Part shown: in pieces, positions 1-64,000 of the stretch
How the letters are laid out: every line of letters starts with the position of its first letter
Numbering within the stretch: the stretch's first letter is position 1
Origin: Streptomyces tsukubensis
Lineage (GTDB): Bacteria; Actinomycetota; Actinomycetes; Streptomycetales; Streptomycetaceae
Assembly: GCF_009296025.1 (NCBI RefSeq)
Contig: NZ_CP045178.1
Location: 2,914,001 to 2,978,000, forward strand
Direction: 5' to 3'
DNA: 64,000 nucleotides
Position numbers and translations under genes: made by a program
The notes under the pieces: model-generated
The model's input: only the letters and a program-made list of their open reading frames with translations
Databases searched by the model: none
What the model was told of the DNA's origin: nothing

Positions 1-3000
1 TCCTCCACTCCCCCGGGGTCAGCTTGGCCTTCGTTCCCGCAGGCCTCTTGCGCTTCTGGCCCGGAGCCTGCGCGCCCGTCTCCTGTGGGGTCTCCGTCTC
101 CCGCACCGGCAGCAACTCGACGTAGGTGGTGCCGTCCTCGTGCTGTCCGTAGCCGATCTCGCCGGTCCAGTACCACACCTGCCGGCCGGTTTCACGGGCG
201 TAGTCCTGCGCCGCCTTGGCCGTCACCCCTCCGTAGAGAAGGGCCGTGTTCGTCTCCGAGGGAGCGGTCATCCCTTCCTCCCACGACGTGCGCACCTGCG
301 CCAGGACCGTCGATTCCTCCACGACGTGCGGGCCGTCGGCAAGGTGCTCGACCAGTTGGCCATGGGAGTTCCGGTCGAGGGCGTAGACGGTGATGCCCTT
401 GACGGGCTTGCGCTCGTAGCTTCCGGAAGCCGACCTGTAGAGCTTCGTCGCCAGGCGGGTCTTGTCCTTGTCGACACCGACCCACGGCGGGTCCACCCAC
501 TCCGGGGAGGTCCCACCCGCGTTGTCAGGCGTGTGCAGCCTCATCCGCATCATGTCGATGCCCTTGGGCGCCGCTGTGCCACTCCAGTTGTATCCGTGCA
601 CCGCCAGGCCACCGTCGGCCTGCTCCCACGTCATCGTGTACGGATTGCGGGCCTCCAGGTCGAACGCGATCAGCTCCGCCGGGCGGATACCGCGTCCGCT
701 CGCGTAGGCCTGGGCCACCACCTCCACGATGGCCGCGTGCGGGTCGGCGAACGGCAAGCCGGTGTTGCGCACCTTGCCGGCCCAGCTCTGCTTCTGCGCG
801 TCCGGCAGTTCCGCCGCCATGGTCTCGCCGGCCACGAGAGCCCACAGGGTCCGAGCGAGGTGCAGGGGCGTCACGACACGGTCGGCGGGCATCCTGAGAA
901 CGGAGCGGACCACCCGGTCTCCCCCGATGAGCCGGCTGAGTCCGGCGCGTACGTTCCGGGTGGCCAGCCACGCCCCCATGCCCGCCGGGCCGAGAGCCAC
1001 CTCGCCGTTCAGCGCCTTCGACGCCAGGACGAGGACATTGTTGTAGGTGCCACTGTTCAGGGGGGCGCCGTCAAGGACCCTGTGATCAGGCCGCATCCAC
1101 GCCTCGTTGCCGTAGGCGGCCTGGCTCCACATCTCCATCCGGAAGGGGATGAACCGGAAGTTCGGGTCGGCTGCACGCAGCTGTTCAAGCGCGCCGATCC
1201 CCCGCAGCTTCTGCTCGTACGTGGGGTCGTCCTCGACCTCGTCGCCGAAGACGTGACGCAGCGCCCGCACCAGTATCAGCGTGCGCTCAAGGGTCGCCAC
1301 CGGCACCGGCTCCGGGCTGCTGTGAAGTCCCGTCCTCCGGGCCAGCTCCGCCAGTTCCGGCTCCAGCGGTTCCGGGCGGAGGACGACCGCGCTGCCCAGC
1401 ACTTCCCCGGCGCCGGTCTTGTGCCGGAGGTCATCGTTCGACAGCGCCATCGACCTGGTGAAGCCAAGGACCCTCTTCCGGGTCGCGTTGGCGACCTCCC
1501 GTGCGAGGGACAGCTCCCTCAACGGGTCGTCGGCACGCCGTATCGGCGCGGTGGAGAGCTGCGGCGCGTCCGGGTCACCGGATGCTGCGCTGTAGCAGCT
1601 GGGCAGGACGATCAGATCCTCGTCGAGGAGGTCCAGAACCTCGGGCAGGTTCGCGATGGCCCGAGCGCCGGAGTGGTTGTCCAGCGACTTCCACGAGCCG
1701 TCCTTCAGCGCGAACTTCGTGTACCCGGGGTGCCCGTGCACGAAGATCTCCAGGCGCCTGCGCGCGTACTCGGGCGGCAGCTTCTCGTAGCCCAACGGCT
1801 CCGCCTGCGATCCCTGCCAGCTGTCGAGGGTGTGCTGGATGTAGCCGTTCCTCCGGTACCGCCGCTGCTGGTGCTCCCGCAGCCGCCCCTGGTCGGAGTC
1901 GGGTACGAGGCTGACCCCGCGCAGCGTCCGGCTGTCCGGGGAGACGATCGGCCTGCGGAAGATGTCGCTGTCGCGGAACCCCGTGCCGTCGCGTGCGGTC
2001 CTGGGCTGGTCGGCGCGGCGGCGCGTGGTCCTCGGCTCGACCGGCACCCAGGCACCGATCGGCGACTCGGGGTCCGTGTCGATCAGGGCCGGGACGTACC
2101 CGCCCTGGGCCTCGTCAAGGCGCATGACGCCCCGGCCGCTGGAGATCCACACCTTCCTGCCGAGCCGGTCGGCCACCGCCCACGCCAGATTCATGTTGAG
2201 CAGGCCCCCGTACGGGGTCACCAGCCTCACAGGAACGTCCCTCGGCAGCCGCGCCAGATTCTGGTCGGCCTCCAGCAGCGCGGCCAGCGCGGCCCCGTCC
2301 ATGACCGTCCGGCCCGTCACCGGATCACGGTGGGCTGCCATGTCGGGGTGGTCCCGCAACGGCTGGCCGGGGTCTGCTCCGTTCAGCTTGTCGCTCTCGA
2401 ACAGCAGCCCGAGGAGGGTGGCTTCGGGGAGCACGACGTCATACGAGATCCCGAACGACGTGGGGCCCGACTCCACCAGTGTTTCGTTCTTCTGCTCATC
2501 CCACGCGTACTGGTTCGACCGGCCAGGGACGACGTGGGTGATGAGCTGCTCGGTCATGTTCCGCCCGCTTACCGTTCCCTTCGCGTCCTTGAGGACGGTC
2601 AGGCCGGACAGCAGCGGGTGGGTGGCCGGGTTCACCGCCGGGGCGGGGCTCTGCGCGGCGGCCTCGGCCTGTGCGGCGGCGGCCGTGCCGGGGACCGGCG
2701 TTCCGTGGACGAAGACCGACGTGTCCCCGGCGGGCGGCGCGTACATGGTCGACAGCTCCGTCGCCGCCATGTCGCCCGCCGCGTACGCCGACACGGCGCC
2801 GTACGACAGCGCCGGCGTGTCCTGGACCGGCCGCGGGGTGGCGGGCCCGCCCGTGGAGTCCGAGCCATCGCCGGAGTCGTCGGTCAGGCCCGGCCCGGAA
2901 CCGGCGTCGGAGTCGGAGTCGTTGACCAGCGTGGTTTCGGAGTCGGAGTCGGCGATCAGTGTGGAGTCGGAGTCCGACTCGGAGTCGAGATCGAAAGCGG

Positions 3001-6000
3001 AGTCGAGGTCGAGGAAGGGTGCGGGAGCGGGGGCGGCCCCACCGGCCGGGCTGGGCGCAGGACCGGCCACCACATCCGCGTCGAAATCATAGAACCCCAT
3101 GGCCACGAAATCGGAATCCTCCGACGTCGCCGACGTGTGACCCGAATCGCTCTCGGACGCCGAATCCGCGTAACCGGACTCAGAGCTGGACTCGGACTCG
3201 GAGCCGGAGCTGTCGGACGGGCCTGACGCGGGGCCGGCTTCCGTGGCCGTGTCGCCGGGCTCGGAGCCGCTGCTCAGCAGAGTGCCAGAGTCCGACGCAT
3301 CGGCCAGGGTGGCCTGGGACCCGAAGCTGTGCGACGACGCCGAGGAGACCGTGTCACGCTCGAACAGCGAGTCCCCGTCAGGGGACCCGGAGCTGGTGTC
3401 CGAGTCGGGGTCGGAGTCCGAGTCGGAGTCGGAGTCCGAGCCGTCCTCCCGCGCGGTTTCGTAGTCGGACTCGTAGTCGGACTCGTAGTCGGACACGTCG
3501 GCCAGGAAGCCCGAGTCATCCGAATCGAATCCGGACTCGGAACCGGACTCGGAGCCGGACTCGGAGCCGGAGACGTGGCCGGACCCGGATTCAACGCCCG
3601 CGGCCGCCGCCCGTGCCGCAGGCCTCGCGGGCTCGACCCCGAAGGCGAAGTCGGACGCCGCGGGCTCGCTCCCGAAGGCCACGGAGGGCTCGGCGGACGG
3701 GGCGGCGGAGGCGGTGGTGGGCCCGGCGGAGGCGGTGGTGGGCTCGGCGGACGCGGTGGTGGGCCCGGCCGCGGGCACCCGCTCCTCGTCGGAAGCCGTC
3801 GACTGCGTACCCGCGTCGTCCGTACGCACGTCCTCGGGACGGTCGTCGTTCACGGTCGCGCGCGGGTCGGCGCCGAAGAACGTCTCGACCGCGTCCACGC
3901 GTGACGGCGGAGTGGACGCGGCGACGGTCGAGGGCGAAGCCGCCGAGGAGGCCGAGGACGCACGGGGCGTCGTCGCGGGCGACGGCAGCGACGGTGGCCG
4001 CGTGTCTGCCTGGTCCTCGTTGTCGGGGAGGGGAGTGGTGCCGGCCCACCGGCCGTAGTACGTACCCGTACGCGGCAGCCACAGCAGGTACACGTCCCGG
4101 CCGTTGCGCGGTCCTGCTTCCCACTGGCTGCCGTTGGGCAGCACCACGTGCAGGCGTACGCCGAGCACCGCGGCGGTTGCCGCGAGGGTCAGCCAGTCCG
4201 TGCGGTCCGAGTCCCCGCCGTCGCGGAGTTCCGCGATGTCCTCGGTGGGCTGACGGCCGGTCACCGACTGCCCGGACGCGGCCCCGATCGGCACGGTGAG
4301 CCCGTCGAGCAACGGCCAGTACAGCGCGGACCGCTCCTCGCCGAGTTCCCCTTCGAGGCGGTCGGCGACATGGCTGCGCAGCTCCTGCGGGCTGGCGGGG
4401 AGAGTTCGTCCGACGAGCCTCATGGCCTCGGCCGAGGCGACCGTGTTGAGCGCGTGCGTCACGGCCTCGCCGTTCGCGAGCACGTAGACCGGCTCAAGGA
4501 GCAGACGGGTCAGGAAGACCGCCTGGGCGCCGCTGATGACCGGCCTGGTGTCATCGGTGGCGGTGCTCGCGGCCGTCGCACCCTCGGCCGGGCGGCCGGT
4601 GCCGGAGGTGCCACCCGCGCCTGCCACGCTCTCCACGTCCCTCCTACCGCCCCCGACAGGCGTGAGGAAGGTACGGACGGCGCCAACCATGTTGGCCACG
4701 AAGGACGGGCCTTCGGCGGCCGGACGGTTGACGGGGGCCGAGTTGAGGGTCCTTGGCGGCAGTTCCGTCAGGCCGGTGCCCTCCGCCTCACGGGCGGTGT
4801 GCAGAGTGCCCGCGGAAGCGTGTATTTGCTCCCAGGCCTGCCGCTGTTCCCGCGCGTGGGTCTGTAGCCGCTGCTGGGCCTCGGCGAGTTCGTTGTCGAT
4901 CTCCGGGAGCCGGGCGGCGGCCGCGTCCCCGGCGGCGACGATCCGCTGCCGCTCGGCGGCCTCGTCCGTCTCCGTGTCCGACGCGTCCTGCGCGCGGGCC
5001 GCCTCGCCGTCCGCGATGTCCTGCGCCACGACGGGGCGCAGCGCTGCGAGCCAGCCCATGTCGACGGCGGCCGCGTCCATGGCGGTCGTCGCCGCGTCGT
5101 ACGTGCCCGCGGCGCCCGCGAGTGTCGCGGCGTCGGTGCGGGTGGCGTCCGTGGTGTCAAAGAGCGATCCGTCCGGGGCGAACCGCCAGTAGCGGACCCT
5201 GCCGGGGACCCGTACGGCCAGTTCGACGGGGCGCCGCGCGAGGACGGCGGCGCGGGAGGAGGCGTAGAGGGCGCGGGCCAGTTCCTCGGTGGCGGTCGCC
5301 TCCGCCGGGGCGAGCCAGAGCTGGATGAGCCGGTCCCCGTCGGCGAAGCCGGCGGCCAGCGTCTTCGGCAGGTTGTCGAGCGCGTCGGGGCGCAGCTCCA
5401 TCAGACTCGGTGAGTTGCCTTCGGCCAGCAGCCTCGGCAGGTCGTAGACCTGGGGGCCGATACGCGGGGCGAGCACCCCGTGGCCGAACAGGTCGCGTTC
5501 GAAGATCCGGAGGTCGGCGGTGCCGGTGACGGCCCGCTCTCCCCCGGAGCCGCGGACCTTGAGCACCACGCGCGTCCGTACCTGGTGGATGCGGGTGCCG
5601 CGGGCGCCCTTGGGCTCGGCGGCGTTGCCGACCCTGAGCCGGTCGCGCTGACCGCCCGAGACGGAGCCGGACTGCTGGGTGCTGGTGGGCGCCTGGGAGA
5701 TGAAAGGGGAGGTGGTCTGGCCGAGGTACCTGTTCTCGTCGTCCCCGCTGAGGGTCCCCTGGAGCGACACCCCGGAGGCGTAGCCCTCGGAGAAGGACGT
5801 GCCGAAGGTGCGGACGGGCAGTCCCAGGGCGTCCACGCCGAGGTCACCGTCGCCCTCTTCCCTGGCGGGCAGCGGGTCGCTCAGGTGCACCTCGATCGCG
5901 GCTGCCATGGCGTCATCGGCGGGCCAGGAGCCCGGCAGGCCAGGTGTCGGGCTCTGCGTCACGCCGGAAGGACGCAGGGCGATCTCGCCCGCCCTGATCA

Positions 6001-9000
6001 GCTCGCCCAGACGTACGGCCAAGGTCTCGTCGGACGGCCTGGCCTCGTGTCCCCACGTGTCGGCGAGCTCCGGTGCCACCTCCCGCAGTGCCTGTATCAA
6101 CTCCTCGTTGGCGTCGAACCCTTCCACCACCACCGGGTCGGTGGGGACCAGCCGCGGTACGGAGGAGAGCTCGGGCTCCTTCAGGAGCAGCGCGGGACGC
6201 CGGGGGCTCTGCTCCCTGACGGGCGCGGCGGTGTCCGAGGCGCTGAAGCGCAGGTCCACCAGTGCGGGCACGGAGACGGTGTGCGCCTCGCGCCTGCCCA
6301 GGATGTCCCGTACCCACTTGTCCAGCCAGTCGGCCCCCGTGGACCAGGCGCTCTCGCCCCGGGCGTCCTGCCAGCTGAGCAGGGCGCCCCGGATGATGCC
6401 GCCGGGCACCTCCAGTGGCCAGTCCGTGGGCGGGACGGTCCACGACTTGACCGAGGCGACGAGGTCGTAGGGGAGCGCGTCGAAGTCGGTGGCGTTCTCG
6501 GTGCGGCTCCAGTTCCTGTCGTTGGTGGAGGAGGACTGCTCCTCCACCCACTTCAGGTACCTGCCCAGCGAGAAGGAGGGCCCGAAGCGGTCAAGCCGCT
6601 TGTCGTTGGTCGAGCGCGCGAAGCGCTCGATCATGTTCGAGGAGAACTCGTACGCACTCGTGGCCGACTTGCTCGCGCTCGTGCCGTGCGGGACGTAGGA
6701 GGTGACCTGCTCAAGGCCCGCGCCGGCCCCGGCGGGACGTCCGCGGAACGCGCGCAGCTCCGTCGTGTCCATGCGCAGTACGGCGGCGAGGTCGACCTCC
6801 ACCAGCCGGGCGCCGCCCGCGGTGTTGTAGCGGAAGGTCAGCGGGGGCAGTCCTGCCGCGCCACGGCCGGGCAGGGCACGCAGCCCCACCGTCGAGGTGG
6901 CGTTGGCGACCCATTCCCTGACCCCGGGCACGTAGGAGGCGTTGCCCGGTTCCATGGCGCCGGGGGCCTCGGCCTCCAGCAGCTTCTCCAGCTCCTTGCG
7001 GAGCCTGTCGCGCACCTCGTACCGGCCCGCGGCCGGTTCCTCAGCAGACGCGCCCGACCCTGCTCCGGCTCCCTGCCCCTCGGCGGCGGGGGCAGGCCTG
7101 GGAGCGGCGGGCGCGGGGGCGTGGGCGGGACCGCTGAACTGCTTCACGGACAGCACGCCGGCCAGGCCGAGCTGCCCGGTGCGTACGAACCTGTCGGGCG
7201 GCGGCAGGGTCGGCTCGGGACGCGGGACCACGGGCAGCCCGTCGACGGCGCTGAACCACTTCTCGAACCGGATCAGGTGGCTGTTGCCGACGAAGAAGGC
7301 AAGCCCCCGCTCCACGTCGATGGCGAGGGTGGCCGGGGGCAGCGCGCCCGCGCCCAGTGCGTTGCCGACCGTCTCGCCGAGGCTGTTGACGACGTCGTTG
7401 CGCCTCCCGAGCCGCAGGGTGGCCAGGAGTGTCACCTTGCCGTCCTGGAGCTGGAGTTCACCCATCTCCACGGGGGTGCGGTTGGTCAGGGTACTGCTGC
7501 TCCCCGACTGCGAGACCGCGTTGCCGCGTGTATGGGCGAACCTGGCGCTCGGGTTGAATCGCGGCCCCACCGGCTGCGTGCCGTCCGGCCTCGGGCCCGG
7601 AGGCGTCTGAAGGAGCATCCCGCCGGCCGAGATCTGCTGCTGGCTTCCCCGGCCCTCCTGGACGCTCGACGTGTCGATGGCGGAGAGGTCGTTCTCCATG
7701 TAGGCGTTGCCGCTGGCGCGCTGGTCGGGGGTGTACGCGTAGCCCTGGATCTCCAGGGACCACTCCAGGTCGCTCCAGCGTCCCGTCAGCGGCGCCCCTT
7801 CGATGACCCAGCCGCCGTTGAGGATCTGCGGCGCACGCGCGGTCAGGTTCCCCACCGTCAGCTCGGCGGCCAGCTCCTTCTGGAGGAAGGTACCCAGGTC
7901 GTTCGGCGAGCCGCCGGTGAGCCAGCTCCCCAGCTTCTTCCTGCCCGTCTCGGCCCAGGAGGCGGGTCCTGAGCCCGTCCGCACCTCTTCGGCCAGCACA
8001 CCGCGTACGAGCTGAGGTACCGCCTCTTGTAGCGCGCCGGCCACGTGGAGGCCGTCCACGTCGGCGTCGTCCGGCAACCGGAACAGTCCGGGCCGCGGGT
8101 TGCCCTGGGCGTCGACCAGGCCCAGCCGTACGGTGTCGTCCTCGGCGGAGCCGTCGGTGACGGGCCGGCGGATCACCGGCTCGGGAATGGGGGTCCTCAC
8201 CTGTCCCGGCTCGACCGTGTGCAGGTGGGAGACCATCAGCGTGACCGTGCCGCGTCCGACGCGCTCCGGCTGGTGGTCGGCGGACGACGGCTCCGCGACG
8301 GCCGATGACAGCCCCGCTTCGAGCTGCGCGGGCGTGGGCGCGTCGGTCAGCGCGAGCGGGGGCCGTGCCGGGTCCTCCCTGTCGAACCGGTGCACGGGTG
8401 TGTCGGAGTCGCCCTCGAAGAGGTCCAGTTCGAAGGTGGCGGGGACCTCGAAGCGGTGGCTGCCGTTCTCGGTGCCCATCGTGTACTGGGTGGCGCCGGT
8501 CCCGCCCCCGAGGGACTTCGACCCCGACCTCTGGTACGGCTTGTTGGTGTAGTCGACGAGGTCCATGATCGCGGGGAACTCGGAGTCGGGGAGCAGCGGC
8601 CCACCGGTCAGCCCCCAACTCGCCTCACCGGACCAGCCCTTGCGGCGCGCGACGTTCGACATCACGTCGACGTACGCCTGGGTGAAGACGCCCGGCACCA
8701 CCTTGGCGTGGCGCGCGGGCCTCTCGTGGTCGCGTGCGACCTTCAGCCGCAGCCGCACCGTGCGGACGCCTGTCTTGTACGGCAGCTCGAAGAAGACGGG
8801 GTGGCCGCCGTCGCTGGCGTCGGCGAGTGTCGTGGCCGTCCCCAGCCACGACCTGACCCACTCCAGCTTCTTCAGGTTCTCCAACCGCGCCTTGACGACC
8901 GACGCCGAGGGGCCGGTCACGATGTCGTGGAACGTGGGCGAGGGGGCTTCCGCCGGGGGCAGGAAGCCGTTCTCGCGCAGCCAGCGCTCCGCACGGTCGT

Positions 9001-12000
9001 ACAGCCGCTCGGTGCCGGTGGTCCGCTCGGGGACCGCGCTCAGCCCGATGCCTCGCAGCTCCTCCAGACGCTGCGGCAGCTCACGCCGTTCCTCGTCGCT
9101 GGGCTCGTGTCCGCGTACGACGTCCTTCTGCGGAAGCCGCAGCAGCGCGCCGCCGGACCTCGGACCGAACTCCCCGGTCGTCTCCCCGCCCTGGGCCTTG
9201 ATCAGGGTGGCTTCGTACACGACGGTGGCGGGGGTGACCAGATTGCTGGTCGGGGTGTACATGGCCACCATGAACTGGGCGGAGTTGCCCCGCTCCAGCG
9301 TGTCGCTCCTGGAGAGGCCGAGGCCGACCTTGCCGCCGACGTTGCCGCCCAGTGCCTCCCACCCACCGGCGTGGCCCTCGCTGCGGTCGCTGGTGAAGGT
9401 CGTGGCCCCGCTGAAGTCCCAGCCGAGGCCGTTGGCGAACGACATGCTGTGGTTGGTGCTGATGTTGCGGATGTACCAGTTCTCCAGGAAGAACCGGCCC
9501 GCCGGGCTCATCGCCTCAGGACCACCGGGGGTGAGACGTGCCTTGAGCCGGAGCACGCCGACGGCGTTCCCCTTCTTGTCCAGCAGGGTGGGCGAGTGGA
9601 CGCCTCGGTCGGTCTGGGCGGCAGCGGTTCCGCGCAGCACCCGCTCGGAGATGAAGGTCCTCAGTTCGTCGCGCGACGCGTCGCTGAGCAGACTCAGCTC
9701 GGGGAAGTCGGCCGACGCGAGGATGTCCTCCAGCAGTTGGGAGTGGTCGGGGGCCGACTCCATGCCCCACAGCGGGGCGTCGTCGAGCGACATCGGCTCG
9801 GGCAGGCCCTCGGTGTCCCCGGTGCCGAACGCGCGGTGCTCGGGGAACCAGACCGTGACCGGGCCGTGCTTCCGCTCGGGGGACCACTCCGGCGGCCGGC
9901 CGTCGGTCCCGGTGATCTCCCGCACCTGCCACCGGCCGTCGAACTCCAGCGCGTACGCGGAGTCGAAGGCGCGCATCATCACATTGGTCTGCTGCCCGTG
10001 CTCGACCGAGGCCGACTGCGAGCGCCCGTGGTGCGTGAGCGAGAGGCTGGGGTACGCGGCGCCGAAGAAGAGCGGACCGCCCACCATGTTCCAGAACACG
10101 AGCGCCGTGTTGGTGAGCCCGCGCGAGGTGCCCGAGGAGACCGCGCCGGCGGAGCCCGTCGGCCCGAATACGCTCTGCTCCACCTTCTTGTCGGGGCGCG
10201 CGCCCGCGTGCTTCCCGTCCATCTCGGAGAGCCTGGCGTCGGTCAGCCGCATCCGGACCGCCACGGTCCGTGGCCGCCCGTCGACCTCCACCGTGACCTG
10301 GTGCCCCGCGGCGGTGCGGAAGTCGTGGCGGTTGGTGTTGAACTCGGCCGCGCTGAGCCGCTGGGCGAGCTGCGCCCTGACGGCCTGCCCGGCCTCGCTC
10401 CCGGGGGCCAGTCCCAGCGTCTCGATGACCTGCGTGTGCAGACCGTCGAGGACGGAGTCGGGCAGCGGCTCGAAGAGTACGAGCCCGACCTGACCGTCGT
10501 GGTTCGTGCCGTAGTCGCGCGCGTGGGGCGAGAGCGGCCCCTCGGTCGGGTCGGTCGGGCCCTCCTCGGCGGCTATGTCCTCACGGTCGTGCTGGGCGAC
10601 GGGGGCGTTGCCGAGCGTCGACGCGTTGGACGGGGCGATGGTCGCGGCGGCGGTCGAGATGCCGTTGGCGAACGAGGGCACCTCGTCCGAGCCGGTGGCG
10701 CCGGTCGCGGGCGTGGCGTGCCCGCCCGCGTCGGACGGCTCCGCCTCGGAGGGCGGGGCGGTCACCGTCACGGAGGGCACGGGCAGGCCGTATGCCGTCG
10801 TGGGGGACTGCTCGCCGTCGGTGGGTTCGTCCTCGGAGCGCTCGTCCTCGGAGCGTTCGTCCTCGGTCGGTGCGGCGGAGGAGGGCCGGTCGTCGGAGGG
10901 CGCCCCGGCGGAGGGCCGGTGCTCGGAGGGCTCCGTGGAGGGCAGCTCGCCCTCGGTCAGCTCCTCTTCGGACGTCACCGCGCCCGAGGTCACCGCACCG
11001 GGCACCACCGCGGCGGGCCGCTCCAGGTCGGACAGCTCGATGGCGGTGGCCGCCGCGCCGGACGGCGCGGTGCCGGGCTCCACCGCGCCGGTCGGTGTGG
11101 CGCCGGACCCCACCGCGCCGGTCGGTGTGGCGCCCTTCACCGTGGCCACGGACGACCCGTCGGACAACTCCCCTTCGGACAGCCCGTCCTCGGGCAGTGC
11201 GTCGGCGGACAACTCATCGTCGGCGAGCCCGTACTCCGAACGCTCACCGTCGGCGAGCCCGTACTCCGAACGCTCATCGTCGGCGAGCCCGTACTCCGAA
11301 CGCTCATCGTCGGCGAGCCCGTACTCCGAACGCTCATCGTCGGCGAGCCCGTACTCCGAACGCTCATCGTCGGCGAGCCCGTACTCCGAACGCTCGTCGT
11401 CGGCGAGCCCGTGTTCGGACCGCTCGCCGTCGGACAGCTGCTTGCCGGACGCCACCGTCCCCATCTGCTCCGCGTCGGAGCCCTCGCCGTCGACAGACCC
11501 CTGGCCCGCCACAGAGCCCCCGCCGTCGACAGGGGCCTGGCCCGCCACGGAGCCCTGGCCCGGCACAGAGCTCTCGCCCCGGGCGGGGCTGCGTCCACCG
11601 TCCGTCGTGTCGTCGAGCAGCGGCAACGGCTGCCACGGGGACGGCACTCCGGTCTCCCCGGGCGCGGAAGCCGGTGCGTGGTCCCGACGCGGGATCAGCG
11701 CCTTGAACGTGCCGTCGTCCAGCAGCAGTCGTACGTCCCGGCGGTCCTCGCGCGGCAACCGGCCGGCGGTGTCGGCGTCGAAGGCGTCGGGCCGGTAGAC
11801 CACGTCGGCCTGGCCGGGGATCACGACATGTACGTCGACGCCGTGCAGGAGGGCGAAGAGCTGCGGTATGTAGTCGGAGGCCGCGTTGTCGTACCCGGCC
11901 TTCTCCAGACCGGCCACGGCCACGCCGCCGCCGCGCACCAGCTGGCGGGCCAGCAGCGACGCCCGCTGCTCCGGGGACAGGTGCACGTTGTGGTGCAACA

Positions 12001-15000
12001 CCTTGTCCTGCGTGAACTCGGCCTGGTGCTCAGGACGCAGCCGGCCCGCCAGGCCCGCCGCGCGCAGGTCGTCCTCGGTGAAGACGTGACCCGTCTCGGG
12101 GCCGAACCACTGGTCGGCGATACCGGGGCGCGTCTGCAACTGTTCGGCCAGCGCCACACGCACCTGCCTGGCGCGCTGCGCGGGGGTGCCGTCCGCGTAG
12201 GGGTTCTCCGGGTGCAGGCCGGCCTTGTGCAGCGCGCTCAGCCCCGCCTCAAGCGACAGCGGCAGGCCCTCGCCCTTCGTCGCGTCGGGATCGGCGGTGT
12301 CGTGCGGGTCGCGGACGTCGTAGAGGGTGCCGTCCTGGCCCATGTAGCGGGTGACCGGCTTCCCCTCGCCCGTCGGCTGCGGCAGGCTGCTGAAGGGCTT
12401 GTCCAGCTCTTCGTACCGCTTCAGTCCTTCGAGTTCGAGCCGCGTCAGCTCCCGGGTCGGCCGGGTCGCCGGGAAGACGGAAGGACCGGGCAGCTGTCCC
12501 GCGGCGTCGTACGCGCGCCGCACCTGCCTCGCCCAGCGCAGCTCCGCGGCCAGTCGGTCCCGCTGGTCCAGGTGGCGGTTCCTGTCCGCCTCGGAGAGCC
12601 GCCCGTCGGAGCTGCCGAAGAGGCGGGAGAGACCCCTCGCCCTGCCGACGCCGTCGAGCGCGTTGCCGAGCAGGGCGGTACGGAGGCCGTCCAGCTCCTT
12701 GGCCCGCTCCTCGGTCTCGGCGGGCCGTATGTCGAGCGGGCCGCCGTCGATGAGGTGGTGCGCCGCGGCGTCGGCGGTCCGCGCGTCGTCCTGTCCCTCG
12801 GTGAGGCCCGAGGCTGCCTCGGCGTTCAGCTCGTCCACCCGCTGCTGGATGCCGGTGTGCAGACTGTCCGCGGTCGCCACGGCGGCGGCCAGCGCCTTGT
12901 CCAGGTAGGCGATCTCACCGCGGTGCAGCGTGGCCAGGTCCTCGGCCCCCGCTGCCCGCGCCTCGGCGAGACCCGCCCGCTTGCCGCGCAGCGCCTCGCG
13001 CAGCGCGTCGGCCTTGAGCAGTTCCCGTACGAGGACATGCTGGGGCGGGACGGCGCCCGGCCAGACACCGCCGGGCGAACCGGCCAGCATGACCAGCCGC
13101 TGGATGGTCCTGTCCTGGTAGAGCGGGCTCTCGGGCGCGGTCTCGTACGGGGAAGGGGCGGACGCGGGATGGGTGGGGTCGTCCGCCGGGCCGGGGTCGC
13201 CGAGGGTGTGCTGGTGCGCGGCCAGGGCATCGTCCGCCTCGTCCGGCTCGTAGGCCGCGGGCTTCTCCGCCTCGTCGCGTGTCGCCGGGTCCCGCTGGTA
13301 CCAGTCGAGCTGCCGCTGGGCGGCCGACTTCGCCTTGACGTACTCGGCCGAAAGCCGCTCGTACGCGTCCCGCTCTCGCGCCAGGTCGGCCAAGTGGCCG
13401 GTCAGTCGGGCCAGGGCGGCACGGTAGCGGTCGGTGAAGGTGGGCGGGGGAGTCGTGGACAGCGGCCACTGCTCCTGCCCGAGACCGGCCTTGCCCGCCT
13501 CGTTCACCAGGTCGTACAGGTCTTCGTAGGCACGCTCGACGCGGATGGCGGCGGCGCTGTTCGCCTTCCACGCGTCGCCGGAGCTCTTGACCAGCTTGTC
13601 GACGTGGTCGAAGGCGTCGGTGACCTCCTTGGGAAAGTTCTCGTCGGTGAGGAGGCCGTGTTCGCGCGCGAGGCTCTCGGGGACCCAGGCCAGCAGTTCC
13701 CTGTCGGAGGTGAAGGAGGACGCGAACCGCTTCCACTCAAGGGGGATCCTCGGGCGTCCCCGCACGAACCTGTACACGTTCGCCGCGAGCACGGACGCGG
13801 GCCGCTTCTCGTGCGAGGGGAGTGTCGGGCGCCCGCGGAAGAATCTGTGGGTCGCCCCGGTGGCCCGCTTCAGCAGGCTCTTTGTGACGCCGACCTCGAC
13901 CCGCTGGTCGATCCTCGTCCCGACGAGCACCTTGCGTTCGGCGTCGGGGATCGTCCGGATCTGGTTCCCCGAGGTGAGGGCGTACTGCCCGATGCCGGCC
14001 TCGTCGGCGACGACCATCGGCACCTGGTCGTTGGGCGCGTTGCTGCCCGCCGCCGGGTTGGAGCCGGTGGTGAGCCCCGGGTGGACGGAGCCGGTGAGGG
14101 CGGTGCCGAGACCTGAACTGCTGTACTGGTGCTGGGTGCTGTCGAGCACTCGCTGGTCACGGAGGAAGGCGACCCCGTCCGTGACCGTGTGGATACGTGG
14201 TGTGCCGTTGTTCTCGGGACGCCAGTACACGGTGAGGCCGGGGGCGCTCGCGGACCCGATGGCGGAACCGTCGTGCAGCGGCGGCGCCTTGTAGCCGGTG
14301 GGACCGAACACGTCATGGCCCTGGCGGCGCAGCATACGGCTGTTGAGCAGCCGCTCAAGCACCTGCCTCGGCATGGTGCCCGGCCGGGTCAGTGTGGTGT
14401 GGTCCCGTCCCCTGCCGGGGGTGAGCTTGTCCACCGCGTCGCGCCACACGCTCGTACCGGAGGAGGAGGGCGGGACGGACTCCCCCGCTCCCCTGCCGGA
14501 GGGGCCGGACGGGGTGGACGGGCCGGACGTGGACGCACCCGTCCCGTCGACCGCGGACACACCGGACGTGGACGCACCCGTCCCGTCGACCGCGGACACA
14601 CCGGACGCGGACGCACCCGCCCCGTCCGCCGCGGACACGCCGGACCCGGACGCGGGCGTACCGGTCTCCTCGGTCGCTGCCACCCATCCGGCGGCGCGGT
14701 CGAGTACGGCGATCGCGTGCTGGATGAGGCGTGGGGCGTTCGGCGCGTTCAGCAGCTGGACCTTGGGGTCCCTGAGCATCTCGCCCAGGGCCTGCTGGGA
14801 GCCCGCCTCCCACTCCCCGAGCGGCGACGCCTCGGTGACGACGACGGGTTCGGGTGCTGAAGGCGCCGGCGCCCGCTGCCCGGTCCCCGGCCGCCCCGCG
14901 CCGCCCGGCTCGGTCTCCGTACTCGGGTCCCGCGGGTCCGCCGGTACGAGCAGCGGCTCGGGCCACTGCTCCAGCACCGTGCCGACCGGCCCGCGGGCCG

Positions 15001-18000
15001 TGATGGCCTGCCCTTCGTCGGTGGTGTAGGTCAGCTCCAGTTCGACCGGGACCTCGAAGGTGCTGTGACCGTTCTTGATGGTGACGACGGCCAGCTCGGA
15101 GACGGCCCGCTCGGTCGCGGTGCTCTTGGTGGTCGGCAGGTCGGCGGCGGCCCCCGCGCTGAGGATGATGTTCTGCCCGTGGGCCTGGCCCTCGGAGTCG
15201 TTGGGCTCACTGCCGGTGATGCCCAGGAAGTTGAAGGCGAAGCGCTTGAGGTCCCTGAAGGCGAGGGACTTCGACGCCTTCACCGTGAGGCTGTCCTCGG
15301 TCTCCACCGCGTTCTGGTACTGCGGCTGCCGCCGGTCGACGGGCTCGCCGCGCACCAGACGCACGGTGACACTGCCGGTGAGCGGCCCCCAGCGGCCGTC
15401 GAGCAGACCCCACCGGCCGGGGCCCGAGGTGTAGGTCCTGTTGTGGAAGTGCCGTGCGGTGAACCCCTCCTCAGCGGCGAACTGGTCGTAGAGACCGCTG
15501 ACCGCCTCCGGGGTGTTCAGGAGGGTGGTCAGCTCCTCACGGAGCCCGCCCAGGTCCCCGATGGTCAGTTCGGGCAGCGTGAGACCCCGCCCGTCTTCCC
15601 TGAGCAGCCGGGCGAAGTCCTCGACGACGGTCTTGGCGTCGAGCGGCCCGCGCACCGCCACCAGCGTCGGATCGTCGATGAGCGGGCGCATGGGCGCGGG
15701 CGGCGCGGGCTTGTCCAGGCCGTTGTCGACCAGCCCGAGCCGTACCGCCTCCTGCCAGTCGAACAGCTCCGCCAGCTTCTGGTTCACCTCGATCGCGGAG
15801 ACCGCCCTGCGCAGCGAGGCGAGGGGGTTGCGCGACTCCATGAACGCTTCCGCGACATAGACGGTGCTGTCGTGCTCGGTGCGCACCTTCCGCTCGGACC
15901 GCGTCTCAGTGACCGACCGCTGTGCGCCCAGCGAGACCGAGTCGCCCTTGCCCTCACTGTGGTTGTAGAAGGTGAACGCGGGCCCGCCGAGGATCAGCCC
16001 CGACACCGCGTCGGGCTCCGCGCCGCGCACACCTCCCGCACCGGTCAGGCGGGCCGACAGGTCCGTGGTCGTCGACGCGGACGTGCCGCTTCCCGCGCTG
16101 ACCGCGCCGGTGAACGCACGCTCGGTGTCTAGCCCTTGATTCACGACGTCCACTGCCCGGTGCCCTCGGGAGAAGGCGTGCAGCCGTATCTCGCCGATGT
16201 GCCGGAACAGCCGTCCCTGGACGTGGATGCGGCTGATGTCCCAGCCGTTGTGGAGCATTGAGGAGAGCAGGGTGACGAGCTTGCCGTTGTTCACGAGCAC
16301 GTCCATGCTCCGGCGCTCGCTGCTGGTCTCCACGCTCAGCGCCAGCCGCGTCTCCTTGGGCGCGATCTTCCCCACGGCGTCCGCGAGGAGCGCGGCCACC
16401 TGCCGCTCGTGGCCGCGGCGCAGATGGGTGCGGTGGGCCCGCTGCCACTCGGTGATCCCGCGTTCCGCGGTGTTCTCGATCAGCGCGAGCGCCTCGGTCT
16501 CCGACAGCCACTGCGACTCGGCGGGCGGCACCACGGGCTGGGGCATGGCGGGGCCACGCCGCACGTCCTGCACATTGCCCGGCATGAGGGAGTCGGGGTG
16601 GAAGACACGTGCACGGGTCTGCATGACCAGCGCGCCGTCGTTCTCGCGCGGGCCGACCATCATCGCCCCGCTGCGCCAGAACCTGCCGCCGAGCGGCACC
16701 TGACGGCCCTCACGGCGGAAGGTCGAGCCGGTGAGCGTCCGCAGCGCCGACCTCGGCTCCTCCGACCAGTACGCCTTCACGTGGACGGTCACGCCCATGT
16801 CGAAGACGTGCAGCCTCGCTCCGGAGGCCACCAGGTGGTCGCTGCCCGCGGTCCAGCCGTCCTCCCCCTTGCGGCCGTCGTTCTGCGCACGGGTGACCGC
16901 GATGCCCGGCGTGATCCGGTTCTTGAACTCGCCCAGCTTCGGCCCTCCGTCGGCGCCCAGACTGACCGAGAAGCCCTGCGTCACCTCGGAGGCGTGCGCG
17001 ATGCCCACGCCGCCCGTCGAGGAACCGCGGGTGTTCTGCGCTCCGATCACGCCCTGCCACTGCGGATCGGTCCAGCTGTTCGCCCTGATCACCAGGGTGA
17101 GCTTGCGACGCCGGCTCCGCGTGGTGTGGGACAGGGTCACCTTGTAGTTCTGCCCGTCGAACAGGATGTCCGTCTGGGGGTCGAACATCATCGGCGAGAG
17201 CCAGGAGGTGACCGCCCTGCGGTTGCGCGCCGCGCTGTTCGCCCTGCGGTAGGGCGCGGCGAAGCGGATGGTGGCCTTCCGCGGCGCGGGCACGGGCCTG
17301 CCGTGCAGCTTGGCCCAGGCGGCGCTGACGGTGTTGGCCAACGCCGTGCGGGTCTCGCGCCACAGCGGCGAGAAGGCCTGGAGTGTCCGGTTCACGGCCA
17401 GCCGCGTCCTGGACGGCGTGACCTCGACGAACGACCGCAGCTCCGGGTTGTCGCTCAGCTCGCGCAGCACACCGGCGACCAGCTGGACGGCGAGGGGCTG
17501 CTCGTCGAGAAGCCTCGGAGCGGGCTGCCCGGAGAGCACGCTCCGCGTCTGTCCCGAGGAGAGGCTTTCCTGCCCGCCCGACGCGATACTCGCGGGGCGG
17601 CTCGGAGACGACCTGGGCGTCAGGGACCCCGGAACGGTGGAGGTCAGGAAACCCGCGGACGGCGGAGCCAGGAGACCGGGAGAGGGCGCGGTCTCGCTGC
17701 CTCGGCTGTATCCGCGTCCACGGACGGCGAGCTTCGTCAGCTGCCTCGACGAGGGCCGTGAACCGGACAAGGACCGCGAAGGGGACAGCGAACGGGACGG
17801 CGTGGCGGCGGGGGACGGCGTGGCGGAACGCGCCGGGGACGGCGTGGCGGAGGGTCCGGCGGACCGCGCGGGGGACGGCGTGGCGGAGGGTCCGGCGGAC
17901 CGCGCGGGGGAGGGTGTGGCGGACGGCGTAGGCGCGCTGGGCGTCGCCGCCCCCGCCTGCCCCTGGACCGCGCGCGGGCCCGGACCGTTCCGCTTGATCA

Positions 18001-21000
18001 GCTTGCGCCGCTCCGCCTTGGCCCGTGTCCACGGAGAGCCACCGGACCGCCCTGAACGCGTCGACGGCGGCGAGGAGTCGAAGGGCGCCCGCGTGCCCGC
18101 GCCCTGCGGGCGTGGCTTGGTGAGCTTGCGCCGCTGCCGCTTCTCGGGAAGCGACGGCGGGCCACTGATCTGCTTGGCCGAGAGGAACTCGCCGTACTGG
18201 TAGGCGAAGGCCGCGAACGGCTCGCGTTCCAGCTCGACGGGCAGCTTCGGCGGGCGGCCCCCGTACGTCTTCTGCGGCTGCCGGTCGGCGTCCCAGCCGG
18301 CCCACTCCCGCGCGTCGGCGAGGGGGACGCGCAGCAGGAGGTTGGCCTGGAACTCACGCGTGAGGCGCTCGGGACCGGCGTCACGGAGGTGCGGCGGCGG
18401 TTCGAACCCGGCGATCTCGTGCGGCGGGTGGTAAGTGACCTCCAGCCAGGCCGGCGCCACGTACTGCCCGTGCGTGCCCTTGTCCTCCCGCGAGACCTTG
18501 ACCGTGCCCGAGTACGAGGTCGTGCTCTTGTCGACGCGCTTCGTACTGGCGGTCAGGCCGGCACCGGCCTGTGCGCGGAATCCCGGGAAGTTGGCGACCG
18601 GCCCACCGTAAACACCCGCGGCGAGGCTCTTCTCCGCGGACTGCTCCAGGTCGACGCCGGTGATCACCTCCCCCTCGGTCCGTACGTTGCCCTCATAAAC
18701 AGGGCGCCGCAGCGTCCACGGCCGGTCACGGTGGTAGCCGACCTGGAAGGTGAAGTAGCCCACGTGTCGGTCGCCCGCGAGGAGGGGCGGGGTGTCGTGC
18801 AGACCGTGGGTCGCGCTCAGCGCGAACGAGCGCAGCGTCGACGGCTGGAAGAGCTGGAGGACTTCGTCGGCGGCGGTGTCGTCGAGACGCACACCGGCGT
18901 ACTGGTGCATCATCTTCAGCGCCCAGTGGACGACGCCTGCCGTGGCGAACTGGTCGGGGTGCACCTGGCCGGGCGCCACCTTGTCGGGCAGCCGGAACTC
19001 GCTGGGCATGCCCAGCGGCCCTTCCGGCACCTTCTCCGTCATGCCGTCGGGCACCCGCCAGACGAAGCCCGCCCGCACGACCAGCCTGACCGACTGTGCG
19101 GACACCTCACCGAAGCCGTGGACCGGCCCCGCGGGCACCAGGTCGCCCTCGTCGTCCAGCCTGTACGACTCGACGTCGTAGAGGAGGTCGTTGACGTAGG
19201 TATGGGTGCCACCCAGCGACCGGCCCTGGCGGGTCTCCTGGGAGGCGGTGCTCTCCCCCGTCTTGAGCCCGAGCTGGTTGTAGGCGCCGAGGATTTCGAC
19301 CCGGACCATGCCGGTCAGGTCGGCGCCGGCGAACTGGCTGACGCCGACGGAGGGCTTGCGCGTGGAGCTCAGCTGAGTGGCCCGGCCGCTCTTGGAGTTG
19401 ACGCGCTGCCGCTCGACGAGCTTGACCGTGACGGAGTTCTCGTAGACCGCGTAGTCGCCGAAGTTGCGTGCCCTGATCTTCGCGACGCGCGGCACACCGT
19501 CCTCGCCGATGTACTGGAGCGGGACGCCGTCGCCCACCAGGCCGGGCTCCTCGACGGTCTCCGGGTGCTCGGAGCGCGCCGGTAGGGCGGCGATGAACGC
19601 GTCAGGGCGCTTGTGCAGGTCGGACAGGAGCTTCGCCCGGAACCTCGGCCTGTCGTCGGGGCGTACGTGGAGCGCCGCGGTGATCATCTCCGCGACGTTC
19701 TCGACATCCCTGAACTGGGCCTGGGTGCCGCCGAGGGAGACGGCGTGCCGCTCCAGACCGCTGCCGTCGGGGAACTCCTGCTTGTCGCCCTCGGTGATGA
19801 CCGGGTCGCGCGGGTCGCGACTGCCCCTGATCCGGTACGTCTGGACGACGCTGTCGGCCTCCAGGTCGGAGACGGACATCGTCACAGCGCTGTCGCCCGG
19901 GTCCTCGGACGGGTCGCCGTTCTCGTCGCGCCCCGCGTGCAGCACCTCACGGTGGAGGTCGCGCAGGTAGTCGAGCGCTTCGGTGCCCACCCGCTCCTGA
20001 AGCGGCACGCGACCGCCGACCGTGGATCCCGGGGCGCGCAGTTGGCGGACGGCGAGGGAGGTCGCCCAGGCGAGCTGCTCGTGCGGGGTGAGGGCGCGGG
20101 GCGTCGTGGTGGGGACGGGCGCCTGTTCCTGTGCGGCACCGGTCTCCCCGGTCTCCGCGGTCTTCGCGGTCTCCCCGGTCTTCGCGGGGGCGGAACCAGT
20201 GGCGGCGGGGGCGGAACCAGTGGCGGCGGCCGTGGCGGCGGGGGCGGCGGCCTCCGCGGGGATGACGGGATAGCCGTCCGCCGGTGTGCCCGGCAGTTCG
20301 GGCAGCGGGCGCTTCTGGGCGCGGCGCAGCCGGGTCCGCTCGTTCTCCAGGGCCTGTACGGCGGCCCGTACCTCGGACAGCCGGATCTCCTGCGGCCACT
20401 CCCCTTCGGGCGTGACGCGGAGTACCGCGTCGTCCTCGATGGGCAGGCCCGCACCGGGCTCCTGGCCCCGGACGGGCTGATCGACGTGCCCTTCCTCGCC
20501 GGGCAGCGGGGCGAACCGCACCTGCCTGCGGACTCCCGTGCCCCGGCCACCGGAGCTGACCGGCGTCTGCGCGCCCGAGCCGCCCGCGGACCTGGCACCG
20601 GTGAGGCCCGCCGGGTCCTTCCAGGCCGCGCCGGCCTTCTGCTTGCCCTCTGGCGGCTTCTTCTGGAGCTTGGCCCTCTGCTTGGGCCCCTTGGGCCGCT
20701 GCTTGGACCCGCCGGGCGCGGTCTGCGCGGCGGGCGCCTGCCCCTGTTCCGGAGCCGGCGCGGTCCCGGCCGCGCTGCCCGCCGCCTCGCCCGCGCCGCC
20801 GCTGCCGGCCGGGAGGGCGGGCGCGGTCTGCGTGTTGACGGAGCCGGACGGCAGCTCGTGCCGTTCCCGCAGCTCGAAGGTGTTGCTGTCGGTCCCCTCG
20901 ATGGTCTCCCTGAGCGGCGAGGGCGCGTCCAGCGTCGGGTCGATCCGAGGGGCGCTGAGGCCCAACAGGTCGCGCCAGGAACGGCTGCCGCCGAAGGTCA

Positions 21001-24000
21001 GGCCCTCGGACGGGCCGAGGTCCGCGAAGCGGTTCGGTCCGCCCAGGTAGGGAACGGGATCGATGGGCCGCAGGTAGGGGTCGAGCTCGATCGACAGGAA
21101 GCTGGAGCCCTCGTACAACGGCCTGTCGCTCACCCGGCCGTACGCGCCGTCGACCCAGTAGACGCGCCCGTTGAAGTTCAGCCCGTTGACGGAGTGGATG
21201 TTGCCGTTGGGGCGCTGGAAGTCGACGATCGCGGCTGATCCGTGGCCGCCGCGGAGCAGCCGCCTCTCGACGGAGGCCCAGGCTTCGGCGGACCGCTCCC
21301 TGTCACTCAGCATGTCCTGGATGTGATGCATGCGCCAACTGGTGTCCAGCCAGTCCGCCGTGGTCTGCCTGTTGTTCTGCTCCAGCAGGAAGTGGGGCCT
21401 GGCCGACTGGGTCGGCGCCGCCACGATCGGACGCCCGTGCCAGCTCACCAGGACACTCCGGCTCGCGTCCTCGCAGTTGTTCTGCCGCGTGGGCTGCGAG
21501 GAGGCTCCCGGGTTGATGAACCGCAGCCACTCCGCGGCACCGGCACTGGTGCCGTGGCGGTTGGTCGGGATGGCACGGTTCATCCGCCGGACCAGCCCGG
21601 CCCTGTCGAACGAACCACCCCGGGGGTCGGGGAACCGCGTGAAACGGCCCCCGCCGTCCCGCGGGAACACCGCCTCCAACTGCCGCTGCTCATGCGGCTG
21701 GGCCCGGTCGAGACCGCTCGTCGCCCGCCCGTAGGGGCGGACGTCCTCCAGCGTGTACAGCGGGGAGCGGCGTACGGGGGAGACGGGGGCGGCGAAGTCG
21801 GTTACCTCGGTGATCAGTTCACCCACCCGGGAGCGCTCGGCCGTGAGCCATCCCGCCAAAGGCTCGCCGGGCGGGTTGGCATAGGTGATGAGGGAGAACG
21901 GTTCCCCCTCGGCCATCCGGTGCAAGCGGACGGGACCGTCGTAGGTGTGCGTCCTGGAGCCGGTGAGCTCGGAGTGTTCCTGTCCGACCTTCCCGCCGAT
22001 ACCGGGCCCCAAGAAGACGACCGGCTCGTCGAGACTCGATGCGGCGAGAACCGGGTCGACGGCCAGCAGTTCCCGCAACTCGTCGTGCGGCACAAAGACC
22101 CCGCCGGGCCTGCCCGGCAGCCGCAGGATGACCCCGTCGGCCCCTGCGGGTTCTCCCTCCGCCACCAGTACGTACGGCTCGGCGTCAAGCGGCCAGGGCG
22201 GCTGCCGCACTGCCCCCTGCTGGCCGTGGGGGACGTCGTAGACCCTGTCGAGGCGGACCGGGCCGTCCACCGGCACGCTCCCGTAGTTCCTCCCGAGCTT
22301 GTACCCCTCCTTGGCGGTCAGCGTGACCGACGGGTCGAACGCGCCCAGGGTCTCCAGGTGGAAGGCGCCCAGCACGGCGGGATCGGTGACGTCCCGGCGG
22401 GCCGCGATCGCGCGCACGGTCAGCTGGATCAGGTCAGCGTGCCAGGGCCATTCCCCGCTGTCGCCCCCCGGCCCCGGTACGGGGGGATGCAGCACCTTGT
22501 GAGCCAGGCCCTGCTTGTCCGCGTGGGCTTCGAGGTACAGGTTGGCGCTGACGGCCGCCCACAGAGCGCGGCCGATCGCCCGCCTCCCCACCGGGGAACC
22601 GGCGGGCAGCCGAAGCATGTCCCGTACCCGGTCCTTGACGATCTCGCCCTGCGGGGCCAGCACCCTCATTGAACGCCGGAAGGCGAAGCCCTTGGCCAAC
22701 GCGGAGATGTCCGCGTCAGGATTGCCCGTGAGCAGAGCAGTCGCGTCGGACAGCACCACCATGTAGTGCTGCGGCTGCGGGACCTTGTGCGTCGAGTCGT
22801 ATCCGCTGTACTTGCGGGCGAGGGCGGTCCACATGTCCATCTGGAAAACAGTGGAATCGCCCAGCAGCGGATCGTATTGACGCAGCGCCTCCAGTGCGCC
22901 CATCCCCTCCGCCGCCGATTTCCACTCCGGCCTGTCCTCGATGTCCGTGCCGAACACCAGGCGCAGCGCCCTGAGCAGCCGCACCGCGGTCTCGCGGGCC
23001 TGGTCGGTGATCGGCCCGCCCAGGTCAAGGCTGAACGCCTTCACCAGCCTGTCCAGTCGCGCACCGCCCGGCTCGGGGCGGAACTCCCGGTATTCCGGGA
23101 CCCTGTCGCGCGAGACGCTCAGTACGTGGTCGAAAGAGCCGTCAGCGTTATGGAGGTGGAAGCTCGCGGGCACGTTGGGGGCGAAGACCGTGAGGCCGCT
23201 GTGGTTGGCGACGTGCTGCGCGACAGATACCTGTGCCAGCGGGTCCACGACCTCCGGCACCCGCTGACCGTGGTCGACAGTGCGTTTCGGATCGCCCGCC
23301 TCCGCCGTGGTGCACGACGCCAGCAGAAGACCGTAGTCAGGGGGGAGTTCCCCCCGAGCCATCTTCTCCTTTACGGCGGCTATCTCTTGGTGCCCGCCGA
23401 TGAAACGGCCGGCCTCCTCACTGGTCAGTCGCTCGACGCCGCCGTCGCGGAGCGGGACATCCACACCGCCGGCGGTGCCATGCATGAGCCACGTGAAGAC
23501 CGCGGGCATCGGCCGGGTCGGTACGCGGCCGACCAGCTCCGCCCTGTCGCCCGCCGACATGACCCAGAACTGGGTGTGTGTGTTCTTGCCGCTGTGGTTG
23601 GCCGGATCAGTGCGGCCACGTCGGTCATCGTCCCGCTCCATCACCAGTAGGCCGGAACGATGGTGGTCCTCGTCCCCGATGGGTATGGCCGGTACGTCGC
23701 TGTCCTGGAACAGCCGGCCGTCCATGGACCGGTGCGTACGGTCGCCGACCGGGGCGCGCAGTGGTTCGAAGGGCAGGAAATTCCCGTACGGGAGACGGTC
23801 TGCCCGATCCATCAGAGTGGGGAGAGGCGCACCGGACGACGAGGGGTGCAAGGTGATGGCGTGCGTCGGCGCCCACACGGTGCGGCCCAGCTTCTCGGCC
23901 AGTTCATGGACGATGAAGCTGCTGCCGATCTCCGGTATCAGCAGTACGACGTCCACGTCGGGGGGCAGCGACGCGAGCTTTTCGTCACTGAGCAGGGTAT

Positions 24001-27000
24001 CGATGAACTGGCTGCCGGAGAGCTCCCCCGCCGCGTGGGTCCGCACCACGTTCTTGCCGGTGTCGTATTCCGCCGCCACGGGATACGCGGTCTCGGCCCA
24101 CGGCGCCCGGTGCTGCCAAACCTTCCGGGGGCGGTCCCAGCCCTCTCGTTTCTTGAACAGTGCCACCTGGCCCATATCCAGGCCGTTCAGCGAGCCCTCG
24201 GTCCAGTTCAGCCCGTACGTTTCCGGCCGAGTCCCGCCTTGGCCGTCCGCGACCGCACGTACCAGGCGCTGGTCCTCGGCGAGCAACTGGTTTTGGCGTT
24301 CCGGGGAGAGGGGGGCCGCGAGCTCCGGCTCCGTGCTCGGGTTCTCCCCGGGCAAGGTGAACGCGCCGGGAGCGGCGGCGCTGTGCCACATCGCCGCACG
24401 CGGGTTCCCGACCCGGCTCGCACCGGGGGACGCCGGTCGGTCCGTGTCGTACGCCGTGGATGGGGTGGGCCCGGTGGCGTCCGTGGCCGCCCCGGACGTG
24501 GGGGTGAGCGGGGTGTCCGGCTCGGCTGTGGGGCCCGGCTCGTCGGCGGGCTTGTCCGAGAGTGCGGCTTGGTCCTCGGAGAGCGCCGACGCGGAAGTGT
24601 CCGACCCGGACGTGCCCGACTCGAAAGCGGCGGACTCGGACGTGCCCGACCCGGACGTGCCCGACCCGAAAGCGGCGGACTCGGACGTGACCGACCCGGA
24701 CGTGCCCGACCCGAAAGCGGCGGACTCGGACGTGCCCGACCCGGACGTGCCCGATCCGTCGGGGTCGACCGGCTCACCAGGGGCGATCGGCGCGCCCTCG
24801 GTACCGGGTTCGGCGCCCCCGCCCAGCTGCGAGGCCAGGTACGCGTCGGCGTGCCTGACGCGCACCTCGCGCATCTGCTCCCGCACCCAGCGGGCCACGC
24901 GCGGGTCGGAGGTGGTCGCCCTGCCTGGCTCCCGCGCGGCGAGGGAGTCGCCCAGCTCCCGGTAGGCGAGGTCGCGGGTGTCGGTGACGGCGTGCAGCGC
25001 GTCCAGGTCGCGGTCCAGACGGCCCTGGAGGGCCGAGACCTCGTCCGGCCCCTTCCCCTGCGCCGACTTCGCGTACTCGTCCATGAGCCCCTGCTGCTGC
25101 TCCTGGTGCCAGGCGGCGACCTCGCGGTGCCAAGTGGCGCGCGGCGGCCGGGTGACGGTCTGCTGCTCCAGGTCCCGGTACACGCCTGCCAGCCGCTCGG
25201 CATGCTGGCGCAGGTTCCAGGCGGCGGCCCGGGTGTTCTCGCGCAGCCGGCTCCAGTCGGGGGCGGAGGCGGCGTAGTCGGCTGCGAAATGTTCCCGCAG
25301 GGACTCCAGTCCCTCGCGGTACCAGGTGTCGGCTCCCAGGCCCCACCCGTGGCCGGGGTGCCCGAGATTCATCGCCCCCTCCCGCGTGTGGATCAGGAGG
25401 TGCGCGTCGAAGGTGGCGCGGATCCTGACGTCCGCGAGCCATTCGCGGAAGGCTTCCACGAAACGGGGCCTGAACTCCGCGACGAGGTCGTCCTTCACCG
25501 ACCCGGCCACGGCGCCGTGTTCCTGGGCCGCCGTCGCCCAGGCCGCACGGAAGGCCTGCCGGAGCCGGTCGGCGACGGGGGAGTCGAGGAAGTGCCCGTG
25601 GTTGTCGCTGTCGAGCCGCCAGTGGTTCCCGGGACGGACGAAGTCGCTCTCGAACGTCTCGTCCGCCCCGGCCCGCTGTCCCAGGTCCTCGAACCGGCCG
25701 TTCAGCTCACCGATGAGACCGGCCCGCATCCCGTCGGTCCGCTCCGGTACGCCCCCGGATGCGTACTGCCCTCCGTGGAGCGCGGTCCAGATGTCGGCGA
25801 ACCGCTCGCGCAGCTGGGCCATTTCCTGCCGGAGGCCCGCAGCGGCCCGGTGCGTACGGATGCCCGGGACGAACTCGTCCACCGGGTCGCCCGACCTGGG
25901 CCCCACCTGCCGGGAGTAGCCGCGCAACTCCGGGTGGCCGGAGAGGTGCTGTGCGAACTCACGGTGTGCGGCCTCACGCTGCGGCACGTCCTCCCGCATG
26001 CCCGCCAGGTACGCGCCCGCGCTGTCCGTCAGGGCGCCATTGACCCCGACCAGCGTCGGCGCGTCGTCGGCGGCCGGCTGCGGGGTCGTGAACGCCTCGT
26101 CCCGCGCCTCCTCCACGTAGGGCTGGTGGGGGCGGGGCTGGGACGGGGGTTCGGGCTGGGGCTCGGACCGCGGCTGAGACGGGGACTGGGACTGGGGCCG
26201 CTCCGGGTGGAGCGGCCGGGCGTCCTGGCCCGCGCCCGCCGGGGACACGCCGGGGCCGTCCGCCAGGGACTCGCCGACACCAGCTGCCGACGGCTCACCG
26301 ACACCCTCCCCCGCAGGCAGCGTCGCCGCACCCTCCGCGACCGGCTGCGGCGCCGACAGGGACTCGTCCGGCACCTCTTCCACGTACGGCTGGTGGGGGC
26401 GGGACCGGGGCCGCTCCGGGTGGAGCGGCCGGGCGTCCTGGCCCGCGCCCGCCGGGGACACGCCGGGGCCGTCCGCCAGGGACTCGCCGACACCAGCTGC
26501 CGACGGCTCACCGACACCCTCCCCCGCAGGCAGCGTCGCCGCACCCTCCGCGACCGGCTGCGGCGCCGACAGGGACTCGTCCGGCACCTCTTCCACGTAC
26601 GGCTGGTGGGAGGGCGGCGCCGGCCGCTGCGGGTCCGCTGTCACGCTCAGGTGCTCGAAGTCGAGGTTCCAGCGCGGTGCCGGGCGGGGCCGCTGCCCGG
26701 TCGGCGGCGCGTTCCTCGGCGCCGCCGGTGCGTCGGCCCGTGCCTCGGCCGTCTCCCGCGCCGCGACGGCTGTCAGGTTCTGTCCCTGAACCGGTGTCTC
26801 CCCGGTCGCCGCGTCGGAGGCGGCGGGGGCAGGGGTGTTGACCGGCGCGGCGGGGGCAGGGGCCTTGGCCGAACCGGAGGCCGCGGGGGCTCCGGCAGGT
26901 GCGGGGGCGGGGGCGGCGGGAGCCGACGTGGGGGGCGACACCCGAAGGTCGTGCAGCGCGTCGACGAAGCGTGCCTTCACGGCCTCGACGGCCCGCTGGC

Positions 27001-30000
27001 CCCCGGCCTCGCGGGCCGTCTGGATCTCCGCGCCCCACCGCAGCGCCTCGCCCTCGGGCATCCCCGCCTTGCGCCCCATATTGGTGACGTACAGCCTGTC
27101 GAAACCGTCCGACAGTGCGGCATCGCCCGACCGCGCGGAACCGTCCGGCAGTGCCTGCGCCGTGGGCGCCGCGCCGGGGCTCCGCAGGTTGTGCAGGTGC
27201 TCGCTGAAATCGCGCGTCACCTTGTCGGCGGCGGGCATGCCCCGCGCACCGCGGAACTTGTCCGCCCAGCTCGCCGTCTCGGCCTCGGACAGACCGGCTT
27301 CGCGGCCCCTGACCTCCATGAAATCCAGCACACGGTCGTCCATCGACCTGGCCGCTGGGGCGGATGCGGGACTCATCGCGCCGGGGCTGCGTATCTCGTG
27401 CAGGCGCTCGGCGAAATCGCGCGTCACCTGGTTGGCGGCTGCCATGTTGCCCGCACCGCGGAACTTGTCCGCCCAGTCGAGCGCCTCGGCCTCGGACAGA
27501 CCGGCTTCCCGGCCCCGGTCCAGCATGAAGTGCAGCACATGGCTGTCGGTCGTCGGGGCCGCGGGATCGGGTGCGGGACGCGTCGCGGAAGTACTCCGCA
27601 TCTCGTGCAGACGCTCGGCGAAATCGCTCGTCACCTTGTTGGCGGCGGGCATGCCCTCCGCACCGAGGAGCTTGTTCGTCCAGTCCTGCACCTCACGCGG
27701 GGACATCCCCGCGGAATGGCCCCTGTCCATCATGTAGTGCAGTACGTGGTCGCCCCCCGGTTCGGGCGCCACAGAAGTGGTCGCGGGCGGCTTCCGCAGG
27801 TTGAGCAGGTGCTCGCTGAACGCGTTCTTCAGATGGTTGACCGCGCGATCGTTCTCCGCCTGTCGGATCTTGTGCGCCCAGTCGAGCACCTCCGCCTCTG
27901 ACATCCCGGCGGCGCGCCCGCGGTCCAGCACCATGTCCACGTCGTGGGTGCTCGCCACGGGCTGTCGCTGGCCCACCGCGTCGGGCGAGCGGTCAAGCAC
28001 CACGGGCGGCGCGTGCGTGGACGTGTCGGCTCCGGGCGCGCCCCTGCCGCCGTTCCGCAGATCGGCGATGAAGTCCCCGAACCGGGCGTCGACGGCGTGC
28101 AGTTGCTCCATGTTCCCCTTGAGGAACGCCTGTTCGTATTCGGCGCGCCATTGGGCCGCCTCTGCCGGAAGGGCGCCGTTGTCCACGGCGTGCTCGGCGA
28201 ACGCGTCCGCCCGCTCCGCGGCCCTCTCCTCGTTGGTCGGCTCGTCGCCGCCCGTACCCCGGCCGCCGCCCGGCCGGCTCTCCTCGGTCTCCGCGACGGG
28301 CTTCGGGCGTTCCTCCGTCACCACCGCGACGTCCACCCCGCGGCTCGTCCCCGCGCCGCCGTCCGGCGTGGAGTCGGAGGGCTGCCCGCCGTCCGGCGTG
28401 GACTTGGCGGGCTCCCCGCCGTCCGGCGTGGACTCGGAGGAGCGCCCGCCGCCCGCGCCGTCCGCGCCGCCCGTCGGCTCGTCGCCGGGACCGCGTCCGG
28501 GCGCGCCCGGCTTGGGGCCACCGCTTCCGGACGAGGCGCCGCCCGGACCTGTCGGCCCCGACTCGCCCTGGCTGTCGATGAATTCCCGGATGGTGAGGGG
28601 CCCACTGCCCCCTGCGGGCGAGCCTTCGCTCCCACGCGCCCCGTCGCCGAGGTCCCCACGCGCCCCGTCGCCGAGGTCCCCACGCGCTCCGTCGCCGAGG
28701 TTCCCACGCGTACCGGCGCCGAGTCCCCCGTCCTCGCCCGCGAAGGTGGCCGGTGGCCTCGGTTCGTTCGCCAGCGGGGGGATGTCCCGTACCGGCACGC
28801 CCGGCCGCAGGCTGTCCAGGCGCTGGTTCCACGCGCTCAGGAGCGTGGTGTAACCCTTGCCGTCCGCCGAGTGCCCCACCGCGTCGAACTGCCCACGCCA
28901 GAGCGCGAACTCGGCCGGTGCCATGCCGTGCACCGAGCCCCAGTCGGCCAGCACGGAGGGCATACGTGCCACGGGCCCCGCTGCGCCGTCCGGGTTCACG
29001 CCAGGTGCGGGTGACTCCGGCTGCGGGGTCTCGGCGAGTCCGCGCGTCCGGGCCGGACCGCGGGTCTCGATCTCGGTGAGGTGCTGGTCGAATCCGTCGT
29101 TGAGCGCCCGTACGCCGGGGCTGTCCTCCGCCTTGATCGCGGAGACGTACTTCGCCCCCCAGGCGGACGCGTCGGGCGGCGTCATGCCGTGGTCGCGCCC
29201 GTACGCGGTGATCTCCGCGCCGCGCTCCTCGGGCCCCATCTCGCCGAGGCGCTGGAGACGCTGGTCCCAGGCTTCATGGAACTCGCGGACCCGGCCGCCG
29301 TTGCCGGAGCTGTGGGCTTCGACGGCTTGGCCGCGGACGTCGTCGATCTCGTGCTGGGTCAGCCCGGCCTCGTGGGCCTGCTGTGCGACCTCCTCGCCCC
29401 AGTGCCGCGGGGGCAGGGCGTTCGGGTCGCTGCTGCGGATCTCGTGCAGGCGCGCGTCCCAGCGCGTCTCCAGGTCGTGGACGCCGGGTCGGTCGCCGGC
29501 CCGGTGCGCCTTGATCAGACTCTGCGACCAGCCGGCCGTCTCCTCCCCCGACATGCCGTGGTCACGCGCGTACGTGGACCAGGTGTCCGCCCAGCGCTCG
29601 GGCGGGACGGGCAGCGCCTCGCCCTTGAGCTGCGGCGAGTGCTTCTTGGCCGTCGTGTCCCAGAGGTCGTGGAACTCGGAGACCTTGACCGGGTCGCCGG
29701 AGGCGTGGGCCTTCTCCGCCGCCGCACGCCATTCGGCGATCTTCTTCGGCGTCATCCCCAGGTGGGAGGCCTCGCTGGCGATCTGGTCGCCCCAGCCCTT
29801 GGGCTTGAGTGGCAGCGGCTCGCCCTTGGACGGTGCGAACTGCTTCTGCGCCGCGTCCCAGGAGTCGTGGAACTCGGAGACCTTGTCCAGGTCGCCGGAG
29901 CCGTGGGCCTTCTCCGCCTCCGCACGCCAGTGGGTGATCTCGTTGGGCGGCATTCCCTGCCTGAACGCCTCGGTGGCGATCTTGTCGCCCCAGTGCGAGG

Positions 30001-33000
30001 GGGGCAGGTCCAGGCTCCAGTTATTGGTCCTGATATCGCCCAGGCGCTCGACCAGGCTGCCTTCCAGGCTCCGTACGACACCGCGGTCGCCCGTCTCGTG
30101 CGCGGTCTTGATCAGGGCGCCGAAGTCGTCCGCCTCCCGACCCGACATGCCCTGCTCGCGGGCGTACGAGCCCCACGCGTCCGCCCAGCGCTTCGGCGTG
30201 ATGGGCAGCCCCCCGCCCCTGACGGGCGGGCGTGCCGATGTGACCTCGCCCCACGCGTCGTGGAAGTCGCCGATGGCCTTCTGGTCGGTCCCGGCGTGCA
30301 CGTCGTCGGCCGCGTTCCGCCACTCGGCGATCTCGGGCGGCGACATCCCCTTGCGGAACCCCTCGACCACCACCTCGTCGCCCCAGCGGCCCGGCGAGCG
30401 GACGTCCAACGCCATGTCGGAGGCGCCGAAGTCGTGGCCCCGCTGCACCAGCCCCTCTTCGAGGTTGCTGACGACGATGTCGTTACCGCGCTCGTGGGCC
30501 TGGTGGATCAGGGAAGACCAGTGGTTGGCCTCCGGGTGGCCGAGACCGCGCTCCCGACCGTACGAGTACCAGGCCTCGGCCCACTCGTCCGAGGTGAGAC
30601 GGGTATCGCCGGCCCCGCGGCCCGCGACGGGGAGGTACCCCTCCTTGCCGCTCGCCTGCTGCCAGGTGTTGTGGAAACCCCGCACCGTGCTGAGGTCGCC
30701 CGACGCGTGGGCCTTGATGGCGGCCGCCCGCCAGCCGGCGACCTCTTCCAGTCCCATACCGCGCTGGTAGGCCGCGTCGGCGACCGCGTTCCCCCACCGC
30801 CCCGCGGGCAGGTCGACGGCCAGGGCGTCGGCGCGGGGGTCCCGCGCCGTGAACAGCTCGGCGAAGCCCGCGCGGCCGTCCCGCGCACCGACCGTCCCCG
30901 ACGTGGTGGACGTACCGGGCGCCTCGGACGCACCGGATCGCTCGGGCGCGCGCTCGGACAGCCCGGTCAGGGCTCCCTCGGACTCGTCGTGCGCGCTGCC
31001 CGTCCCGCTGATGTCCTGGTTCCCGCGGGCGCCGTCGGCCTCCGACACCCCGTACGGGTCGGGGCCGTACGAGTCCGGCCGCTCGATTCCGAGCTCGTCC
31101 AGACGGGAGCCGAAGCTCGACTTCAGGTGGGCGACGCGCACCGGGTCGTCGGCGCGGCGGGCCTGGTCGATCTCCCAGCCCCAGTCCCACGCCTCGTGGG
31201 AGCCCATGCCCCGTTCCTCGGCGTACTCGGCCAGTTCCTCGGGCTGCTCCGGCCTGGGGCGGCCCTCCTGGCCACCCCGAACGGAGCGGGTGTCGGGACC
31301 GGACTTGGAGTCACGGGCGAGCCCGTCACCGAAGTGCCCGACGTTCACCAGCTCGGAGTTGGCCGCGCCCTGCCGCTCCTCGGGATACAGCTCCCGGCCC
31401 TTGCGCATCGGCCCCATGAGGGCCTGGCTGTCGCTCTCGGACACACCTTCCCGCACCGGCCCGGAGGAAGTGCCGCCCGCCTCGGACCGCTCCCCGGCGT
31501 GCGTGGTCGCGGCCCTGTCGCCGGGCGCGACCGCCCTTTCGCCGGGCGCGACCGCCTTGTCCCCGGGCGCGACCGCGCCGCCCTCCACCGGCTCCGAGGC
31601 GCCCTCACGCACCGGCCCGGAGGCGGAAGTGGTGTCCTGCCCGGACGTGCCGACCAACTCGTCCGACGCGGCGCCGGAGTCCCCGTCGCGGGACGGCGCG
31701 GACGGAGCGCGCCCCTCCCCCGCGGCGGCGACCGGCCCCGACGAGCCGGAGCCGGCCTCCGGACTCTCCTGGGCCTCGTCCTCGGCGCCGGAACGGTTGT
31801 TCCGCTCGATCTCGGCATTCTCCGCGGCCGGACGGTGGCGGTCACCGAGACTCATCTGATGGTTGGGGGCTGCCGTGTGGTCCAGGCCGCTCAACGGCAC
31901 CGACTCGGCGTCCTTCACCAGCCCGTCGAACGCGCCAGCCGCACCGTCCTCACGAGGCGCGACCGTACCCTGCGCGGGGTCGGCGACGCCCTCCCGCACG
32001 GGGCCGGAGGAGGTACCGCCCTCGTCGGGCCGCGCCCCGGCGGCCGTATCCGCCGCGCCGTCTTCCCCGCGCGCGACCGCGCCGCCCTCGACCTGGTCCG
32101 CGTCACGCGCGACCGGGCTGTAATCGGACGGGTGGGACGTGTCCTGCCTGTCCTCGGGGCGCAGGGGATGGCTCTTGCCGCGCAGCGGATCGTGTATGAG
32201 CCCGTATTCGACCTTCTCGGACCCCGCGGCGCCCTGCTGCTCCTCGGGACGCAGGGGCTGCCGCTCCTCGGGACGCAGGGGCCGCAGCTCCCCGGGGGCC
32301 ACCTCACGGCCACCGGTCGCGCCGCTCCCCTTCGGGCCGGGGACGCCCTTGCCCATCGGACCCATGAGGGCCTGGCGCTCCGCGGGGGAGTACTCGCGTC
32401 CGCCGCGCTCGACCGGAGCGTAGTCGGAGCCCCACCCGCCCTGCTGCTCCTCGGGACGCAGCGGCTGCCGCTCCTCGGGACGCAGGGGCCGCAGCTCCCC
32501 GGGGGCCACCTCACGGCCACCGGTCGCACCGCCCTCGCCCGGCGCGACCGTGCCGCGCTCCCCGAGGTCGGAGACACCCTCCCGTACCGGCCCCGAAGAG
32601 GTGGAACCCTCCCCGTCGTGACGGGTGACGGCGGACTCCCCCTCGCGCACGGCGGGGGCGTTGGTGTCGTCCGGCGTCACATCGCGGTCAGGGGCGGCGG
32701 GTGCGTTCTTCCGGCCGACCGCGTTCTCCGTCTGCTTCCCGGCGTTCTGGCTCTCGCCGCGCGAAGGCCCGACGCTCTTGCCGGCCACCTGGCCGGGGGC
32801 ATCCTGCGACGCGGAGGAGGAAGGCTGCCGCTGCCCCGCGGAGAGCCCGTTGCCACCGGGCTGCTGGACCGGCGTGTCCGCCGCGGACTTGGCGGTCGGC
32901 GGCGCGGATACGGCCGCGCTGTCATGGCCGGTCCGCACGGGCGCCGGTACGTCGTCCTGGCCCCTGGCCGGGTTGAGGGGCCCGCTGCCGCCCGGCTGCT

Positions 33001-35569: not shown

Positions 35570-35717
35570 GGTCCGGTACCTCCTCACATCTCCGCGTACG
35601 ACGCGGCCCACACAGCCGACATGATGATCATCAGGACTTCACGGGGAGCACCAGCGGTTCCATGACCCCTGGTGACCCCGCTGTCCGAGCAGCGACCAGC
35701 CCTCCTGGTCCCGACTT

Positions 35718-38700
35718 CTAATCCCGGGTCACGTCCCGCTCTTCCTCCCACGCGAGTTGCACCACTGACGGCTGCTGCCGCCTGCGGATGAGCAGGCCAC
35801 GCCCAGGCGGACGCTGCTGCGCCCGCTGGTCGCCGAGGAGGGCGCCCTCCCTGCGGTCGCCGGAGAGCAGCAGCCCGTCGGTGTCCAGCTCCCGCAGCCT
35901 GCTCAGGAGCGGGTCGGACATCAGAGAACGGCTGGCGCCGCCGACCCTGCGGGCCAGCACCAGGTGAAAGCCGATCTCCCCTGCCTGCGTGATGAAGTCG
36001 GCGAGCCCGGCCAGCGGACCGCGGCTCATCGCCCCACCACTGACAAGATCATAATCATCAGCGATAACGTACAGCTCGGGCCCCTCCCACCAGTCACGTT
36101 CCTTCAACTGGCGGGCGGTGATACCGGCGGGAGGCATCCGCTTGCGCAAGGTGTCGATCAGCGCCGCGGCCTGGCGTCCGACGAGGTCGGCGTCGCCTCC
36201 CTGGGCGCCGAGATACTCCTCGGGCACCGCGTCGAGCAGGCCGCGCCGGTAGTCGGCCACCATGAAACGGACCTCGCGGGCGGAGTGCTGGGCGGCGATA
36301 CCGCGCATCCAGCCGCGCAGGAACGCGGTCTTGCCCGACCCGGAGTCGCCGAAGACCACGAAGTGCGACTGGCCGCGCGTCATGTCCAGGCCCACCGGGC
36401 GCAGGTCCACCTCCCGCAGGCCGATGGGGACTTCGCCCTTCTCCAGGGCGGGGCCGTTCCCCTCCCAGCGCCGGCCCTCCTCGGGCCTGGCGGAGACAGC
36501 GGCGGCCAGGTCGACGGAGGTGACCAGCTCGGGCAGTACGCGCAGGGCCTGCGGCGAGGGCCGCTTCCACGACTCGACGATCCGCGAGATGAGCCGTTCC
36601 TGGGCCTCAGACAGCCCTTCGAGCGCGTCCTCGTCGTCCAGCCGCGGCAGGGCGATGTGGTGCACCACACCTGTGCCCGAGATGCCACGTCCGGGTGCGG
36701 CCTCGCCGAGCTGACGGGCCGCGATACGGCTGACCTCCGAGTCCGACGGGTCGTTCAGCCGCAGTTCGAGACGGCCCGGGATGGCGTCGCGCAGGTTGGC
36801 CCGCACCTCCTGCCAGCGGTTGGCCGTCAGCCACAGGTGTACGCCCACGCCGAGGCCGCGGGTGGCGATCTCGGTGACGGTGGCGGCGACGGTGTCGTCG
36901 AAGGCGTTCAGCGCGGCCCAGTTGTCGACCACCAGCACGATGTCGGCGGCGTTGACTCCGGCGGGCAGGTTACCGGCGGCGCGCCGCGTGCGCAGGTCGT
37001 CGGCGGACTGGAGGCGCAGCTCCCTGAACATCCGCTCGCGGGTGCCGATGACCCGGCTCACCTCGGCGAGCACCCGCCGGATGCGGGCACCGTCCCTACG
37101 GCCGGCGACGCCCACCACGTGGGGCGCGGACTCCAGTTGGTGCAGGGCGCCGCCGCTCATGTCGACGGCGTAGAACTGCATCTCCTCGGGCGTGTGGGTG
37201 AGCATCGCGCTGAGCAGGGCGGTACGCAGGAAGGTGCTCTTGCCGCTCTGCGGCGCTCCGACGAGGGCGACGTGCCCCTGACGTCCGGCGGCGTCGAGTA
37301 CGAGGGGCTGCTGTTCCTGGCGTTCCGGGAGGTCGATGACGCCGACGGGGAACTTCAGCGAGCCGGGGAACGGCCAGTGGGTGGAGGTCAGCCCCCGGTC
37401 AGCGTCGGGCACCAGCTCGCCGAGGAGCGGGGCGAGGCTGAACTGCTCGGGCAGCGGCGGCAGCCACACCTGGTGGCCGGGTATGTCCTCGTTGATGAGG
37501 TGACGGGCGGCGATCTGCAACTCCGTCTCGCCCGAGTCCGACCACTCCCAGGTGCGGGCCTCGGTGGCGGCGTCGTCGGGCAGCGGCGGGAGGTCGCCCC
37601 GCACGGCGTAGGCGACCGGTTCGAGCCGCTCCTCCTCCTCGTCGGCGGGGCGCAGCGTCTGGTACGGAGCGGAGACGTGGGCGACGCGGAAACGCTCGTA
37701 CACCGACTCGTCGACCTTCAGGTACGCGGAGCCGGGGATCGCGGGCAGCGTGTATGCGTCGGAGGTGCCGATGACCGCGCGGGACTCGGCCGCGCTGAAC
37801 GTACGCAGGCAGATGCGGTACGACAGGTGGGACTCCAGTCCGCGCAGCCTGCCCTCCTCAAGCCGCTGCGTGGCCAGCAGGAGGTGCATGCCGAGCGACC
37901 GGCCGACGCGGCCGATCTGCACGAACAGCTCGATGAAGTCGGAGCGCTGGGAGAGCAGCTCGCCGAACTCGTCCACGATGATCATGAGGTACGGCAGCGG
38001 CTCCAGCGGGTTGCCCTCGATGTCCGTGCCGCCCGCGGCCTGCTTGAGCTGGTACTCGCGGATGGAGTCGACGTCGCCCGCGTCCCGCAGCATCCGCTGC
38101 CTGCGCTGCTGCTCGCCCTGGAGCGCGGCCCGCATGCGGTCCACCAGGGCCAGGTCGTCGGCCAGGTTGGTGATGAGCCCGGAGACGTGCGGGAGTTCGG
38201 TGACCCCCGCGAAGGTGGCGCCGCCCTTGAAGTCGACGAGGACGAAGGCCAGGTGGTCGGGTGAGTGCACCGTCGAAAGCCCGGTGACGAGCGTCCGCAG
38301 CAGCTCACTCTTTCCGGAGCCCGTGGCGCCGACGACCAGCCCGTGCGGGCCGATACCGCCCTGCGCGGACTCCTTCAGGTCCAGCTCCAGGGGGGCGCCT
38401 GTGCCGTCGACGCCGATGGGGACGCGCAGCAGGTCGGGGGCTTCGGGGGTGCGCCGGTTCCTTGACGGGTCGAAGGTGGTGAGGTCGGGGATGCCGAGCA
38501 TGTCGGAGAGCGACACGGCTTCGGCGAGCACCTGTTCGCGCTCGCCGCTGAGCCGCAGCGGGGCCAGCGCGCGGGCCGCGCTCTCCCTGACTGCCGTGTG
38601 CACCTCGTCGGCGACGGCGCCCTCGACCGCGCTGTACAGCCTGGGGGTACGGCCCTCCAGGGAGACCCCGCCCTCCTCGTCCACCCGGGCCCGCGCGTCG

Positions 38701-39812
38701 ACGCGCCCCGGCTCGTCCCGTTCCTCGGCCACCAGGCAGATCACGTGCAGCGCCGAGTCAGGACCCGCCTGCGCGAGCAGCCCTGAGACCAGCGGGGAGC
38801 GTGCCCAGGCGGCTGCCGGGTCGAAGTCGTCCAGTACGACGACCAGGCGCTGGCGTGGCGTTTCCGACCCCGAGGGCAGGAACCGCGCCGATCGCTCGGC
38901 CTGGGCCGCGGTGGCGCGCTCCAGCGTCTCAAGGAGGTGGTCCTGGAGGCTGGAGATGTCGGCGGCCACCAGCGGCACCACCTCCTGGTCGCGGAGCGAC
39001 GCCTCGGAGCCGGGGTCCTGGGTGTGCGGCAGCCATTTCGTCCACTCCCACACCGGGGAGCCGCCGCTGACGACGGCGAGGCGCACGTCGTCGGGGGCGT
39101 GCAGTACGGCGAGCTGCATGAGCATGGTCTGCGCCAGGGCGCGGGTGCGCTCGCGCGGGCCGAGCAGACTGACCACACCCGCGGAGCCCAGGTCGAGCCA
39201 GGCGGGCTGCCCGGCCACCGTGTTGACCTCCTGCACCATTTCGGCGGCGGCGTGCCGCGCGTGCGGGTCCACCTCGACGGTGGGGTCGTTCTGCGTCGGC
39301 AGCGACAGCCGGTGGGCCAGCGGTGTCGTACCGGTGCCGACCCGCAGGCGCAGGAAGTCGGCGTCACCGGGCCGGCGTTCCCATACCCGGCGCCGCCGGT
39401 CCGCTATCGCCCAGAGCCGGTCGGGGTGCGGGTACTGCCAGACTCCGGCGAGCCGCTGCTCGGCGGCGGTCCGCAGCGACTGCTTGCGGAGGTCGCCGAG
39501 GTACTCCAGGTACTTCTCCCGCTGGCGCTCCTGGTTGCGCCGCCGGGAGGAACGCAACTGCATGCGCACGCCGATGGTGACACCGACGGACAGCACGACG
39601 AACGCGATGCCCATCAGGATCATCCACGGCCGCCCGTTGGAGATCATGTACGCGGCCATCGAGAAGCTGCTGAGCAGCGGCAGCAGCAGCATGACCCACT
39701 GCGCCGCACCTGGCGGCTGCGGCTTCTGGGGCAGCGCGGCCAGCGTCGTCTTCCCCTCCGGCATGGCGGGAGGGGTGATCCGGACCGGGCGGTGGAACGG
39801 TATTCGGCTCAT
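35718..39812 (-). CDS. eccC: Type VII secretion ATPase EccC (FtsK/SpoIIIE, three ATPase domains)
   Basis: This 1364-residue protein is the motor that recognises and drives Esx-type substrates. Two hydrophobic segments lie at about residues 38-85. Three nucleotide-binding domains follow, with Walker A motifs GATGSGKSE (about 492), GAPQSGKST (about 851) and GDSGSGKTA (about 1154). Matching Walker B-like strands are FVLVDFKGG, FYAVDMSGG and FMVADYRRG. The length and single-chain layout are normal for actinobacterial EccC. It follows a WXG gene by 128 bases and precedes the giant effector by 148 bases, all on the minus strand, probably one transcript. Confidence 0.95.
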   Translation of the reverse strand: MSRIPFHRPVRITPPAMPEGKTTLAALPQKPQPPGAAQWVMLLLPLLSSFSMAAYMISNGRPWMILMGIAFVVLSVGVTIGVRMQLRSSRRRNQERQREKYLEYLGDLRKQSLRTAAEQRLAGVWQYPHPDRLWAIADRRRRVWERRPGDADFLRLRVGTGTTPLAHRLSLPTQNDPTVEVDPHARHAAAEMVQEVNTVAGQPAWLDLGSAGVVSLLGPRERTRALAQTMLMQLAVLHAPDDVRLAVVSGGSPVWEWTKWLPHTQDPGSEASLRDQEVVPLVAADISSLQDHLLETLERATAAQAERSARFLPSGSETPRQRLVVVLDDFDPAAAWARSPLVSGLLAQAGPDSALHVICLVAEERDEPGRVDARARVDEEGGVSLEGRTPRLYSAVEGAVADEVHTAVRESAARALAPLRLSGEREQVLAEAVSLSDMLGIPDLTTFDPSRNRRTPEAPDLLRVPIGVDGTGAPLELDLKESAQGGIGPHGLVVGATGSGKSELLRTLVTGLSTVHSPDHLAFVLVDFKGGATFAGVTELPHVSGLITNLADDLALVDRMRAALQGEQQRRQRMLRDAGDVDSIREYQLKQAAGGTDIEGNPLEPLPYLMIIVDEFGELLSQRSDFIELFVQIGRVGRSLGMHLLLATQRLEEGRLRGLESHLSYRICLRTFSAAESRAVIGTSDAYTLPAIPGSAYLKVDESVYERFRVAHVSAPYQTLRPADEEEERLEPVAYAVRGDLPPLPDDAATEARTWEWSDSGETELQIAARHLINEDIPGHQVWLPPLPEQFSLAPLLGELVPDADRGLTSTHWPFPGSLKFPVGVIDLPERQEQQPLVLDAAGRQGHVALVGAPQSGKSTFLRTALLSAMLTHTPEEMQFYAVDMSGGALHQLESAPHVVGVAGRRDGARIRRVLAEVSRVIGTRERMFRELRLQSADDLRTRRAAGNLPAGVNAADIVLVVDNWAALNAFDDTVAATVTEIATRGLGVGVHLWLTANRWQEVRANLRDAIPGRLELRLNDPSDSEVSRIAARQLGEAAPGRGISGTGVVHHIALPRLDDEDALEGLSEAQERLISRIVESWKRPSPQALRVLPELVTSVDLAAAVSARPEEGRRWEGNGPALEKGEVPIGLREVDLRPVGLDMTRGQSHFVVFGDSGSGKTAFLRGWMRGIAAQHSAREVRFMVADYRRGLLDAVPEEYLGAQGGDADLVGRQAAALIDTLRKRMPPAGITARQLKERDWWEGPELYVIADDYDLVSGGAMSRGPLAGLADFITQAGEIGFHLVLARRVGGASRSLMSDPLLSRLRELDTDGLLLSGDRREGALLGDQRAQQRPPGRGLLIRRRQQPSVVQLAWEEERDVTRD

Positions 39813-39940
39813 GGGATGTGCTGCCTCAGGGGGTCACGTCGGCGTGCGGTCCGCAAGGAGGCGGACACGTATGCGGTGTTGCTGGGGAAGGGTGAAGGAG
39901 CTACGGGAGAAAGGGGAGCGGTGTGCGCGGCGTGCACGCC

Positions 39941-40603
39941 CTAGTCCCGGTCGTAGTCGCTCTTTGAGTAGTCCGCGATGACGTCGTCGTCCTTGTCCTT
40001 CTGGTCCTTGACCGCGGCGGCGTGATCGTCGGGCGTGTTGACACCGCCGTAGTTCTCCATATAGGCGTCGATGTCGGGGCCGGTCTCCTGGTCGTGCCCG
40101 AAGCCGTTCTTCACCGCTCTGTCGTGCTTTTCCTCGTTGTCCTTGTCACCCTCCGAGTAGTCCGAAGCATAGTTCGCCGAAATAGCGGTCGTGACTCTGT
40201 CCAGCGAGTCCTTCGGAGCCGCCGGCTCCGCGTCGTCCAACTGCGGACCCAGCGCCGCGATCAGATCATCGAATCCCTTCGCAATGCCCTGTTCCGTGTT
40301 CGCGAAGTTGGACGCGGCCTGCTCAACGCCGTGCCCGACGGCGTTCAACGCGCCCTTTTCCGGCTCTTTTTCCGTCCCGAACGCCATATTGATGACGCGC
40401 GTCCACTCCGACGTCATGTGGTCGTACTCTTCCGACGTCTTCCCGGCCCAGTTGAGTTTGAGGCCGCCCAGCGTCTTGTTGATACGGTTGAGATGCCCAC
40501 TGACAGCCGTGATGCTCTGCTTGAGCTGTGTGGTCATTTCTTTCAACGCAGCCGGGTCCACCTCGATCTTGACACTGTCGTAACTTACCCAGTCGTCACT
40601 CAC
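39941..40603 (-). CDS. WXG100-family protein with acidic C-terminal extension
   Basis: 220 residues, GTG start at 40603. A helical hairpin with LNWAGKTSEEY (W52-A-G54) is the WXG100 signature. After about residue 120 an acidic tail rich in Asp, Lys and Ser follows (DKDNEEKHDR, KDQKDKDDDV), about twice the length of a normal Esx protein. Immediately upstream of eccC and the giant gene, it is a good candidate chaperone or co-secreted partner of the giant effector. The ribosome binding site is weak. Confidence 0.8.
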   Translation of the reverse strand: MSDDWVSYDSVKIEVDPAALKEMTTQLKQSITAVSGHLNRINKTLGGLKLNWAGKTSEEYDHMTSEWTRVINMAFGTEKEPEKGALNAVGHGVEQAASNFANTEQGIAKGFDDLIAALGPQLDDAEPAAPKDSLDRVTTAISANYASDYSEGDKDNEEKHDRAVKNGFGHDQETGPDIDAYMENYGGVNTPDDHAAAVKDQKDKDDDVIADYSKSDYDRD

Positions 40604-40808
40604 CGTTGATCACCACTTCCCTGGAACCGCTAATTGTCCGGGCTCCGTGCCGCCACAAGTAGCCCTGTATTTGCCTGAGTCCACGCGAAGCCGGTGACAG
40701 CACCCCACTCCTTCTGGTAAATCTGGGGTCAGGATATCGTGACTGAATTCGTCGTACGTGGCAGCGCCCGGCCCGCGCCGTGCGCGAGTAAACGTCAAGG
40801 AGGAGAAA
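40604..40808. promoter_or_regulatory. Divergent intergenic region between the WXG-eccC-giant unit and the plus-strand gene
   Basis: The 205 bases between GTG 40603 (minus) and ATG 40809 (plus) must hold the promoters for both directions. The plus-strand gene has an AAGGAGG site at about 40798-40804. I could not settle on -35/-10 elements. Confidence 0.5.
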
Positions 40809-41447
40809 ATGGGCGATACAGACAGCCAGGCAGTGGATTCGAAGTACGATGAGTCCCCGCTGCAACCGCCGTCGGACGAGGAGTCCGACAGTTCCGACAG
40901 CGACGATGTCGATATTCCGGACGAAGTCGAGGACCTGTCCGCCGATGTACCAAACGTCGGCGTCATGTGGGAGAGCCCGCCGAGTTGGAACCTCGACCCC
41001 AGCGGCGGCGACTCCTCCGGATCCGGGGACCAGTCCGACGACATACCCGACGCCAGGCGCTTCAAGGTCGACGCCGTGGACGTACGGGCGGCCGAGGAGA
41101 CCATGCTGAGCGAGTCCCGGACGGCGGTCTCCGGCTACACGCAGTTGCAGCAGAAGGTGGCCACGGAAAAGGGGACGGTCTTCGGCCAGGGGCTCAAGTA
41201 CTGGGACGCTCCCGGCGAGGGCTACTCCTACGGAGTCCCGGCGCCCGACCCGGAACTCATGGGCAGCATGTTCGCCGGCGACGACTTCGCCGCCGTGATC
41301 AACCCGATCCAGGAGCAGGTGCTCTCCGAGATCGGTGGTCTGCTGGAGACCACGGGTGAGTTCATCGCCATGATCAACGCGGCGGGCCAGGCCTACTCGC
41401 AGGCGGACCGCGACTCGAAGTTCCCCGAGCCTCCCGCCGACATCTGA
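40809..41447 (+). CDS. Type VII locus protein of unknown function, acidic N-terminus
   Basis: 212 residues. ATG 40809 is chosen because an ideal AAGGAGG lies five bases upstream; the frame is open further 5'. The first 80 residues are Asp/Ser/Glu-rich (EESDSSDSDDVDIPDEVEDL). The rest is helical (RAAEETMLSESRTAVSGYTQ, INPIQEQVLSEIGGLLETTG), resembling Esx/LXG-type hairpins but without a clear W-x-G. It is the only gene of the locus on the plus strand, divergent from the WXG-eccC unit. Possibly a co-secreted partner; no family recognised. Confidence 0.8.
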   Translation: MGDTDSQAVDSKYDESPLQPPSDEESDSSDSDDVDIPDEVEDLSADVPNVGVMWESPPSWNLDPSGGDSSGSGDQSDDIPDARRFKVDAVDVRAAEETMLSESRTAVSGYTQLQQKVATEKGTVFGQGLKYWDAPGEGYSYGVPAPDPELMGSMFAGDDFAAVINPIQEQVLSEIGGLLETTGEFIAMINAAGQAYSQADRDSKFPEPPADI

Positions 41448-41482
41448 GCGGGACGCGGGGCGCGCGGCAGCCACCGCGCGGA

Positions 41483-41516
41483 CGGGGGGCCGGCGCCGTG
41501 AGGGGCCGGCCCCCCG
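41483..41516. terminator. Bidirectional terminator hairpin
   Basis: A 12-bp perfect stem (41483-41494 with 41505-41516) around a 10-base loop lies between the convergent gene ends at 41447 and 41609. Confidence 0.75.
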
Positions 41517-41608
41517 GTCGTGCCCCTCACGACGACACGCGTGGGGCCGGGCCGACGCGGCGGCGATATCGATACCGCGCGGGGCCCCACCGGCGTGCGC
41601 CGTACCCA

Positions 41609-42337
41609 TCATGACGAACCGCCCTGGCCCGCCCCCGCTATCCGGATCGCCCATTCAGCGTTGCCGGCCGTCCGCCGCATCGATTCGTTGTCGTCGCCAG
41701 GCAACGGATCTCCGCCATCCGGTGTGACGTTCTGGAAGTTCTTCTCCTCGGCGTCCTTGTAATTGGCCTGGGAGGCCCTCATTCGCCTGAGGATCTCCAT
41801 GAGCAGTTCCTCAAGTGACTTCTGCGTCCGCTGGAACCACTGCTGGACCGCCTCGTAACTCTGAAATGCGGGGCCCTGCCAGGCGTCGCCGACCGAGTTC
41901 AGCGTGTTCTGGATTTTCGCCATCTCGACGCTGACCATGACCGTCTCCAGGGCGACCACGGGGATCGCCTGAGCGAGGGCCGCCATGTCGATCCTCAGCA
42001 GCTCGTGGGCAGCGTTCGCGTAAGTCGCGTAATCGCTCTTGTACTTGTCGTAGTCGGCCTTGTAGTCGTCGCTCGCGGCCTTGTACTCGTCCCACGCCCC
42101 TTGGTGCTTCTCGTCCGCGGCATTGAGGAGTTCCGTGTCGGCGTCGTACTCGGACTGCGTGTACTCGGGGTCATTCTTCGCCTTCGTCTCGATGTCGTCG
42201 ACGGTCGAGTTGTACTCGGCGTCGGCGGCGTTGTAGTCGGCCTCCGCCTTGTCGTAGTCCGACTGCTCACCGTCGAAGGAATCCAGCTTGTCGCCGAATT
42301 CCTCCATCGTGTTTTCCAGGTCGTCGCGCTTCGTCAT
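41609..42337 (-). CDS. Long WXG-type secreted protein with Tyr/Asp-rich coiled coil
   Basis: 242 residues, ATG 42337 after a GGGGGG-rich site; the longer frame upstream has non-coding character. Residues 20-110 form a charged coiled coil with repeated Asp-Tyr (DYDKAEADYNAADAEYN, DYKADYDKYKSDYATY). Residues 110-200 form the WXG hairpin with VGDAWQGPAF (W153-Q-G155). This resembles an extended Esx or LXG-like protein. It is 160 bases downstream of the beta-helix/AAA gene and convergent with the plus-strand gene. Confidence 0.8.
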   Translation of the reverse strand: MTKRDDLENTMEEFGDKLDSFDGEQSDYDKAEADYNAADAEYNSTVDDIETKAKNDPEYTQSEYDADTELLNAADEKHQGAWDEYKAASDDYKADYDKYKSDYATYANAAHELLRIDMAALAQAIPVVALETVMVSVEMAKIQNTLNSVGDAWQGPAFQSYEAVQQWFQRTQKSLEELLMEILRRMRASQANYKDAEEKNFQNVTPDGGDPLPGDDNESMRRTAGNAEWAIRIAGAGQGGSS

Positions 42338-42497
42338 CGCGAGGAACCCCCCTTCACTCGGTGGCCGCGCCGACTCGCACCCGGTCGGCTGGATCGACAA
42401 AATCGGGACTTCGAGTCCCATGGACCCGATGAGGGAGGCGGACAGAGACGGCGAGCCGCGCTCACCGGCACCGCCCCACCGGACCCACCGCGCCCGC

Positions 42498-45362
42498 TCA
42501 CCGCGCGCCCCCCTGTGCCAGGTCCTGCGGGAGGACCGGCAGGTCCTCGGGCAGCAGCGTCGTGAGGACACCCGCGTCCGCCGCCGTCAGGTCCAGCACG
42601 GACAGGTCGATCTCCGCAAGCCGCTGCGCGTGCCGCTCCGTCATCGTCTGGAAGAGCTGACGGGCGCTGCGGCCGTTGCCGAACCCCTCACCGCGCGGCA
42701 GCCTCTCGAAGTACTCGCCGAGCGCGGCCAGTGTCTCCGGCGGGCAGGTGTACTGGTGGCTCCCCGCCTGGTGCTCCACGATGCGCACCAGGTCGGGCGA
42801 CGAGTAGTCGTCGAAGGTCAGGGTGCGGGAGAAGCGGGAGGCGAGACCGGCGTTGGAGGCGAGGAAGCGGTTCATGTCCGCGGGATAGCCGGCCACGATG
42901 ACCACCACCTCGTCGCGGTGGTCCTCCATCAGCTTCACCAGCGTGGCGATGGCCTCGGTGCCGAAGTCGTTGCCGATGCCGTGCGGGACGAGGGAGTACG
43001 CCTCGTCGATGAAGAGCACACCACCGAGGGCCCGCCGGAACATCGCCGTCGTCTTCGGCGCCGTATGACCGACGTACTCCCCCACCAGGTCCCCGCGGTC
43101 CGCCTCGACCAGGTGACCGCGCTCCAGCAGCCCGAGCGCGGCGAGGAAGCCGCCGTAGAGCCTGGCCACCGTCGTCTTGCCGGTGCCGGGGTTGCCCGCG
43201 AAGACCAGGTGGCGGCTGAGCGGCGGCGGGGAGAGCCCCGCGTCCTGCCTGACCTTGACCATCTGCATGAGCTTGGTCATCGTCATGACGTCCCGCTTGA
43301 CGCTGTCCAGGCCGACGAGCCGGTCGAGTTCGGTGCGCAGCTCCGCGAGCCGCTCCTGCGCCGACCGCTCCTCGCCCTCCTCTTCCTTCTTCCCCTTGGC
43401 CTTGCCCGCCTTGCCCGCCTTGGAGTGGGCGCCGCGCCGGGTGGTCCTGCCGCCGTCGGCGGGGCCGCCAGCGACCGCGGTCATACGGCGCGGGGTCCCG
43501 TCCGAGGTGTCGGCCGGGTCCAGGGTGGGCAGTACCGCGTCCTCCACGCCGTCGGCCGTGCAGTCCTCGGCGCGTACGTCGGCCTCGTCGTCGCGCAGCA
43601 GGTCCTGTTCGCAGCCGGAGACCGCGCAGCGGCGCAGTTCGGGGCGGGACTTGGCGCCCGCGTACACGGCGGGGAAGCGGCTGTCGGTGAAGTCGCAGTC
43701 CTCGTAGAGGCCCTCGCCACCCTCCTCGATGAACAGTCCGTTCTTGGCGGCCCTCTCCACGGCCACGGAGCGGATACGGGGCCGCGCGCCGGCCCGTACG
43801 ACGATGCCGCTGCCGCCGCTCTCCCGTATCGCGCCGCCGTCCACGACGGCCGTGGAGTCGGTGTCGAGGACGAGCCCCGAGGAGCCGCTGCGCTCCACCG
43901 TCACGTTCTCCAGGAGGGCGCCGGTGCCGGGGCCGATCTCGATCCCCGAGCCGACGACGTCGCTGATCACGCAGTCCACCAGGAGCGGGCGGTGCGAGGT
44001 GCGGAGCCTGATGCCCAGCCTGCCCCCGCTGACGCGGCACTCGCGCAGGGCCGCGTCGCCGCCGTCCACGCAGACGCCGACCAGTTCGGTCTCGCGTGTC
44101 TCGCAGTCGTGGGCGATCAGTTCGGCGCGTTCCGTGGCGCGTATCCCGTATTCGGGGGTGGAGCTGACGGTGCAGCCGGAGAGCCGGCCGCGGGCGCCCC
44201 CGCCCAGGTGCACGGCGGTGTAGGCGGTGTCCTTGACGGTGCAGCCGGTGAAGGTCAGTTCGGCGTCCCCCACCGCGTAGACGCCGTTCGCACCGGTACG
44301 GGCGAAGGTGGTCTCGTCGGCGGTCGCGGTGGCCTTGCCGGACAGCACGAGGGCGCTGTCCGTGGTGTCCACGGCCCGCACCTTGCGCATTCGGAAGCTG
44401 CTCGATCCGGTGGCGATGAGTGCGGCGCCGCCGGTGTGGTGGAGGTGGCACTCGTCGAGGAGCGCCGCGCTCTCCCCTTCGGCGAGCACACCGGCGCCCT
44501 TGGTGCGGAAGATCTCGCAGGAGCGCAGCCGCACCCCGTACGTGTCGGCGTCCGCGAGTCCGTCCGCGGAGGCGGAGCCAGAGGCACCGTCCCGCTTCCC
44601 CGCGCGGTCCTCCTGGGGGCCGCGCTGTCCCGCGCCCGGCCGGCTGGCGGGGCGGCCGGCCGTACCAGCCAGCCGGATACCCTGCGCGCCCGTCTCGTGC
44701 ACCCGGCACTCACGGAGTACGGCCGACGACCTGACGTCGGCGAAGAGGCCCGCCCCCGTGCTGTGCTTGACCTCGCAGCGAGTGAGCGTCACCTGGGAGG
44801 CGCCGCCCAGGTAGAGGCCCCTGCCCCCCGCCCGGTCGATGATCGTCTCGGTGGCGTCGAGGCGCGCCTCGTCCTCGGCGACGATGCCGTCGCCCTGGCA
44901 GCCGTTGACGGCGCACTGTTCCATCGTGGTGCGGCTGGTGCCCGCCAGCCGGACGGCGGCCGGCGCCGCACCGCTCACCGTGCAGCCGGTGAGGGTGGGC
45001 GCGGCCGACTCGGAGACCTCGATACGGCCGCCGATGATCTCGCAGTCCCGCAGGGTCGGTTCGCCGGAGCGCAGCAGCACCGCGGGCTCTCGGGGCGAGG
45101 ACGCCTCGAAGGTGAGACCGCGCACCTCGGGCGAGCCGCCGTGCGCGGTGAGCGCGGGGCCGCGCGCGGCGACCACCTTGACGCTCCCTGCGCCCTTGTC
45201 GGCCACCAGCGTCACGTCCTTGTCGAGGACGAGGCTCTCGGTGTAGGTGCCGGGGCGGATGGTGATGGTGGTACCGGGTCCGGCGGCGCGCAGGGCGGCG
45301 CCGATGGTCCGGTGCGCGCCCCAACTGCCCGGCGCCACCCGCTGCTGCTTGCCGCCCTTCAC
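42498..45362 (-). CDS. Beta-helix/AAA+ ATPase fusion (EccA-like)
   Basis: 954 residues from GTG 45362, chosen because GGGAGGT lies seven bases upstream. The frame is also open further 5' through a repeat tract. Residues 1-600 are short strand repeats with Gly-Val-x-Val and Asp-Cys-x-Ile patterns (pectate-lyase-type right-handed beta-helix). A Lys/Glu-rich hinge follows (about 640-665). The C-terminal 280 residues are a CbxX/EccA-type AAA+ domain with Walker A GNPGTGKTTVA (about 718) and Walker B GVLFIDEAYSL (about 780). EccA in mycobacteria has TPRs in place of the beta-helix. A role in remodelling secretion substrates is inferred. Confidence 0.88.
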   Translation of the reverse strand: MKGGKQQRVAPGSWGAHRTIGAALRAAGPGTTITIRPGTYTESLVLDKDVTLVADKGAGSVKVVAARGPALTAHGGSPEVRGLTFEASSPREPAVLLRSGEPTLRDCEIIGGRIEVSESAAPTLTGCTVSGAAPAAVRLAGTSRTTMEQCAVNGCQGDGIVAEDEARLDATETIIDRAGGRGLYLGGASQVTLTRCEVKHSTGAGLFADVRSSAVLRECRVHETGAQGIRLAGTAGRPASRPGAGQRGPQEDRAGKRDGASGSASADGLADADTYGVRLRSCEIFRTKGAGVLAEGESAALLDECHLHHTGGAALIATGSSSFRMRKVRAVDTTDSALVLSGKATATADETTFARTGANGVYAVGDAELTFTGCTVKDTAYTAVHLGGGARGRLSGCTVSSTPEYGIRATERAELIAHDCETRETELVGVCVDGGDAALRECRVSGGRLGIRLRTSHRPLLVDCVISDVVGSGIEIGPGTGALLENVTVERSGSSGLVLDTDSTAVVDGGAIRESGGSGIVVRAGARPRIRSVAVERAAKNGLFIEEGGEGLYEDCDFTDSRFPAVYAGAKSRPELRRCAVSGCEQDLLRDDEADVRAEDCTADGVEDAVLPTLDPADTSDGTPRRMTAVAGGPADGGRTTRRGAHSKAGKAGKAKGKKEEEGEERSAQERLAELRTELDRLVGLDSVKRDVMTMTKLMQMVKVRQDAGLSPPPLSRHLVFAGNPGTGKTTVARLYGGFLAALGLLERGHLVEADRGDLVGEYVGHTAPKTTAMFRRALGGVLFIDEAYSLVPHGIGNDFGTEAIATLVKLMEDHRDEVVVIVAGYPADMNRFLASNAGLASRFSRTLTFDDYSSPDLVRIVEHQAGSHQYTCPPETLAALGEYFERLPRGEGFGNGRSARQLFQTMTERHAQRLAEIDLSVLDLTAADAGVLTTLLPEDLPVLPQDLAQGGAR

Positions 45363-45633
45363 CGTGCCGACCTCCCGACGGGCCGCCGCACGGACCGCGT
45401 GGCAGACCTCCGAACGCACCGCGTGGCGGACCTCCGTACGGGCCGCGTGGCGGAACTCCGTACGGGCCGTGTGGCGGAACTCCGAACGCACCGCGTGGCG
45501 GACCTCCGTACGGGCCGCGTGGCGGAACTCCGTACGGGCCTCCCGGCGGACCCGCCGACGGCCGGCGCGAGGCGCACCTCACGGCCGGTGGACGGGGAGG
45601 GAACCGGGAGAACCTGACGAACCGGGAGCCGCG
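45363..45633. repeat. Intergenic tract of about 30-bp repeats upstream of the beta-helix/AAA gene
   Basis: Between about 45380 and 45590 the phrases ccgcgtggcggacctccg and cgtacgggccgcgtggcgg alternate in units of about 30 bases. Several frames stay open through it (one reads EVRHAVRSE-like). With the start at 45362 the tract is a transcribed leader between eccD and the next gene. Confidence 0.75.
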
Positions 45634-46980
45634 TCACAGCGAGCCTCCGAGGTTCATGAGCCCCTCGAAGACACCGAACACACCGACGGCGAGCGGCACG
45701 CACAGCATGGCGAGGAGACTGGCGAGACCCGTGAGCCACTTGGGCCGCTCGGTCAGGTCCACCGTCCGCACGGCCGCACGGAAGGCCATGCCGAGACCGC
45801 ACGCGGTCAGCACGATGCCGACACCGAAGGCGACGAGCGCGCCGGGGACCGGCCTGTCGAACAGCACCTCTGGCAGCCGGGCGAGGAGGGCGACCAGGCC
45901 CGCCGTGCCGACGGCCAGCTGCGGGGCGACGGCGGGAAGCAGCCGGGACGAACCGGCGTCCAGCAGGACGGCGACGCTCGCGCAGCCGAGCAGCCCGAAG
46001 GCGTACGCGTCCTCCGACATGCACAGCAGCATGAAGCAGCAGCCGAGCACCACCGCGAACAGGATGGTCAGGAAGGCCAGCAGGCGGTTGCCGCGCCTGA
46101 CGGCCGCGGCGACCTCCTCGCTCTCCCGCATCGGCCGGTCGGGCTGCGGGGCGGGGGCGAGGACGGCGATCTGGCTGGCCGCCCGCGGCAGTACGCGGAA
46201 GAGCAGCAGGATGACGGCGGCGACCGTGCCCGCCATGGCGTACCGGTCGGCGCCCAGGATCGCCAGGGGGATCGCGAGCACCGCGGCGAGAACGCTGAGA
46301 ACCATCACCACGACCGTGGAGACGGCGGGCACGGCGAGCAGCGCCGCCAGAGCGCCGACGAGGACCGAGAGCGAGACCACGACCGGGGTGGCCACCGGGC
46401 CGTGCAGCGGCAGTCCGATACCGGCGGCGGTCACCAGCGGCACGGCGGCCAGCGCCATGACCTGCCGCACCCCCGCGGGGACCGGCCAGCTCTTCCGCGT
46501 CGCGTACCAGGCGGTGAGCGCCGAGACCAGGCCGAGCAGGAAGAACATCACGGCGGCCGGCCCGGCCTGCTGGCGCGTGCCGAGCGTACCGGCGGCCAGC
46601 GTGCTGCCGAAGAGCCCGGCGATGATGACGGAGAGCGCGCGGTTGCGCGCGTTCCAGCGTTGGATGTCCTCGTTGGCCGCGGACACCTGGTCGTCGAGAT
46701 CGGTGATGGAGAGGTCGAGGTCCTCGTCCGCGCGTGCGTCGCGCAGATAGAGGACAGCGCCGTCCACCACCCCTGAGGCCTCCAGCGAGTCACCGGAGGG
46801 GAACGGCAGGGAACCGGCGATGGCCAGCGACCACACCGGGGGCATCGCCTCCGACTCCTCCTCGCCGCACAGCGTGGCGAGGCGGGGGGCGTACTCCGCG
46901 ATGGGGGCACGCACGGGCAACGCGAGATCCACGCGCTTGCGTTCACCGATCACGGTGACGCGGCAGCGTTCATCGGGCAC
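45634..46980 (-). CDS. eccD: Type VII secretion membrane protein EccD
   Basis: 448 residues, GTG 46980 with AAGGA upstream. Residues 1-90 are a ubiquitin-like YukD fold (RVTVIGERKRVDLALPV, DGAVLYLRDA). From about residue 120 about eleven hydrophobic segments follow (LSVIIAGLFGSTLAAG, AAVMFFLLGLVSALTAW and others). This is the channel-forming subunit of actinobacterial ESX systems. It is 128 bases downstream of the second Esx gene. Confidence 0.92.
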   Translation of the reverse strand: MPDERCRVTVIGERKRVDLALPVRAPIAEYAPRLATLCGEEESEAMPPVWSLAIAGSLPFPSGDSLEASGVVDGAVLYLRDARADEDLDLSITDLDDQVSAANEDIQRWNARNRALSVIIAGLFGSTLAAGTLGTRQQAGPAAVMFFLLGLVSALTAWYATRKSWPVPAGVRQVMALAAVPLVTAAGIGLPLHGPVATPVVVSLSVLVGALAALLAVPAVSTVVVMVLSVLAAVLAIPLAILGADRYAMAGTVAAVILLLFRVLPRAASQIAVLAPAPQPDRPMRESEEVAAAVRRGNRLLAFLTILFAVVLGCCFMLLCMSEDAYAFGLLGCASVAVLLDAGSSRLLPAVAPQLAVGTAGLVALLARLPEVLFDRPVPGALVAFGVGIVLTACGLGMAFRAAVRTVDLTERPKWLTGLASLLAMLCVPLAVGVFGVFEGLMNLGGSL

Positions 46981-47069
46981 GAGGTCGTCTTCCTTCTCCC
47001 GGCTCCTGCCGGCCCTGCCCGGTCACGCACGGGACCCCCGCGCCGGTCCCGGTCCTCCGGGCTCCAGAG

Positions 47070-47087
47070 GAGCCGCATAAGCGGCTC
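47070..47087 (-). terminator. Small hairpin just after the second Esx gene
   Basis: A 7-bp GC stem (47070-47076 with 47081-47087) around ATAA lies 22 bases past the Esx stop. It may attenuate or stabilise the Esx transcript so that eccD is made at a lower level. Confidence 0.4.
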
Positions 47088-47108
47088 GTGAGAGCCGCAC
47101 AACTGCGG

Positions 47109-47423
47109 TCAGTGCTTCCAGGTGGAAACGTTGGACCACTCTGCTTCGCTGTAGTTGTTCCAGTTCACGTCCATCGCGTGAGCGATGCGGCCGAGCACAC
47201 CTTCAGGACCGAACAGCCCCTCGGCCGAGATGTCCCACTCGTTCTGCATGTCCTGGTAGTACGTGGCCGCCTGGCTCTGGCTCCAGGCCTCGGCCAGCGG
47301 AGCCAGCTTGCCCTTCAGCGCCGCCAGCTCGTCGGAGATCTGCGCGGCCCGGCCGTTCAGCCACTTGCCCGCGGCTCCGAGCCCTTCACCCACATAGATG
47401 GTGGTTCCGTCGATGTTGCTCAT
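47109..47423 (-). CDS. WXG100-family (Esx) protein, degenerate W-S-Q turn
   Basis: 104 residues, ATG 47423 with GAGGAG upstream. A typical Esx helical hairpin, but the turn is AEAWSQSQAA (W47-S-Q49) instead of W-x-G. The C-terminus has NYSEAEW, which fits the Y-x-x-x-[D/E] export signal. It pairs with the gene 90 bases upstream, as Esx proteins usually form heterodimers. Paired with EccD and EccC, it is a probable core substrate. Confidence 0.88.
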   Translation of the reverse strand: MSNIDGTTIYVGEGLGAAGKWLNGRAAQISDELAALKGKLAPLAEAWSQSQAATYYQDMQNEWDISAEGLFGPEGVLGRIAHAMDVNWNNYSEAEWSNVSTWKH

Positions 47424-47513
47424 CCGTGCTCCTCGTCCAATGCCTGGTCACGCCGGCGAAGATGCGATCCCGTCATGGGTCCTACGGGCCCGTCAGGCGA
47501 GTCGCGGTACAGG

Positions 47514-47897
47514 TCAGGAGAAATTGGTCGGGGTCGGCGAGCCGCCCCCGCCGGGCGAAGGGATGTCGGCGCCGAGCGCGGTCAGGTTCGAGAGGTTCTG
47601 GGACTCGGACTCGGAGTAGTTGATGTAGCTGCCCTTGAGCCCCTGGGAGATACCGTGCAACGCCCGGTGCAGCATCTGGGCGTAGTTGTCGTACTCCTGC
47701 ATCAACGTCTGGAACTGGTTGTGCGCGATGCCCTGCCAGTCCGCTTCGAGGCTGAGCACGTAGGTCTTGATCTGCTGGAGCTCGGCCGCGATCTCGCTCG
47801 CGGTCCGCTCCGCGTCCGCGGACGCGTTGGCAAGGTACTCGGGGGTTACACGGTACTGAACACCACCGACGCTGGTGGTGGGCGGCTGCTCCGCCAT
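47514..47897 (-). CDS. WXG100-family (Esx) protein
   Basis: 127 residues. ATG 47897 is chosen over an upstream frame start because GGGAGG is 10 bases before it and the WXG fold begins right after. EADWQGIAHN holds W54-Q-G56. The tail has INYSESE (Y-x-x-x-E export signal) and ends in a Gly/Pro-rich stretch. First gene of the secretion operon. Confidence 0.9.
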   Translation of the reverse strand: MAEQPPTTSVGGVQYRVTPEYLANASADAERTASEIAAELQQIKTYVLSLEADWQGIAHNQFQTLMQEYDNYAQMLHRALHGISQGLKGSYINYSESESQNLSNLTALGADIPSPGGGGSPTPTNFS

Positions 47898-49701
47898 AGC
47901 GGGTCCGCCTCCCTTCGCTGATAACTGTTCGGACGCCCAATTCGGCATCTCGGAGCGGGAATTCACCTACGGCCGACAGCGACACCCGCCATGCCCCGCG
48001 CACGGGTACGTGACGAGCGAACGCGGACGGTAGTCCATCGTTCACGACAGGGCGCGCCCGTGGGCGGCACCCTGCGAACCACTCCGGTCCCCGCACGAAT
48101 GCGATGGCGCTCCCTGGCGCGTGTGCGCGGAACCGTTATCGGTGCACGGTGCCACGTACCCGCCCACCAGTCCACACGCACCAGAACCCACGCGCGGTTC
48201 CCGTACCTGAGCCAAAGCCCGGGGCCCACGCACAGTCGACGCACGAAAAGTCGCAGGGAAGTTTCCCCCCGCACCGAGTAGGAACCGGAACGCGTTGATC
48301 CTACGCCAGAGGTCGCCTGCTGGTTAAGCCCGTTGATTACCTGTGACATTTTACGAGGGACCCCGGAGGCATTCACAACCCCTCAACATTTCCGCACCGA
48401 CGGGGCCATACCTCTGGGCCCGGCCGCGGCCCGCCGGGGAACGCGGGCACCGCACCCCACCCACCCCGGGACAAACCCACCACACCCTCAAGCACGCACT
48501 CCGTGCGCACATTATGGGCCCATTTTCTCCATCTCGGCCGGATTCACCTCGCCTCAACACCCCTGTACGCATGGTGATATTGACGGGCGAGAACCAAAAA
48601 ACCGACAAGGGAGCGGAAAGGATCACCATTCGACAGAAGTCGGCGCCGGTGACAACGGCGCCGGCGGTTCTCGCGGCAGCAGCGGCGGCGAACACCAGGA
48701 GCCACACCTACGAGCCCAGCCAGCGAGCCCCGTACCACGATGATCATGGCTGTGGCCTGCGGGCATCCGCCGCGACCAAGGACATCGCGCGGCCACACCC
48801 GCCGGGCGTCGGCCCCGTTGACGGGCAGGTGAATATTTAGGTGCCCGGGAAACCGTCACAGTTATTTAACAAACTAAACCGGCGGGTAACCAGCGAGAGG
48901 CGACGACCGAGGCCGTCACACATAACTCCGTCACCCACCGGCCCGATTCAGCCGACCCGGCCTCGCGGCTCGCAACTCGATCACCCCAGCTCACGACCGC
49001 ACAGAAGCCGCCGCCACCAGTACATCCATCAGTACTGCCGCCACTACCGCCACTACCGATGCCGCTATTCGCAGAGCGCCACCGGAGCCGATTCGGCCAA
49101 CAGGCTTGTTTCGCAGGGGTCATGAGGAACGAGGAAGCCGACAGCCTCGCTCGCACGGCACGAGAGAACCGGACACAGGCACGCGCCGACACGTCGGACA
49201 ATGAGCATCAAGCTCAAATCCCGCTCAAATCCTGATAGTTGTCTTGACCCGTAGATGCGCGCCACGTAATTTTCGTCACGCTGAATCCCGCGCCGAATCG
49301 CACGCCGAATGCCCCGAGGAGGGAAGCGGCGGGAGCGATGCGGCAAAAAGGGAAAGACGGACGGCGTCAAGCATCTGCTGTCCGACGCTTCAGTGCAGAC
49401 GAATGGGAGTACCCCATCCGGGCGGAGTCGAGGGGTACGACTTCGGCGATCACGGTGAATGCACCGACCGGGAAAGATTCTCGGCGCGGACCAAACCGAC
49501 CGCCCTGTCCTTTTCTCCTGAGCACCCGGAGCGCGGAGTACGGCAAGGCCTCCTCTGCTCGCGGGGCCGTCGCGGGATCCCCGGGAATTCAAGGTCCCGG
49601 AGGGGGCGTCCCCATCACGTCGCACAAGTCGTGGGTTTGCCGACGCGCTCAGGGGTCACGCGGAGGGATGTCCCCATTGTCGAGTACAGCAAAGGTCGTG
49701 A
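47898..49701. other. 1.8-kb region without a convincing gene
   Basis: Short frames on both strands lack codon bias and recognisable domains. The stretch is less GC-rich than its surroundings near 48250-48360 and 48580-48880 (runs such as gaatattta and ttatttaacaaactaaacc). It must hold the promoter of the Esx operon and that of the CsbD gene. Confidence 0.6.
48298..48327 (-). promoter_or_regulatory. Candidate promoter reading toward the Esx operon
   Basis: On the minus strand TTAACC (48327-48322) and TAGGAT (48303-48298) are 18 bases apart, fitting a vegetative actinomycete promoter. It would give a leader of about 400 bases. Confidence 0.3.
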
Positions 49702-49881
49702 ATGACTGTGGCAGCCGACGAGAAGGCCAAGGCCAAGGGCGAGCAGGTCAAGGGCAAGACGGAGGAGACCGCGGGCCGCGCCGTGGGGAACGAACGGCTT
49801 GAGGCCAAGGGGCAGGCGGACAAGTCCAAGGGGGACGCCCGACAGGCCAAGGAGAAGACGAAGGATGCCTTCAAGCCCTGA
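49702..49881 (+). CDS. CsbD-family stress-response protein
   Basis: 59 residues, ATG 49702 with AAAGG six bases upstream. Lys/Ala/Gly/Glu-rich with the CsbD pattern KAKGEQVKGKTEETAGRAVG and LEAKGQADKSKGDARQAK. The family is small, soluble and induced by general stress; biochemical role unknown. It is a single-gene unit followed by a strong terminator. Confidence 0.9.
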   Translation: MTVAADEKAKAKGEQVKGKTEETAGRAVGNERLEAKGQADKSKGDARQAKEKTKDAFKP

Positions 49882-49911
49882 ACCAAGCCGTGAACACGCT
49901 GGTCAAGGCAG

Positions 49912-49952
49912 ACGGTACGGTCCGGCAGGTGCGCCCTGCCGGACCGTACCGT
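49912..49952 (+). terminator. Perfect 18-bp terminator hairpin after csbD
   Basis: Arms 49912-49929 and 49935-49952 are perfect complements around the loop TGCGC, 31 bases after the CsbD stop. Confidence 0.85.
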
Positions 49953-50086
49953 TGTGCGCACGGCACGCACGGCTCGCGCGGCCCGGACAGCGTCCGCGCC
50001 GCGCCGGCCTTGGAACCGAGAGGCGCCCGTACCGCGCGCCCCTTGGAAAGAGGAGGCCGAAGGAGAGGCCGGCCGAGGGGGCGGAG

Positions 50087-50395
50087 TCACGCCGGAGCCC
50101 GGCCGTCGTGTGCGACCGACTCATCGGGCACTGATTCGAGTTGACGGGTCACCCAGGTGGTGACGAGGTCCAGCAGACCGGGATCGTCCGGCTCGCGCGC
50201 CGGACGGCGGCGGGAGGCGATGGAAGGGCGGCCGAGGTTCCGCGCCGGCCTGGCCGTGTCGCCGTCACAGTGCGGGGCGCCGGAGCCGTGCGGCAGCAGG
50301 ACGGTGGGGTGCGGACCCGGCCCTGCGGGGAGGGTCGGAGTGCCCGGCAGACCGGTACCGTCTCCTGCGGTGACGGTCATGTCAATGTCGGGCAA
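50087..50395 (-). pseudogene. Remnant of an alpha/beta hydrolase gene
   Basis: A 102-residue frame starts like an alpha/beta hydrolase (GTGLPGTPTLPAGPGPHPTV, LLPHGSG) and ends like one (PGLLDLVTTWVTRQLESVP). The whole catalytic middle is missing, replaced by about 30 Arg/Pro-rich residues. An internal deletion is the simplest reading. It is divergent from the ArsR-like gene, a common pairing of regulator and hydrolase. Confidence 0.55.
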
Positions 50396-50469
50396 GGCTT
50401 CGCCTTTCGATCGCCATCTAGGACCAGTATCACCGGCGCGAACGTTATCAGATATGAGATCACAAATTC

Positions 50470-51138
50470 ATGGCTTCCGCGAATCTGCTTCTCCACCCCG
50501 TACGGATGCGTATCGTGCAGACCCTGCTCGGCGCCGACGAGCTGACCACGGCCCAACTGCGCGAGCGGTTGCCTGACATCCCACCGGCCACGATGTACCG
50601 GCAGGTCGCGACTCTCGCGCAGGCGGGCATATTGGAAGTGGTGCGGGAAAGGCCGGTCAGGGGCACTGTCGAACGCAGCTACCGGGTCCGTCAGGACAGG
50701 GCCGTCGTGGACGCGGACGCCCGGTCCACCATGACGAGGGAAGAGCACCACCAGTCCTTCGCCGTCTTCACCGGCGGCATGATGGCCGACTTCGACAGGT
50801 ACCTGGCGCGGGAGGACGCGGACCCCGCCAGGGATGGCCTCCTCTACCGGCAGGGCGCGGTGTCGCTGACCGACGACGAGTTCGCGGCACTCACCGAAGA
50901 ACTCGAAGCCGTCGTCGCCCGCCGTGCGGGGACCACCCCGGGCGACGGCCGCACCCGCCACATCGTGAGCTTCGTGGTGGTGCCGGACGCGTCCGTCGGC
51001 GCCGGGTCCACCGGTGCCGGTGCCGCTGACGCCGCCACAGCGACCGGGGACAGCGGCGCGGAGGTGCCTGAGGTGCCTGAGGTGCCTGAGGTGCCTGAGG
51101 TGCCTGAGGTGCCTGAGGTGCCTGAGGCAGGCTCCTGA
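50470..51138 (+). CDS. Winged-helix transcriptional regulator (ArsR-like HTH)
   Basis: 222 residues, ATG 50470. Residues 1-75 form a winged helix (NLLLHPVRMRIVQTLL, TTAQLRERLPDIPPATMYRQ as recognition helix). The remaining part is helical and probably senses a ligand or dimerises. The last 30 residues are a run of Glu-Val-Pro triplets. The 74 bases to the divergent hydrolase remnant hold the AT-rich stretch ttatcagatatgagatca, a plausible own operator. Confidence 0.85.
   Translation: MASANLLLHPVRMRIVQTLLGADELTTAQLRERLPDIPPATMYRQVATLAQAGILEVVRERPVRGTVERSYRVRQDRAVVDADARSTMTREEHHQSFAVFTGGMMADFDRYLAREDADPARDGLLYRQGAVSLTDDEFAALTEELEAVVARRAGTTPGDGRTRHIVSFVVVPDASVGAGSTGAGAADAATATGDSGAEVPEVPEVPEVPEVPEVPEVPEAGS
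51061..51123 (+). repeat. 9-bp tandem repeat (gaggtgcct) x7
   Basis: Seven perfect in-frame units encode (EVP)n at the C-terminus of the ArsR-like regulator. Copy-number change by multiples of nine would keep the frame. Confidence 0.95.
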
Positions 51139-51276
51139 GGGTTCACCGTCGTGAACACCTCGGCGCTCCGGACGGGCCGGACTGCCGACGGCACCCCGCC
51201 CCACCTGCCCGCGTCGCGCCCCACGCCTCCCGGCCGCACAGTGGAACAGACCGCCGGAACGGGGAAGGAGCACGGC

Positions 51277-51948
51277 GTGGGCGAATCGGAGCGGAACAGC
51301 ACGGGCCAGGACAGCGCCCTGCACACGTACCGGGGCAGGCGACGGTTCGACACGACCGCCGAGCCGCGCGGCGCGGGGGACGGTGGGCAGGGTGCGCCGC
51401 GTTTCGTGGTGCAGATCCATGACGCGCGGCGGATGCACTTCGACTTCCGGCTGGAGGTGGACGGCGTACTCAAGTCGTGGGCGGTGCCGAGGGGCCCCTC
51501 CGGGGACCCGCAGGACAAGCGGCTCGCCGTGCCGACGGAGGACCACCCGCTGGAGTACCGCGCATTCGAGGGAGTGATCCCGAAGGGCGAGTACGGCGGC
51601 GGCACGGTCATCGTCTGGGACCAGGGCACGTACCGGCCGCTCAGCCACGACAGGCACGGCGAGCCGATCCCTTTCGAGCAGTCCCTCGACAAGGGGCATG
51701 CCACGTTCTGGCTGGACGGCGGCAAACTGCACGGCGAATACGCCCTCACCCGCTTCAGGAACGGCGAAGAGGGCGAGGAGGCATGGCTGCTGATCAAGGC
51801 GAGACCGGTGGCGGCCAAACACGCCGGGCGCGCGGGACGGCAGGCCCACGAGGGCGGCCAGGGCACGCCGGACCCGCACCACGCCCGCTCGGCCCGCACG
51901 GGCCGCACGCTGCACCAGGTGGCGGAGGAAGCCGACAGCGAACGATGA
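51277..51948 (+). CDS. Stand-alone LigD-type 3'-phosphoesterase
   Basis: 223 residues. GTG 51277 is preferred over the upstream GTG 51151 because GGGGAAGGAG ends six bases before it. The body is the LigD PE domain: FVVQIHDARRMHFDFRLEVD, then SWAVPRGPS, DKRLAVPTEDHPLEYRAFEG and IPKGEYGGGTVIVWD. These include the conserved His/Asp/Arg of the metal centre. The family trims 3' phosphates and ribonucleotides in end joining. A basic, disordered tail follows. It precedes an HhH repair protein by 76 bases. Confidence 0.9.
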   Translation: MGESERNSTGQDSALHTYRGRRRFDTTAEPRGAGDGGQGAPRFVVQIHDARRMHFDFRLEVDGVLKSWAVPRGPSGDPQDKRLAVPTEDHPLEYRAFEGVIPKGEYGGGTVIVWDQGTYRPLSHDRHGEPIPFEQSLDKGHATFWLDGGKLHGEYALTRFRNGEEGEEAWLLIKARPVAAKHAGRAGRQAHEGGQGTPDPHHARSARTGRTLHQVAEEADSER

Positions 51949-52024
51949 GCCGCACAGGCGGCCGGCGGCCCGCACGTCCGGACACCCCCGCCACGCACAC
52001 GATCACCACGTACGGGAGGCCGGC

Positions 52025-52738
52025 GTGACCACCAGGCCGAAGCCCAAGTCCGCATCCCGGTCCGAGTCCGGGTCCCACTCCCCCCGCTCCCCCAAGTCGG
52101 GGAGTACGGCGGGGCGGACCGCAACCGCGCTCCTCGACCAGTACGGCCGCACCTACGCGGCGGAAGCCGGCATCAAGCTGCGTGACACTCCGCAGCCGCT
52201 GTACCAGCTCCTCGTCCTGAGCTGCCTGCTGTCGGCGAGGATCAGGGCCTCGGTGGCGGCGGCGCGCGCGCTCTTCGATGACGGCATGCGCACCCCGCGC
52301 GGGATGGTGGAGGCGACCTGGCAGCAGCGGGTCGACGCGCTCGGCAAGGGCCACTACCGCCGCTACGACGAACGCACCGCCACCCAGCTCGGCGAGGGCG
52401 CCCAGCAGCTGCTCGACGACCACAAGGGTGACCTGCGGCGGCTGAGGAAGGCCGCCGACGGCAACCTGGACACCCTCCGCACCGAACTGCGCCAGACCCC
52501 GGGCCTGGGCCCGGCGGGCGCCGACATCTTCCTGCGCGAGGCCCAGGCGGTATGGCCGGAGACGGCACCGTACCTCGACGGCAAGGCAGTCAGGGGCGCG
52601 GAAGAACTGGGCCTCCCGACAGCCCCGGGGAAACTGGCCCACCTCGCGGGCGAGGGCGGCCCCGCGGTACTCGCCGCCGCACTGGTACGGGCGGCGCTGG
52701 ACAAGCATGTGGTGGATGACGTGCTGGAACGTGCCTGA
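52025..52738 (+). CDS. Endonuclease III-like HhH-GPD family protein
   Basis: 237 residues, GTG 52025. After a Ser/Lys/Arg-rich start, the all-helical glycosylase body contains LYQLLVLSCLLSARIRASVA and the hairpin TPGLGPAGADIFLREAQAVW. The lysine of bifunctional endonuclease III and a C-terminal FeS Cys cluster are not apparent. A DNA-binding or repair role is likely; catalysis is uncertain. Probably cotranscribed with the phosphoesterase. Confidence 0.75.
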   Translation: MTTRPKPKSASRSESGSHSPRSPKSGSTAGRTATALLDQYGRTYAAEAGIKLRDTPQPLYQLLVLSCLLSARIRASVAAARALFDDGMRTPRGMVEATWQQRVDALGKGHYRRYDERTATQLGEGAQQLLDDHKGDLRRLRKAADGNLDTLRTELRQTPGLGPAGADIFLREAQAVWPETAPYLDGKAVRGAEELGLPTAPGKLAHLAGEGGPAVLAAALVRAALDKHVVDDVLERA

Positions 52739-52769
52739 AGGACGCCAGGAGGACCGGGCTCTGCGGTCC

Positions 52770-52848
52770 TCGTCACGGCTTCCCCCGTCACGGCTTCCCC
52801 TCGTCACGGCTTCCCCTCGTCACGGCTTCCCCTCGTCACGGCTTCCCC
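52770..52848. repeat. 16-bp tandem repeat between convergent genes
   Basis: Five copies of tcgtcacggcttcccc (one lacking the first base) end one base before the stop of the aminotransferase remnant. Confidence 0.9.
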
Positions 52849-53258
52849 CTACAGGGCTTCGCCGGGGATGGAGAGGTAGATCGCGCGGAGTCGGCTCAGC
52901 AGCGGGTGCTCGACGGGGAATTCGGTGTCGCCGACCGCGGAGATGGCCCGGACGCCGACGCTCGTGTTCGTCGCGAAGGCCGCCGCCATGCCCTTGGCCT
53001 GTTCGAGGGTGACGGTGGTGACGCGGTGGGGGGGGCGTGGAGCCGCAGCAGGGCCATGGTGACGCCGGGCAGTACGGGGGCCCGCGGCCGCACCGGAGCC
53101 GGGGCCACGCACGCGAGGGAACGCGTCGGAAAAAAGAGGAGCAGCGACGCTTCCGTCCTCCGGGCCGCGAGGGCGACCCCCTGTCGCACGGGCTGTGCCC
53201 GGCCGGCGCTTCCGCGAGGCGGCGGGGTCTCACTCGCTTCCGGGGACCGGGCCGGCAT
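52849..53258 (-). pseudogene. Class IV aminotransferase (aminodeoxychorismate lyase-like) remnant, frameshifted
   Basis: The 3' part reads as the end of a class IV aminotransferase (VTLEQAKGMAAAFATNTSVG, LLSRLRAIYLSIPGEAL). The preceding VLPGVTMALLRL is in another frame. The frames change near a run of eight G at 53028-53035. The N-terminal half with the PLP lysine is absent. Confidence 0.65.
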
Positions 53259-53709
53259 GTTCCTTGATCGACTGCTCGATCACGTACGCGGACGAGGTGA
53301 ACGCCTCGATCTGCTCCGCCGTCAGCTCTCGAACGGAGATCTCCTCCAGCGTCCGCCACATGTCGGTGATGGGGGCACGCAGGGCGCGGCCCGCGTCGGT
53401 CAGACGGACGACCAGGGCGCGCCGGTCGTGAGTGGCCGGCTCCCGGGTCAGGAGCCCGGCCTCCTGCATGCGGCGCAGCGACTTGGAGACGGTCGAGTGA
53501 TCGAGGCCGACGCCCTCCAGCAGTTCGGACTGCGTCTGCCCGTCGCGGTCGTAGAGCTGCATCAGGAGCAGTTCCTGCCCTGGATGCAGGTTCATGGCGC
53601 GGAGCATGGCGGCGGCGTGGCCACGGTGGGTGCGGGCGAGTTGGAAGATGGCGTAGCTGAGGCGTCCGTCGCGCGCCGTGCTCGGGGGCTCGGATGCGGG
53701 GTCGGTCAT
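53230..53709 (-). CDS. MarR-family transcriptional regulator
   Basis: 159 residues, ATG 53709 after GAGGAG. Winged helix with TQSELLEGVGLDHSTVSKSL as recognition helix, wing THDRRALVVRLTDAG and dimerisation helices at both ends. It may control the oxidoreductase 600 bases upstream on the same strand. Confidence 0.9.
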   Translation of the reverse strand: MTDPASEPPSTARDGRLSYAIFQLARTHRGHAAAMLRAMNLHPGQELLLMQLYDRDGQTQSELLEGVGLDHSTVSKSLRRMQEAGLLTREPATHDRRALVVRLTDAGRALRAPITDMWRTLEEISVRELTAEQIEAFTSSAYVIEQSIKEHAGPVPGSE

Positions 53710-54316
53710 CGCTGCTCCTCAGACGGCTCGACGGGTGAGGTAGTCGGTGCACCCGGTGCACCCGGTGTACCCGGTCGCGCCGCCGCTGTAGAAGGTGGTG
53801 GAGGTGGTGGAGGTGGTCGGGTCCGCGCTGTTCAGCGGCGATCCGGAGCGTATCCGGTCGGCCGGATCGGGCCGGCCAGGGCCGTCGCGCCCAAGGGGCC
53901 GGTGTCGGCCGGGCGGTCGGCGGTGTCCGCGCGGCTGTCGGCGGCGCCCTTGTCGCGGGTGGGCTCCCGCAGTGCGCCAGGTCGGGCGTGGAGGCTGCTC
54001 CCCGAGCGTCGGAGCCGGGCCAGGCGCCCTCCTTCGCCGGGATGTCCGCGGGCTGACCTGACGTAAGTCCGGCCGGAGGACGGCCGGGGAAACCGGCATG
54101 GGACCAGCCGATACGGCGCGACAAAGGCCGATGCAGGCCGACACGGTTCAAGCCGAAACGGTTCAGACCGACACGGTTCAGACCGACACGGTTCAGACCG
54201 ACACGGTTCAGACCGACACGGTTCAGGCCGACACGGTTCAGGTCGGCCCCACAGGACCCCGGGCGCGATCTGGGGTTTCGTGGAGATGGGGGGCCGCCCC
54301 CGCGAGAGGGCATGGG
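53710..54316. other. Repeat-rich intergenic region between marR-like and oxidoreductase genes
   Basis: About 600 bases with no supported gene. It contains ggtgcacccggtg-type repeats (53745-53775), (ggaggtggt)n at about 53795-53820, and the 15-base array listed separately. Confidence 0.6.
54136..54240. repeat. 15-bp tandem repeat x7
   Basis: Seven units of the type gaccgacacggttca, the middle four identical. All six frames are open, so several spurious pentapeptide-like frames arise. It lies 76 bases after the oxidoreductase stop. Confidence 0.93.
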
Positions 54317-55231
54317 TCAGTCGACGGTGAGGACGAGCTTCCCTCGGCTGTGGCCGGCGTCGCTGGCCTGTTGTGCCTGGGCCGCGTCGGCCAGGGGGTG
54401 GGTCGCCCCGACGGTGATCGCGAGTGTGCCGTCGGCGGCCTGGCGGGCGAGTTCGGCAAGGCGGGCGCCGGAGCGGCGTTGGGGGCCTTCGGCGAAGACG
54501 ATGCCGAGTTCGCGGGCCCGGAAGTCGGCGGTGGTGACGATGCGGTCGGTGCCGCCGCGCAGGGTGATGGAGTCCTCCAGGGAACCCTTGCCCGCGGCGT
54601 CGACCACCGCGTCCACGCCGTTCGGGGCGACGGCACGGACCCGCTCCAGCAGGCCGTCTCCGTAGACCAGCGCGGTGGCGCCGAGTGAGGTGACGTACTC
54701 CTGGTTGGCGGGGCCCGCGGTGCCTATGACGTGCGCGCCGCGGGCGACGGCGAGCTGGACGGTGAGGGTGCCGAGGGCGCCGGACGCGCCGTGGATCAGG
54801 AGGGTTTCGCCGGCCTTGACGTCGAGCAGGTCCAGGACCCGGTCGGCGCCGTCGCTCGCCACGGGCAGGGCCGCGGCGTGGGGCCAGTCCAGACCGGCCG
54901 GTTTGGGGGCGAGGACGGCCGGGTCGGCCAGGGCGTACTGGGCGTAGGAGCCGGTGTCGGACCAGCCCAGTACCTCGTCGCCGACCTTCAGGTGGTCGAC
55001 GCCCGCACCGAGGGCGTCGACGGTCCCGGCGATCTCGCCGCCGGGGACGGCGGGCAGCGTGGTGGGGAAGATGGCCTCCATGGTCCCGGAGCGGATCTTC
55101 CCGTCCACCGGGTTGACGCCTACGGCCCGGACGCGGACGCGGACCTGGCCAGACCCCGGCTGGGGCGCCTCGATCTCCGTCTCGTGCAGGACCTCGGTGC
55201 CGCCGAACGTGTCGAAAACGATGGCCTTCAT
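54317..55231 (-). CDS. NADPH-dependent quinone oxidoreductase-like protein (MDR superfamily)
   Basis: 304 residues, ATG 55231 after AAGGAG. N-terminal GroES-like domain (MKAIVFDTFGGTEVL, VRAVGVNPVDGKIRSG, GGEIAGTV). The Rossmann domain carries the nucleotide loop HGASGALGTLTVQLA. There are no zinc-binding Cys residues, so it is of the quinone reductase type. Substrate unknown. The upstream inverted repeat suggests control by a small repressor. Confidence 0.9.
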   Translation of the reverse strand: MKAIVFDTFGGTEVLHETEIEAPQPGSGQVRVRVRAVGVNPVDGKIRSGTMEAIFPTTLPAVPGGEIAGTVDALGAGVDHLKVGDEVLGWSDTGSYAQYALADPAVLAPKPAGLDWPHAAALPVASDGADRVLDLLDVKAGETLLIHGASGALGTLTVQLAVARGAHVIGTAGPANQEYVTSLGATALVYGDGLLERVRAVAPNGVDAVVDAAGKGSLEDSITLRGGTDRIVTTADFRARELGIVFAEGPQRRSGARLAELARQAADGTLAITVGATHPLADAAQAQQASDAGHSRGKLVLTVD

Positions 55232-55278
55232 GAGGGTGGTCTCCTTCGGTGAGCCAAGTCCGGCGACGCCCGTTTGCG

Positions 55279-55320
55279 TGGCCAGCCACATAAAAGTAGC
55301 ACCGGATGTGTGGCTAGCCA
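55279..55320 (-). promoter_or_regulatory. Inverted-repeat operator upstream of the oxidoreductase
   Basis: Arms TGGCCAGCCACA (55279-55290) and TGTGGCTAGCCA (55309-55320) are complementary except at one position, with an 18-base spacer. Each arm is itself nearly palindromic (TGGCTAGCCA). It lies 48-89 bases before the ATG, overlapping the expected promoter. MarR- or TetR-type binding is plausible. Confidence 0.65.
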
Positions 55321-55804
55321 AGTATTGGGCGACGGAACCCGCGAGGCCGAAGGTCACGCGCCGGAGACGACCTCCGGCACCCACCCGGCTACCGCCACGC
55401 CCCGGGCGAGTCAGGGCAGTTCGGATTCGAGGCCCTCGGAAGTACGGAGATCCGGTTGGGCGAGGGTCCCGCGCGCGAGGCCGAGCCGTTCCGGGTCGAG
55501 GCCCTCGGAAATGCGGAGAGCCCATTGGGCGCGGGCCGCCCACATCCAGCGCAGCGGGGCGCGGCCGCCCGAGGTGACTTCGCACAGCCCGGCCCGCCGG
55601 TGCGAGGGCGAGGGATGGGGCCGGTAGCCGACAGCGGACACAGCCGGGCCCCGGCTCCTGACCCCAGCACCGAGAGCCGGGCCTCGACTCCGAGCAGCCT
55701 CGGGCGGGGCCGGGCAGCCGCCCGACCCTCGGGCTACTCGGCGTCCCCGTCCGGCCCGATGGACCGGGACCCGGCGAGCGCGCCGCAGGGGACACCGCCA
55801 TCCA
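55321..55804. other. Intergenic region without a supported gene
   Basis: About 480 bases. It has two related stretches of about 40 bases (tcgaggccctcggaa...) at 55430-55470 and 55497-55540, but no frame with convincing coding character. Confidence 0.5.
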
Positions 55805-56161
55805 TCACCTGTCCACACCCTTGAGGATCACGGCGGCGAGGTCGTGGGCGACGGGCGCGGAGCAGATTCCGAGGTGGACCAGGGCATACCGGGTTTCGCC
55901 CGCAGGACCCTTCCCCGGCTCGGCACCCTTCGTGGGACCCGTGTCGGGATCATCCTCGATGTCGACCCAAGGGGTACGAACATCCATCGCGGGGAGTTGG
56001 ATCCCGGCCCGACTGAGAGCCACAGCCAGGGCATCACGGGCGTCAAGAGCCTCCCTGATTTTGGCCTCCCCGACCCGCCCCGAGTCCGGTACGGCAAGGG
56101 GCACACCAGGTGCGGCTCCCCCGTCGCCAGGAGGGCTCCCGAGCGGTCCTGTCTTCGCCAT
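55805..56161 (-). CDS. Small conserved hypothetical protein
   Basis: 118 residues, ATG 56161 with GAAGGAAG upstream. After a Gly/Pro-rich start comes a helix (KIREALDARDALAVALSRAG), a strand around VRTPWVDIED, and a final helix (HLGICSAPVAHDLAAVILKG). Similar small proteins occur beside XRE/DUF397 gene pairs in Streptomyces. Function unknown. Confidence 0.7.
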   Translation of the reverse strand: MAKTGPLGSPPGDGGAAPGVPLAVPDSGRVGEAKIREALDARDALAVALSRAGIQLPAMDVRTPWVDIEDDPDTGPTKGAEPGKGPAGETRYALVHLGICSAPVAHDLAAVILKGVDR

Positions 56162-56596
56162 CTCCGTCTTCCTTCGGTCGTTCCTTCGCGGATTCGCCGA
56201 CTCTCGCGGCCCGGACGTGACTACCGTGCGCGATGGGTTCGTCACGAGAATGGACCGCTCGGAAGCGGGACTCACCGAGGGCGGCGACTGCTTCGCCGCC
56301 GGGCTCCGCATGTTCCACACCTTCCAAGGGGCGCGATGCCGGCAAGGCGACTGATCACCGGGCGCAGCAGGGAACTACTGGCGGGCGACAACGCGCCGAC
56401 GTTTCGGACGATCCTGTCGGAGGCGCCGTCCGGGACAGCAAGCCCCCCCCCACCGCGCCGTCCTCACCTTCCCCACAAGTGGGTGGACGTCATTCGTCAC
56501 AGCCGTACAGGACGGCACCCTCAACACCTGAGTCGCCAACCCCCGGGCTCGACCACCTCGCCGTAGGGGACCACCAGCCCCCTCCTCAGGTGTCCC
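56162..56596. other. Intergenic region, possible relic of an XRE regulator start
   Basis: No supported gene. The plus strand at 56335 begins MPARRLITGRSREL, like the start of Streptomyces XRE regulators, but the following residues do not continue the helix-turn-helix. Probably decayed. Confidence 0.35.
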
Positions 56597-57667
56597 TCAA
56601 GAAGATCCCCGCACCACCAACTCCGTATCCAGCACGACCTGCCGCCCCTCCACCACAGGCCGCCGCAGGAAAGTGGGCGGTTCCTCCGCCGCGCGCGCTA
56701 TTTCCGCGAGGAGCAGTTCCGTCATCGCGCGGCCCATGTCCGCGATCGGCTGTCTGACGCTGCTCAGCGGCGGGTCCATGTGGCGGGCGATCACCGAGTC
56801 GTCGAAGCCGACCATGGCGACGTCCCCCGGGACCGTACGGCCCGCCTCGCGCAGCACCTGTCTCGCGCCGGCCGCCATGACGTCCGACGCGGCGAAGACG
56901 GCATCCAACTCCGGTACGCGGGACAGGAGTTCGGCCATCGCGCGCCGCCCGCCCTCCTCCGTGAAGTCACCTGTCGCCTCCATCGCGGGTGCCCACACCG
57001 CGCCCGCCTCGGACAGCGTCTCGCGGTAGCCGTCGAGCCGTAGCCGGGCGCCGTAGACGCCGAGGCTGCCGGAGATCGTGGCGATGGTCCGCCGTCCCCG
57101 TGTCAGCAGGTGGTCGACGGCGGCGCGGGCCCCCGCGTAGTTGTCGGAGTCCACCGAGGGGAGGTGTTCGTCGGCGGAGCGGCGGCCGCTGATCACCGCG
57201 GGGATCTCCAGTTCCCGAAGCAGGTCGGGCAGCGGGTCGTCGGCGTGCACGGAGACCAGCAGAACACCGTCGACGCGGTGGGCCGCGAGGTATTCGGCCA
57301 GCCTGCCCCGTTCGCGCTCACCGCCCGCGAAGGTGAGGAGGAGTTGCATGGAGGTGTCGGCGAGGCTGGCACCGACGCCCCGGATTATGTCGGAGAAGTA
57401 CGGCTCGGTGAAGAACCTGGTCTCGGGCTCCGGCACGACCAGGGCGATGGCGTCCGCGCGGTTGGCGGCGAGGGCGCGCGCCGCCGTGTTCGGGACATAG
57501 CCCAGCTCGGAGACGGCGGCCTCCACGGCCGCCCTGGTGGCGGCGCTGACCCGCGGCGAGCCGTTGATGACCCGCGACACCGTGCCGCGTCCCACACCCG
57601 CCCGCGCGGCGACCTCTTCCAGGGTGGGCCGCCCACCACCGCGGCCACGCGGTTGACGCGTCACCAT
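56597..57667 (-). CDS. cebR: LacI-family cellobiose-responsive repressor CebR
   Basis: 356 residues. ATG 57667 is preferred over the upstream start since GGGAGG lies five bases before it. LacI helix-turn-helix (TLEEVAARAGVGRGTVSRVI) and hinge (NTAARALAANRADAIALVVP) are followed by a periplasmic-binding-type sensor domain (ASDVMAAGARQVLREAG, VPGDVAMVGFDDSVIARHMD). Divergent from cebE, with a perfect TGGGAGCGCTCCCA site between them. CebR homologues release DNA on cello-oligosaccharide binding. Confidence 0.93.
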   Translation of the reverse strand: MVTRQPRGRGGGRPTLEEVAARAGVGRGTVSRVINGSPRVSAATRAAVEAAVSELGYVPNTAARALAANRADAIALVVPEPETRFFTEPYFSDIIRGVGASLADTSMQLLLTFAGGERERGRLAEYLAAHRVDGVLLVSVHADDPLPDLLRELEIPAVISGRRSADEHLPSVDSDNYAGARAAVDHLLTRGRRTIATISGSLGVYGARLRLDGYRETLSEAGAVWAPAMEATGDFTEEGGRRAMAELLSRVPELDAVFAASDVMAAGARQVLREAGRTVPGDVAMVGFDDSVIARHMDPPLSSVRQPIADMGRAMTELLLAEIARAAEEPPTFLRRPVVEGRQVVLDTELVVRGSS

Positions 57668-57856
57668 GCCTGCCTCCCGACACCGAGGGCCGATACCGTC
57701 CCGCACCCGCGGTGCGACGGTGTGCGGCCGACGCCCCGGTGGATACGGCGGTGCGCGGCCGTGGCGAAATCTAACAGCCGGATAACCGATTCAACTGCCC
57801 TTGTTCAGTCTCTTGACACTCCAAGACCCAACCGCGACCCTTCAACACATCACTTA

Positions 57857-57870
57857 TGGGAGCGCTCCCA
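57857..57870. promoter_or_regulatory. CebR operator, perfect 14-bp palindrome
   Basis: TGGGAGCGCTCCCA lies 116 bases before the cebE ATG and 190 bases before the cebR ATG. A TTGACA (57813-57818) lies upstream as a possible cebE -35. The rest of the 318-base cebR-cebE gap holds nothing else I can name. Confidence 0.9.
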
Positions 57871-57985
57871 CAGCACAACTCCCATACATACCCGCACACT
57901 CAAGCGTAGACCGCAGTCGCCGACAGGCTTGTCAGGAAGACCTGCCGGCGGTCCGGCGCCGAGTGCGGGACGAGGAGGACGCAAA

Positions 57986-59317
57986 ATGCGTACGCGTACC
58001 CGGAACACCCGCAGGCTGGCGGTGCTCATGACCGTCACCGCGCTCGGCGCGGGGCTGCTTGCCGGCTGTGCGGAGGACGACTCGGACGACTCGGCAGGGG
58101 GCTCGTCCGGCGACAGCAACGGCAGGACGACGATCAGCGTCGGCACCTTCGGGACCTTCGGCTACAAGCAGGCCGGCCTGTACGCCGAGTACGAGAAGCT
58201 GCACCCGAACATCAAGATCACCGAGAACGCGATCACCCGCAGCGATGTGTACTACCCCAAAATGGTGACCGCGCTCCAGGCCGGCAGCGGGATGGATGAC
58301 ATCCAGGCGATAGAGATCGCCAACATCACCGAGGTCAAGGACACCATGTCCGACAAGTTCGTGGACATGTCGAAGGTGAAGGGCGCCAACACCGGCGACT
58401 TCCTGCCCTGGAAGCTCAAGCAGGCCACGTCGAAGGACGGCAAGCTGGTCGGGCTCGGCACCGACATCGGTCCGATGGCCATGTGTTACCGCAAGGACCT
58501 CTTCAAGAAGGCCGGTCTGCCCACCGACCGCGAGAAGGTGGCCGAGCTGTGGGCCGGTGACTGGGACGGTTACGTCAAGGCCGGCGAGAAGTACATGAAG
58601 AAGGCGCCCAAGGGCACCAAGTTCGTGGACTCGGCCGCCGCCGTCTACAACGCGGTGATGTCGGGTGCCAAGGAGCGCTACTACACAGCGGACGGCAAGC
58701 TCGACTACGAGAAGAGCCCCGGACGCAAGGAAGCCTGGAACACGGCGATGAAGGTCGCCACCAGCGACATGTCCCAGGGGCTCAAGCAGTTCGACACCCC
58801 GTGGAACCAGGCGCTGTCCAACGGTTCCTTCGCCACCACCTCCTGCCCGCCGTGGATGCTCGGCATGATCAAGGAGAAGGCGGGTGACGGGGCCTCCGGC
58901 ACCTGGGACGTGGCGGCGGCGCCCGAGGCGGCCTCGTGGGGCGGTTCGTGGCTCGGTGTGCCTGCCGCGGGCAAGCACAAGGAAGAGGCGCAGAAGCTGG
59001 CCATCTGGCTGACCGCGCCGAAGCAGCAGGCGAAGGTGTTCGCCGTGCAGGCGAGCTTCCCCTCCAACACCAAGGCGTACAACGGTCTCAAGGTGGACCC
59101 GGCGACGCTGAAGTACTTCAGTGACGCGCCGCTCGCCAAGATCTTCACCGCCGCCGCGGAGAAGGCGCCCTCGGACGCGATCTACGGGCTCAAGGACCAG
59201 CAGGTCGGCGTCGCGGTGAGCGACATCGGCATCCTCCAGGTCGAGCAGCAGGGCAAGTCTCCCGACGAGGGCTGGTCGGCCGCCGTCAAGGAGATCAAGA
59301 ACGTCACGGACCAGTGA
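57986..59317 (+). CDS. cebE: Cellobiose/cellotriose-binding lipoprotein CebE
   Basis: 443 residues, ATG 57986 with GAGGAGG upstream. Signal peptide with Arg-rich start and lipobox LLAGC (lipidated Cys28), then a short acidic linker. The mature part is a cluster-B sugar-binding protein (GTFGTFGYKQAGLYAEYEKL, FATTSCPPWMLGMIKEKAGD). It captures cello-oligosaccharides for the CebFG importer. The stop overlaps the start of cebF. Confidence 0.93.
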   Translation: MRTRTRNTRRLAVLMTVTALGAGLLAGCAEDDSDDSAGGSSGDSNGRTTISVGTFGTFGYKQAGLYAEYEKLHPNIKITENAITRSDVYYPKMVTALQAGSGMDDIQAIEIANITEVKDTMSDKFVDMSKVKGANTGDFLPWKLKQATSKDGKLVGLGTDIGPMAMCYRKDLFKKAGLPTDREKVAELWAGDWDGYVKAGEKYMKKAPKGTKFVDSAAAVYNAVMSGAKERYYTADGKLDYEKSPGRKEAWNTAMKVATSDMSQGLKQFDTPWNQALSNGSFATTSCPPWMLGMIKEKAGDGASGTWDVAAAPEAASWGGSWLGVPAAGKHKEEAQKLAIWLTAPKQQAKVFAVQASFPSNTKAYNGLKVDPATLKYFSDAPLAKIFTAAAEKAPSDAIYGLKDQQVGVAVSDIGILQVEQQGKSPDEGWSAAVKEIKNVTDQ

Positions 59318-60405
59318 TGACCGGCCCTGACAACTCCGTCGACACCGCCGGAGCCACGTCCCCCGCACAGGGGGGCGCGGCTCCGGCCGGGGCCGCGTCG
59401 GAGCCGAGGACACCGAGGGGCCCGCACGGCGAGCAGGGCTCCGGCGGGGACACCTCCGCCGAGGAGAAGCGGCTCGCGCGGCGCAGCAAGCGGGCGCGCT
59501 GGGACCTCAAGGCCAGCCCGTACGCGTTCGTGGCGCCGTTCTTCCTCTTCTTCGCCGCGTTCGGGCTCTTCCCGCTGGTCTACACGGGCTGGACGTCGCT
59601 GCACAAGGTGCAGCTCGGCGCGCTCGACGACCAGCAGTGGGCGGGGTTCCACAACTACGCGCGGCTGCTGGACGACGACTTCTTCTGGAACGCGCTGTGG
59701 AACACCTTCACCATGGGTGTGATGTCCACGGTGCCGCAGCTGCTGCTGGCGCTCGGTATCGCGCATCTGCTCAACTACCGGCTGCGCGGGTCGATGGCGT
59801 ACCGAGTGGCGCTGCTGACCCCGTACGCCACCTCGGTGGCCGCCGCCGCGCTGGTCTTCACGCTGCTGTTCGGCTTCGACAGCGGAATGATCAACTGGGG
59901 GCTCGGGCACCTCGGGATCGACCCCGTCAACTGGCGTGAGGAGCACTGGTACTCGCAGGCCGCGATCTCGTCGATCGTGGTGTGGCGGTGGACCGGGTAC
60001 AACGCGCTGATCTATCTGGCCGCGATGCAGGCCATCCCGCACGACCTGTACGAGTCGGCCGCGCTCGACGGGGCTTCGCGGTGGCGGCAGTTCATCCATG
60101 TGACGGTGCCGATGCTGCGGCCGACGATCCTCTTCACGGTCGTGGTCTCGACGATCGGCGCGACGCAGCTCTTCGGTGAGCCGATGCTCTTCGGCGGGTC
60201 CTCCGGATACAAGGGCGGAGCCGACCACCAGTTCCAGACGCTCGGTATGTACATGTACGAGCAGGGCTGGGTCAACTTCAGTCTGGGCAGGGCCTCGGCC
60301 ATCGCCTGGGTGATGTTCCTGCTCCTGCTGGTGCTCGCCGCGCTCGCGCTGGTGGTGCAGCGGCTCGGACCGCGGCTGCGTACGGCCATGAGGAGCCAAC
60401 GATGA
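59317..60405 (+). CDS. cebF: Cello-oligosaccharide ABC transporter permease CebF
   Basis: 362 residues, ATG 59317 in an ATGA overlap with cebE; a GTG one codon earlier is possible. A charged N-terminus of about 65 residues precedes six membrane segments. The EAA loop is LYESAALDGASRWRQFIHVT. MalF-type permease. The ATPase (MsiK in streptomycetes) is not encoded here. Confidence 0.93.
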   Translation: MTGPDNSVDTAGATSPAQGGAAPAGAASEPRTPRGPHGEQGSGGDTSAEEKRLARRSKRARWDLKASPYAFVAPFFLFFAAFGLFPLVYTGWTSLHKVQLGALDDQQWAGFHNYARLLDDDFFWNALWNTFTMGVMSTVPQLLLALGIAHLLNYRLRGSMAYRVALLTPYATSVAAAALVFTLLFGFDSGMINWGLGHLGIDPVNWREEHWYSQAAISSIVVWRWTGYNALIYLAAMQAIPHDLYESAALDGASRWRQFIHVTVPMLRPTILFTVVVSTIGATQLFGEPMLFGGSSGYKGGADHQFQTLGMYMYEQGWVNFSLGRASAIAWVMFLLLLVLAALALVVQRLGPRLRTAMRSQR

Positions 60406-61319
60406 CTTCACCGACCCTGCTGGAGCCGGCTTCGCCCGCGCCCCAGCCGCCCCCCGCCGGGACTGAGAGGACGCGCCGCTCCTTCGCGAAGCGTGCGGGC
60501 GGCCAGTTGCACGCGGGTCCCGTCGCCTACACGGTGCTGACCGTCCTGTCGCTGCTCTCGCTCTTCCCACTGGTGTGGACGCTGATCGCCTCCTCACGCA
60601 CCTCGGGCAGACTGGCCGAGACGCCGCCGCCCTTCTGGTTCGGCGGGAATCTCCTCACCAACCTGGAGCGGGCCTGGAACGAGGGCGGGCTCGGCAAGGC
60701 GATGGTGAACACCACCGTCGTGGCGGGCAGCGTCACGGTCGGCACGGTGCTCTTCGCGACGCTGGCCGGATTCGCCTTCGCCAAACTGCGGTTCAGGTTC
60801 CAGAACATGCTGCTGATGCTGACCATCGGCACGATGATGGTCCCGCCGCAGCTCTCCATCGTGCCGCTGTACCTGTGGATGGCGGACCTGAACTGGACCA
60901 ACCAGCTCCAGTCCGTGATCCTGCCGACCTTCGTCTCCGCCTTCGGTGTCTTCTTCATGCGGCAGTACCTCATCTCCGCGCTGCCGACGGAGCTGATCGA
61001 GGCGGCGAGGATGGACGGCGCCAGCAGCCTGCGGGTGGTCTGGCACGTGGTCTTCCCGGCCGCGCGCCCCGCGATGGCGGTGCTCGCGATGCTGACCTTC
61101 GTCACCTCCTGGAACGACTACCTGTGGCCGGTCATCGCGCTGAACCAGGAGAACCCCACCGTCCAGGTGGCCCTGAACCAGCTCGGCCAGGGCCGTATCC
61201 CCGACCAGGCGGTGATCATGGCGGGGGCGCTGCTCGGCACCCTGCCGCTGCTTGTGGCCTTCGTCGCCTTCGGCAAGCAGATCGTGGGCGGCATCATGCA
61301 GGGGGCCGTGAAGGGCTGA
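60402..61319 (+). CDS. cebG: Cello-oligosaccharide ABC transporter permease CebG
   Basis: 305 residues, ATG 60402 overlapping the cebF stop (ATGA), so translation is coupled. Six membrane segments; EAA loop IEAARMDGASSLRVVWHVVF. MalG-type permease. A terminator-like hairpin follows, separating it from bglC. Confidence 0.93.
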   Translation: MTSPTLLEPASPAPQPPPAGTERTRRSFAKRAGGQLHAGPVAYTVLTVLSLLSLFPLVWTLIASSRTSGRLAETPPPFWFGGNLLTNLERAWNEGGLGKAMVNTTVVAGSVTVGTVLFATLAGFAFAKLRFRFQNMLLMLTIGTMMVPPQLSIVPLYLWMADLNWTNQLQSVILPTFVSAFGVFFMRQYLISALPTELIEAARMDGASSLRVVWHVVFPAARPAMAVLAMLTFVTSWNDYLWPVIALNQENPTVQVALNQLGQGRIPDQAVIMAGALLGTLPLLVAFVAFGKQIVGGIMQGAVKG

Positions 61320-61324
61320 CCCGG

Positions 61325-61350
61325 GGGCCCGCGCGAGGGTGCGCGGGCCC
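61325..61350 (+). terminator. Terminator-like hairpin between cebG and bglC
   Basis: 10-bp perfect stem (61325-61334 with 61341-61350), loop GAGGGT, six bases after the cebG stop. It implies at least partly separate bglC transcription. Confidence 0.7.
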
Positions 61351-61420
61351 TGCCCCACCACTCACTCGTCCACAGACACAGAGGTACGTACGTCTCCGCG
61401 CGTACGCCTTCTCTCACTCA

Positions 61421-61433
61421 TGGGAGCGCTTCC

Positions 61434-61434
<1 letters not shown>
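61421..61434 (+). promoter_or_regulatory. CebR operator overlapping the bglC ribosome binding site and start codon
   Basis: TGGGAGCGCTTCCA differs from the perfect site at one base. Its GGGAG is the only Shine-Dalgarno-like sequence for bglC and its last base is the A of the ATG. Confidence 0.85.
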
Positions 61435-62915
<1,481 letters not shown>

Positions 62916-62924
62916 CCTCTGGAG

Positions 62925-62972
62925 CGCGCTCCCCGGCGAGGACGGCTCGTCCTGGGACGGCCGGGGAGCGCG
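62925..62972 (+). terminator. Terminator after bglC
   Basis: 13-bp perfect stem (62925-62937 with 62960-62972); the 22-base loop contains a further 6-bp stem. Confidence 0.8.
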
Positions 62973-63109
62973 GCCTTGCGGCGTCCACCTCCCCGGCCGT
63001 CGCGGGACGGGGACCGGGCGTCCCCTCCTGACGCCCGGTTCTGCGGTGACGGCTACCGCTGCCGCCGCTAATTTTTATGCCCCTAGATCCCCTGGACCTC
63101 TTGGACCTC

Positions 63110-63310
63110 TTGGATCCGCCGAGGACCTCGTCCCAGAGATAGCCCCGTGTGATCGCCTCCGTGTGCGGCAGGATGCGGCCGGGGACCGGGTAGTTGTCGC
63201 GGGGATGCCGTCGGTCAGCTCGTGGACGAAGTCGTCCTTGTCGAAGGCGAAGCGGCGCAGCGCCTCATTCACGCACTACTCCAGCAGCTCGATACCGACG
63301 GCAGCCGGCC
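63110..63310 (-). pseudogene. Aspartate 4-decarboxylase relic, N-terminal-side fragment
   Basis: Reading leftwards, VGIELLE, a TAG codon, NEALRRFAFDKDDFVHELTDGI and, after a one-base frameshift, RDNYPVPGRILPHTEAITRG then YLWDEVLG. This fits the region before the PLP domain of bifunctional aspartate aminotransferase/aspartate 4-decarboxylases. Both a nonsense codon and a frameshift are present. Confidence 0.6.
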
Positions 63311-63351
63311 GACAGCAGGGGCTGCCCGAGCGGCGACGGTGTGCATGGCGA

Positions 63352-63540
63352 GGTGACGGCGGCGGAGCTGAGCCTGTTCGCGACCGCGGACGGCACGGTG
63401 GCGATGTGTTACATCTTCGAACCCCTGGTGAAGAACGGGCTGCTGGCCAAGGGCGACCGCATCGCCCTGAGGGTGTCGGTCTGCCCGCCGTACATCTCGA
63501 TCACCGAGCTGGACACGTACGAGTTCGACACGGTCCCCAT
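63352..63540 (+). pseudogene. Aspartate 4-decarboxylase relic, following fragment in opposite orientation
   Basis: ELSLFATADGTVAMCYIFEP, NGLLAKGDRIALRVSV and PPYISITELDTYEFDTVPI match the stretch that should follow the other fragment in the intact enzyme. It is on the opposite strand and then stops at an unrelated gene end. The two adjoining pieces read away from each other. Confidence 0.65.
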
Positions 63541-64000
63541 CAGACAGTGTTGGCGATCTTCTTCAGCAGCGCGGCGCTCGCGGTGACGTCGTGGCTGAGC
63601 CGGACCGCTCGATGCGGCAACTCGGCGAGACGGGTCGCCACCTCGGCGCGCGCGCTCGCCCGTCCGCCACCGTCCACCCCCTGTGCCTGCCCGAAGACGT
63701 CCGGATACCGGTCCTCCGTCGCCCCCGACATGAAGTCGGCCTCTCCCAGGGTCTGGACGGCGTCGACGCTGTCGGGTGCGGTGCCCGCGTCCATACGAGG
63801 AAAGAGAAGGCCCGCCGCCCGGCCACCGGTGGCCAGCACCACGTTGAACAGGTCGGGGAACTGGTCTGGGAACACCTGGACCTTCCGTTCCCGCTTCGAC
63901 TTCTCCCACAGCGGTGTGTGGTCGCCGGCGAGCAGCGCCTCGGTCACGGACTCGTGCTGAGTCGGGTGAAAGGTGCCTCCGGCCCGTAGGTGCTCCCGCG
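63540..64000 (-). CDS. Unknown protein, 5' part beyond the right edge
   Basis: The frame is open from the right edge to TGA at 63540-63542, at least 152 residues; an internal GTG at 63947 is a possible start. It contains HPTQHESVTEALLAGDHTPL, FPDQFPDLFNVVLATGGRAA and a C-terminal LSHDVTASAALLKKIANTV. No family recognised. Its stop abuts the decarboxylase relic, so its end may also have been altered. Confidence 0.5.
   Translation of the reverse strand, partial: REHLRAGGTFHPTQHESVTEALLAGDHTPLWEKSKRERKVQVFPDQFPDLFNVVLATGGRAAGLLFPRMDAGTAPDSVDAVQTLGEADFMSGATEDRYPDVFGQAQGVDGGGRASARAEVATRLAELPHRAVRLSHDVTASAALLKKIANTV

Follow-up and report, generated by a model that had tools for sequence, protein, structure and literature searches.

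The window analysed here is a stretch of 64,000 nucleotides of the Streptomyces tsukubensis genome (genome positions 2914001-2978000; 8.63 Mb in two contigs). Its minus strand carries a frame (2..35611) that is open up to the left edge. This raises the question whether so long a frame is one gene and, if so, what its product does next to a type VII secretion ATPase. An earlier note on this DNA had claimed a single open frame of at least 11,856 codons from GTG 35569, preceded by an AGGAGG and encoding more than 1 MDa of protein. It had named the sequence left of the window, where the stop would lie, and an HMM search of the translated frame as ways to check this.

Extent and conservation of the giant frame

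There are exactly 11,856 codons from GTG 35569 to the left edge of the window. In the fetched flanking sequence, which is free of N, the frame runs 47 kb further to a TGA that ends at genome position 2866824 (window coordinate -47176). It comprises 27,595 codons from GTG 35611 and 27,581 from GTG 35569, 14 codons later, from which all residue numbers are counted. The AGGAGG (35584-35579) lies 9 bases ahead of GTG 35569, and the first possible start of the Streptomyces albus ortholog (see below) is the codon aligned with this GTG, with no earlier in-frame start available. The mass computed for the product of the 27,581-codon frame is 2.94 MDa. The frame, its start and a product above 1 MDa are all borne out: the giant frame is one intact gene, larger than had been claimed, of which 1..35569 (minus strand) lies within the window. 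It is presumably translated as one polypeptide.

The frame's own codon-position base frequencies predict 389 in-frame stops and none occurs before the terminal TGA; the other two sense frames have 455 and 230 stops over the same region. The third-position GC content is 0.86-0.94 in every 500-codon block of the window part, and a simple coding score across the region retains the giant frame as a single unit. GC-rich DNA does open long frames, the antisense frame here being open for 1,985 codons, but a chance opening or an assembly artefact is effectively ruled out by the stop count (0 versus 389 expected), by this codon-position signal and by a 23,219-codon ortholog with protein identity in an independent genome.

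The first 300 residues have matches in 21 of the 392 genomes of the genus investigated (own genome included). The best match outside this genome is in S. albus subsp. albus NRRL B-1811 (G392, NZ_JODR01000009.1), where the ortholog is a 23,264-codon open frame (23,219 codons from its first start). Identity between the two chains is 48% over 153 columns of the head, 50% for residues 23857-25008, 44% for residues 25039-26563 and 39% in the last 190 residues. Counting alignments of any kind, repeats included, coverage is 68% for the S. tsukubensis chain and 69% for that of S. albus; the middles of the two differ in module number and order. The last 200 residues match only 2 of the 392 genomes, S. 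tsukubensis itself and S. albus. Both matches sit at the end of the head-bearing frame and the two ends therefore belong together. As judged from these alignments, the giant is conserved as a single frame in a second species.

The type VII operon and the layout of the chain

A type VII secretion ATPase gene beside the giant had been reported in the earlier note, and eccC (35718..39812, minus; 1,364 aa, EccCa plus EccCb; TIGR03924 769.5 bits, TIGR03925 707.7 bits) indeed lies directly upstream within a type VII operon on the minus strand. The operon also includes a WXG100 protein (39941..40603, under the NCBIfam cut-off and over that of Pfam) and a frame with a WXG100 domain at residues 192-276 (41609..42571, true start probably later than 42571). 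These are accompanied by a 997-codon beta-helix protein with an EccA/SpoVK-type AAA ATPase domain (42498..45491; EccA model under cut-off), an EccD-like membrane protein with a YukD domain (45634..46980; TIGR03920 87.8 bits for a cut-off of 94.95, PF19053 over cut-off) and two further WXG100 proteins, one with YSEAE near its end (47109..47423) and one with WQG and YSESE (47514..47966), all on the minus strand. S. albus keeps the order WXG-WXG-eccD-AAA-eccC at 55-82% identity (eccC 82%, AAA protein 76%, EccD-like protein 74%). Relatives of the other two WXG100 frames (30% and 36%) sit there between eccC and the giant, which starts 6.4 kb from eccC.

Directly downstream of the giant are two proteins of the NCBI family NF033532, ‘type VII secretion system-associated protein’ (lone7para_assoc; 209.4 and 167.3 bits, cut-off 85). 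The pair is conserved in S. albus (74% and 60%) and may have a chaperone or an immunity role. Also downstream of the giant is a ricin-type lectin protein with a membrane-like segment (L009:9669-10667, minus), a 40% relative of which is found near a 21,348-codon giant of the same genome. A RamC/LanC-type lanthipeptide synthetase and an ABC transporter gene lie left of the giant (L009:3991-9485). The window also carries a LigD 3'-phosphoesterase domain gene adjoining an HTH regulator gene (51151-51948, plus strand) and, at its right side, a LacI-type regulator adjoining a frame that encodes a solute-binding protein domain (56597-59317).

The frame of eccC ends at 35718 and is separated from GTG 35569 by 148 bases. 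The earlier claim of a WXG100-like start 148 bases behind eccC is thus exact in its spacing, while the resemblance of the head to WXG100 proteins is weak. The head (residues 1-106; 35252..35569, minus) is a putative WXG100-like helical hairpin with a WSG motif. Its own match to PF25547 (WXG100_2) is under cut-off (E 0.0061), and six of eight homologous heads match this family at E <= 1 (best 3.7e-7), with WXG100 recorded in 3/8 and PPE in 2/8. W-x-G is present in seven of the eight and absent from the S. albus head. The alignment behind the head profile (A3) omits L067, a row in the wrong frame, and L073, a weak one. EsxA and EsxB structures are among the matches of the profile (3zbh, E 0.0024); engineered TPR proteins rank higher through a short segment. 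No match of this profile to the operon's own WXG100 proteins was obtained with hhalign. A protein database search with the head scored 469 candidates of about 5,500-17,500 aa, a range in which the S. albus ortholog could not appear, and none reached E <= 0.001. The YxxxD/E pattern is absent from the head, and each of the operon's four WXG100 frames has it in a loose form. ESX substrates can be exported as heterodimers, and a partner WXG100 protein bearing the pattern together with a head lacking it would fit export as a pair.

The head is followed by a hydrophobic Gly/Ala-rich stretch (residues 101-211; 34937..35269), with the sole strongly hydrophobic segment near the N-terminus at residues 99-129, and by a Pro/Gly/Ala-rich low-complexity stretch (residues 276-1416; 31322..34744). 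Next come 17 helical-looking copies of a ~64-residue repeat (residues 1437-2883; 26921..31261), of which no copies were found in six other giants scanned. Pfam and NCBIfam scans were run on eight pieces of the chain, so that a domain spanning a cut could be missed. This HMM search recognised two families over their curated cut-offs: NF012197 (lonely_Cys; 362.5, 302.5, 494.3 and 264.9 bits in four of the eight pieces, cut-off 200) and the papain-fold glutamine deamidase PF15644 (residues 4697-4811, Cys4699; 21137..21481, minus; E 5.8e-12). The latter is the only family recognised besides the Cys units and provides an internal toxin-type enzymatic domain. ADP-ribosyltransferase, OTU and lethal-factor-like domains gave no Pfam or NCBIfam match at E <= 0.01 in the eight pieces, and in the same scans the C-terminus had no family match and no WXG domain was found beyond the head. 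NCBIfam matches to XopAI and ClfA were dismissed, their scores being far under cut-off. The OTU-type domain was also sought in the 27,581-codon chain with a profile made from three other giants, and no copy was found. OTU-protease-like motifs (GDG[ND]CLF or DGDCFF) were seen in other giants, namely a frame of at least 8,263 codons in the same genome (L058) and those of G029 (L062-L063) and G373 (L080-L081).

The earlier note had marked recognisable domains at residues 1, 1440, 4030, 4700, 10350 and 11325. Five of these marks correspond to the WXG-like head, the repeats starting at 1437, the His of the first lonely-Cys unit, the deamidase Cys4699 and the Cys of the second lonely-Cys unit; residue 10350 matched no family.

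Predicted peptidase folds around conserved cysteines

A purpose-built profile places five lonely-Cys units in the chain. Unit 1 (residues 3783-4413, His4030/Cys4086; 22331..24223, minus) and unit 2 (residues 11091-11644, His11278/Cys11325; 638..2299, minus) are in the window, and units 3-5 (residues 12236-12715, 13258-13811 and 20518-21043) lie left of it. His315 and Cys371 (alignment columns) are invariant in 39 of 39 lonely-Cys copies, two of them from the window; the criterion of one invariant Cys per domain for NF012197 is taken from the family name. Each unit is a tandem in which a first, clan CD-like half without the His/Cys pair precedes a His-Cys half. The confident predicted model of one unit has a caspase-like fold that resembles clan CD (caspase/CPD-type) cysteine peptidases, and its best structural matches among the fold-library families listed are CPD, peptidase family C80. 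His315 lies near the end of strand 309-317 and Cys371 just past strand 365-369 (strand positions, without residue-by-residue superposition). In the model the His-Gly plus Cys dyad sits where two adjacent strands end, as in clan CD. A PDB sequence search with the lonely-Cys profile returned three weak, unrelated rows alone. The lonely-Cys unit thus resembles, in its predicted structure, a clan CD peptidase-fold domain.

CPD (C80) domains are the autoprocessing domains of large toxins and have a His-to-Cys spacing similar to that of the lonely-Cys unit. Unlike them, the lonely-Cys units occur several to a chain, each in tandem with a pair-less half and with no PDB sequence match, and we know of no activating ligand for them. 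The curated NCBI models NF012197 and NF033532 cover the units and the two neighbours of the giant by name only in the NCBI listing, which gives neither fold nor mechanism; that the unit pairs two clan CD-like halves in tandem is a result of the present analysis. Text searches of the available literature found no paper naming the lonely-Cys domain or NF012197.

Only 14 cysteines are present in the whole chain: five in lonely-Cys units, five in units of a second type (Cys 14299, 18456, 21959, 23223 and 24539), one in the deamidase and three outside these units (16282, 25141 and 27412). In the second type the Cys is invariant in 11 of 11 alignment rows. Its profile matches the active half of the lonely-Cys unit (89%, E 2.1e-6), with the HG and Cys columns aligned, and found no match among PDB sequences. 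Since its predicted structure is unusable (pLDDT 38.6), the profile match is the basis for assigning its fold, which is probably of the clan CD peptidase type too. Over eight giants with 64 cysteines in all, a His precedes the Cys by 44-49 residues in 34 cases (background 11-18%) and an HG does so in 27 (background 1.3-2.4%); the respective counts are 7 and 6 of 14 in this chain and 4 and 3 of 11 in the S. albus chain. Lonely-Cys chains are poor in cysteine (0.45-0.70 Cys per 1000 residues).

Genomic linkage and the possible role of the chain

NF012197 matches 91 of the 392 genomes of the genus, 54 of them over cut-off (own genome included); across the class it was found in 6 of 296 genomes, all of this genus (1 of 114 genera). 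The census of the 392 genomes scored two candidates per genome and missed both the 27,581- and the 23,219-codon frames, so that its sizes are lower bounds; outside this genome its frames reach at least 17,018 codons. Of 26 genomes picked by eye from the 54, mostly for long contigs, 24 have an eccC-like gene (E <= 1e-50) no more than 60 kb away from their best lonely-Cys match, and the other two have none on the contig of the match. In G190 and G256 the homologous head (6,189- and 3,716-codon frames) follows a partial eccC match (71% and 60% identity) at ~1.5 kb and probably sits just behind eccC. S. tsukubensis has at least four further lonely-Cys giants, of 21,348, at least 8,263, 6,603 and 4,221 codons. 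The five giant frames, one of them incomplete, fill at least 2.4% of the genome, a heavy investment. Near the 21,348- and 6,603-codon giants eccC is present; the sequence retrieved on either side of the remaining two giants, one of which is cut at its left edge, showed none. The count of 24 in 26 genomes strengthens the link of lonely-Cys proteins with type VII systems.

The 21,348-codon frame (genome 4803658-4867704) has 15 Cys and an N-terminus that is not WXG-like by eye. On the opposite strand, ~9 kb upstream, lies an eccC relative, and the frame is adjoined by an NF033532 relative (58% over 108 residues). The 6,603-codon frame (genome 2783873-2803684), 63 kb left of the giant gene, has a homologous head and sits in a second type VII cluster (eccC 56%, AAA 44% and eccD 38% identical).

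On balance, and with moderate confidence, we favour the reading that the locus holds one intact gene for a ~2.94-MDa multidomain effector, a WXG100-headed giant of the lonely-Cys/polymorphic-toxin kind, most likely the dedicated substrate of the upstream type VII (ESX) system. A secreted effector with built-in processing units would be the simplest reading. The WXG-like head would pair with an operon WXG100 protein bearing the YxxxD/E signal, and the EccC ATPase would thread the chain N-terminus first, the repeats and low-complexity stretches supplying reach. Outside the cell or in the target, the five lonely-Cys units, and probably also the second Cys units, would cut the chain within itself and so set free the glutamine-deamidase domain, among other pieces. 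Conjectural parts of this scheme are export, its N-terminus-first order, self-cleavage and the target. Its strictest form, in which the ESX channel exports the uncut ~2.9-MDa chain that ~ten clan CD units then dismantle into separate effectors, we regard as a tentative possibility. All ESX substrates known to us are far below 2.9 MDa; if export were confirmed, the size capacity of type VII secretion would extend to near 3 MDa and a threading or self-cutting model would be forced. For the lonely-Cys domain, the analysis yields a fold prediction and an activity that can be tested.

A chain that is exported by the type VII system without cutting itself, its lonely-Cys units being structural or peptide-binding and the whole forming a surface stalk or array, is a minority reading that deserves to be kept in view. 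The 17 repeats look stalk-like, one half of the lonely-Cys unit has no His/Cys pair, and some caspase repeats without catalytic residues have been suggested to be structural or peptide-binding (PMC3482391). It sits badly with a His and a Cys conserved in every one of the 39 copies, in chains so poor in cysteine. It is less probable that the cell produces the protein and retains it, its place in the operon being incidental. The missing hhalign match to the operon's WXG100 proteins, the missing YxxxD/E and the two giants of this genome with no eccC in the flanking stretches covered agree with an intracellular protein, but the WXG100_2 matches of six out of eight heads, the EsxA/EsxB matches, the linkage to eccC in 24/26 genomes and the NF033532 neighbours argue against it. 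A polyprotein cut in the producing cell, whose pieces of ordinary size then pass the channel, would be permitted by the arrays of peptidase-like units and would make the transport problem vanish; it is very improbable, since, judging from the Pfam and NCBIfam scans, the WXG-like head would mark the N-terminal piece only.

For the favoured reading, an exported effector, there are precedents in part. According to the available text of a 2012 survey, giant multi-toxin polymorphic toxins are known in Streptomyces, the longest there being SACTE_5178 with 13,652 aa, and one Streptomyces toxin carries caspase-like domains in arrays, with catalytic residues missing from some of them (PMC3482391). Type VII delivery of caspase-domain toxins and, in general terms, built-in processing of the caspase-array proteins were also proposed there (PMC3482391). 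The present chain shares with those giants an actinobacterial origin, a length above 10,000 aa, several enzymatic domains and caspase-like arrays, which may be the same domain as lonely_Cys. It differs from them, as far as that text goes, in being twice as long as the longest, in its WXG100-like head directly behind eccC, in its internal deamidase and in giving no ADP-ribosyltransferase, OTU or lethal-factor-like match in the scans described above. The megadalton frame beside eccC stands as an observation. What the earlier note leaves out is that such giants had been reported from Streptomyces before (PMC3482391) and that curated NCBI models exist for the lonely-Cys domain and the neighbouring proteins; the present giant is larger, WXG-headed and EccC-adjacent. 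Our literature searches found no paper on this giant gene itself. Uninterrupted bacterial frames that span tens of thousands of codons are also reported in Omnitrophota, an unrelated phylum for which the available text mentions no type VII operon; most of them have few annotated domains (PMC10066038). One such frame of 39,678 aa, with 42 transmembrane helices reported, is longer than the 27,581-codon gene, which is therefore not the largest bacterial gene (PMC10066038).
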